DNA of 64,000 bases, from assembly GCA_026874595.1 (NCBI GenBank), contig CM049316.1, forward strand, positions 18,811,839 to 18,875,838, read 5' to 3'. A program made the translations under genes and the position numbers. This document shows, piece after piece, positions 1 to 64,000 of the stretch. How positions within the stretch are numbered: the first letter of the stretch is position 1; each line of letters starts with the position of its first letter. The notes under the pieces are model-generated. The model ran no database searches and was not told the origin of the DNA. It worked only from the letters and a program-made list of their open reading frames with translations. The stretch is from Sipunculus nudus. Taxonomy: Eukaryota > Annelida > Sipuncula > Golfingiida > Sipunculidae.

Positions 1-13
1 GTAAAACAGTGTG

Positions 14-19
14 ACGGGA
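14..19 (+). other. CENP-B-box-like half site ACGGGA holding the unit's only CpG
   Basis: The mammalian CENP-B box needs TTCG, then A, then CGGG at fixed spacing. In this unit the CGGG half is present (15-18) but the TTCG half is replaced by AAAC (4-7) and the required A is T (12). Only one half matches, so functional CENP-B binding is not expected. The CGGG core is unchanged in nearly every unit; exceptions include GACGAG near 9147, 28061 and 44781, and GACTGG near 63530. Confidence 0.35.
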
Positions 20-152
20 GTGCCAGTAGACTAAAAGATGCCCATTCATCTATCTTTTGATAAAGAATTTATGTGATTTCTGGCTTCCTTTGTGTATATG
101 TTAATGATCTGAGGGTAACATATGTAAATACCACAGGGATCATACAAAGAGG

Positions 153-162
153 GGTAATTACC
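153..162. other. 10-bp perfect palindrome GGTAATTACC (example copy)
   Basis: GGTAATTACC equals its own reverse complement. It is present in about half of all units. The other units carry GGATATTACC, GGATTTTACC or GGAATATTACC, which break the palindrome. It shares TTACC with the longer inverted repeat immediately downstream. Whether a protein binds it is unknown. Confidence 0.85.
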
Positions 163-173
163 TGCACAGGTAA
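158..173. other. Conserved 16-bp inverted repeat at the unit junction (example copy)
   Basis: TTACCTGCACAGGTAA has two perfect 7-bp arms, TTACCTG and CAGGTAA, around a 2-base centre (CA). It recurs at nearly every unit boundary in the window. Exceptions are scattered point changes such as TTATCTG near 2195, CCAGCACAGG near 4562, CAAGTAA near 3386, CCTTCACAGG near 26014, CCTGCGCAGG near 54895 and 55908, and CAGGTTAAAC near 30750, 48314 and 52704. Each arm also resembles an E-box-type CAGGTA site in opposite orientation, as bound by ZEB/Snail-type zinc-finger proteins in animals; that link is only sequence resemblance. Short dyad symmetries are a recurring feature of centromeric satellites. Confidence 0.8.
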
Positions 174-907
174 AACAGTGTGACGGGAGTACCAGTAGAC
201 TAAAAGGTGCCCATTCATCTATCTTTTGATAAAGAATTTATGTGATTTCTGGCTTCCTTTGTGTATATATTAATGATCTGAGGGTAACATATGTAAATAC
301 CACAGGGATCATACAAAGAGGGGTAATTACCTGCACAGGTAAAACAGTGTGACGGGAGTACCAGTAGACTAAAGGTGCCCATTCATCTATCTTTTGATAA
401 AGAATTTATGTGATTTCTGGCTTCCTTTGTGTATATATTAATGATCTGAGGGTAACATATGTAAATACCACAGGGATCATACAAAGAGGGGATATTACCT
501 GCACAGGTAAAACAGTGTGACGGGAGTACCAGTAGACTAAAAGGTTCCCATTCATCTATCTTTTGATAAAGAATTTATGTGATTTCTGGCTTCCTTTGTG
601 TATATATTAATGATCTGAGGGTAACATATGTAAATACCACAGGGATCATACAAAGAGGGGTAATTACCTGCACAGGTAAAACAGTGTGACGGGAGTACCA
701 GTAGACTGAAAGATGCCCATTCATCTATCTTTTGTTAAAGAATTTATGTGATTTCTGTCTTCCTTTGTGTATATATTAATAATCTGAGGGTAACATATGT
801 AAATACCACAGGGATCATACAAAGAGGGGTAATTACCTGCACAGGTAAAACAGTGTGACGGGAGTGCCAGTAGACTAAAAGGTGCCCATTCATCTATCTT
901 TTGATAA

Positions 908-923
908 AGAATTTAAGAATTTA
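908..923. repeat. 8-bp tandem duplication inside a zeta unit
   Basis: AGAATTTA occurs twice in direct succession (908-915 and 916-923), lengthening this unit to 177 bp. I saw it in no other unit, so it is a private event that has not spread by amplification. It probably arose by replication slippage. Confidence 0.9.
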
Positions 924-1866
924 TGTGATTTCTGGCTTCCTTTGTGTATATATTAATGATCTGAGGGTAACATATGTAAATACCACAGGGATCATACAAA
1001 GAGGGGATTTTACCTGCACAGGTAAAACAGTGTGACGGGAGTGCCAGTAGACTAAAAGGTGCCCATTCATCTATCTTTTGATAAAGAATTTATGTGATTT
1101 CTGGCTTCCTTTGTGTATATATTAATGATCTGAGGGTAACATATGTAAATACCACAGGGATCATACAAAGAGGGGATATTACCTGCACAGGTAAAACAGT
1201 GTGACGGGAGTACCAGTAGACTAAAAGATGCCCATTCATCTATCTTTTGATAAAGAATTTATGTGATTTCTGGCTTCCCTTGTGTATATATTAATGATCT
1301 GAGGGTAACATATGTCAATACCACAGGGATCATACAAAGATAGGTAATTACCTGCACAGGTAAAACAGTGTGACGGGAGTACCAGTAGACTAAAAGGTGC
1401 CCATTCATCTATCTTTTGATAAAGAATTTATGTGATTTCTGGCTTCCTTTGTGTATATATTAATGATCTGAGGGTAACAGATGTAAATACCACAGGGATC
1501 ATACAAAGAGGGGATATTACCTGCACAGGTAAAACAGTGTGACGGGAGTGCCAGTAGACTAAAAGATGCCCATTCATCTATCTTTTGATAAAGAATTTAT
1601 GTGATTTCTGGCTTCCTTTGTGTATATATTAATGATCTGAGGGTAACATATGTAAATACCACAGGGATCATACAAAGAGGGGATATTACCTGCACAGGTA
1701 AAACAGTGTGACGGGAATGCCAGTAGACTAAAAGATGCCCATTCATTTATCTTTTGATAAAGAATTTATGTGATTTCTGGCTTTCTTTGTGTATATATTA
1801 ATGATCTGAGGGTAACATATGTAAATACCACAGGGATCATACAAAGAGGGGATATTACCTGCACAG

Positions 1867-3386
1867 GTAAAACAGTGTGACGGGAGTGCCAGTAGACTAA
1901 AAGATGCCCATTCATCTATCTTTTGATAAAGAATTTATGTGATTTCTGGCTTCCTTTGTGTATATGTTAATGATCTGAGGGTAACATATGTAAATACCAC
2001 AGGGATCATACAAAGAGGGGTAATTACCTGCACAGGTAAAACAGTGTGACGGGAGTACCAGTAGACTAAAAGGTGCCCATTCATCTATCTTTTGATAAAG
2101 AATTTATGTGATTTCTGGCTTCCTTTGTGTATATATTAATGATCTGAGGGTAACATATGTAAATACCACAGGGATCATACAAAGAGGGGTAATTATCTGC
2201 ACAGGTAAAACAGTGTGACGGGAGTACCAGTAGACTAAAGGTGCCCATTCATCTATCTTTTGATAAAGAATTTATGTGATTTCTGGCTTCCTTTGTGTAT
2301 ATATTAATGATCTGAGGGTAACATATGTAAATACCACAGGGATCATACAAAGAGGGGATATTACCTGCACAGGTAAAACAGTGTGACGGGAGTACCAGTA
2401 GACTTAAAGGTTCCCATTCATCTATCTTTTGATAAAGAATTTATGTGATTTCTGGCTTCCTTTGTGTATATATTAATGATCTGAGGGTAACATATGTAAA
2501 TACGACAGGGATCATACAAAGAGGGGTAATTACCTGCACAGGTAAAACAATGTGACGGGAGTACCAGTAGACTGAAAGATGCCCATTCATCTATCTTTTG
2601 TTAAAGAATTTATGTGATTTCTGTCTTCCTTTGTGTATATATTAATAATCTGAGGGTAACATATCTAAATACCACAGGGATCATACAAAGAGGGGTAATT
2701 ACCTGCACAGGTAAAACAGTGTGACGGGAGTGCCAGTAGACTAAAAGGTGCCCATTCATCTATCTTTTGATAAAGAATTTATGTGATTTCTGGCTTCCTT
2801 TGTGTATATATTAATGATCTGAGGGTAACATATGTAAATACCACAGGGATCATACAAAGAGGGGATATTACCTGCACAGGTAAAACAGTGTGACGGGAGT
2901 ACCAGTAGACTAAAAGATGCCCATTCATCTATCTTTTGATAAAGAATTTATGTGATTTCTGGCTTCCCTTGTGTATATATTAATGATCTGAGGGTAACAT
3001 ATGTCAGTACCACAGGGATCATACAAAGAGAGGTAATTACCTGCACAGGTAAAAACAGTGTGACGGGAGTACCAGTAGACTAAAAGGTGCCCATTCATCT
3101 ATCTTTTGATAAAGAATTTATGTGATTTCTGGCTTCCTTTGTGTATATATTAATAATCTGAGGGTAACATATGTAAATACCACAGGGATCATACAAAGAG
3201 GGGTAATTACCTGCACAGGTAAAACAGTGTGACGGGAGTACCAGTAGACTAGAGGTGCCCATTCATCTATCTTTTGATAAAGAATTTATGTGATTTCTGG
3301 CTTCCTTTGTGTATATATTAATGATCTGAGGATAACATATGTAAATACTACAGGGATCATACAAAGAGGGAATATTACCTGCACAA
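1867..3386. repeat. Nine-unit variant of the family I higher-order repeat
   Basis: Order: alpha 1867, beta 2036, gamma 2205, delta 2373, epsilon 2542 (with CTGTCTTCC as at 676), eta 2711, theta 2880 (GTCAGTA), beta-like 3049 (170 bp, one extra A), and a gamma variant at 3219 marked by GGATAAC, AATACTA and GGGAATATT. Compared with 1-1866 the zeta unit is missing and the connector differs. Flanking variants shared with the first copy, such as CTGTCTTCC in epsilon, indicate close common descent. Confidence 0.75.
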
Positions 3387-3724
3387 GTAAAACAGTGTGA
3401 CGGGAGTGCCAGTAGACTAAATGGTGCCCATTCATCTATCTTTTGATAAAGAATTTATGTGATTTCTGGCTTCCTTTGTGTATATATTAATGATCTGAGG
3501 GTAACATATGTAAATACCACAGGGATCATACAAAGAGGGGTAATTACCTGCACAGGTAAAACAGTGTGACGGGAGTGCCAGTAGACTAAAAGGTGCCCAT
3601 TCATCTATCTTTTGATAAAGAATTTATGTGATTTCTGGCTTCCTTTGTGTATATATTAATGATCTGAGGGTAACATATGTAAATACCACAGGGATCATAC
3701 AAAGAGGGGATATTACCTGCACAG

Positions 3725-6330
3725 GTAAAACAATGTGACGGGAGTACCAGTAGACTAAAAGATGCCCATTCATCTATCTTTTGATAAAGAATTTATGTGA
3801 TTTCTGGCTTCCTTTGTGTATATATTAATGATCTGAGGGTAACATATGTAAATACCACAGGGATCATACAAAGAGGGGTAATTACCTGCACAGGTAAAAC
3901 AGTGTGACGGGAGTACCAGTAGACTAAAAGGTGCCCATTCATCTATCTTTTGATAAAGAATTTATGTGATTTCTGGCTTCCTTTGTGTATATATTAATGA
4001 TCTGAGGGGAACATATGTAAATACCACAGGGATCATACAAAGAGGGGGTATTACCTGCACAGGTAAAACAGTGTGACGGGAGTGCCAGTAGACTAAAAGG
4101 TGCCCATTCATCTATCTTTTGATAAAGAATTTATGTGATTTCTGGCTTCCTTTGTGTATATATTAATGATCTGAGGGTAACATATGTAAATACCACAGGG
4201 ATCATACAAAGAGGGGATATTACCTGCACAGGTAAAACAGTGTGACGGGAGTACCAGTAGACTAAAAGGTGCCCATTTATCTATCTTTTGATAAAGAATT
4301 TATGTGATTTCTGGCTTCCTTTGTGTATATATTAATGATCTGAGGGTAACATATGTAAATACCACAGGGATCATACAAAGAGGGGATATTACCTGCACAG
4401 GTAAAACAGTGTGACGGGAGTGCCAGTAGACTAAAAGATGCCCATTCATCTATCTTTTGATAAAGAATTTATGTGATTTCTGGCTTCCTTTGTGTATATA
4501 TTAATGATCTGAGGGTATCATATGTAAATACCACAGGGATCATACAAAGAGGGGTAATTACCAGCACAGGTAAAACAGTGTGACGGGAGTACCAGTAGAC
4601 TAAAAGGTGCCCATTCATCTATCTTTTGTTAAAGAATTTATGTGATTTCTGGCTTCCTTTGTGTATATATTAATGATCTGAGGGTAACATATGTAATTAC
4701 CATATGGATCATACAAAAAGGGGATATTACCTGCACAGGTAAAACAGTGTGACGGGAGTGCCAGTAGACTAAAAGATGCCCATTCATCTATCTTTTGATA
4801 AAGAATTTATGTGATTTCTGGCTTCCTTTGTGTATATGTTAATGATCTGAGGGTAACATATGTAAATACCACAGGGATCATACACAGAGGGGATATTACC
4901 TGCACAGGTAAAACAGTGTGACGGGAGTGCCAGTAGACTAAAAGATGCCCATTCATCTATCTTTTTATAAAGAATTTATGTGATTTCTGGCTTCCTTTGT
5001 GTATATATTAATGATCTGAGGGTAACATATGTAAATACCACAGGGCTCATACAAAGAGGGGTAATTACCTGCACAGGTAAAACAGTGTGACGGGAGTACC
5101 AGTAGACTAAAAGGTGCCCATTCATCTATCTTTTGATAAAGAATTTATGTGATTTCTGGCTTCCTTTGTGTATATATTAATGATCTGAGGGTAACATATG
5201 TAAATACCACAGGGATCATACAAAGAGGGGATATTACCTGCACAGGTAAAACAGTGTGACGGGAGTGCCAGTAGACTAAAAGATGCCCATTCATCTATCT
5301 TTTGATAAAGAATTTATGTGATTTCTGGCTTCCTTTGTGTATATATTAATGATCTGAGGGTAACATATTTAAATACCACAGGGATCATACAAAGAGGGGT
5401 AATTACCTGCACAGGTAAAACAGTGTGACGGGAGTGCCAGTAGACTAAAAGGTGCCCATTCATCTATCTTTTGATAAAGAATTTATGTGAGTTCTGGCTT
5501 CCTTTCTGTATATATTAATGATCTGAGGGTAACATATGTAAATACCACAGGGATCATACAAAGAGGGGATATTACCTACACAGGTAAAACAGTTTGACGG
5601 GAGTGCCAGTAGACTAAAAGGTGCCCATTCATCTATCTTTTGATAAAGAATTTATGTGATTTCTGGCTTCCTTTGTGTATATATTAATGATCTGAGGGTA
5701 ACATATGTAAATACCACAGGGATCATACAAAGAGAGGATATTACCTGCACAGGTAAAACAGTGTGACGGGAGTACCAGTAGACTAAAAGGTTCCCATTCA
5801 TCTATCTTTTGATAAAGAATTTATGTGATTTCTGGCTTCCTTTGTGTATATATTAATGATCTGAGGGTAACATATGTAAATACCACAGGGATCATACAAA
5901 GAGGGGATATTACCTGCACAGGTAAAACAGTGTGACGGGAGTGCCAGTAGACTAAAAGATGCCCATTCGTCTATCTTTTGATAAAGAATTTATGTGATTT
6001 CTGGCTTCCTTTGTGTATATATTAATGATCTGAGGGTAACATATGTAAATACCACAGGGATCATACAAAGAGGGGATATTACATGCACAGGTAAAACAGT
6101 GTGACGGGAGTGCCAGTAGACTAAAAGGTGCCCATTCATTTATCTTTTGATAAAGAATTTATGCGATTTCTGGCTTCCTTTGTGTATATATTAATGATCT
6201 GAGGGTAACATATGTAAATACCACAGGGATCATACAAAGAGGGGATATTACCTGCACAGGTAAAACAGTGTGACGGGAGTGCCAGTAGACTAAAAGATGC
6301 CCATTCATCTATCTTTTGATAAAGAATTTA
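3725..6330. repeat. Segmental duplication, copy 1 (5745-bp spacing)
   Basis: Markers in this stretch recur 5745 bp downstream, in the same order and at the same offset: ACAATG unit start 3725/9470, GGGTATCAT 4515/10260, GGGCTCAT 5041/10786, TTCGTC 5961/11706, CATTTATC 6131/11876. The offset equals 34 units minus 1 bp. Private differences in this copy include CCAGCACAGG near 4562, TACACAGAGG near 4883 and CCTACACAGG near 5576. Confidence 0.85.
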
Positions 6331-6740
6331 TGTGTTTTCTGGCTCCTTTGTGTATATATTAATGATCTGAGGGTAACATATGTAAATACCACAGGGATCA
6401 TACAAAGAGGGGTAATTACCTGCACAGGTAAAACAGTGTGACGGGAGTACCAGTAGACTAAAAGGTGACCATTCATTTATCTTTTGATAAAGAATTTATG
6501 TGATTTCTGGCTTCCTTTGTGTATATATTAATGATCTGAGGGTAACATATGTAAATACCACAGGGATCATACAAAGAGGGGATATTACCTGCACAGGTAA
6601 AACAGTGTGACGGGAGTGCCAGTAGACTAAAAGATGCCCATTCATCTATCTTTTGATAAAGAATTTATGTGATTTCTGGCTTCCTTTGTGTATATATTAA
6701 TGATCTGAGGGTAACATATGTAAATACCACAGGGATCATA
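5041..6740. repeat. Local duplication, copy 1 (2365-bp spacing)
   Basis: About ten units recur 14 units downstream: GGGCTCAT 5041/7406, the GAGTTCTGG unit, the CAGTTTGACG unit, AGGTTCC, TTCGTC, CATTTATC, TGTGTTTTCT 6331/8696 and GGTGACC 6464/8830. The last offset is 1 bp longer because copy 1 lost one T at GGCTCCTTTG near 6342. The TGTGTTTTCT variant is restricted to these two copies, so they share a recent ancestor. Confidence 0.8.
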
Positions 6741-7405
6741 CAAAGAGGGGTAATTACCTGCACAGGTAAAACAGTGTGACGGGAGTACCAGTAGACTAAA
6801 AGGTGCCCATTCATCTATCTTTTGATAAAGAATTTATGTGATTTCTGGCTTCCTTTGTGTATATATTAATGATCTGAGGGTAACAGATGTAAATACCACA
6901 GGGATCATACAAAGAGGGGATATTACCTGCACAGGTAAAACAATGTGACGGGAGTGCCAGTAGACTAAAAGATGCCCATTCATCTATCTTTTGATAAAGA
7001 ATTTATGTGATTTCTGGCTTCCTTTGTGTATATATTAATGATCTGAGGGTAACATATGTAAATACCACAGTTATCATACAAAGAGGGGATATTACCTGCA
7101 CAGGTAAAACAGTGTGACGGGAATGCCAGTAGACTAAAAGATGCCCATTCATTTATCTTTTGATAAAGAATTTATGTGATTTCTGGCTTCCTTTGTGTAT
7201 ATATTAATGATCTGAGGGTAACATATGTAAATACCACAGGGATCATACAAAGAGGGGATATTACCTGCACAGGTAAAACAGTGTGACGGGAGTGCCAGTA
7301 GACTAAAAGATGCCCATTCATCTATCTTTTGATAAAGAATTTATGTGATTTCTGGCTTCCTTTGTGTATATATTAATGATCTGAGGGTAACATATGTAAA
7401 TACCA

Positions 7406-9106
7406 CAGGGCTCATACAAAGAGGGGTAATTACCTGCACAGGTAAAACAGTGTGACGGGAGTACCAGTAGACTAAAAGGTGCCCATTCATCTAACTTTTG
7501 ATAAAGAATTTATGTGATTTCTGGCTTCCTTTGTGTATATATTAATGATCTGAGGGTAACATATGTAAATACCACAGGGATCATACAAAGAGGGGATATT
7601 ACCTGCACAGGTAAAACAGTGTGACGGGAGTGCCAGTAGACTAAAAGATGCCCATTCATCTATCTTTTGATAAAGAATTTATGTGATTTCTGGCTTCCTT
7701 TGTGTATATATTAATGATCTGAGGGTAACATATGTAAATACCACAGGGATCATACAAAGAGGGGTAATTACCTGCACAGGTAAAACAGTGTGACGGGAGT
7801 GCCAGTAGACTAAAAGGTGCCCATTCATCTATCTTTTGATAAAGAATTGATGTGAGTTCTGGCTTCCTTTCTGTATATATTAATGATCTGAGGGTAACAT
7901 ATGTAAATACCACAGGGATCATACAAAGAGGGGATATTACCTGCACAGGTAAAACAGTTTGACGGGAGTGCCAGTAGACTAAAAGGTGCCCATTCATCTA
8001 TCTTTTGATAAAGAATTTATGTGATTTCTGGCTTCCTTTGTGTATATAATAATGATCTGAGGGTAACATATGTAAATACCACAGGGATCATACAAAGAGG
8101 GGATATTACCTGCACAGGTAAAACAGTGTGACGGGAGTACCAGTAGACTAAAAGGTTCCCATTCATCTATCTTTTGATAAAGAATTTATGTGATTTCTGG
8201 CTTCCTTTGTGTATATATTAATGATCTGAGGGTAACATATGTAAATACCACAGGGATCATACAAAGAGGGGATATTACCTGCACAGGTAAAACAGTGTGA
8301 CGGGAGTACCAGTAGACTAAAAGATGCCCATTCGTCTATCTTTTGATAAAGAATTTATGTGATTTCTGGCTTCCTTTGTGTATATATTAATGATCTGAGG
8401 GTAACATATGTAAATACCACAGGGATCATACAAAGAGGGGATATTACCTGCACAGGTAAAACAGTGTGACGGGAGTGCCAGTAGACTAAAAGGTGCCCAT
8501 TCATTTATCTTTTGATAAAGAATTTATGTGATTTCTGGCTTCCTTTGTGTATATATTAATGATCTGAGGGTAACATATGTAAATACCACAGGGATCATAC
8601 AAAGAGGGGATATTACCTGCACAGGTAAAACAGTGTGACGGGAGTGCCAGTAGACTAAAAGATGCCCATTCATCTATCTTTTGATAAAGAATTTATGTGT
8701 TTTCTGGCTTCCTTTGTGTATATATTAATGATCTGAGGGTAACATATGTAAATACCACAGGGATCATACAAAGAGGGGTAATTACCTGCACAGGTAAAAC
8801 AGTGTGACGGGAGTACCAGTAGACTAAAAGGTGACCATTCATTTATCTTTTGATAAAGAATTTATGTGATTTCTGGCTTCCTTTGTGTATATATTAATGA
8901 TCTGAGGGTAACATATGTAAATACCACAGGGATCATACAAAGAGGGGATATTACCTGCACAGGTAAAACAGTGTGACGGGAGTGCCAGTAGACTAAAAGA
9001 TGCCCATTCATCTATCTTTTGATAAAGAATTTATGTGATTTCTGGCTTCCTTTGTGTATATATTAATGATCTGAGGGTAACATATGTAAATACCACAGGG
9101 ATCATA
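7406..9106. repeat. Local duplication, copy 2 (2365-bp spacing)
   Basis: This is the partner of 5041-6740. It contains a GAATTGATGTGAGTTC variant near 7846-7857 not seen in copy 1; together with neighbouring changes it opens the short reverse-strand reading frame rejected below. The copy ends where GAGCGG (about 9113) replaces GAGGGG. Confidence 0.75.
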
Positions 9107-9469
9107 CAAAGAGCGGATATTACCTGCACAGGTAAAACAGTGTGACGAGAGTGCCAGTAGACTAAAAGATGCCCATTCATCTATCTTTTGATAAAGAATT
9201 TATGTGATTTCTGGCTTCCTTTGTGTATATATTAATGATCTGAGGGTAACATATGTAAATACCACAGGGATCATACAAAGAGGGGATATTACCTGCACAG
9301 GTAAAACAGTGTGACGGGAGTGCCAGTAGACTAAAAGATGCCCATTCATCTATCTTTTGATAAAGAATTTATGTGATTTCTGGCTTCCTTTGTGTATATA
9401 TTAATGATCTGAGGGTAACATATGTAAATACCACAGGGATCATACAAAGAGGGGATATTACCTGCACAG

Positions 9470-12075
9470 GTAAAACAATGTGACGGGAGTACCAGTAGAC
9501 TAAAAGATGCCCATTCATCTATCTTTTGATAAAGAATTTATGTGATTTCTGGCTTCCTTTGTGTATATATTAATGATCTGAGGGTAACATATGTAAATAC
9601 CACAGGGATCATACAAAGAGGGGTAATTACCTGCACAGGTAAAACAGTGTGACGGGAGTACCAGTAGACTAAAAGGTGCCCATTCATCTATCTTTTGATA
9701 AAGAATTTATGTGATTTCTGGCTTTCTTTGTGTATATATTAATGATCTGAGGGGAACATATGTAAATACCACAGGGATCATACAAAGAGGGGGTATTACC
9801 TGCACAGGTAAAACAGTGTGACGGGAGTGCCAGTAGACTAAAAGGTGCCCATTCATCTATCTTTTGATAAAGAATTTATGTGATTTCTGGCTTCCTTTGT
9901 GTATATATTAATGATCTGAGGGTAACATATGTAAATACCACAGGGATCATACAAAGAGGGGATATTACCTGCACAGGTAAAACAGTGTGACGGGAGTACC
10001 AGTAGACTAAAAGGTGCCCATTTATCTATCTTTTGATAAAGAATTTATGTGATTTCTGGCTTCCTTTGTGTATATATTAATGATCTGAGGGTAACATATG
10101 TAAATACCACAGGGATCATACAAAGAGGGGATATTACCTGCACAGGTAAAACAGTGTGACGGGAGTGCCAGTAGACTAAAAGATGCCCATTCATCTATCT
10201 TTTGATAAAGAATTTATGTGATTTCTGGCTTCCTTTGTGTATATATTAATGATCTGAGGGTATCATATGTAAATACCACAGGGATCATACAAAGAGGGGT
10301 AATTACCTGCACAGGTAAAACAGTGTGACGGGAGTACCAGTAGACTAAAAGGTGCCCATTCATCTATCTTTTGTTAAAGAATTTATGTGATTTCTGGCTT
10401 CCTTTGTGTATATATTAATGATCTGAGGGTAACATATGTAAATACCATATGGATCATACAAAAAGGGGATATTACCTGCACAGGTAAAACAGTGTGACGG
10501 GAGTGCCAGTAGACTAAAAGATGCCCATTCATCTATCTTTTGATAAAGAATTTATGTGATTTCTGGCTTCCTTTGTGTATATGTTAATGATCTGAGGGTA
10601 ACATATGTAAATACCACAGGGATCATACAAAGAGGGGATATTACCTGCACAGGTAAAACAGTGTGACGGGAGTGCCAGTAGACTAAAAGATGCCCATTCA
10701 TCTATCTTTTTATAAAGAATTTATGTGATTTCTGGCTTCCTTTGTGTATATATTAATGATCTGAGGGTAACATATGTAAATACCACAGGGCTCATACAAA
10801 GAGGGGTAATTACCTGCACAGGTAAAACAGTGTGACGGGAGTACCAGTAGACTAAAAGGTGCCCATTCATCTATCTTTTGATAAAGAATTTATGTGATTT
10901 CTGGCTTCCTTTGTGTATATATTAATGATCTGAGGGTAACATATGTAAATACCAAAGGGATCATACAAAGAGGGGATATTACCTGCACAGGTAAAACAGT
11001 GTGACGGGAGTGCCAGTAGACTAAAAGATGCCCATTCATCTATCTTTTGATAAAGAATTTATGTGATTTCTGGCTTCCTTTGTGTATATATTAATGATCT
11101 GAGGGTAACATATGTAAATACCACAGGGATCATACAAAGAGGGGTAATTACCTGCACAGGTAAAACAGTATGACGGGAGTGCCAGTAGACTAAAAGATGC
11201 CCATTCATCTATCTTTTGATAAAGAATTTATGTGAGTTCTGGCTTCCTTTCTGTATATATTAATGATCTGAGGGTAACATATGTAAATACCACAGGGATC
11301 ATACAAAGAGGGGATATTACCTGCACAGGTAAAACAGTTTGACGGGAGTGCCAGTAGACTAAAAGGTGCCCATTCATCTATCTTTTGATAAAGAATTTAT
11401 GTGATTTCTGGCTTCCTTTGTGTATATATTAATGATCTGAGGGTAACATATGTAAATACCACAGGGATCATACAAAGAGGGGATATTACCTGCACAGGTA
11501 AAACAGTGTGACGGGAGTACCAGTAGACTAAAAGGTTCCCATTCATCTATCTTTTGATAAAGAATTTATGTGATTTCTGGCTTCCTTTGTGTATATATTA
11601 ATGATCTGAGGGTAACATATGTAAATACCACAGGGATCATACAAAGAGGGGATATTACCTGCACAGGTAAAACAGTGTGACGGGAGTGCCAGTAGACTAA
11701 AAGATGCCCATTCGTCTATCTTTTGATAAAGAATTTATGTGATTTCTGGCTTCCTTTGTGTATATATTAATGATCTGAGGGTAACATATGTAAATACCAC
11801 AGGGATCATACAAAGAGGGGATATTACCTGCACAGGTAAAACAGTGTGACGGGAGTGCCAGTAGACTAAAAGGTGCCCATTCATTTATCTTTTGATAAAG
11901 AATTTATGTGATTTCTGGCTTCCTTTGTGTATATATTAATGATCTGAGGGTAACATATGTAAATACCACAGGGATCATACAAAGAGGGGATATTACCTGC
12001 ACAGGTAAAACAGTGTGACGGGAGTGCCAGTAGACTAAAAGATGCCCATTCATCTATCTTTTGATAAAGAATTTA
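9470..12075. repeat. Segmental duplication, copy 2 (5745-bp spacing)
   Basis: This is the partner of 3725-6330. Private differences here include CTTTCTTT near 9723, ACCAAAGGG near 10952 and CAGTATGACG near 11166. After about 12075 the copies diverge: this one goes straight to a GTAACAGATG unit, while copy 1 first has a GTGACC unit and another unit. Confidence 0.85.
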
Positions 12076-12677
12076 TGTGATTTCTGGCTTCCTTTGTGTA
12101 TATATTAATGATCTGAGGGTAACATATGTAAATACCACAGGGATCATACAAAGAGGGGTAATTACCTGCACAGGTAAAACAGTGTGACGGGAGTACCAGT
12201 AGACTAAAAGGTGCCCATTCATCTATCTTTTGATAAAGAATTTATGTGATTTCTGGCTCCTTTGTGTATATATTAATGATCTGAGGGTAACAGATGTAAA
12301 TACCACAGGGATCATACAAAGAGGGGATATTACCTGCACAGGTAAAACAATGTGACGGGAGTGCCAGTAGACTAAAAGATGCCCATTCATCTATCTTTTG
12401 ATAAAGAATTTATGTGATTTCTGGCTTCCTTTGTGTATATATTAATGATCTGAGGGTAACATATGTAAATACCACAGGGATCATACAAAGAGGGGATATT
12501 ACCTGCACAGGTAAAACAGTGTGACGGGAATGCCAGTAGACTAAAAGATGCCCATTCATTTATCTATTGATAAAGAATTTATGATTTCTGGCTTCCTTTG
12601 TGTATATATTAATGATCTGAGGGTAACATATGTAAATACCACAGGGATCATACAAAGAGGGGATATTACCTGCACAG

Positions 12678-14873
12678 GTAAAACAGTGTGACGGGAGTGC
12701 CAGTAGACTAAAAGATGCCCATTCATCTATCTTTTGATAAAGAATTTATGTGATTTCTGGCTTCCTTTGTGTATATGTTAATGATCTGAGGGTAACATAT
12801 GTAAATACCACAGGGATCATACAAAGAGGGGTAATTACCTGCACAGGTAAAACAGTGTGACGGGAGTACCAGTAGACTAAAAGGTGCCCATTCATCTATC
12901 TTTTGATAAAGAATTTATGTGATTTCTGGCTTCCTTTGTGTATATATTAATGTTCTGAGGGTAACATATGTAAATACCACAGGGATCATACAAAGAGGGG
13001 TAATTACCTGCACAGGTAAAACAGTGTGACGGGAGTACCAGTAGACTAAAGGTGCCCATTCATCTATCTTTTGATAAAGAATTTATGTGATTTCTGGCTT
13101 CCTTTGTGTATATATTAATGATCTGAGGGTAACATATGTAAATACCACAGGGATCATACAAAGAGGGGATATTACCTGCACAGGTAAAACAGTGTGACGG
13201 GAGTACCAGTAGACTAAAAGGTTCCCATTCATCTATCTTTTGATAAAGAATTTATGTGATTTCTGGCTTCCTTTGTGTATATATAAATGATCTGAGGGTA
13301 ACATATGTAAATACCACAGGGATCATACAAAGAGGGGTAATTACCTGCACAGGTAAAACAGTGTGACGGGAGTACCAGTAGACTGAAAGATGCCCATTCA
13401 TCTATCTTTTGTTAAAGAATTTATGTGATTTCTGGCTTCCTTTGTGTATATATTAATAATCTGAGGGTAACATATGTAAATACCACAGGGATCATACGAA
13501 GAGGGGTAATTACCTGCACAGGTAAAACAGTGTGACGGGAGTGCCAGTAGACTAAAAGGTGCCCATTCATCTATCTTTTGATAAAGAATTTATGTGATTT
13601 CTGGCTTCCTTTGTGTATATATTAATGATCTGAGGGTAACATATGTAAATACCACAGGGATCATACAAAGAGGGGATTTTACCTGCACAGGTAAAACAGT
13701 GTGACGGGAGTGCCAGTAGACTAAAAGGTGCCCATTCATCTATCTTTTGATAAAGAATTTATGTGATTTCTGGCTTCCTTTGTGTATATATTAATGATCT
13801 GAGGGTAACATATGTAAATACCACAGGGATCATACAAAGAGGGGATATTACCTGCACAGGTAAAACAGTGTGACGGGAGTACCAGTAGACTAAAAGATGC
13901 CCATTCATCTATCTTTTGATAAAGAATTTATGTGATTTCTGGCTTCCCTTGTGTATATATTAATGATCTGAGGGTAACATATGTCAATACCACAGGGATC
14001 ATACAAAGAGAGGTAATTACCTGCACAGGTAAAACAGTGTGACGGGAGTACCAGTAGACTAAAAGGTGACCATTCATTTATCTTTTGATAAAGAATTTAT
14101 GTGATTTCTGGCTTCCTTTGTGTATATATTAATGATCTGAGGGTAACATATGTAAATACCACAGGGATCATACAAAGAGGGGATATTACCTGCACAGGTA
14201 AAACAGTGTGACGGGAGTGCCAGTAGACTAAAAGATGCCCATTCATCTATCTTTTGATAAAGAATTTATGTGATTTCTGGCTTCCTTTGTGTATATATTA
14301 ATGATCTGAGGGTAACATATGTAAATATCACAGGGATCATACAAAGAGGGGTAATTACCTGCACAGGTAAAACAGTGTGACGGGAGTACCAGTAGACTAA
14401 AAGGTGCCCATTCATCTATCTTTTGATAAAGAATTTATGTGATTTCTGGCTTCCTTTGTGTATATATTAATGATCTGAGGGTAACAGATGTAAATACCAC
14501 AGGGATCATACAAAGAGGGGATATTACCTGCACAGGTAAAACAATGTGACGGGAGTGCCAGTAGACTAAAAGATGCCCATTCATCTATCTTTTGATAAAG
14601 AATTTATGTGATTTCTGGCTTCCTTTGTGTATATATTAATGATCTGAGGGTAACATATGTAAATACCACAGGGATCATACAAAGAGGGGATATTACCTGC
14701 ACAGGTAAAACAGTGCGACGGGAATGCCAGTAGACTAAAAGATGCCCATTCATTTATCTTTTGATAAAGAATTTATGTGATTTCTGGCTTCCTTTGTGTA
14801 TATATTAATGATCTGAGGGTAACATATGTAAATACCACAGGGATCATACAAAGAGGGGATATTACCTGCACAG
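12678..14873. repeat. Complete 13-unit higher-order repeat, alpha to xi
   Basis: Unit starts: alpha 12678, beta 12847, gamma 13016, delta 13184, epsilon 13353, zeta 13522, eta 13691, theta 13860, kappa 14029 (GGTGACCATTCATTTATC), lambda 14198, mu 14367 (GTAACAGATG), nu 14536 (ACAATG) and xi 14705 (GGGAATGCC). The length is 13 x 169 minus the single-base deletion of gamma. I use it as the model for the fullest family I HOR in the window. Confidence 0.85.
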
Positions 14874-17800
14874 GTAAAACAGTGTGACGGGAGTGCCAGT
14901 AGACTAAAAGGTGCCCATTCATCTATCTTTTGATAAAGAATTTATGTGATTTCTGGCTTCCTTTGTGTATATATTAATGATCTGAGGGTAACATATGTAA
15001 ATACCACAGGGATCATACAAAGAGGGGATTTTACCTGCACAGGTAAAACAGTGTGACGGGAGTGCCAGTAGACTAAAAGGTGCCCATTCATCTATCTTTT
15101 GATAAAGAATTTATGTGATTTCTGGCTTCCTTTGTGTATATATTAATGATCTGAGGGTAACATATGTAAATACCACAGGGATCATACAAAGAGGGGATAT
15201 TACCTGCACAGGTAAAACAGTGTGACGGGAGTACCAGTAGACTAAAAGATGCCCATTCATCTATCTTTTGATAAAGAATTTATGTGATTTCTGGCTTCCC
15301 TTGTGTATATATTAATGATCTGAGGGTAACATATGTCAATACCACAGGGATCATACAAAGAGAGGTAATTACCTGCACAGGTAAAACAGTGTGACGGGAG
15401 TACCAGTAGACTAAAAGGTGCCCATTCATCTATCTTTTGATAAAGAATTTATGTGATTTCTGGCTTCCTTTGTGTATATATTAATGATCTGAGGGTAACA
15501 TATGTAAATACCACAGGGATCGTACAAAGAGGGGTAATTACCTGCACAGGTAAAACAGTGTGACGGGAGTACCAGTAGACTAAAGGTGCCCATTCATCTA
15601 TCTTTTGATAAAGAATTTATGTGATTTCTGGCTTCCTTTGTGTATATATTAATGATCTGAGGATAACAGATGTAAATACCACAGGGATCATACAAAGAGG
15701 GGATATTACCTGCACAGGTAAAACAATGTGACGGGAGTGCCAGTAGACTAAAAGATGCCCATTCATCTATCTTTTGATAAAGAATTTATGTGATTTCTGG
15801 CTTCCTTTGTGTATATATTAATGATCTGAGGGTAACATATGTAAATACCACAGGGATCATACAAAGAGGGGATATTACCTGCACAGGTAAAACAGTGTGA
15901 CGGGAATGCCAGTAGACTAAAAGATGCCCATTCATTTATCTTTTGATAAAGAATTTATGTGATTTCTGGCTTCCTTTGTGTATATATTAATGATCTGAGG
16001 GTAACATATGTAAATACCACAGGGATCATACAAAGAGGGGATATTACCTGCACAGGTAAAACAGTGTGACGGGAGTGCCAGTAGACTAAAAGATGCCCAT
16101 TCTTCTATCTTTTGATAAAGAATTTATGTGATTTCTGGCTTCCTTTTTGTATATGTTAATGATCTGAGGGTAACATATGTAAATACCACAGGGATCATAC
16201 AAAGAGGGGTAATTACCTGCACAGGTAAAACAGTGTGACGGGAGTACCAGTAGACTAAAAGGTGCCCATTCATCTATCTTTTGATAAAGAATTTATGTGA
16301 TTTCTGGCTTCCTTTGTGTATATATTAATGTTCTGAGGGTAACATATGTAAATACCACAGGGATCATACAAAGAGGGGTAATTACCTGCACAGGTAAAAC
16401 AGTGTGACGGGAGTACCAGTAGACTAAAGGTGCCCATTCATCTATCTTTTGATAAAGAATTTATGTGATTTCTGGCTTCCTTTGTGTATATATTAATGAT
16501 CTGAGGGTAACATATGTAAATACCACAGGGATCATACAAAGAGGGGATATTACCTGCACAGGTAAAACAGTGTGACGGGAGTACCAGTAGACTAAAAGGT
16601 TCCCATTCAGCTATCTTTTGATAAAGAATTTATGTGATTTCTGGCTTCCTTTGTGTATATATTAATGATCTGAGGGTAACATATGTAAATACCACAGGGA
16701 TCATACAAAGAGGGGTAATTACCTGCACAGGTAAAACAGTGTGACGGGAGTACCAGTAGACTGAAAGATGCCCATTCATCTATCTTTTGTTAAAGAATTT
16801 ATGTGATTTCTGGCTTCCTTTGTGTATATATTAATAATCTGAGGGTAACATATGTAAATACCACAGGGATCATACAAAGAGGGGTAATTACCTGCACAGG
16901 TAAAACAGTGTGACGGGAGTGCCAGTAGACTAAAAGGTGCCCATTCATCTATCTTTTGATAAAGAATTTATGTGATTTCTGGCTTCCTTTGTGTATATAT
17001 TAATGATCTGAGGGTAACATATGTAAATACCACAGGGATCATACAAAGAGGGGATTTTACCTGCACAGGTAAAACAGTGTGACGGGAGTGCCAGTAGACT
17101 AAAAGGTGCCCATTCATCTATCTTTTGATAAAGAATTTATGTGATTTCTGGCTTCCTTTGTGTATATATTAATGATCTGAGGGTAACATATGTAAATACC
17201 ACAGGGATCATACAAAGAGGGGATATTACCTGCACAGGTAAAACAGTGTGACGGGAGTACCAGTAGACTAAAAGATGCCCATTCATCTATCTTTTGATAA
17301 AGAATTTATGTGATTTCTGGCTTCCCTTGTGTATATATTAATGATCTGAGGGTAACATATGTCAATACCACAGGGATCATACAAAGAGAGGTAATTACCT
17401 GCACAGGTAAAACAGTGTGACGGGAGTACCAGTAGACTAAAAGGTGCCCATTCATCTATCTTTTGATAAAGAATTTATGTGATTTCTGGCTTCCTTTGTG
17501 TATATATTAATGATCTGAGGGTAACATATGTAAATACCACAGGGATCATACAAAGAGGGGTAATTACCTGCACAGGTAAAACAGTGTGACGGGAGTACCA
17601 GTAGACTAAAGGTGCCCATTCATCTATCTTTTGATAAAGAATTTATGTGATTTCTGGCTTCCTTTGTGTATATATTAATGATCTGAGGATAACATATGTA
17701 AATACTACAGGGATCATACAAAGAGGGAATATTACCTGCACAGGTAAAACAGTGTGACGGGAGTACCAGTAGACTAAAAGGTGCCCATTCATCTATCTTT

Positions 17801-18856
17801 TGATAAAGAATTTATGTGATTTCTGGCTTCCTTTGTGTATATATTAATGATCTGAGGGTAACATATGTAAATACCACAGGGATCATACAAAGAGGGGTAA
17901 TTACCTGCACAGGTAAAACAGTGTGACGGGAGTACCAGTAGACTAAAAGGTGACCATTAATTTATCTTTTGATAAAGAATTTATGTGATTTCTGGCTTCC
18001 TTTGTGTATATATTAATGATCTGAGGGTAACATATGTAAATACCACAGGGATCATACAAAGAGGGGATATTACCTGCACAGGTAAAACAGTGTGACGGGA
18101 GTGCCAGTAGACTAAAAGATGCCCATTCATCTATCTTTTGATAAAGAATTTATGTGATTTCTGGCTTCCTTTGTGTATATATTAATGATCTGAGGGTAAC
18201 ATATGTAAATACCACAGGGATCATACAAAGAGGGGTAATTACCTGCACAGGTAAAACAGTGTGACGGGAGTACCAGTAGACTAAAAGGTGCCCATTCATC
18301 TATCTTTTGATAAAGAATTTATGTGATTTCTGGCTTCCTTTGTGTATATATTAATGATCTGAGGGTAACAGATGTAAATACCACAGGGATCATACAAAGA
18401 GGGGATATTACCTGCACAGGTAAAACAGTGTGACGGGAGTACCAGTAGACTAAAAGGTGCCCATTAATTTATCTTTTGATAAAGAATTTATGTGATTTCT
18501 GGCTTCCTTTGTGTATATATTAATGATCTGAGGGTAACATATGTAAATACCACAGGGATCATACAAAGAGGGGATATTACCTGCACAGGTAAAACAGTGT
18601 GACGGGAGTGCCAGTAGACTAAAAGATGCCCATTCATCTATCTTTTGATAAAGAATTTATGTGATTTCTGGCTTCCTTTGTGTATATATTAATGATCTGA
18701 GGGTAACATATGTAAATACCACAGGGATCATACAAAGAGGGGTAATTACCTGCACAGGTAAAACAGTGTGACGGGAGTACCAGTAGACTAAAAGGTGCCC
18801 ATTCATCTATCTTTTGATAAAGAATTTATGTGATTTCTGGCTTCCTTTGTGTATAT
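14874..18856. repeat. Near-identical segmental duplication, copy 1 (5744-bp spacing)
   Basis: This 3.98-kb stretch matches 20618-24600 unit for unit. Shared private markers at the same offset include CATTCTTCTATC (near 16100 and 21844), CCTTTTTGTATATG, AATGTTCTG, CATTCAGCTATC (near 16607 and 22351), TGACCATTAA (17951/23695) and TGCCCATTAA (18458/24202). By eye I noticed only about four base differences, one being GGGATCGTAC near 15521 here. The stretch covers about 23.5 units. Confidence 0.9.
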
Positions 18857-18926
18857 GTTAATGATCTGAGGGTAACATATGTAAATACCACAGGGATCAT
18901 ACAAAGAGGGGTAATTACCTGCACAG
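18758..18926. repeat. Hybrid unit, mu-type left half and alpha-type right half
   Basis: The left part has A at the variable site and AGGTG, matching the mu unit in the duplicate copy (24502). The right part has TATGTTAATG and ends GGTAATTACC, matching alpha (for example 25009). The unit is exactly 169 bp. It sits where the two long duplicates part, and skipping from mu to alpha removes exactly three units that are present at 24502-25009. This fits an in-register unequal exchange inside the unit. Confidence 0.7.
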
Positions 18927-20617
18927 GTAAAACAGTGTGACGGGAGTACCAGTAGACTAAAAGGTGCCCATTCATCTATCTTTTGATAAAGAATTTATGT
19001 GATTTCTGGCTTCCTTTGTGTATATATTAATGATCTGAGGGTAACATATGTAAATACCACAGGGATCATGCAAAGAGGGGTAATTACCTGCACAGGTAAA
19101 ACAGTGTGACGGGAGTACCAGTAGACTAAAGGTGCCCATTCATCTATCTTTTGATAAAGAATTTATGTGATTTCTGGCTTCCTTTGTGTATATATTAATG
19201 ATCTGAGGGTAACATATGTAAATACCACAGGGATCATACAAAGAGGGGATATTACCTGCACAGGTAAAACAGTGTGACGGGAGTACCAGTAGACTAAAAG
19301 GTTCCCATTCATCTATCTTTTGATAAAGAATTTATGTGATTTCTGGCTTCCTTTGTGTATATATTAATGATCTGAGGGTAACATATGTAAATACCACAGG
19401 GATCATACAAAGAGGGGTAATTACCTGCACAGGTAAAACAGTGTGACGGGGAGTACCAGTAGACTGAAAGATGCCCATTCATCTATCTTTTGTTAAAGAA
19501 TTTATGTGATTTCTGGCTTCCTTTGTGTATATATTAATAATCTGAGGGTAACATATGTAAATACCACAGGGATCATACAAAGAGGGGTAATTACCTGCAC
19601 AGGTAAAACAGTGTGACGGGAGTGCCAGTAGACTAAAAGGTGCCCATTCATCTATCTTTTGATAAAGAATTTATGTGATTTCTGGCTTCCTTTGTGTATA
19701 TATTAATGATCTGAGGGTAACATATGTAAATACCACAGGGATCATACAAAGAGGGGATTTTACCTGCACAGGTAAAACAGTGTGACGGGAGTGCCAGTAG
19801 ACTAAAAGGTGCCCATTCATCTATCTTTTGATAAAGAATTTATGTGATTTCTGGCTTCCTTTGTGTATATATTAATGATCTGAGGGTAACATATGTAAAT
19901 ACCACAGGGATCATACAAAGAGGGGATATTACCTGCACAGGTAAAACAGTGTGACGGGAGTACCAGTAGACTAAAAGATGCCCATTCATCTATCTTTTGA
20001 TAAAGAATTTATGTGATTTCTGGCTTCCCTTGTGTATATATTAATGATCTGAGGGTAACATATGTCAATACCACAGGGATCATACAAAGAGAGGTAATTA
20101 CCTGCACAGGTAAAACAGTGTGACGGGAGTACCAGTAGACTAAAAGGTGCCCATTCATCTATCTTTTGATAAAGAATTTATGTGATTTCTGGCTTCCTTT
20201 GTGTATATATTAATGATCTGAGGGTAACATATGTAAATACCACAGGGATCATACAAAGAGGGGGTAATTACCTGCACAGGTAAAACAGTGTGACGGGAGT
20301 ACCAGTAGACTAAAAGGTTCCCATTCATCTATCTTTTGATAAAGAATTTATGTGATTTCTGGCTTCCTTTGTGTATATATTAATGATCTGAGGGTAACAT
20401 ATGTAAATACCACAGGGATCATACAAAGAGGGGTAATTACCTGCACAGGTAAAACAGTGTGACGGGAGTACCAGTAGACTGAAAGATGCCCATTCATCTA
20501 TCTTTTGTTAAAGAATTTATGTGATTTCTGGCTTCCTTTGTGTATATATTAATAATCTGAGGGTAACATATGTAAATACCACAGGGATCATACAAAGAGG
20601 GGTAATTACCTGCACAG

Positions 20618-23600
20618 GTAAAACAGTGTGACGGGAGTGCCAGTAGACTAAAAGGTGCCCATTCATCTATCTTTTGATAAAGAATTTATGTGATTTCTGG
20701 CTTCCTTTGTGTATATATTAATGATCTGAGGGTAACATATGTAAATACCACAGGGATCATACAAAGAGGGGATTTTACCTGCACAGGTAAAACAGTGTGA
20801 CGGGAGTGCCAGTAGACTAAAAGGTGCCCATTCATCTATCTTTTGATAAAGAATTTATGTGATTTCTGGCTTCCTTTGTGTATATATTAATGATCTGAGG
20901 GTAACATATGTAAATACCACAGGGATCATACAAAGAGGGGATATTACCTGCACAGGTAAAACAGTGTGACGGGAGTACCAGTAGACTAAAAGATGCCCAT
21001 TCATCTATCTTTTGATAAAGAATTTATGTGATTTCTGGCTTCCCTTGTGTATATATTAATGATCTGAGGGTAACATATGTCAATACCACAGGGATCATAC
21101 AAAGAGAGGTAATTACCTGCACAGGTAAAACAGTGTGACGGGAGTACCAGTAGACTAAAAGGTGCCCATTCATCTATCTTTTGATAAAGAATTTATGTGA
21201 TTTCTGGCTTCCTTTGTGTATATATTAATGATCTGAGGGTAACATATGTAAATACCACAGGGATCATACAAAGAGGGGTAATTACCTGCACAGGTAAAAC
21301 AGTGTGACGGGAGTACCAGTAGACTAAAGGTGCCCATTCATCTATCTTTTGATAAAGAATTTATGTGATTTCTGGCTTCCTTTGTGTATATATTAATGAT
21401 CTGAGGATAACAGATGTAAATACCACAGGGATCATACAAAGAGGGGATATTACCTGCACAGGTAAAACAATGTGACGGGAGTGCCAGTAGACTAAAAGAT
21501 GCCCATTCATCTATCTTTTGATAAAGAATTTATGTGATTTCTGGCTTCCTTTGTGTATATATTAATGATCTGAGGGTAACATATGTAAATACCACAGGGA
21601 TCATACAAAGAGGGGATATCACCTGCACAGGTAAAACAGTGTGACGGGAATGCCAGTAGACTAAAAGATGCCCATTCATTTATCTTTTGATAAAGAATTT
21701 ATGTGATTTCTGGCTTCCTTTGTGTATATATTAATGATCTGAGGGTAACATATGTAAATACCACAGGGATCATACAAAGAGGGGATATTACCTGCACAGG
21801 TAAAACAGTGTGACGGGAGTGCCAGTAGACTAAAAGATGCCCATTCTTCTATCTTTTGATAAAGAATTTATGTGATTTCTGGCTTCCTTTTTGTATATGT
21901 TAATGATCTGAGGGTAACATATGTAAATACCACAGGGATCATACAAAGAGGGGTAATTACCTGCACAGGTAAAACAGTGTGACGGGAGTACCAGTAGACT
22001 AAAAGGTGCCCATTCATCTATCTTTTGATAAAGAATTTATGTGATTTCTGGCTTCCTTTGTGTATATATTAATGTTCTGAGGGTAACATATGTAAATACC
22101 ACAGGGATCATACAAAGAGGGGTAATTACCTGCACAGGTAAAACAGTGTGACGGGAGTACCAGTAGACTAAAGGTGCCCATTCATCTATCTTTTGATAAA
22201 GAATTTATGTGATTTCTGGCTTCCTTTGTGTATATATTAATGATCTGAGGGTAACATATGTAAATACCACAGGGATCATACAAAGAGGGGATATTACCTG
22301 CACAGGTAAAACAGTGTGACGGGAGTACCAGTAGACTAAAAGGTTCCCATTCAGCTATCTTTTGATAAAGAATTTATGTGATTTCTGGCTTCCTTTGTGT
22401 ATATATTAATGATCTGAGGGTAACATATGTAAATACCACAGGGATCATACAAAGAGGGGTAATTACCTGCACAGGTAAAACAGTGTGACGGGAGTACCAG
22501 TAGACTGAAAGATGCCCATTCATCTATCTTTTGTTAAAGAATTTATGTGATTTCTGGCTTCCTTTGTGTATATATTAATAATCTGAGGGTAACATATGTA
22601 AATACCACAGGGATCATACAAAGAGGGGTAATTACCTGCACAGGTAAAACAGTGTGACGGGAGTGCCAGTAGACTAAAAGGTGCCCATTCATCTATCTTT
22701 TGATAAAGAATTTATGTGATTTCTGGCTTCCTTTGTGTATATATTAATGATCTGAGGGTAACATATGTAAATACCACAGGGATCATACAAAGAGGGGATT
22801 TTACCTGCACAGGTGAAACAGTGTGACGGGAGTGCCAGTAGACTAAAAGGTGCCCATTCATCTATCTTTTGATAAAGAATTTATGTGATTTCTGGCTTCC
22901 TTTGTGTATATATTAATGATCTGAGGGTAACATATGTAAATACCACAGGGATCATACAAAGAGGGGATATTACCTGCACAGGTAAAACAGTGTGACGGGA
23001 GTACCAGTAGACTAAAAGATGCCCATTCATCTATCTTTTGATAAAGAATTTATGTGATTTCTGGCTTCCCTTGTGTATATATTAATGATCTGAGGGTAAC
23101 ATATGTCAATACCACAGGGATCATACAAAGAGAGGTAATTACCTGCACAGGTAAAACAGTGTGACGGGAGTACCAGTAGACTAAAAGGTGCCCATTCATC
23201 TATCTTTTGATAAAGAATTTATGTGATTTCTGGCTTCCTTTGTGTATATATTAATGATCTGAGGGTAACATATGTAAATACCACAGGGATCATACAAAGA
23301 GGGGTAATTACCTGCACAGGTAAAACAGTGTGACGGGAGTACCAGTAGACTAAAGGTGCCCATTCATCTATCTTTTGATAAAGAATTTATGTGATTTCTG
23401 GCTTCCTTTGTGTATATATTAATGATCTGAGGATAACATATGTAAATACTACAGGGATCATACAAAGAGGGAATATTACCTGCACAGGTAAAACAGTGTG
23501 ACGGTAGTACCAGTAGACTAAAAGGTGCCCATTCATCTATCTTTTGATAAAGAATTTATGTGATTTCTGGCTTCCTTTGTGTATATATTAATGATCTGAG

Positions 23601-24600
23601 GGTAACATATGTAAATACCACAGGGATCATACAAAGAGGGGTAATTACCTGCACAGGTAAAACAGTGTGACGGGAGTACCAGTAGACTAAAAGGTGACCA
23701 TTAATTTATCTTTTGATAAAGAATTTATGTGATTTCTGGCTTCCTTTGTGTATATATTAATGATCTGAGGGTAACATATGTAAATACCACAGGGATCATA
23801 CAAAGAGGGGATATTACCTGCACAGGTAAAACAGTGTGACGGGAGTGCCAGTAGACTAAAAGATGCCCATTCATCTATCTTTTGATAAAGAATTTATGTG
23901 ATTTCTGGCTTCCTTTGTGTATATATTAATGATCTGAGGGTAACATATGTAAATACCACAGGGATCATACAAAGAGGGGTAATTACCTGCACAGGTAAAA
24001 CAGTGTGACGGGAGTACCAGTAGACTAAAAGGTGCCCATTCATCTATCTTTTGATAAAGAATTTATGTGATTTCTGGCTTCCTTTGTGTATATATTAATG
24101 ATCTGAGGGTAACAGATGTAAATACCACAGGGATCATACAAAGAGGGGATATTACCTGCACAGGTAAAACAGTGTGACGGGAGTACCAGTAGACTAAAAG
24201 GTGCCCATTAATTTATCTTTTGATAAAGAATTTATGTGATTTCTGGCTTCCTTTGTGTATATATTAATGATCTGAGGGTAACATATGTAAATACCACAGG
24301 GATCATACAAAGAGGGGATATTACCTGCACAGGTAAAACAGTGTGACGGGAGTGCCAGTAGACTAAAAGATGCCCATTCATCTATCTTTTGATAAAGAAT
24401 TTATGTGATTTCTGGCTTCCTTTGTGTATATATTAATGATCTGAGGGTAACATATGTAAATACCACAGGGATCATACAAAGAGGGGTAATTACCTGCACA
24501 GGTAAAACAGTGTGACGGGAGTACCAGTAGACTAAAAGGTGCCCATTCATCTATCTTTTGATAAAGAATTTATGTGATTTCTGGCTTCCTTTGTGTATAT
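20618..24600. repeat. Near-identical segmental duplication, copy 2 (5744-bp spacing)
   Basis: This is the partner of 14874-18856. Private changes here include GATATCACC near 21617, CAGGTGAAAC near 22812 and GACGGTAGTACC near 23502. The unit before this copy is an epsilon unit, whereas copy 1 is preceded by a xi unit, so the left boundary is at the unit start. At the right, copy 2 continues as a mu unit while copy 1 switches to alpha-type sequence. Confidence 0.9.
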
Positions 24601-26020
24601 ATTAATGATCTGAGGGTAACAGATGTAAATACCACAGGGATCATACAAAGAGGGGATATTACCTGCACAGGTAAAACAATGTGACGGGAGTGCCAGTAGA
24701 CTAAAAGATGCCCATTCATCTATCTTTTGATAAAGAATTTATGTGATTTCTGGCTTCCTTTGTGTATATATTAATGATCTGAGGGTAACATATGTAAATA
24801 CCACAGGGATCATACAAAGAGGGGATATTACCTGCACAGGTAAAACAGTGTGACGGGAATGCCAGTAGACTAAAAGATGCCCATTCATTTATCTTTTGAT
24901 GAAGAATTTATGTGATTTCTGGCTTCCTTTGTGTATATATTAATGATCTGAGGGTAACATATGTAAATACCACAGGGATCATACAAAGAGGGGATATTAC
25001 CTGCACAGGTAAAACAGTGTGACGGGAGTGCCAGTAGACTAAAAGATGCCCATTCATCTATCTTTTGATAAAGAATTTATGTGATTTCTGGCTTCCTTTG
25101 TGTATATGTTAATGATCTGAGGGTAACATATGTAAATACCACAGGGATCATACAAAGAGGGGTAATTACCTGCACAGGTAAAACAGTGTGACGGGAGTAC
25201 CAGTAGACTAAAAGGTGCCCATTCATCTATCTTTTGATAAAGAATTTATGTGATTTCTGGCTTCCTTTGTGTATATATTAATGATCTGAGGGTAACATAT
25301 GTAAATACCACAGGGATCATACAAAGAGGGGTAATTACCTGCACAGGTAAAACAGTGTGACGGGAGTACCAGTAGACTAAAGGTGCCCATTCATCTATCT
25401 TTTGATAAAGAATTTATGTGATTTCTGGCTTCCTTTGTGTATATTTAATGATCTGAGGGTAACATATGTAAATACCACAGGGATCATACAAAGAGGGGAT
25501 ATTACCTGCACAGGTAAAACAGTGTGACGGGAGTACCAGTAGACTAAAAGGTTCCCATTCATCTATCTTTTGATAAAGAATTTATGTGATTTCTGGATTC
25601 CTTTGTGTATATATTAATGATCTGAGGGTAACATATGTAAATACCACAGGGATCATACAAAGAGGGGTAATTACCTGCACAGGTAAAACAGTGTGACGGG
25701 AGTACCAGTAGACTGAAAGATGCCCATTCATCTATCTTTTGTTAAAGAATTTATGTGATTTCTGGCTTCCTTTGTGTATATATTAATAATCTGAGGGTAA
25801 CATATGTAAATACCACAGGGATCATACAAAGAGGGGTAATTACCTGCACAGGTAAAACAGTGTGACGGGAGTGCCAGTAGACTAAAAGGTGCCCATTCAT
25901 CTATCTTTTGATAAAGAATTTATGTGATTTCTGGCTTCCTTTGTGTATATATTAATGATCTGAGGGTAACATATGTAAATACCACAGGGATCATACAAAG
26001 AGGGGATTTTACCTTCACAG

Positions 26021-28331
26021 GTAAAACAGTGTGACGGGAGTGCCAGTAGACTAAAAGGTGCCCATTCATCTATCTTTTGATAAAGAATTTATGTGATTTC
26101 TGGCTTCCTTTGTGTATATATTAATGATCTGAGGGTAACATATGTAAATACCACAGGGATCATACAAAGAGGGGATATTACCTGCACAGGTAAAACAGTG
26201 TGACGGGAGTACCAGTAGACTAAAAGATGCCCATTCATCTATCTTTTGATAAAGAATTTATGTGATTTCTGGCTTCCCTTGTGTATATATTAATGATCTG
26301 AGGGTAACATATGTCAATACCACAGGGATCATACAAAGAGAGGTAATTACCTGCACAGGTAAAACAGTGTGACGGGAGTACCAGTAGACTAAAAGGTGCC
26401 CATTCATCTATCTTTTGATAAAGAATTTATGTGATTTCTGGCTTCCTTTGTGTATATATTAATGATCTGAGGGTAACAGATGTAAATACCACAGGGATCA
26501 TACAAAGAGGGGTAATTACCTGCACAGGTAAAACAGTGTGACGGGAGTACCAGTAGACTAAAGGTGCCCATTCATCTATCTTTTGATAAAGAATTTATGT
26601 GATTTCTGGCTTCCTTTGTGTATATATTAATGATCTGAGGATAACATATGTAAATACTACAGGGATCATACAAAGAGGGAATATTACCTGCACAGGTAAA
26701 ACAGTGTGACGGGAGTGCCAGTAGACTAAAAGGTGCCCATTCATCTATCTTTTGATAAAGAATTTATGTGATTTCTGGCTTCCTTTGTGTATATATTAAT
26801 GATCTGAGGGTAACATATGTAAATACCACAGGGATCATACAAAGAGGGGTAATTACCTGCACAGGTAAAACAGTGTGACGGGAGTGCCAGTAGACTAAAA
26901 GGTGCCCATTCATCTATCTTTTGATAAAGAATTTATGTGATTTCTGGCTTCCTTTGTGTATATATTAATGATCTGAGGGTAACATAAGTAAATACCACAG
27001 GGATCATACAAAGAGGGGTAATTACCTGCACAGGTAAAACAGTGTGACGGGAGTACCAGTAGACTGAAAGATGCCCATTCATCTATCTTTTGTTAAAGAA
27101 TTTATGTGATTTCTGGCTTCCTTTGTGTATATATTAATGATCTGATGGTAACATATGTAAATACCACAGGGATCATACAAAGAGTGGTAATTACCTGCAC
27201 AGGTAAAACAGTGTGACGGGAGTGCCAGTAGACTAAAAGGTGCCCATTCATCTATCTTTTGTTAAAGAATTTATGTGATTTCTGGCTTCCTTTGTGTATA
27301 CATTAATGATCTGAGGGTAACATATGTAAATACCACAGGGATCATACAAAGAGGGGATATTACCTGCACAGGTAAAACAGTGTGACGGGAGTGCCAGTAG
27401 ACTAAAAGGTGCCCATTCATCTATCTTTTGATAAAGAATTTATGTGATTTCTGGCTTCCTTTGTGTATATATTAATGATCTGAGGGTAACATATGTAAAT
27501 ACCACAGGGATCATACAAAGAGGGGATATTACCTGCACAGGTAAAACAGTGTGACGGGAGTACCAGTAGACTAAAAGATGCCCATTCATCTATCTTTTGA
27601 TAAAGAATTTATGTGATTTCTGGCTTCCTTTGTGTATATATTAATGATCTGAGGGTAACATATGTAAATACCACAGGGATCATACAAAGAGGGGATATTA
27701 CCTGCACAGGTAAAACAGTGTGACGGGAGTACCAGTAGACTATAAGGTGCCCATTCATCTATCTTTTGATAAAGAATTTATGTGATTTCTGGCTTCCTTT
27801 GTGTATATATTAATGATCTGAGGATAACATATGTAAATACCACAGGGATCATACAAAGAGGGGTAATTACCTGCACAGGTAAAACAGTGTGACGGGAGTA
27901 CCAGTAGACTAAAAGGTGCCCATTCATCTATCTTTTGATAAAGAATTTATGTGATTTCTGGCTTCCTTTGTGTATATATTAATGATCTGAGGGTAACATA
28001 TGTAAATACCACAGGGATCATACAAAGAGCGGATATTACCTGCACAGGTAAAACAGTGTGACGAGAGTGCCAGTAGAATAAAAGATGCCCATTCATCTAT
28101 CTTTTGATAAAGAATTTATGTGATTTCTGGCTTCCTTTGTGTATATATTAATGATCTGAGGGTAACATATGTAAATACCACAGGGATCATACAAAGAGGG
28201 GATATTACCTGCACAGGTAAAACAGTGTGACGGGAGTGCCAGTAGACTAAAAGATGCCCATTCATCTATCTTTTGATAAAGAATTTATGTGATTTCTGGC
28301 TTCCTTTGTGTATATATTAATGATCTGAGGG
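26021..28331. repeat. Long-range duplication, copy 1 (16,720-bp spacing)
   Basis: Markers recur exactly 16,720 bp downstream: unit start 26021/42741, GTCAATA 26316/43036, TCTGATGGTA 27141/43861, CATTAATGAT after GTATA 27301/44021, and GAGCGG 28021/44741 (block starts). The stretch joins the end of a family I cassette (eta-theta) to the transition series and the GACGAGAG unit, so both family boundaries were copied together. Confidence 0.85.
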
Positions 28332-31300
28332 TAACATATGTAAATACCACAGGGATCATACAAAGAGGGGATATTACCTGCACAGGTAAAACAATGTGAC
28401 GGGAGTACCAGTAGACTAAAAGATGCCCATTCATCTATCTTTTGATAAAGAATTTATGTGATTTCTGGCTTCCTTTGTGTATATATTAATGATCTGAGGG
28501 TAACATATGTAAATACCACAGGGATCATACAAAGAGGGGTAATTACCTGCACAGGTAAAACAGTGTGACGGGAGTACCAGTAGACTAAAAGGTGCCCATT
28601 CATCTATCTTTTGATAAAGAATTTATGTGATTTCTGGCTTCCTTTGTGTATATATTAATGATCTGAGGGGAACATAAGTAAATACCACAGGGATCATACA
28701 AAGAGGGGGTATTACCTGCACAGGTAAAACAGTGTGACGGGAGTGCCAGTAGACTAAAAGGTGGCCATTCATCTATCTTTTGATAAAGAATTTATGTGAT
28801 TTCTGGCTTCCTTTGTGTATATATTAATGATCTGAGGGTAACATATGTAAATACCACAGGGATCATACAAAGAGGGGATATTACCTGCACAGGTAAAACA
28901 GTGTGACGGGAGTGCCAGTAGACTAAAAGATGCCCATTCATCTATCTTTTGATAAAGAATTTATGTGATTTCTGGCTTCCTTTGTGTATATATTAATGAT
29001 CTGACTGTATCATATGTAAATACCACAGGGATCATACAAAGAGGGGTAATTACCTGCACAGGTAAAACAGTGTGACGGGAGTACCAGTAGACTAAAAGGT
29101 GCCCATTCATCTATCTTTTGTTAAAGAATTTATGTGATTTCTGGCTTCCTTTGTGTATATATTAATGATCTGAGGGTAACATATGTAAATACCATATGGA
29201 TCATACAAAAAGGGGATATTACCTGCACAGGTAAAACAGTGTGACGGGAGTGCCAGTAGACTAAAAGATGCCCATTCATCTATCTTTTGATAAAGAATTT
29301 ATGTGATTTCTGGCTTCCTTTGTGTATATGTTAATGATCTGAGGGTAACATATGTAAATACCACAGGGATCATACAAAGAGGGGATATTACCTGCACAGG
29401 TAAAACAGTGTGACGGGAGTGCCAGTAGACTAAAAGATGCCCATTCATCTATCTTTTTATAAAGAATTTATGTGATTTCTGGCTTCCTTTGTGTATATAT
29501 TAATGATCTGAGGGTAACATATGTAAATACCACAGGGCTCATACAAAGAGGGGTAATTACCTGCACAGGTAAAACAGTGTGACGGGAGTACCAGTAGACT
29601 AAAAGGTGCCCATTCATCTATCTTTTGATAAAGAATTTATGTGATTTCTGGCTTCCTTTGTGTATATATTAATGATCTGAGGGTAACATATGTAAATACC
29701 ACAGGGATCATACAAAGAGGGGATATTACCTGCACAGGTAAAACAGTGTGACGGGAGTGCCAGTAGACTAAAAGATGCCCATTCATTTATCTTTTGATAA
29801 AGAATTTATGTGATTTCTGGCTTCCTTTGTGTATATATTAATGATCTGAGGGTAACATATGTAAATACCACAGGGATCATACAAAGAGGGGATATTACCT
29901 GCACAGGTAAAACAATGTGACGGGAGTACCAGTAGATTAAAGATGCCCATTCATCTATCTTTTGATAAAGAATTTATGTGATTTCTGGCTTCCTTTGTGT
30001 ATATATTAATGATCTGAGGGTAACATATGTAAATACCACAAGGATCATACAAAGAGGGGTAATTACCTGCACAGGTAAAACAGTGTGACGGGAGTACCAG
30101 TAGACTAAAAGGTGCCCATTCATCTATCTTTTGATAAAGAATTTATGTGATTTCTGGCTTCCTTTGTGTATATATTAATGATCTGAGGGGAACATATGTA
30201 AATACCACAGGGATCATACAAAGAGGGGTAATTACCTGCACAGGTAAAACAGTGTGACGGGAGTGCCAGTAGACTAAAAGATGCCCATTCATCTATCTTT
30301 TGATAAAGAATTTATGTGAGTTCTGGCTTCCTTTCTGTATATATTAATGATCTGAGGGTAACATATGTAAATACCACAGGGATCATACAAAGAGGGGATA
30401 TTACCTGCACAGGTAAAACAGTTTGACGGGAGTGCCAGTAGACTAAAAGGTGCCCATTCATCTATCTTTTGATAAAGAATTTATGTGATTTCTGGCTTCC
30501 TTTGTGTATATATTAATGATCTGAGGGTAACATATGTAAATACCACAGGGATCATACAAAGAGGGGATATTACCTGCACAGGTAAAACAGTGTGACGGGA
30601 GTACCAGTAGACTAAAAGGTTCCCATTCATCTATCTTTTGATAAAGAATTTATGTGATTTCTGGCTTCCTTTGTGTATATATTAATGATCTGAGGGTAAC
30701 ATATGTAAATACCACAGGGATCATACAAAGAGGGTTAATTACCTGCACAGGTTAAACAGTGTGACGGGAGTACCAGTAGACTAAAAGGTGCCCATTCATC
30801 TATCTTTTGATAAAGAATTTAAGTGATTTTTGGCTTCCTTTGTGTATATATTAATGATCTGAAGGTAACAGATGTAAATACCACAGGGATCATACAAAGA
30901 GGGGATATTACCTGCACAGGTAAAACAGTGTGACGGGAGTGCCAGTAGACTAAAAGATGCCCATTCATCTATCTTTTGATAAAGAATTTATGTGATTTCT
31001 GGCTTCCTTTGTGTATATATTAATGATCTGAGGGTCACATATGTAAATACCACAGGGATCATACAAAGAGGGGATATTACCTGCACAGGTAAAACAGTGT
31101 GACGGGAATGCCAGTAGACTAAAAGATGCCCATTCATTTATCTTTTGATAAAGAATTTATGTGATTTCTGGCTTCCTTTGTGTATATATTAATGATCTGA
31201 GGGTAACATATGTAAATACCACAGGGATCATACAAAGAGGGGATATTACCTGCACAGGTAAAACAGTGTGACGGGAGTGCCAGTAGACTAAAAAGATGCC

Positions 31301-32271
31301 CATTCATCTATCTTTTGATAAAGAATTTATGTGATTTCTGGCTTCCTTTGTGTATATATTAATGATCTGAGGGTAACAGATGTAAATACCACAGGGATCA
31401 TACAAAGAGGGGTAATTTCCTGCACAGGTAAAACAGTGTGACGGGAGTACCAGTAGACTAAAAGGTGCCCATTCATCTATCTTTTGATAAAGAATTTATG
31501 TGATTTCAGGCTTCCTTTGTGTATATATTAATGATCTGAGGGTAACATATGTAAATACCACAGGGATCATACAAAGAGGGGTAATTACCTGCACAGGTAA
31601 AACAGTGTGACGGGAGTACCAGTAGACTAAAGGTGCCCATTCATCTATCTTTTGATAAAGAATTTATGTGATTTCTGGCTTCCTTTGTGTATATATTAAT
31701 GATCTGAGGATAACATATGTAAATACTACAGGGATCATACAAAGAGGGAATATTACCTGCACAGGTAAAACAGTGTGACGGGAGTGCCAGTAGACTAAAA
31801 GGTGGCCATTCATCTATCTTTTGATAAAGAATTTATGTGATTTCTGGCTTCCTTTGTGTATATATTAATGATCTGAGGGTAACATATGTAAATACCACAG
31901 GGATCATACAAAGAGGGGTAATTACCTGCACAGGTAAAACAGTGTGACGGGAGTGCCAGTAGACTAAAAGGTGCCCATTCATCTATCTTTTGATAAAGAA
32001 TTTATGTGATTTCTGGCTTCCTTTGTGTATATATTAATGATCTGAGGGTAACATAAGTAAATACCACAGGGATCATACAAAGAGGGGTAATTACCTGCAC
32101 AGGTAAAACAGTGTGACGGGAGTACCAGTAGACTGAAAGATGCCCATTCATCTATCTTTTGTTAAAGAATTTATGTGATTTCTGGCTTCCTTTGTGTATA
32201 TATTAATGATCTGAGGGTAACATATGTAAATACCACAGGGATCATACAAAGAGTGGTAATTACCTGCACAG

Positions 32272-34297
32272 GTAAAACAGTGTGACGGGAGTACCAGTAG
32301 ACTAAAAGGTGCCCATTCATCTATCTTTTGATAAAGAATTTATTTGATTTCTGGCTTCCTTTGTGTATATATTAATGATCTGAGGGGAACATATGTAAAT
32401 ACCACAGGGATCATACAAAGAGGGGTAATTACCTGCACAGGTAAAACAGTGTGACGGGAGTGCCAGTAGACTAAAAGATGCCCATTCATCTATCTTTTGA
32501 TAAAGAATTTATGTGAGTTCTGGCTTCCTTTCTGTATATATTAATGATCTGAGGGTAACATATGTAAATACCACAGGGATCATACAAAGAGGGATATTAC
32601 CTGCACAGGTAAAACAGTTTGACGGGAGTGCCAGTAGACTAAAAGGTGCCCATTCATCTATCTTTTGATAAAGAATTTATGTGATTTCTGGCTTCCTTTG
32701 TGTATATATTAATGATCTGAGGGTAACATATGTAAATACCACAGGGATCATACAAAGAGGGGATATTACCTGCACAGGTAAAACAGTGTGACGGGAGTAC
32801 CAGTAGACTAAAAGGTTCCCATTCATCTATCTTTTGATAAAGAATTTATGTGATTTCTGGCTTCCTTTGTGTATATATTAATGATCTGAGGGTAACATAT
32901 GTAAATACCACAGGGATGATACAAAGAGGGGATATTACCTGCACAGGTAAAACAGTGTGACGGGAGTGCCAGTAGACTAAAAGATGCCCATTCGTCTATC
33001 TTTTGATAAAGAATTTATGTGATTTCTGGCTTCCTTTGTGTATATATTAATGATCTGAGGGTAACATATGTAAATACCACAGGGATCATACAAAGAGGGG
33101 ATATTACCTGCACAGGTAAAACAGTGTGACGGGGGTGCCAGTAGACTAAAAGATGCCCATTCATCTATCTTTTGATAAAGAATTTATGTGATTTCTGGCT
33201 TCCTTTGTGTATATATTAATGATCTGAGGGTAACATATGTAAATACCACAGGGATCATACAAAGAGGGGTAATTACCTGCACAGGTAAAACAGTGTGACG
33301 GGAGTGCCAGTAGACTAAAAGATGCCCATTCATCTATCTTTGGATAAAGAATTTATGTGATTTCTGGCTTCCTTTGTGTATATATTAATGATCTGAGGGT
33401 AACATATGTAAATACCACAGGGATCATACAAAGAGGGGTAATTACCTGCACAGGTAAAACAGTGTGACGGGAGTACCAGTAGACTAAAAGGTGCCCATTC
33501 ATCTATCTTTTGATAAAGAATTTATGTGATTTCTGGCTTCCTTTGTGTATATATTAATGATCTGAGGGTAACATATGTAAATACCACAGGGATCATACAA
33601 AGAGGGGTAATTACCTGCACAGGTAAAACAGTGTGACGGGAGTACCAGTAGACTAAAGGTGCCCATTCATCTATCTTTTGATAAAGAATTTATGTGATTT
33701 CTGGCTTCCTTTGTGTATATATTAATGATCTGAGGATAACATATGTAAATACTACAGGGATCATACAAAGAGGGAATATTACCTGCACAGGTAAAACAGT
33801 GTGACGGGAGTGCCAGTAGACTAAAAGGTGCCCATTCATCTATCTTTTGATAAAGAATTTATGTGATTTCTGGCTTCCTTTGTGTATATATTAATGATCT
33901 GAGGGTAACATATGTAAATACCACAGGGATCATACAAAGAGGGGTAATTACCTGCACAGGTAAAACAGTGTGACGGGAGTGCCAGTAGACTAAAAGGTGC
34001 CCATTCATCTATCTTTTGATAAAGAATTTATGTGATTTCTGGCTTCCTTTGTGTATATATTAATGATCTGAGGGTAACATAAGTAAATACCACAGGGATC
34101 ATACAAAGAGGGGTAATTACCTGCACAGGTAAAACAGTGTGACGGGAGTACCAGTAGACTGAAAGATGCCCATTCATCTATCTTTTGTTAAAGAATTTAT
34201 GTGATTTCTGGCTTCCTTTGTGTATATATTAATGATCTGAGGGTAACATATGTAAATACCACAGGGATCATACAAAGAGTGGTAATTACCTGCACAG
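32272..34297. repeat. 12-unit higher-order repeat, copy 1
   Basis: Units in order: GAGGGGAAC, GAGTTCTGG/CTGTAT, CAGTTTGACG, AGGTTCC, TTCGTC, ACGGGGGTGCC, TCTTTGGATAAAG, a plain beta-like unit, the gamma variant with GGATAAC and AATACTA, a plain G unit, CATAAGTA, and GACTGAAAG ending at GAGTGGTAATT. The series then restarts at 34298, an offset of 2026 bp. This copy has TTTATTTGATTTC near 32340 and a lost G near 32591. Confidence 0.8.
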
Positions 34298-35250
34298 GTA
34301 AAACAGTGTGACGGGAGTACCAGTAGACTAAAAGGTGCCCATTCATCTATCTTTTGATAAAGAATTTATGTGATTTCTGGCTTCCTTTGTGTATATATTA
34401 ATGATCTGAGGGGAACATATGTAAATACCACAGGGATCATACAAAGAGGGGTAATTACCTGCACAGGTAAAACAGTGTGACGGGAGTGCCAGTAGACTAA
34501 AAGATGCCCATTCATCTATCTTTTGATAAAGAATTTATGTGAGTTCTGGCTTCCTTTCTGTATATTAATGATCTGAGGGTAACATATGTAAATACCACAG
34601 GGATCATAAAAAGAGGGGATATTACCTGCACAGGTAAAACAGTTTGACGGGAGTGCCAGTAGACTAAAAGGTGCCCATTCATCTATCTTTTGATAAAGAA
34701 TTTATGTGATTTCTGGCTTCCTTTGTGTATATATTAATGATCTGAGGGCAACATATGTAAATACCACAGGGATCATACAAAGAGGGGATATTACCTGCAC
34801 AGGTAAAACAGTGTGACGGGAGTACCAGTAGACTAAAAGGTTCCCATTCATCTATCTTTTGATAAAGAATTTATGTGATTTCTGGCTTCCTTTGTGTATA
34901 TATTAATGATCTGAGGGTAACATATGTAAATACCACAGGGATCATACAAAGAGGGGATATTACCTGCACAGGTAAAACAGTGTGACGGGAGTGCCAGTAG
35001 ACTAAAAGATGCCCATTCGTCTATCTTTTGATAAAGAATTTATGTGATTTCTGGCTTCCTTTGTGTATATATTAATGATCTGAGGGTAACATATGTAAAT
35101 ACCACAGGGATCATACAAAGAGGGGATATTACCTGCACAGGTAAAACAGTGTGACGGGGGTGCCAGTAGACTAAAAGATGCCCATTCATCTATCTTTTGA
35201 TAAAGAATTTATGTGATTTCTGGCTTCCTTTGTGTATATATTAATGATCT
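34298..35250. repeat. 12-unit higher-order repeat, partial copy 2
   Basis: The first six unit types of the 12-unit order repeat here: GAGGGGAAC, GAGTTCTGG, CAGTTTGACG, AGGTTCC, TTCGTC and ACGGGGGTGCC (35141). The sixth unit then diverges to GTAACAGATG near 35257. A 2-bp loss at CTGTATATTAATG near 34560 is private to this copy. Confidence 0.75.
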
Positions 35251-36206
35251 GAGGGTAACAGATGTAAATACCACAGGGATCATACAAAGAGGGGATATTA
35301 CCTGCACAGGTAAAACAGTGTGACGGGAGTGCCAGTAGACTAAAAGATGCACATTCATCTATCTTTTGATAAAGAATTTATGTGATTTCTGGCTTCCTTT
35401 GTGTATATATTAATGATCTGAGGGTAACATATGTAAATACCACAGGGATCATACAAAGAGGGGATATTACCTGCACAGGTAAAACAGTGTGACGGGAGTA
35501 CCAGTAGCCTAAAAGATGCCCATTCATCTATCTTTTGATAAAGAATTTATGTGATTTCTGGCTTCCTTTGTGTATATATTAATGATCTGAGGGTAACATA
35601 TGTAAATACCACAGGGATCATACAAAGAGGGGATATTACCTGCACAGGTAAAACAATGTGACGGGAGTACCAGTAGACTAAAAGGTGCCCATTCATCTAT
35701 CTTTTGATAAAGAATTTATGTGATTTATGGCTTCCTTTGTGTATATAAACGATCTGAGGGTAACATATGTAAATACCACAGGGATCATACAAAGAGGGGT
35801 AATTACCTGCACAGGTAAAACAGTGTGACGGGAGTACCAGTAGACTGAAAGATGCCCATTCATCTATCTTTTGTTAAAGAATTTATGTGATTTCTGGCTT
35901 CCTTTGTGTATATATTAATAATCTGAGGGTAACATATGTAAATACCACAGGGATCATACAAAGAGGGGTAATTACCTGCACAGGTAAAACAGTGTGACGG
36001 GAGTGCCAGTAGACTAAAAGGTGCCCATTCATCTATCTTTTGATAAAGAATTTATGTGATTTCTGGCTTCCTTTGTGTATATATTAATGATCTGAGGGTA
36101 ACATATGTAAATACCACAGGGATCATACAAAGAGGGGATATTACCTGCACAGGTAAAACAGTGTGACGGGAGTGCTAGTAGACTAAAAGGTGCCCATTCA
36201 TCTATC

Positions 36207-36212
36207 TTTTTT
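36207..36212. repeat. T-run expansion, +2 bp
   Basis: The normal CTATCTTTTGATAAAG has four Ts; here there are six, making this unit 171 bp. The two extra bases shift the reverse-strand frames between adjacent units and create a spurious 90-codon open frame across 36029-36301. Confidence 0.85.
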
Positions 36213-37168
36213 GATAAAGAATTTATGTGATTTCTGGCTTCCTTTGTGTATATATTAATGATCTGAGGGTAACATATGTAAATACCACAGGGATCATACA
36301 AAGAGGGGATATTACCTGCACAGGTAAAACAGTGTGACGGGAGTGCCAGTAGACTAAAAGATGCCCATTCATCTATCTTTTGATAAAGAATTTATGTGAT
36401 TTCTGGCTTCCTTTGTGTATATATTAATGATCTGAGGGTAACATATGTAAATACCACAGGGATCATACAAAGAGGGGTAATTACCTGCACAGGTTGAACA
36501 GTGTGACGGGAGTACCAGTAGACTAAAAGGTGCCCATTCATCTATCTTTTGATAAAGAATTTAAGTGATTTTTGGCTTCCTTTGTGTATATATTAATGAT
36601 CTGAGGGTAACAGATGTAAATACCACAGGGATCATACAAAGAGGGGATATTACCTGCACAGGTAAAACAGTGTGACGGGAGTGCCAGTATACTAAAAGAT
36701 GCCCATTCATCTATCTTTTGATAAAGAATTTATGTGATTTCTGGCTTCCTTTGTGTATATATTAATGATCTGAGGGTCACATATGTAAATACCACAGGGA
36801 TCATACAAAGAGGGGATATTACCTGCACAGGTAAAACAGTGTGACGGGAATGCCAGTAGACTAAAAGATGCCCATTCATTTATCTTTTGATAAAGAATTT
36901 ATGTGATTTCTGGCTTCCTTTGTGTATATATTAATGATCTGAGGGTAACATATGTAAATACCACAGGGATCATACAAAGAGGGGATATTACCTGCACAGG
37001 TAAAACAGTGTGACGGGAGTGCCAGTAGACTAAAAGATGCCCATTCATCTATCTTTGGATAAAGAATTTATGTGATTTCTGGCTTCCTTTGTGTATATAT
37101 TAATGATCTGAGGGTAACATATGTAAATACCACAGGGATCATACAAAGAGGGGTAATTACCTGCACAG

Positions 37169-40100
37169 GTAAAACAGTGTGACGGGAGTACCAGTAGACT
37201 GAAAGATGCCCATTCATCTATCTTTTGTTAAAGAATTTATGTGATTTCTGGCTTCCTTTGTGTATATATTAATAATCTGAGGGTAACATATGTAAATACC
37301 ACAGGGATCATACAAAGAGGGGTAATTACCTGCACAGGTAAAACAGTGTGACGGGAGTGCCAGTAGACTAAAAGGTGCCCATTCATCTATCTTTTGATAA
37401 AGAATTTATGTGATTTTTGGCTTCCTTTGTGTATATATTAATGATCTGAGGGTAACATATGTAAATACCACAGGGATCATACAAAGAGGGGATTTTACCT
37501 GCACAGGTAAAACAGTGTGACGGGAGTGCCAGTAGACTAAAAGGTGCCCATTCATCTATCTTTTGATAAAGAATTTATGTGATTTCTGGCTTCCTTTGTG
37601 TATATATTAATGATCTGAGGGTAACATATGTAAATACCACAGGGATCATACAAAGAGGGGATATTACCTGCACAGGTAAAACAGTGTGACGGGAGTACCA
37701 GTAGACTAAAAGATGCCCATTCATCTATCTTTTGATAAAGAATTTATGTGATTTCTGGCTTCCCTTGTGTATATATTAATGATCTGAGGGTAACATATGT
37801 CAATACCACAGGGATCATACAAAGAGAGGTAATTACCTGCACAGGTAAAACAGTGTGACGGGAGTACCAGTAGACTAAAAGGTGCCCATTCATCTATCTT
37901 TTGATAAAGAATTTATGTGATTTCTGGCTTCCTTTGTGTATATATTAATGATCTGAGGGTAACATATGTAAATACCACAGGGATCATACAAAGAGGGGTA
38001 ATTACCTGCACAGGTAAAACAGTGTGACGGGAGTACCAGTAGACTAAAGGTGCCCATTCATCTATCTTTTGATAAAGAATTTATGTGATTTCTGGCTTCC
38101 TTTGTGTATATATTAATGATCTGAGGATAACAGATGTAAATACCACAGGGATCATACAAAGAGGGGATATTACCTGCACAGGTAAAACAATGTGACGGGA
38201 GTGCCAGTAGACTAAAAGATGCCCATTCATCTATCTTTTGATAAAGAATTTATGTGATTTCTGGCTTCCTTTGTGTATATATTAATGATCTGAGGGTAAC
38301 ATATGTAAATACCACAGGGATCATACAAAGAGGGGATATTACCTGCACAGGTAAAACAGTGTGACGGGAGTGCCAGTAGACTAAAAGATGCCCATTCATC
38401 TATCTTTTGATAAAGAATTTATGTGATTTCTGGCTTCCTTTGTGTATATGTTAATGATCTGAGGGTAACATATGTAAATACCACAGGGATCATACAAAGA
38501 GGGGTAATTACCTGCACAGGTAAAACAGTGTGACGGGAGTACCAGTAGACTAAAAGGTGCCCATTCATCTATCTTTTGATAAAGAATTTATGTGATTTCT
38601 GGCTTCCTTTGTGTATATATTAATGTTCTGAGGGTAACATATGTAAATACCACAGGGATCATACAAAGAGGGGTAATTACCTGCACAGGTAAAACAGTGT
38701 GACGGGAGTACCAGTAGACTAAAGGTGCCCATTCATCTATCTTTTGATAAAGAATTTATGTGATTTCTGGCTTCCTTTGTGTATATATTAATGATCTGAG
38801 GGTAACATATGTAAATACCACAGGGATCATACAAAGAGGGGATATTACCTGCACAGGTAAAACAGTGTGACGGGAGTACCAGTAGACTAAAAGGTTCCCA
38901 TTCATCTATCTTTTGATAAAGAATTTATGTGATTTCTGGCTTCCTTTGTGTATATATTAATGATCTGAGGGTAACATATGTAAATACCACAGGGATCATA
39001 CAAAGAGGGGATTTTACCTGCACAGGTAAAACAGTGTGACGGGAGTGCCAGTAGACTTAAAGGTGCCCATTCATCTATCTTTTGATAAAGAATTTATGTG
39101 ATTTCTGGCTTCCTTTGTGTATATATTAATGATCTGAGGGTAACATATGTAAATACCACAGGGATCATACAAAGAGGGGATATTACCTGCACAGGTAAAA
39201 CAGTGTGACGGGAGTACCAGTAGACTAAAAGATGCCCATTCATCTATCTTTTGATAAAGAATTTATGTGATTTCTGGCTTCCCTTGTGTATATATTAATG
39301 ATCTGAGGGTAACATATGTCAATACCACAGGGATCATACAAAGAGAGGTAATTACCTGCACAGGTAAAACAGTGTGACGGGAGTACCAGTAGACTAAAAG
39401 GTGCCCATTCATCTATCTTTTGATAAAGAATTTATGTGATTTCTGGCTTCCTTTGTGTATATATTAATGATCTGAGGGTAACATATGTAAATACCACAGG
39501 GATCATACAAAGAGGGGTAATTACCTGCACAGGTAAAACAGTGTGACGGGAGTACCAGTAGACTAAAGGTGCCCATTCATCTATCTTTTGATAAAGAATT
39601 TATGTGATTTCTGGCTTCCTTTGTGTATATATTAATGATCTGAGGATAACATATGTAAATACTACAGGGATCATACAAAGAGGGAATATTACCTGCACAG
39701 GTAAAACAGTGTGACGGGAGTACCAGTAGACTAAAAGGTGCCCATTCATCTATCTTTTGATAAAGAATTTATGTGATTTCTGGCTTCCTTTGTGTATATA
39801 TTAATGATCTGAGGGTAACAGATGTAAATACCACAGGGATCATACAAAGAGGGGTAATTACCTGCACAGGTAAAACAGTGTGACGGGAGTACCAGTAGAC
39901 TAAAAGGTGACCATTCATTTATCTTTTGATAAAGAATTTATGTGATTTCTGGCTTCCTTTGTGTATATATTAATGATCTGAGGGTAACATATGTAAATAC
40001 CACAGGGATCATACAAAGAGGGGATATTACCTGCACAGGTAAAACAGTGTGACGGGAGTGCCAGTAGACTAAAAGATGCCCATTCATCTATCTTTTGATA

Positions 40101-43100
40101 AAGAATTTATGTGATTTCTGGCTTCCTTTGTGTATATATTAATGATCTGAGGGTAACATATGTAAATACCACAGGGATCATACAAAGAGGGGTAATTACC
40201 TGCACAGGTAAAACAGTGTGACGGGAGTACCAGTAGACTAAAAGGTGCCCATTCATCTATCTTTTGATAAAGAATTTATGTGATTTCTGGCTTCCTTTGT
40301 GTATATATTAATGATCTGAGGGTAACAGATGTAAATACCACAGGGATAATACCAAGAGGGGATATTACCTGCACAGGTAAAACAATGTGACGGGAGTGCC
40401 AGTAGACTAAAAGATGCCCATTCATCTATCTTTTGATAAAGAATTTATGTGATTTCTGGCTTCCTTTGTGTATATATTAATGATCTGAGGGTAACATATG
40501 TAAATACCACAGGGATCATACAAAGAGGGGATATTACCTGCACAGGTAAAACAGTGTGACGGGAATGCCAGTAGACTAAAAGATGCCCATTCATTTATCT
40601 TTTGATAAAGAATCTATGTGATTTCTGGCTTCCTTTGTGTATATATTAATGATCTGAGGGTAACATATGTAAATACCACAGGGATCATACAAAGAGGGGA
40701 TATTACCTGCACAGGTAAAACAGTGTGACGGGAGTGCCAGTAGACTAAAAGATGCCCATTCATCTATCTTTTGATAAAGAATTTATGTGATTTCTGGCTT
40801 CCTTTGTGTATATGTTAATGATCTGAGGGTAACATATGTAAATACCACAGGGATCATACAAAGAGGGGTAATTACCTGCACAGGTAAAACAGTGTGACGG
40901 GAGTACCAGTAGACTAAAAGGTGCCCATTCATCTATCTTTTGATAAAGAATTTATGTGATTTCTGGCTTCCTTTGTGTATATATTAATGATCTGAGGGTA
41001 ACATATGTAAATACCACAGGGATCATACAAAGAGGGGTAATTACCTGCACAGGTAAAACAGTGTGACGGGAGTACCAGTAGACTAAAGGTGCCCATTCAT
41101 CTATCTTTTGATAAAGAATTTATGTGATTTCTGGCTTCCTTTGTGTATATATTAATGATCTGAGGGTAACATATGTAAATACCACAGGGATCATACAAAG
41201 AGGGGATATTACCTGCACAGGTAAAACAGTGTGACGGGAGTACCAGTAGACTAAAAGGTTCCCATTCATCTATCTTTTGATAAAGAATTTATGTGATTTC
41301 TGGCTTCCTTTGTGTATATATTAATGATCTGAGGGTAACATATGTAAATACCACAGGGATCATACAAAGAGGGGTAATTACCTGCACAGGTAAAACAGTG
41401 TGACGGGAGTACCAGTAGACTGAAAGATGCCCATTCATCTATCTTTTGTTAAAGAATTTATGTGATTTCTGGCTTCCTTTGTGTATATATTAATAATCTG
41501 AGGGTAACATATGTAAATACCACAGGGATCATACAAAGAGGGGTATTTACCTGCACAGGTAAAACAGTGTGACGGGAGTGCCAGTAGACTAAAAGGTGCC
41601 CATTCATCTATCTTTTGATAAAGAATTTATGTGATTTCTGGCTTCCTTTGTGTATATATTAATGATCTGAGGGTAACATATGTAAATACCACAGGGATCA
41701 TACAAAGAGGGGATTTTACCTGCACAGGTAAAACAGTGTGACGGGAGTGCCAGTAGACTAAAAGGTGCCCATTCATCTATCTTTTGATAAAGAATTTATG
41801 TGATTTCTGGCTTCCTTTGTGTATATATTAATGATCTGAGGGTAACATATGTAAATACCACAGGGATCATACAAAGAGGGGATATTACCTGCACAGGTAA
41901 AACAGTGTGACGGGAGTACCAGTAGACTAAAAGATGCCCATTCATCTATCTTTTGATAAAGAATTTATGTGATTTCTGGCTTCCCTTGTGTATATATTAA
42001 TGATCTGAGGGTAACATATGTCAATACCACAGGGATCATACAAAGAGAGGTAATTACCTGCACAGGTAAAACAGTGTGACGGGAGTACCAGTAGACTAAA
42101 AGGTGCCCATTCATCTATCTTTTGATAAAGAATTTATGTGATTTCTGGCTTCCTTTGTGTATATATTAATGATCTGAGGGTAACATATGTAAATACCACA
42201 GGGATCATACAAAGAGGGGTAATTACCTGCACAGGTAAAACAGTGTGACGGGAGTACCAGTAGACTAAAGGTTCCCATTCATCTATCTTTTGATAAAGAA
42301 TTTATGTGATTTCTGGCTTCCTTTGTGTATATATTAATGATCTGAGGATAACATATGTAAATACTACAGGGATCATACAAAGAGGGAATATTACCTGCAC
42401 AGGTAAAACAGTGTGACGGGAGTGCCAGTAGACTAAAAGGTGCCCATTCATCTATCTTTTGATAAAGAATTTATGTGATTTCTGGCTTCCTTTGTGTATA
42501 TATTAATGATCTGAGGGTAACATAAGTAAATACCACAGGGATCATACAAAGAGGGGTAATTACCTGCACAGGTAAAACAGTGTGACGGGAGTACCAGTAG
42601 ACTGAAAGATGCCCATTCATCTATCTTTTGTTAAAGAATTTATGTGATTTCTGGCTTCCTTTGTGTATATATTAATGATCTGATGGTAACATATGTAAAT
42701 ACCACAGGGATCATACAAAGAGTGGTAATTACCTGCACAGGTAAAACAGTGTGACGGGAGTGCCAGTAGACTAAAAGGTGCCCATTCATCTATCTTTTGA
42801 TAAAGAATTTATGTGATTTCTGGCTTCCTTTGTGTATATATTAATGATCTGAGGGTAACATATGTAAATACCACAGGGATCATACAAAGAGGGGATATTA
42901 CCTGCACAGGTAAAACAGTGTGACGGGAGTACCAGTAGACTAAAAGATGCCCATTCATCTATCTTTTGATAAAGAATTTATGTGATTTCTGGCTTCCCTT
43001 GTGTATATATTAATGATCTGAGGGTAACATATGTCAATACCACAGGGATCATACAAAGAGAGGTAATTACCTGCACAGGTAAAACAGTGTGACGGGAGTA

Positions 43101-44767
43101 CCAGTAGACTAAAAGGTGCCCATTCATCTATCTTTTGATAAAGAATTTATGTGATTTCTGGCTTCCTTTGTGTATATATTAATGATCTGAGGGTAACATA
43201 TGTAAATACCACAGGGATCATACAAAGAGGGGTAATTACCTGCACAGGTAAAACAGTGTGACGGGAGTACCAGTAGACTAAAGGTTCCCATTCATCTATC
43301 TTTTGATAAAGAATTTATGTGATTTCTGGCTTCCTTTGTGTATATATTAATGATCTGAGGATAACATATGTAAATACTACAGGGATCATACAAAGAGGGA
43401 ATATTACCTGCACAGGTAAAACAGTGTGACGGGAGTGCCAGTAGACTAAAAGGTGCCCATTCATCTATCTTTTGATAAAGAATTTATGTGATTTCTGGCT
43501 TCCTTTGTGTATATATTAATGATCTGAGGGTAACATATGTAAATACCACAGGGATCATACAAAGAGGGGTAATTACCTGCACAGGTAAAACAGTGTGACG
43601 GGAGTGCCAGTAGACTAAAAGGTGCCCATTCATCTATCTTTTGATAAAGAATTTATGTGATTTCTGGCTTCCTTTGTGTATATATTAATGATCTGAGGGT
43701 AACATAAGTAAATACCACAGGGATCATACAAAGAGGGGTAATTACCTGCACAGGTAAAACAGTGTGACGGGAGTACCAGTAGACTGAAAGATGCCCATTC
43801 ATCTATCTTTTGTTAAAGAATTTATGTGATTTCTGGCTTCCTTTGTGTATATATTAATGATCTGATGGTAACATATGTAAATACCACAGGGATTATACAA
43901 AGAGTGGTAATTACCTGCACAGGTAAAACAGTGTGACGGGAGTGCAAGTAGACTAAAAGGTGCCCATTCATCTATCTTTTGTTAAAGAATTTATGTGATT
44001 TCTGGCTTCCTTTGTGTATACATTAATGATCTGAGGGTAACATATGTAAATACCACAGGGATCATACAAAGAGGGGATATTACCTGCACAGGTAAAACAG
44101 TGTGACGGGAGTGCCAGTAGATTAAAAGGTGCCCATTCATCTATCTTTTGATAAAGAATTTATGTGATTTCTGGCTTCCTTTGTGTATATATTAATGATC
44201 TGAGGGTAACATATGTAAATACCACAGGGATCATACAAAGAGGGGATATTACCTGCACAGGTAAAACAGTGTGACGGGAGTACCAGTAGACTAAAAGATG
44301 CCCATTCATCTATCTTTTGATAAAGAATTTATGTGATTTCTGGCTTCCTTTGTGTATATATTAATGATCTGAGGGTAACATATGTAAATACCACAGGGAT
44401 CATACAAAGAGGGGATATTACCTGCACAGGTAAAACAGTGTGACGGGTGTACCAGTAGACTAAAAGGTGCCCATTCATCTATCTTTTGATAAAGAATTTA
44501 TGTGATTTCTGGCTTCCTTTGTGTATATATTAATGATCTGAGGGTAACATATGTAAATACCACAGGGATCATACAAAGAGGGGTAATTACCTGCACAGGT
44601 AAAACAGTGTGACGGGAGTACCAGTAGACTAAAAGGTGCCCATTCATCTATCTTTTGATAAAGAATTTATGTGATTTCTGGCTTCCTTTGTGTATATATT
44701 AATGATCTGAGGGTAACATATGTAAATACCACAGGGATCATACAAAGAGCGGATATTACCTGCACAG
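37169..44767. repeat. Family I higher-order block
   Basis: The block starts with epsilon (37169), zeta, eta and theta. GTCAATA units are near 37801, 39320, 42022 and 43036, spaced 9, 16 and 6 units apart. The last two spacings repeat the 16-then-6 pattern of the earlier family I block (17363-20066-21081). The alpha-beta-gamma-delta-epsilon-zeta-eta-theta order is complete near 40700-42060. The block ends with the CATAAGTA, CTGATGG, GAGTGG and GTATACATTA transition series copied from 26-28 kb. Confidence 0.75.
38857..39025. repeat. Hybrid unit, delta-type left half and zeta-type right half
   Basis: The left part carries AGGTTCC, the mark of delta. The right part ends GGATTTTACC, the mark of zeta. 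In complete cassettes delta and zeta are separated by epsilon; here epsilon is absent and an eta-like unit follows at once. The unit is exactly 169 bp, so two units' worth of sequence was removed in register. Confidence 0.7.
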
Positions 44768-45051
44768 GTAAAACAGTGTGACGAGAGTGCCAGTAGACTA
44801 AAAGATGCCCATTCATCTATCTTTTGATAAAGAATTTATGTGATTTCTGGCTTCCTTTGTGTATATATTAATGATCTGAGGGTAACATATGTAAATACCA
44901 CAGGGATCATACAAAGAGGGGATATTACCTGCACAGGTAAAACAGTGTGACGGGAGTGCCAGTAGACTAAAAGATGCCCATTCATCTATCTTTTGATAAA
45001 GAATTTATGTGATTTCTGGCTTCCTTTGTGTATATATTAATGATCTGAGGG
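42741..45051. repeat. Long-range duplication, copy 2 (16,720-bp spacing)
   Basis: This is the partner of 26021-28331. Differences include ACTAAAGGTTCC near 43280, GGGATTATAC near 43891, GTGCAAGTAG near 43943, GTAGATTAAAAGG near 44118 and ACGGGTGTACC near 44445. At 45052 this copy changes to GAGGGGAAC inside a hybrid unit, and the offset to the first copy falls by two units (338 bp) to 16,382. Confidence 0.85.
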
Positions 45052-45105
45052 GAACATATGTAAATACCACAGGGATCATACAAAGAGGGGGTATTACCTG
45101 CACAG
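44937..45105. repeat. Hybrid unit marking a two-unit deletion
   Basis: The left part (G at the variable site, AGATG) matches the unit at 28217 in the long-range partner; the right part (GAGGGGAAC, GGGGGTATT) matches the unit at 28555. The partner has one whole unit (ACAATG, 28386) between these. Offsets fall from 16,720 to 16,382 across this unit, a loss of exactly 338 bp. The unit itself is 169 bp. Confidence 0.75.
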
Positions 45106-45443
45106 GTAAAACAGTGTGACGGGAGTGCCAGTAGACTAAAAGGTGCCCATTCATCTATCTTTTGATAAAGAATTTATGTGATTTCTGGCTTCCTTTGTGT
45201 ATATATTAATGATCTGAGGGTAACATATGTAAATACCACAGGGATCATACAAAGAGGGGATATTACCTGCACAGGTAAAACAGTGTGACGGGAGTACCAG
45301 TAGACTAAAAGGTGCCCATTTATCTATCTTTTGATAAAGAATTTATGTGATTTCTGGCTTCCTTTGTGTATATATTAATGATCTGAGGGTAACATATGTA
45401 AATACCACAGGGATCATACAAAGAGGGGATATTACCTGCACAG

Positions 45444-48400
45444 GTAAAACAGTGTGACGGGAGTGCCAGTAGACTAAAAGATGCCCATTCATCTATCTTT
45501 TGATAAAGAATTTATGTGATTTCTGGCTTCCTTTGTGTATATATTAATGATCTGAGGGTATCATATGTAAATACCACAGGGATCATACAAAGAGGGGTAA
45601 TTACCTGCACAGGTAAAACAGTGTGACGGGAGTACCAGTAGACTAAAAGGTGCCCATTCATCTATCTTTTGTTAAAGAATTTATGTGATTTCTGGCTTCC
45701 TTTGTGTATATATTAATGATCTGAGGGTAACATATGTAAATACCATATGGATCATACAAAAAGGGGATATTACCTGCACAGGTAAAACAGTGTGACGGGA
45801 GTGCCAGTAGACTAAAAGATGCCCATTCATCTATCTTTTGATAAAGAATTTATGTGATTTCTGGCTTCCTTTGTGTATATGTTAATGATCTGAGGGTAAC
45901 ATATGTAAATACCACAGGAATCATACAAAGAGGGGATATTACCTGCACAGGTAAAATAGTGTGACGGGAGTGCCAGTAGACTAAAAGATGCCCATTCATC
46001 TATCTTTTTATAAAGAATTTATGTGATTTCTGGCTTCCTTTGTGTATATATTAATGATCTGAGGGTAACATATGTAAATACCACAGGGCTCATACAAAGA
46101 GGGGTAATTACCTGCACAGGTAAAACAGTGTGACGGGAGTACCAGTAGACTAAAAGGTGCCCATTCATCTATCTTTTGATAAAGAATTTATGTGATTTCT
46201 GGCTTCCTTTGTGTATATATTAATGATCTGAGGGTAACATATGTAAATACCACAGGGATCATACAAAGAGGGGATATTACCTGCACAGGTAAAACAGTGT
46301 GACGGGAGTGCCAGTACACTTAAAGATGCCCATTCATCTATCTTTTGATAAAGAATTTATGTGATTTCTGGCTTCCTTTGTGTATATATTAATGATCTGA
46401 GGGTAACATATGTAAATACCACAGGGATCATACAAAGAGGGGATATTACCTGCACAGGTAAAACAATGTGACGGGAGTACCAGTAGATTAAAGATGCCCA
46501 TTCATCTATCTTTTGATAAAGAATTTATGTGATTTCTGGCTTCCTTTGTGTATATATTAATGATCTGAGGGTAACATATGTAAATACCACAAGGATTATA
46601 CAAAGAGGGGTATTTACCTGCACAGGTAAAACAGTGTGACGGGAGTACCAGTAGACTAAAAGGTGCCCATTCATCTATCTTTTGATAAAGAATTTATGTG
46701 ATTTCTGGCTTCCTTTGTGTATATATTAATGATCTGAGGGGAACATATGTAAATACCACAGGGTTCATACAAAGAGGGGTAATTACCTGCACAGGTAAAA
46801 CAGTGTGACGGGAGTGCCAGTAGACTAAAAGATGCCCATTCATCTATCTTTTGATAAAGAATTTATGTGAGTTCTGGCTTCCTTTCTGTATATATTAATG
46901 ATCTGAGGGTAACATATGTAAATACCACAGGGATCATACAAAGAGGGGATATTACCTGCACAGGTAAAACAGTTTGACGGGAGTGCCAGTAGACTAAAAG
47001 GTGCCCATTCATCTATCTTTTGATAAAGAATTTATGTGATTTCTGGCTTCCTTTGTGTATATATTAATGATCTGAGGGTAACATATGTAAATACCACAGG
47101 GATCATACAAAGAGGGGATATTACCTGCACAGGTAAAACAGTGTGACGGGAGTACCAGTAGACTAAAAGGTTCCCATTCATCTATCTTTTGATAAAGAAT
47201 TTATGTGATTTCTGGCTTCCTTTGTGTATATATTAATGATCTGAGGGTAACATATGTAAATACCACAGGGATCATACAAAGAGGGGATATTACCTGCACA
47301 GGTAAAACAGTGTGACGGGAGTGCCAGTAGACTAAAAGATGCCCATTCGTCTATCTTTTGATAAAGAATTTATGTGATTTCTGGCTTCCTTTGTGTATAT
47401 ATTAATGATCTGAGGGTAACATATGTAAATACCACAGGGATCATACAAAGAGGGGATATTACCTGCACAGGTAAAACAGTGTGACGGGGGTGCCAGTAGA
47501 CTAAAAGATGCCCATTCATCTATCTTTTGATAAAGAATTTATGTGATTTCTGGCTTCCTTTGTGTATATATTAATGATCTGAGGGTAACAGATGTCAATA
47601 CCACAGGGATCATACAAAGAGGGGATATTACCTGCACAGGTAAAACAGTGTGACGGGAGTGCCAGTAGACTAAAAGATGCCCATTCATCTATCTTTTGAT
47701 AAAGAATTTATGTGATTTCTGGCTTCCTTTGTGTATATATTAATGATCTGAGGGTAACATATGTAAATACCACAGGGATCATACAAAGAGGGGATATTAC
47801 CTGCACAGGTAAACCAGTGTGACGGGAGTACCAGTAGACTAAAAGATGCCCATTCATCTATCTTTTGATAAAGAATTTATGTGATTTCTGGCTTCCTTTG
47901 TGTATATAAACGATCTGAGGGTAACATATGTAAATACCACAGGGATCATACAAAGAGGGGTAATTACCTGCACAGGTGAAACAGTGTGACGGGAGTACCA
48001 GTAGACTGAAAGATGCCCATTCATCTATCTTTTGTTAAAGAATTTATGTGATTTCTGGCTTCCTTTGTGTATATATTAATAATCTGAGGGTAACATATGT
48101 AAATACCACAGGGATCATACAAAGAGGGGTAATTACCTGCACAGGTAAAACAGTGTGACGGGAGTGCCAGTAGACTAAAAGGTGCCCATTCATCTATCTT
48201 TTGATAAAGAATTTATGTGATTTCTGGCTTCCTTTGTGTATATATTAATGATCTGAGGGTAACATATGTAAATACCACAGGGATCATACAAAGAGGGGTA
48301 ATTACCTGCACAGGTTAAACAGTGTGACGGGAGTACCAGTAGACTAAAAGGTGCCCATTCATCTATCTTTTGATAAAGAATTTAAGTGATTTTTGGCTTC

Positions 48401-49110
48401 CTTTGTGTATATATTAATGATCTGAAGGTAACAGATGTAAATACCACAGGGATCATACAAAGAGGGGATATTACCTGCACAGGTAAAACAGTGTGACGGG
48501 AGTGCCAGTAGACTAAAAGATGCCCATTCATCTATCTTTTGATAAAGAATTTATGTGATTTCTGGCTTCCTTTGTGTATATATTAATGATCTGAGGGTCA
48601 CATATGTAAATACCACAGGGATCATACAAAGAGGGGATATTACCTGCACAGGTAAAACAGTGTGACGGGAATGCCAGTAGACTAAAAGATGCCCATTCAT
48701 TTATCTTTTGATAAAGAATTTATGTGATTTCTGGCTTCCTTTGTGTATATATTAATGATCTGAGGGTCACATATGTAAATACCACAGGGATCATACAAAG
48801 AGGGGATATTACCTGCACAGGTAAAACAGTGTGACGGGAGTGCCAGTAGACTAAAAAGATGCCCATTCATCTATCTTTTGATAAAGAATTTATGTGATTT
48901 CTGGCTTCCTTTGTGTATATATTAATGATCTGAGGGTAACATATGTAAATACCACAGGGATCATACAAAGAGGGGTAATTACCTGCACAGGTAAAACAGT
49001 GTGACGGGAGTACCAGTAGACTAAAAGGTGCCCATTCATCTATCTTTTGATAAAGAATTTATGTGATTTCTGGCTTCCTTTGTGTATATATTAATGATCT
49101 GAGGGTAACA
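45444..49110. repeat. Large tandem duplication, copy A
   Basis: Units from 45444 recur at 50173, an offset of 4729 bp (28 units). Shared rare markers are GTAGATTAAAGATG, AAGGATTATA (46591/51320), CAGTTTGACG (46964/51693), GATGTCAATA (47591/51982), AAACCAGTG (47811/52202) and CAGGTGAAAC (47976/52367). Units 47133-47470 (AGGTTCC and TTCGTC) are missing from copy B, after which the offset is 4391 bp. Private changes here include GTAAAATAG near 45952, GTACACTTAAAG near 46315 and GGGTTCATAC near 46762. Confidence 0.88.
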
Positions 49111-50172
49111 TATGTAAATACCACAGGGATCATACAAAGAGGGGTAATTACCTGCACAGGTAAAACAGTGTGACGGGAGTACCAGTAGACTAAAAGGTGC
49201 CCATTCATCTATCTTTTGATAAAGAATTTATGTGATTTCTGGCTTCCTTTGTGTATATATTAATGATCTGAGGGTAACATATGTAAATACCACAGGGATC
49301 ATACAAAGAGGGGTAATTACCTGCACAGGTAAAACAGTGTGACGGGAGTACCAGTAGACTAAAGGTGCCCATTCATCTATCTTTTGATAAAGAATTTATG
49401 TGATTTCTGGCTTCCTTTGTGTATATATTAATGATCTGAGGATAACATATGTAAATACTACAGGGATCATACAAAGAGGGAATATTACCTGCACAGGTAA
49501 AACAGTGTGACGGGAGTGCCAGTAGACTAAAAGGTGCCCATTCATCTATCTTTTGATAAAGAATTTATGTGATTTCTGGCTTCCTTTGTGTATATATTAA
49601 TGATCTGAGGGTAACATATGTAAATACCACAGGGATCATACAAAGAGGGGTAATTACCTGCACAGGTAAAACAGTGTGACGGGAGTACCAGTAGACTAAA
49701 AGGTGCCCATTCATCTATCTTTTGATAAAGAATTTATGTGATTTCTGGCTTCCTTTGTGTATATATTAATGATCTGAGGGTAACATAAGTAAATACCACA
49801 GGGATCATAAAAAGAGGGGTAATTACCTGCACAGGTAAAACAGTGTGACGGGAGTACCAGTAGACTGAAAGATGCCCATTCATCTATCTTTTGTTAAAGA
49901 ATTTATGTGATTTCTGGCTTCCTTTGTGTATATATTAATGATCTGAGGGTAACATATGTAAATACCACAGGGATCATACAAAGAGTGGTAATTACCTGCA
50001 CAGGTAAAACAGTGTGACGGGAGTACCAGTAGACTAAAAGGTGCCCATTCATCTATCTTTTGATAAAGAATTTATGTGATTTCTGGCTTCCTTTGTGTAT
50101 ATATTAATGATCTGAGGGTAACAGATGTAAATACCACAGGGATCATACAAAGAGGGGATATTACCTGCACAG

Positions 50173-50341
50173 GTAAAACAGTGTGACGGGGGTGCCAGTA
50201 GACTAAAAGATGCCCATTCATCTATCTTTTGATAAAGAATTTATGTGATTTCTGGCTTCCTTTGTGTATATATTAATGATCTGAGGGTATCATATGTAAA
50301 TACCACAGGGATCATACAAAGAGGGGTAATTACCTGCACAG
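50173..50341. repeat. Hybrid unit at the join of the large tandem duplication
   Basis: The left part has ACGGGGGTGCC, the mark of the unit found at 47471 and 53550; the right part has GGGTATCAT, the mark of the unit at 45444. It follows a GTAACAGATG unit (50004), just as the ACGGGGGTGCC unit does near 53382-53551. It is therefore the probable crossover point between copies A and B. Its length is exactly 169 bp. Confidence 0.7.
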
Positions 50342-53300
50342 GTAAAACAGTGTGACGGGAGTACCAGTAGACTAAAAGGTGCCCATTCATCTATCTTTTG
50401 TTAAAGAATTTATGTGATTTCTGGCTTCCTTTGTGTATATATTAATGATCTGAGGGTAACATATGTAAATACCATATGGATCATACAAAAAGGGGATATT
50501 ACCTGCACAGGTAAAACAGTGTGACGGGAGTGCCAGTAGACTAAAAGATGCCCATTCATCTATCTTTTGATAAAGAATTTATGTGATTTCTGGCTTCCTT
50601 TGTGTATATGTTAATGATCTGAGGGTAACATATGTAAATACCACAGGGATCATACAAAGAGGGGATATTACCTGCACAGGTAAAACAGTGTGACGGGAGT
50701 GCCAGTAGACTAAAAGATGCCCATTCATCTATCTTTTTATAAAGAATTTATGTGATTTCTGGCTTCCTTTGTGTATATATTAATGATCTGAGGGTAACAT
50801 ATGTAAATACCACAGGGCTCATACAAAGAGGGGTAATTACCTGCACAGGTAAAACAGTGTGACGGGAGTACCAGTAGACTAAAAGGTGCGCATTCATCTA
50901 TCTTTTGATAAAGAATTTATGTGATTTCTGGCTTCCTTTGTGTATATATTAATGATCTGAGGGTAACATATGTAAATACCACAGGGATCATACAAAGAGG
51001 GGATATTACCTGCACAGGTAAAACAGTGTGACGGGAGTGCCAGTAGACTAAAAGATGCCCATTCATCTATCTTTTGATAAAGAATTTATGTGATTTCTGG
51101 CTTCCTTTGTGTATATATTAATGATCTGAGGGTAACATATGTAAATACCACAGGGATCATACAAAGAGGGGATATTACCTGCACAGGTAAAACAATGTGA
51201 CGGGAGTACCAGTAGATTAAAGATGCCCATTCATCTATCTTTTGATAAAGAATTTATGTGATTTCTGGCTTCCTTTGTGTATATATTAATGATCTGAGGG
51301 TAACATATGTAAATACCACAAGGATTATACAAAGAGGGGTAATTACCTGCACAGGTAAAACAGTGTGACGGGAGTACCAGTAGACTAAAAGGTGCCCATT
51401 CATCTATCTTTTGATAAATAATTTATGTGATTTCTGGCTTCCTTTGTGTATATATTAATGATCTGAGGGGAACATATGTAAATACCACAGGGATCATACA
51501 AAGAGGGGTAATTACCTGCACAGGTAAAACAGTGTGACGGGAGTGCCAGTAGACTAAAAGATGCCCATTCATCTATCTTTTGATAAAGAATTTATGTGAG
51601 TTCTGGCTTCCTTTCTGTATATATTAATGATCTGAGGGTAACATATGTAAATACCACAGGGATCATACAAAGAGGGGATATTACCTGCACAGGTAAAACA
51701 GTTTGACGGGAGTGCCAGTAGACTAAAAGGTGCCCATTCATCTATCTTTTGATAAAGAATTTATGTGATTTCTGGCTTCCTTTGTGTATATATTAATGAT
51801 CTGAGGGTAACATATGTAAATACCACAGGGATCATACAAAGAGGGGATATTACCTGCACAGGTAAAACAGTGTGACGGGGGTGCCAGTAGACTAAAAGAT
51901 GCCCATTCATCTATCTTTTGATAAAGAATTTATGTGATTTCTGGCTTCCTTTGTGTATATATTAATGATCTGAGGGTAACAGATGTCAATACCACAGGGA
52001 TCATACAAAGAGGGGATATTACCTGCACAGGTAAAACAGTGTGACGGGAGTGCCAGTAGACTAAAAGATGCCCATTCATCTATCTTTTGATAAAGAATTT
52101 ATGTGATTTCTGGCTTCCTTTGTGTATATATTAATGATCTGAGGGTAACATATGTAAATACCACAGGGATCATACAAAGAGGGGATATTACCTGCACAGG
52201 TAAACCAGTGTGACGGGAGTACCAGTAGACTAAAAGATGCCCATTCATCTATCTTTTGATAAAGAATTTATGTGATTTCTGGCTTCCTTTGTGTATATAA
52301 ACGATCTGAGGGTAACATATGTAAATACCACAGGGATCATACAAAGAGGGGTAATTACCTGCACAGGTGAAACAGTGTGACGGGAGTACCAGTAGACTGA
52401 AAGATGCCCATTCATCTATCTTTTGTTAAAGAATTTTCGTGATTTCTGGCTTCCTTTGTGTATATATTAATAATCTGAGGGTAACATATGTAAATACCAC
52501 AGGGATCATACAAAGAGGGGTAATTACCTGCACAGGTAAAACAGTGTGACGGGAGTGCCAGTAGACTAAAAGGTGCCCATTCATCTATCTTTTGATAAAG
52601 AATTTATGTGATTTCTGGCTTCCTTTGTGTATATATTAATGATCTGAGGGTAACATATGTAAATACCACAGGGATCATACAAAGAGGGGTAATTACCTGC
52701 ACAGGTTAAACAGTGTGACGGGAGTACCAGTAGACTAAAAGGTGCCCATTCATCTATCTTTTGATAAAGAATTTAAGTGATTTTTGGCTTCCTTTGTGTA
52801 TATATTAATGATCTGAAGGTAACAGATGTAAATACCACAGGGATCATACAAAGAGGGGATATTACCTGCACAGGTAAAACAGTGTGACGGGAGTGCCAGT
52901 AGACTAAAAGATGCCCATTCATCTATCTTTTGATAAAGAATTTATGTGATTTCTGGCTTCCTTTGTGTATATATTAATGATCTGAGGGTCACATATGTAA
53001 ATACCACAGGGATCATACAAAGAGGGGATATTACCTGCACAGGTAAAACAGTGTGACGGGAATCCCAGTAGACTAAAAGATGCCCATTCATTTATCTTTT
53101 GATAAAGAATTTATGTGATTTCTGGCTTCCTTTGTGTATATATTAATGATCTGAGGGTAACATATGTAAATACCACAGGGATCATACAAAGAGGGGATAT
53201 TACCTGCACAGGTAAAACAGTGTGACGGGAGTGCCAGTAGACTAAAAAGATGCCCATTCATCTATCTTTTGATAAAGAATTTATGTGATTTCTGGCTTCC

Positions 53301-53501
53301 TTTGTGTATATATTAATGATCTGAGGGTAACATATGTAAATACCACAGGGATCATACAAAGAGGGGTAATTACCTGCACAGGTAAAACAGTGTGACGGGA
53401 GTACCAGTAGACTAAAAGGTGCCCATTCATCTATCTTTTGATAAAGAATTTATGTGATTTCTGGCTTCCTTTGTGTATATATTAATGATCTGAGGGTAAC
53501 A
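50173..53501. repeat. Large tandem duplication, copy B, lacking two units
   Basis: This is the partner of 45444-49110. The CAGTTTGACG unit (51693) is followed directly by the ACGGGGGTGCC unit (51862), whereas copy A has AGGTTCC and TTCGTC units between them. Private changes include GGTGCGCATTC near 50889, GATAAATAATTT near 51416, AATTTTCGTG near 52434 and GGGAATCCC near 53060. The match ends at 53502, where GTAACAGATG replaces GTAACATATG. Confidence 0.88.
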
Positions 53502-54224
53502 GATGTAAATACCACAGGGATCATACAAAGAGGGGATATTACCTGCACAGGTAAAACAGTGTGACGGGGGTGCCAGTAGACTAAAAGATGCCCATTCATC
53601 TATCTTTTGATAAAGAATTTATGTGATTTCTGGCTTCCTTTGTGTATATATTAATGATCTGAGGGTAACAGATGTAAATACCACAGGGATCATACAAAGA
53701 GGGGATATTACCTGCACAGGTAAAACAGTGTGACGGGAGTGCCAGTAGACTAAAAGATGCCCATTCATCTATCTTTTGATAAAGAATTTATGTGATTTCT
53801 GGCTTCCTTTGTGTATATATTAATGATCTGAGGGTAACATATGTAAATACCACAGGGATCATACAAAGAGGGGATATTACCTGCACAGGTAAAACAGTGT
53901 GACGGGAGTACCAGTAGACTAAAAGATGCCCATTCATCTATCTTTTGATAAAGAATTTATGTGATTTCTGGCTTCCTTTGTGTATATATTAATGATCTGA
54001 GGGTAACATATGTAAATACCACAGGGATCATACAAAGAGGGGATATTACCTGCACAGGTAAAACAATGTGACGGGAGTACCAGTAGACTAAAAGGTGCCC
54101 ATTCATCTATCTTTTGATAAAGAATTTATGTGATTTATGGCTTCCTTTGTGTATATAAACGATCTGAGGGTAACATATGTAAATACCACAGGGATCATAC
54201 AAAGAGGGGTAATTACCTGCACAG

Positions 54225-54393
54225 GTAAAACAGTGTGACGGGAGTACCAGTAGACTGAAAGATGCCCATTCATCTATCTTTTGTTAAAGAATTTAAGTGA
54301 TTTTTGGCTTCCTTTGTGTATATATTAATGATCTGAGGGTAACAGATGTAAATACCACAGGGATCATACAAAGAGGGGATATTACCTGCACAG
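54225..54393. repeat. Hybrid unit, epsilon-type left half and TTTAAGTGATTTTTGG-type right half
   Basis: The left part has GACTGAAAG and TTGTTAAAG (epsilon). The right part has TTTAAGTGATTTTTGG and GTAACAGATG. At 47976-48480 and 52367-52870 these two types are separated by one plain unit. Here they are fused within about 10 bp around 54290, removing exactly two units' worth while keeping a 169-bp unit. Confidence 0.8.
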
Positions 54394-55406
54394 GTAAAAC
54401 AGTGTGACGGGAGTGCCAGTAGACTAAAAGATGCCCATTCATCTATCTTTTGATAAAGAATTTATGTGATTTCTGGCTTCCTTTGTGTATATATTAATGA
54501 TCTGAGGGTCACATATGTAAATACCACAGGGATCATACAAAGAGGGGATATTACCTGCACAGGTAAAACAGTGTGACGGGAATGCCAGTAGACTAAAAGA
54601 TGCCCATTCCTTTATCTTTTGATAAAGAATTTATGTGATTTCTGGCTTCCTTTGTGTATATATTAATGATCTGAGGGTAACATATGTAAATACCACAGGG
54701 ATCATACAAAGAGGGGATATTACCTGCACAGGTAAAACAGTGTGACGGGAGTGCCAGTAGACTAAAAGATGCCCATTCATCTATCTTTGGATAAAGAATT
54801 TATGTGATTTCTGGCTTCCTTTGTGTATATATTAATGATCTGAGGGTAACATATGTAAATACCACAGGGATCATACAAAGAGGGGTAATTACCTGCGCAG
54901 GTAAAACAGTGTGACGGGAGTACCAGTAGACTAAAAGGTGCCCATTCATCTATCTTTTGATAAAGAATTTATGTGATTTCTGGCTTCCTTTGTGTATATA
55001 TTAATGATCTGAGGGTAACATATGTAAATACCACAGGGATCATACAAAGAGGGGTAATTACCTGCACAGGTAAAACAGTGTGACGGGAGTACCAGTAGAC
55101 TAAAGGTGCCCATTCATCTATCTTTTGATAAAGAATTTATGTGATTTCTGGCTTCCTTTGTGTATATATTAATGATCTGAGGATAACATATGTAAATACT
55201 ACAGGGATCATACAAAGAGGGGTAATTACCTGCACAGGTAAAACAGTGTGACGGGAGTGCCAGTAGACTAAAAGGTGCCCATTCATCTATCTTTTGATAA
55301 AGAATTTATGTGATTTCTGGCTTCCTTTGTGTATATATTAATGATCTGAGGGTAACATAAGTAAATACCACAGGGATCATACAAAGAGGGGATATTACCT
55401 GCACAG
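54394..55406. repeat. 1013-bp tandem duplication, copy 1
   Basis: Six units repeat at once from 55407: GGGTCACATATG, GGGAATGCC, TCTTTGGATAAAG, a plain unit, the gamma variant with GGATAAC and AATACTA, and a further unit. The rare CCTGCGCAGG change (near 54893 and 55906) is found only in these two copies. The fifth unit here ends GGTAATTACC instead of GGAATATTACC, and the sixth (CATAAGTA) ends GGATATTACC, so this copy has its own rearranged end. Confidence 0.85.
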
Positions 55407-58400
55407 GTAAAACAGTGTGACGGGAGTGCCAGTAGACTAAAAGATGCCCATTCATCTATCTTTTGATAAAGAATTTATGTGATTTCTGGCTTCCTTTGTG
55501 TATATATTAATGATCTGAGGGTCACATATGTAAATACCACAGGGTTCATACAAAGAGGGGATATTACCTGCACAGGTAAAACAGTGTGACGGGAATGCCA
55601 GTAGACTAAAAGATGCCCATTCATTTATCTTTTGATAAAGAATTTATGTGATTTCTGGCTTCCTTTGTGTATATATTAATGATCTGAGGGTAACATATGT
55701 AAATACCACAGGGATCATACAAAGAGGGGATATTACCTGCACAGGTAAAACAGTGTGACGGGAGTGCCAGTAGACTAAAAGATGCCCATTCATCTATCTT
55801 TGGATAAAGAATTTATGTGATTTCTGGCTTCCTTTGTGTATATATTAATGATCTGAGGGTAACATATGTAAATACCACAGGGATCATACAAAGAGGGGTA
55901 ATTACCTGCGCAGGTAAAACAGTGTGACGGGAGTACCAGTAGACTAAAAGGTGCCCATTCATCTATCTTTTGATAAAGAATTTATGTGATTTCTGGCTTC
56001 CTTTGTGTATATATTAATGATCTGAGGGTAACATATGTAAATACCACAGGGATCATACAAAGAGGGGTAATTACCTGCACAGGTAAAACAGTGTGACGGG
56101 AGTACCAGTAGACTAAAGGTGCCCATTCATCTATCTTTTGATAAAGAATTTATGTGATTTCTGGCTTCCTTTGTGTATATATTAATGATCTGAGGATAAC
56201 ATATGTAAATACTACAGGGATCATACAAAGAGGGAATATTACCTGCACAGGTAAAAACAGTGTGACGGGAGTGCCAGTAGACTAAAAGGTGCCCATTCAT
56301 CTATCTTTTGATAAAGAATTTATGTGATTTCTGGCTTCCTTTGTGTATATATTAATGATCTGAGGGTAACATATGTAAATACCACAGGGATCATACAAAG
56401 AGGGGTAATTACCTGCACAGGTAAAACAGTGTGACGGGAGTGCCAGTAGACTAAAAGGTGCCCATTCATCTATCTTTTGATAAAGAATTTATGTGATTTC
56501 TGGCTTCCTTTGTGTATATATTAATGATCTGAGGGTAACATAAGTAAATACCACAGGGATCATACAAAGAGGGGTAATTACCTGCACAGGTAAAACAGTG
56601 TGACGGGAGTACCAGTAGACTGAAAGATGCCCATTCATCTATCTTTTGTTAAAGAATTTATGTGATTTCTGGCTTCCTTTGTGTATATATTAATGATCTG
56701 AGGGTAACATATGTAAATACCACAGGGATCATACAAAGAGTGGTAATCACCTGCACAGGTAAAACAGTGTGACGGGAGTGCCAGTAGACTAAAAGGTGCC
56801 CATTCATCTATCTTTTGTTAAAGAATTTATGTGATTTCTGGCTTCCTTTGTGTATATATTAATGATCTGAGGGTAACATATGTAAATACCACAGGGATCA
56901 TACAAAGAGGGGATATTACCTGCACAGGTAAAACAGTGTGACGGGAGTGCCAGTAGACTAAAAGGTGCCCATTCATCTATCTTTTGATAAAGAATTTATG
57001 TGATTTCTGGCTTCCTTTGTGTATATATTAATGATCTGAGGGTAACATATGTAAATACCACAGGGATATTACAAAGAGGGGATATTACCTGCACAGGTAA
57101 AACAGTGTGACGGGAGTACAAGTAGACTAAAAGATGCCCATTCATTTATCTTTTGATAAAGAATTTATGTGATTTCTGGCTTCCTTTGTGTATATATTAA
57201 TGATCTGAGGGTAACATATGTAAATACCACAGGGATCATACAAAGAGGGGATATTACCTGCACAGGTAAAACAGTGTGACGGGAGTACCAGTAGACTAAA
57301 AGGTTCCCATTCATCTATCTTTTGATAAAGAATTTATGTGATTTCTGGCTTCCTTTGTGTATATATTAATGATCTGAGGGTAACATATGTAAATACCACA
57401 GGGATCATACAAAGAGGGGTAATTACCTGCACAGGTAAAACAGTGTGACGGGAGTACCAGTAGACTGAAAGATGCCCATTCATCTATCTTTTGTTAAAGA
57501 ATTTATGTGATTTCTGTCTTCCTTTGTGTATATATTAATAATCTGAGGGTAACATATGTAAATACCACAGGGATCATACAAAGAGGGGTAATTACCTGCA
57601 CAGGTAAAACAGTGTGACGGGAGTGCCAGTAGACTAAAAGGTGCCCATTCATCTATCTTTTGATAAAGAATTTATGTGATTTCTGGCTTCCTTTGTGTAT
57701 ATATTAATGATCTGAGGGTAACATATGTAAATACCACAGGGATCATACAAAGAGGGGATATTACCTGCACAGGTAAAACAGTGTGACGGGAGTGCCAGTA
57801 GACTAAAAGGTGCCCATTCATCTATCTTTTGATAAAGAGTTTATGTGATTTCTGGCTTCCTTTGTGTATATATTAATGATCTGAGGGTAACATATGTAAA
57901 TACCACAGGGATCATACAAAGAGGGGATATTACCTGCACAGGTAAAACAGTGTGACGGGAGTACCAGTAGACTAAAAGATGCCCATTCATCTATCTTTTG
58001 ATAAAGAATTTATGTGATTTCTGGCTTCCCTTGTGTATATATTAATGATCTGAGGGTAACATATGTAAATACCACAGGGATCATACAAAGAGAGGTAATT
58101 ACCTGAACAGGTAAAACAGTGTGACGGGAGTACCAGTAGACTAAAAGGTGCCCATTCATCTATCTTTTGATAAAGAATTTATGTGATTTCTGGCTTCCTT
58201 TGTGTATATATTAATGATCTGAGGGTAACATATGTAAATACCACAGGGATCATACAAAGAGGGGTAATTACCTGCACAGGTAAAACAGTGTGACGGGAGT
58301 ACCAGTAGACTAAAGGTGCCCATTCATCTATCTTTTGATAAAGAATTTATGTGATTTCTGGCTTCCTTTGTGTATATATTAATGATCTGAGGATAACATA

Positions 58401-61400
58401 TGTAAATACTACAGGGATCATACAAAGAGGGGTAATTACCTGCACAGGTAAAACAGTGTGACGGGAGTACCAGTAGACTGAAAGATGCCCATTCATCTAT
58501 CTTTTGTTAAAGAATTTATGTGATTTCTGGCTTCCTTTGTGTATATATTAATGATCTGAGGGTAACATATGTAAATACCACAGGGATCATACAAAGAGTG
58601 GTAATTACCTGCACAGGTAAAACAGTGTGACGGGAGTGCCAGTAGACTAAAAGGTGCCCATTCATCTATCTTTTGTCAAAGAATTTATGTGATTTCTGGC
58701 TTCCTTTGTGTATACATTAATGATCTGAGGGTAACATATGTAAATACCACAGGGATCATACAAAGAGGGGATATTACCTGCACAGGTAAAACAGTGTGAC
58801 GGGAGTGCCAGTAGACTAAAAGGTGCCCATTCATCTATCTTTTGATAAAGAATTTATGTGATTTCTGGCTTCCTTTGTGTATATATTAATGATCTGAGGG
58901 TAACATATGTAAATACCACAGGGATCATACAAAGAGGGGATATTACCTGCACAGGTAAAACAGTGTGACGGGAGTACCAGTAGACTAAAAGATGCCCATT
59001 CATCTATCTTTTGATAAAGAATTTATGTGATTTCTGGCTTCCTTTGTGTATATATTAATGATCTGAGGGTAACATATGTAAATACCACAGGGATCATACA
59101 AAGAGGGGATATTACCTGCACAGGTAAAACAGTGTGACGGGAGTGCCAGTAGACTAAAAGGTGCCCATTCATCTATCTTTTGATAAAGAATTTATGTGAT
59201 TTCTGGCTTCATTTGTGTATATATTAATGATCTGAGGGTAACATATGTAAATACCACAGGGATCATACAAAGAGGGGTAATTACCTGCACAGGTAAAACA
59301 GTGTGACGGGAGTACCAGAAGACTGAAAGATGCCCATTCATCTATCTTTTGTTAAAGAATTTATGTGATTTCTGGCTTCCTTTGTGTATATATTAATAAT
59401 CTGAGGGTAACATATGTAAATACCACAGGGATCATACAAAGAGGGGTAATTACCTGCACAGGTAAAACAGTGTGACGGGAGTGCCAGTAGACTAAAAGGT
59501 GCCCATTCATCTATCTTTTGATAAAGAATTTATGTGATTTCTGGCTTCCTTTGTGTATATATTAATGATCTGAGGGTAACATATGTAAATACCACAGGGA
59601 TCATACAAAGAGGGGATATTACCTGCACAGGTAAAACAGTGTGACGGGAGTACCAGTAGACTAAAAGATGCCCATTCATCTATCTTTTGATAAAGAATTT
59701 ATGTGATTTCTGGCTTCCTTTGTGTATATATTAATGATCTGAGGGTAACATATGTAAATACCACAGGGATCATACAAAGAGGGGTAATTACCTGCACAGG
59801 TAAAACAGTGTGACGGGAGTGCCAGTAGACTAAAAGGTGCCCATTCATCTATCTTTTGATAAAGAATTTATGTGATTTCTGGCTTCCTTTGTGTATATAT
59901 TAATGATCTGAGGGTAACATAAGTAAATACCACAGGGATCATACAAAGAGGGGTAATTACCTGCACAGGTAAAACAGTGTGACGGGAGTACCAGTAGACT
60001 GAAAGATGCCCATTCATCTATCTTTTGTTAAAGAATTTATGTGATTTCTGGCTTCCTTTGTGTATATATTAATGATCTGAGGGTAACATATGTAAATACC
60101 ACAGGGATCATACAAAGAGTGGTAATTACCTGCACAGGTAAAACAGTGTGACGGGAGTGCCAGTAGACTAAAAGGTGCCCATTCATCTATCTTTTGTTAA
60201 AGAATTTATGTGATTTCTGGCTTCCTTTGTGTATATATTAATGATCTGAGGGTAACATATGTAAATACCACAGGGATCATACAAAGAGGGGATATTACCT
60301 GCACAGGTAAAACAGTGTGACGGGAGTGCCAGTAGACTAAAAGGTGCCCATTCATCTATCTTTTGATAAAGAATTTATGTGATTTCTGGCTTCCTTTGTG
60401 TATATATTAATAATCTGAGGGTAACATATGTAAATACCACAGGGATCATACAAAGAGGGGTAATTACCTGCACAGGTAAAACAGTGTGACGGGAGTGCCA
60501 GTAGACTAAAAGGTGCCCATTCATCTATCTTTTGATAAAGAATTTATGTGATTTCTGGCTTCCTTTGTGTATATATTAATGATCTGAGGGTAACATATGT
60601 AAATACCACAGGGATCATACAAAGAGGGGATATTACCTGCACAGGTAAAACAGTGTGACGGGAGTGCCAGTAGACTAAAAGGTGCCCATTCATCTATCTT
60701 TTGATAAAGAATTTATGTGATTTCTGGCTTCCTTTGTGTATATATTAATGATCTGAGGGTAACATATGTAAATACCACAGGGATCATACAAAGAGGGGAT
60801 ATTACCTGCACAGGTAAAACAGTGTGACGGGAGTACCAGTAGACTAAAAGATGCCCATTCATCTATCTTTTGATAAAGAATTTATGTGATTTCTGGCTTC
60901 CTTTGTGTATATATTAATGATCTGAGGGTAACATATGTAAATACCACAGGGATCATACAAAGAGGGGATATTACCTGCACAGGTAAAACAGTGTGACGGG
61001 AGTACCAGTAGACTAAAAGATGCCCATTCATCTATCTTTTGATAAAGAATTTATGTGATTTCTGGCTTCCTTTGTGTATATATTAATGATCTGAGGGTAA
61101 CATATGTAAATACCACAGGGATCATACAAAGAGGGGATATTACCTGCACAGGTAAAACAGTGTGACGGGAGTACCAGTAGACTAAAAGGTGCCCATTCAT
61201 CTATCTTTTGATAAAGAATTTATGTGATTTCTGGCTTCCTTTGTGTATATATTTATGATCTGAGGGTAACATATGTAAATACCACAGGGATCATACAAAG
61301 AGGGGTAACTACCTGCACAGGTAAAACAGTGTGACGGGAGTACCAGTAGACTAAAGGTGCCCATTCATCTATCTTTTAATAAAGAATTTATGTGATTTCT

Positions 61401-61826
61401 GGCTTCCTTTGTGTATATATTAATGATCTGAGGATAACATATGTAAATACTACAGGGATCATACAAAGAGGGAATATTACCTGCACAGGTAAAACAGTGT
61501 GACGGGAGTGCCAGTAGATTAAAAGGTGCCCATTCATCTATCTTTTGATAAAGAATTTATGTGATTTCTGGCTTCCTTTGTGTATATATTAATGATCTGA
61601 GGGTTACATATGTAAATACCACAGGGATCATACAAAAAGGGGTAATTACCTGCACAGGTAAAACAGTGTGACGGGAGTGCCAGTAGACTAAAAGGTGCCC
61701 ATTCATCTATCTTTTGATAAAGAATTTATATGATTTCTGGCTTCCTTTGTGTATATATTAATGATCTGAGGGTAACATAAGTAAATACCACAGGGATCAT
61801 ACAAAGAGGGGTAATTACCTGCACAG
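54901..61826. repeat. Family I and transition-series block
   Basis: The block has epsilon units (GACTGAAAG) near 56610, 57460, 58480, 59320 and 60000, several CATAAGTA and GAGTGG transition units, and one theta-like unit near 58031 (CTTCCCTTG present, but GTAAATA instead of GTCAATA). The epsilon unit near 57460-57525 has CTGTCTTCC, otherwise found only near 757 and 2621. Markers of family II are absent except the GGGTCAC and TCTTTGGATAAAG units carried in by the 1013-bp duplication. Confidence 0.65.
55407..56250. repeat. 1013-bp tandem duplication, copy 2
   Basis: This is the partner of 54394-55406, followed through its fifth unit (56083, ending GGAATATTACC). It then continues with a plain unit at 56251 (170 bp, one extra A) and a CATAAGTA unit. 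A private GGGTTCATAC change occurs near 55543. Confidence 0.8.
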
Positions 61827-63347
61827 GTAAAACAGTGTGACGGGAGTACCAGTAGACTAAAAGGTGCCCATTCATCTATCTTTTGTTAAAGAATTTATGT
61901 GATTTCTGGCTTCCTTTGTGTATATATTAATGATCTGAGGGTAACATATGTAAATACCATAGGGATCATACAAAAAGGGGATATTACCTGCACAGGTAAA
62001 ACAGTGTGACGGGAGTGCCAGTAGACTAAAAGATGCCCATTCATCTATCTTTTGATAAAGAATTTATGTGATTTCTGGCTTCCTTTGTGTATATGTTAAT
62101 GATCTGAGGGTAACATATGTAAATACCACAGGGATCATACAAAGAGGGGATATTACCTGCACAGGTAAAACAGTGTGACGGGAGTGCCAGTAGACTAAAA
62201 GATGCCCATTCATCTATCTTTTTATAAAGAATTTATGTGATTTCTGGCTTCCTTTGTGTATATATTAATGATCTGAGGGTAACACATGTAAATACCACAG
62301 GGCTCATACAAAGAGGGGTAATTACCTGCACAGGTAAAACAGTGTGACGGGAGTACCAGTAGACTAAAAGGTGCCCATTCATCTATCTTTTGATAAAGAA
62401 TTTATGTGATTTCTGGCTTCCTTTGTGTATATATTAATGATCTGAGGGTAACATATGTAAATACCACAGGGATCATACAAAGAGGGGATATTACCTGCAC
62501 AGGTAAAACAGTGTGACGGGAGTGCCAGTAGACTAAAAGATGCCCATTCATCTATCTTTTGATAAAGAATTTATGTGATTTCTGGCTTCCTTTGTGTATA
62601 TATTAATGATCTGAGGGTAACATATGTAAATACCACAGGGATCATACAAAGAGGGGATATTACCTGCACAGGTAAAACAATGTGACGGGAGTACCAGTAG
62701 ACTAAAAGATGCCCATTGATCTATCTTTTGATAAAGAATTTATGTGATTTCTGGCTTCCTTTGTGTATATATTAATGATCTGAGGGTAACATATGTAAAT
62801 ACCACAGGGATCATACAAAGAGGGGTAATTACCTGCACAGGTAAAACAGTGTGACGGGAGTACCAGTAGACTAAAAGGTGCCCATTCATCTATCTTTTGA
62901 TAAAGAATTTATGTGATTTCTGGCTTCCTTTGTGTATATATTAATGATCTGAGGGGAACATATGTAAATACCACAGGGATCATACAAAGAGGGGATATTA
63001 CCTGCACAGGTAAAACAGTGTGACGGGAGTGCCAGTAGACTAAAAGATGCCCATTCATCTATCTTTTGATAAAGAATTTATGTGAGTTCTGGCTTCCTTT
63101 CTGTATATATTAATGATCTGAGGGTAACATATGTAAATACCACAGGGATCATACAAAGAGGGGATATTACCTGCACAGGTAAAACAGTGTGACGGGAGTG
63201 CCAGTAGACTAAAAGGTGCCCATTCATCTATCTTTTGATAAAGAATTTATGTGATTTCTGGCTTCCTTTGTGTATATATTAATGATCTGAGGGTAACATA
63301 TGTAAATACCACAGGGATCATACAAAGAGGGGATATTACCTGCACAG

Positions 63348-63685
63348 GTAATACAGTGTGACGGGAGTGCCAGTAGACTAAAAGATGCCCATTCATCTAT
63401 CTTTTGATAAAGAATTTATGTGATTTCTGGCTTCCTTTGTGTATATATTAATGGTCTGAGGGTAACATATGTAAATACCACAGGGATCATACAAAGAGGG
63501 GATATTACCTGCACAGGTAAAACAGTGTGACTGGAATGCCAGTAGACTAAAAGATGCCCATATATTTATTTTTTGATAAAGAATTTATGTGATTTCTGGC
63601 TTCCTTTGTGTATATTTTAATGATCTGAGGGTAACATATGTAAATACCACAGGGATCATACAAAGAGGGGATATTACCTGCACAG
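63348..63685. repeat. Two-unit (338-bp) tandem repeat, copy 1
   Basis: The first unit carries AATGGTCTGAG (GGTCTG at 63453). The second carries GGAATGCC and CCCATATATTTATTTTTTG. The pair restarts at 63686 with GGTCTG at 63791, exactly 338 bp on. Private changes in this copy are GTAATACAG near 63348, GACTGGAATG near 63529, which destroys the CpG, and GTATATTTTAATG near 63611. Confidence 0.85.
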
Positions 63686-64000
63686 GTAAAACAGTGTGAC
63701 GGGAGTGCCAGTAGACTAAAAGATGCCCATTCATCTATCTTTTGATAAAGAATTTATGTGATTTCTGGCTTCCTTTGTGTATATATTAATGGTCTGAGGG
63801 TAACATATGTAAATACCACAGGGATCATACAAAGAGGGGATATTACCTGCACAGGTAAAACAGTGTGACGGGAATGCCAGTAGACTAAAAGATGCCCATA
63901 TATTTATTTTTTGATAAAGAATTTATGTGATTTCTGGCTTCCTTTGTGTATATATTAATGATCTGAGGGTAACATATGTAAATACCACAGGGATCATACA
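63686..64000. repeat. Two-unit tandem repeat, copy 2, cut by the window end
   Basis: This is the partner of 63348-63685, with the same AATGGTCTGAG and CCCATATATTTATTTTTTG variants, which I saw nowhere else in the window. The CpG in GACGGG is intact here. The last unit (63855 onward) is cut at 146 bp by the window end, so further dimer copies may follow. Confidence 0.85.

Follow-up and report, generated by a model that had tools for sequence, protein, structure and literature searches.

The 64,000-bp stretch analysed here (C11:18811839-18875838; hereafter the window) lies inside a single satellite array that very probably began as one tandem duplication across the junction between a transposon and local host DNA, near a receptor gene, and then expanded in situ to about 763 units. 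The whole array occupies C11:18762139-18891173 (129,035 bp, 763 units) and the window covers 49.6% of it; the genome that was searched comprises 1.43 Gb in 153 contigs. The sequence-only reading of the window had described it as tandem satellite throughout, and this was borne out: Tandem Repeats Finder reports a single array across all 64,000 bases (positions 1-64000, plus strand) with a period of 169 bp, 378.9 copies and 96% matches, and neither this program nor cutting the sequence into units revealed an interruption. Cutting the window gave 379 pieces, the final one partial, and 333 of the 379 are exactly 169 bp long; over the whole array the figure is 669 of 763. A head-to-tail array of this length, with 763 similar units in the same orientation across 129,035 bp, is a satellite in the ordinary sense. 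With insertion columns excluded, the 763 units fall into 331 distinct types, and the mean pairwise difference between units is 5.38 positions. No gradient of divergence was seen from left to right along the array in bins of which the last held 3 units, one of them cut short. Two units of 242 bp (169 plus 73) are present at C11:18805787 and 18809909, 4,122 bp apart, and were perhaps copied together inside one block.

The unit is a chimera of 87 bp of transposon end and 82 bp of local host DNA. Alignment to dispersed copies, with the boundary read from the sequence, places the transposon-derived part at window positions 32-118 (plus strand), recurring in every unit; it consists of the target TTAA (here TAAA) followed by the first 83 bp of a dispersed element. 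The host-derived part spans positions 119-200 on the same strand, that is, 119-169 plus 1-31 of the next unit. When the array was used as a genome query, all 17 of the scored matches, drawn from 1,481 first-look candidates and containing no copies from the array itself, were dispersed pieces of 84-91 bp with 91-94% identity to the same half of the unit. A query from the right edge of the array returned 44 matches: itself, four array units and at least 39 dispersed copies at 88-92% identity on 13 contigs, most of them ending at query bases 203-211. The number of dispersed copies is a lower bound because this search scored 40 of 3,812 candidates. For the host half, all 150 matches listed of 174 for an 83-bp query fell in the C11 array, with 40 of 175 candidates scored. 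Thus 87 of the 169 bp are homologous to a dispersed transposon and the other 82 bp are host DNA, which places the unit partly, and not entirely, inside the element.

We aligned the element copies from 17 loci, 16 of them distinct since one locus had been fetched twice. Fourteen of the 16 distinct copies open with TTAA and then AG or AA, mostly as AGGTGCCC or AGATGCCC, and in 9 of the 17 loci an inverted end carrying CCCTTTAA or a close variant lies downstream, at about 450-475 bp in six loci, nearer in one and farther in two. By eye, TTAA is present at the inverted end in eight of these nine. On this structure we name the dispersed element as probably MITE-like and of the TTAA type. One element copy has its start flanked by an inverted repeat of 548 bp, 92.5% identical between its arms (L004:815-1362 and 1645-2192).

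That half of the unit is transposon sequence also invites another account, in which the tandem repetition arose within a mobile element that carries internal repeats and the C11 locus is merely an expanded copy. The Tetris TIR-220 repeats (PMC4079207) and the Helentron-borne repeats of bivalves (PMC7492417) provide precedents for such a path. However, the host half is missing from all 17 element loci (16 distinct), where comparison yielded no match beyond 12 bp, and among the 150 matches listed of 174 it is found only in the C11 array. Tandem Repeats Finder detects no tandem repeat in the element portions of the 17 loci, and the element's own TTAA start falls within the unit. We therefore regard an origin from internal repeats as highly improbable, and favor a founding duplication that reached across the edge of the element into the DNA beside it.

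The edges of the array speak directly to this founding event. Within the array, each unit is joined to the next at GGGTAA|CATATG, with the break between positions 118 and 119 (first seen at window positions 113-124, plus strand, and recurring in internal units). Over the whole array 762 such junctions are found within 3 substitutions, 594 of them exact, and one further, more diverged junction lies in a 337-bp gap. At the left edge the array begins exactly at CATATG, preceded by CCCAAT. At the right edge GGGTAA is followed by the element's own continuation, TTTTGG, with no return to CATATG, and inside the array there are 0 copies of this continuation. The breakpoints fused in internal units thus lie exactly at the two array edges, which therefore mark both ends of the segment duplicated at the founding. 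Past the right edge, the element remnant departs from the majority sequence of its family at 3 of 114 sites. This copy of the element is only about 200 bp in all and stops where a second dispersed repeat starts; its other end was not found in a 9.5-kb piece of the flank. The second repeat (L012:about 1284-1700), which abuts or interrupts the founder element, has 40 other matches at 73-86% identity. The right-most unit differs from other units near the junction, and its alleles offer no independent test because conversion from the array could have altered that unit. The reading of both edges and array comes from one assembly, in which no empty or pre-duplication allele was seen.

The DNA beyond the array is that of an ordinary locus. 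About 2.2 kb to the left, on the minus strand, lies a piece of a Toll-like-receptor-type gene (L009:2784-4938, corresponding to C11:18757783-18759937) with Pfam matches to LRR_8 (E 1e-22) and TIR (E 2.2e-17) in two overlapping frames; the gene piece may be broken, spliced or affected by a frame error. The flanks contain 49 open frames of at least 80 residues, seven of which were given to Pfam; two of the seven matched and the remaining five had no Pfam match. Compared with the genome, the left flank, whose unique DNA lies at C11:18.7618-18.7621 Mb, gave one full match, to itself, and one match of 54 bp. Two further repeats were observed to the left of the array, a 15-bp minisatellite of about 60 copies (L013:2-924) and a longer, diverged direct repeat (L013:3557-5232).

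Elsewhere in the same assembly, bacterial-type cytochrome oxidase genes were observed on contigs C60, C61, C62, C66, C72, C74, C75, C89 and C123, with open frames read for C61 and C123. Eight of these contigs carry between them nine cox1 copies whose scores are nearly identical, and among the best 80 loci of a bacterial genome collection the nearest is 58% identical to the C61 copy. These contigs may come from several strains of a symbiont or cobiont not yet described. A short nuclear copy of a piece of animal-type mitochondrial cox1, with one in-frame TGA, is present at C5:67852325-67852477.

Within the array, units have been duplicated in multi-unit blocks. Among 8-unit stretches in the window, 108 of 65,703 pairs differ at no more than 8 columns, with 0 such pairs in each of 20 shuffles of unit order, and across the whole array we identified 60 duplicated diagonal runs above a score of 10, with none in 5 shuffles. 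These runs take in 453 of the 763 units. The longest covers 30 units at a lag of 45 and lies to the left of the window. The next, 23 units long at lag 34 and with a total of 4 differences between its copies, is the largest duplicated block in the window: window units 89-111 (14874-18757) have a second copy 34 units to the right as units 123-145 (20618-24501), both on the plus strand.

The sequence-only reading had proposed that an 8-unit cassette forms the core of nested higher-order repeats of 11, 9 and 13 units. The cassette itself recurs. Taking the copy at 12678-14028 as reference and counting differences across the 1,352 columns of its 8 units with insertions excluded, we find plus-strand copies at 1-1359 (6 differences in match columns, 13 counting insertion columns, with an 8-bp insertion in unit 6), 16056-17406 (5), 18758-20109 (6), 21800-23150 (6), 25009-26358 (6) and 40715-42065 (4), for a total of seven in the window including the reference; one more, with 12 differences, lies to the left of the window. 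The plus-strand block at 1867-2879 is a partial cassette in which only about 6 units match, its per-unit differences being 0, 2, 0, 3, 4 and 1, and then 8 and 7. Over the whole array the cassette ranks with the most frequently repeated 8-unit stretches, with 7 other copies at no more than 12 differences, or 8 if shifted by one unit, but it is not the sole core, as a different stretch beginning at window position 26359 has 9 other copies.

The proposed periods did not hold. In the window, units 11 apart differ on average at 5.17 positions and units 13 apart at 5.33, compared with a mean of 5.36 (sd 0.07) over 200 shuffles; in the whole array the values are 5.21 and 5.38, against 5.38 overall. 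The window value for lag 11 is a little low, near the lowest of the 200 shuffles (5.155), which we take to be due to individual block copies. Lag 34 stands out in the window with a mean difference of 4.79 and is also the best lag in the whole array, where 9.8% of its pairs differ at no more than 1 position, yet no lag is dominant. These profiles rule out a regular higher-order repeat of 11 or 13 units, and the block at 1867, read as a 9-unit repeat, matches the cassette over about 6 units only. The 60 runs are spread over 52 different lags, from 6 to 578, and the array is therefore an irregular mosaic of block duplications and not a regular higher-order repeat like that of alpha satellite; a regular multi-unit period with copies far closer than neighbours was not found among the 763 units. 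What survives of the earlier description is a nesting of duplicated blocks of typed units, and what does not is their regular period.

Could the array or its block pattern be created by the assembly, through false duplication or collapse? Long, near-identical arrays are difficult to assemble. Against an artefact, there is not a single N in the 144,501 bases that were fetched and joined, the array is unbroken with 331 distinct types among its 763 units, and its edges make biological sense. Moreover, a collapse would alter the length of the array and not the origin of its unit. We consider there to be little chance that the pattern is artefactual.

The units preserve their length and register, and variants have been mixed among them. 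All four combinations were found in 51 of 153 pairs of variant sites, and the similarity between units is nearly flat with distance, the mean difference being 5.29 at 6-20 units and 5.50 at 401-700. This near-flat profile points to long-range spreading, unlike simple neighbour-by-neighbour exchange. We envision the following history, in which we infer the order of events, the kind of recombination and the lack of function. A MITE-like, TTAA-type element would have inserted into unique DNA near the Toll-like-receptor-type gene. A single later rearrangement would then have tandemly duplicated a 169-bp segment made up of 82 bp of host DNA and 87 bp of the insertion (TTAA plus the element end), joining GGGTAA in the element interior to CATATG in the host DNA and generating a dimer. 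From this dimer, copying of multi-unit blocks of up to 30 units would have enlarged the array in place to about 763 units, the main route being in-register unequal exchange or replication-based copying, while conversion or exchange may have mixed variants between units. The apparent nested higher-order pattern would be the scar of these block copies. The data on growth fit in-register unequal exchange with conversion, and also fit replication-based or circle-mediated block copying.

We found no sign that the unit is maintained for a function. Rare variants per column number 4.39 and 4.21 in the two halves, and no sub-segment of the unit appears to be under selective constraint. A 16-bp dyad, TTACCTGCACAGGTAA, lies in the host half (positions 158-173, plus strand, and the same place in later units) and is exact in 715 of the approximately 763 units of the whole array; it is not unusually conserved, since lower variability is seen in 11 of 169 windows of the same length. 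A search of window bases 1-4000 for RNA families at the gathering threshold gave no match. Most likely, recombination produced the array as a selfish by-product without function.

The satellite is confined to a single locus as far as its exact copies are concerned. A 27-mer from the host half has 614 exact copies genome-wide, all forward and 0 reverse, and all 614 fall inside the C11 array, between 18762144 and 18890843. This count is of exact copies and the host-half search scored 40 of 175 candidates, such that diverged copies elsewhere could escape both. Since a single array, on one of many large contigs, accounts for every exact copy (614 of 614), we reject a genome-wide satellite.

This distribution bears on the centromeric or pericentromeric role that had been suggested for the satellite. 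Chromosome-specific centromere repeats occur in some animals, and an array specific to C11 might be one: its 169-bp unit is of nucleosome scale, its 129 kb are uninterrupted, and blocks have been duplicated internally. Several observations weigh against this role. The 614 exact copies are restricted to one contig, unlike a satellite that most or all chromosomes share at their centromeres. The array lies 2.2 kb from a receptor-type gene, its left flank matches fully nowhere else, its units show no regular higher-order period, and no segment of the unit looks constrained. In addition, the 64-kb window contains 0 matches to the CENP-B-box core at up to 1 mismatch, where about 1 is expected by chance. 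A gene close by, a left flank that is almost unique and confinement to a single chromosome argue against a classical centromere. The suggested role is therefore without support, and we judge it very unlikely that the array is a chromosome-specific higher-order satellite of this kind. It is similarly doubtful in the extreme that this satellite, which would have grown from a transposon/host junction and still shows its founding event, has become or is becoming a chromosome-specific centromere or other structural domain. Alpha satellite has a unit of about 170 bp and duplicated multi-unit blocks, and its higher-order repeats share both features with the C11 array; the latter differs in having no regular higher-order period, no exact copies shared between chromosomes and, in the window, no CENP-B-box core. 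Large arrays at one locus are also known from the macrosatellites DXZ4 and D4Z4 and from the single-locus Responder, which the C11 array resembles in this respect and not in the size or origin of its unit.

The C11 array instead belongs with the transposon-derived satellites, among which it is notable for its preserved birthplace and for a founder segment that straddles the edge of the element. Satellites made from mobile elements, MITEs among them, are well documented (PMC9659126, PMC12628747, PMC4079207); the MITE-derived ones include Xstir of Xenopus laevis, miDNA4 of X. tropicalis, and HindIII and BIV160 of bivalves (PMC9659126). In the portions of these reports on which we draw, the described routes start from an element's tandem repeats or portions, or from whole elements (PMC9659126, PMC12628747, PMC4079207). 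Like the MITE-derived satellites, the C11 array runs head to tail and probably owes part of its unit to a short, non-autonomous DNA element. Unlike them, half of its unit is host DNA from outside the element, and its exact copies occur at one locus only; theirs are described as deriving from the element interior or inverted ends (PMC9659126). The Tetris / TIR-220 repeats of Drosophila virilis are similarly an emerging satellite tied to a transposon copy, for which unequal crossing-over has been proposed. There, a pre-existing internal tandem repeat expanded into arrays of up to 66 copies (PMC4079207), whereas at C11 a new chimeric unit reached about 763 copies in one place. A text search of the literature with a 20-letter piece of the unit gave no match, and in a literature search that was not exhaustive we found no report of a satellite whose unit combines, half and half, the end of a transposon with flanking host DNA.

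The beginnings of satellites have mostly been inferred from old, dispersed families in which the origin has been erased. The pattern of typed units at C11 resembles a higher-order repeat and yet has formed at one ordinary locus next to a gene, and such a pattern alone is therefore no evidence of a centromere. The C11 array retains both founding breakpoints, the continuation of the founding element and the unique DNA of its flank. This preserved birthplace makes it possible to read how a single-copy junction became about 760 units, and to test the account in relatives that carry the insertion without the array.
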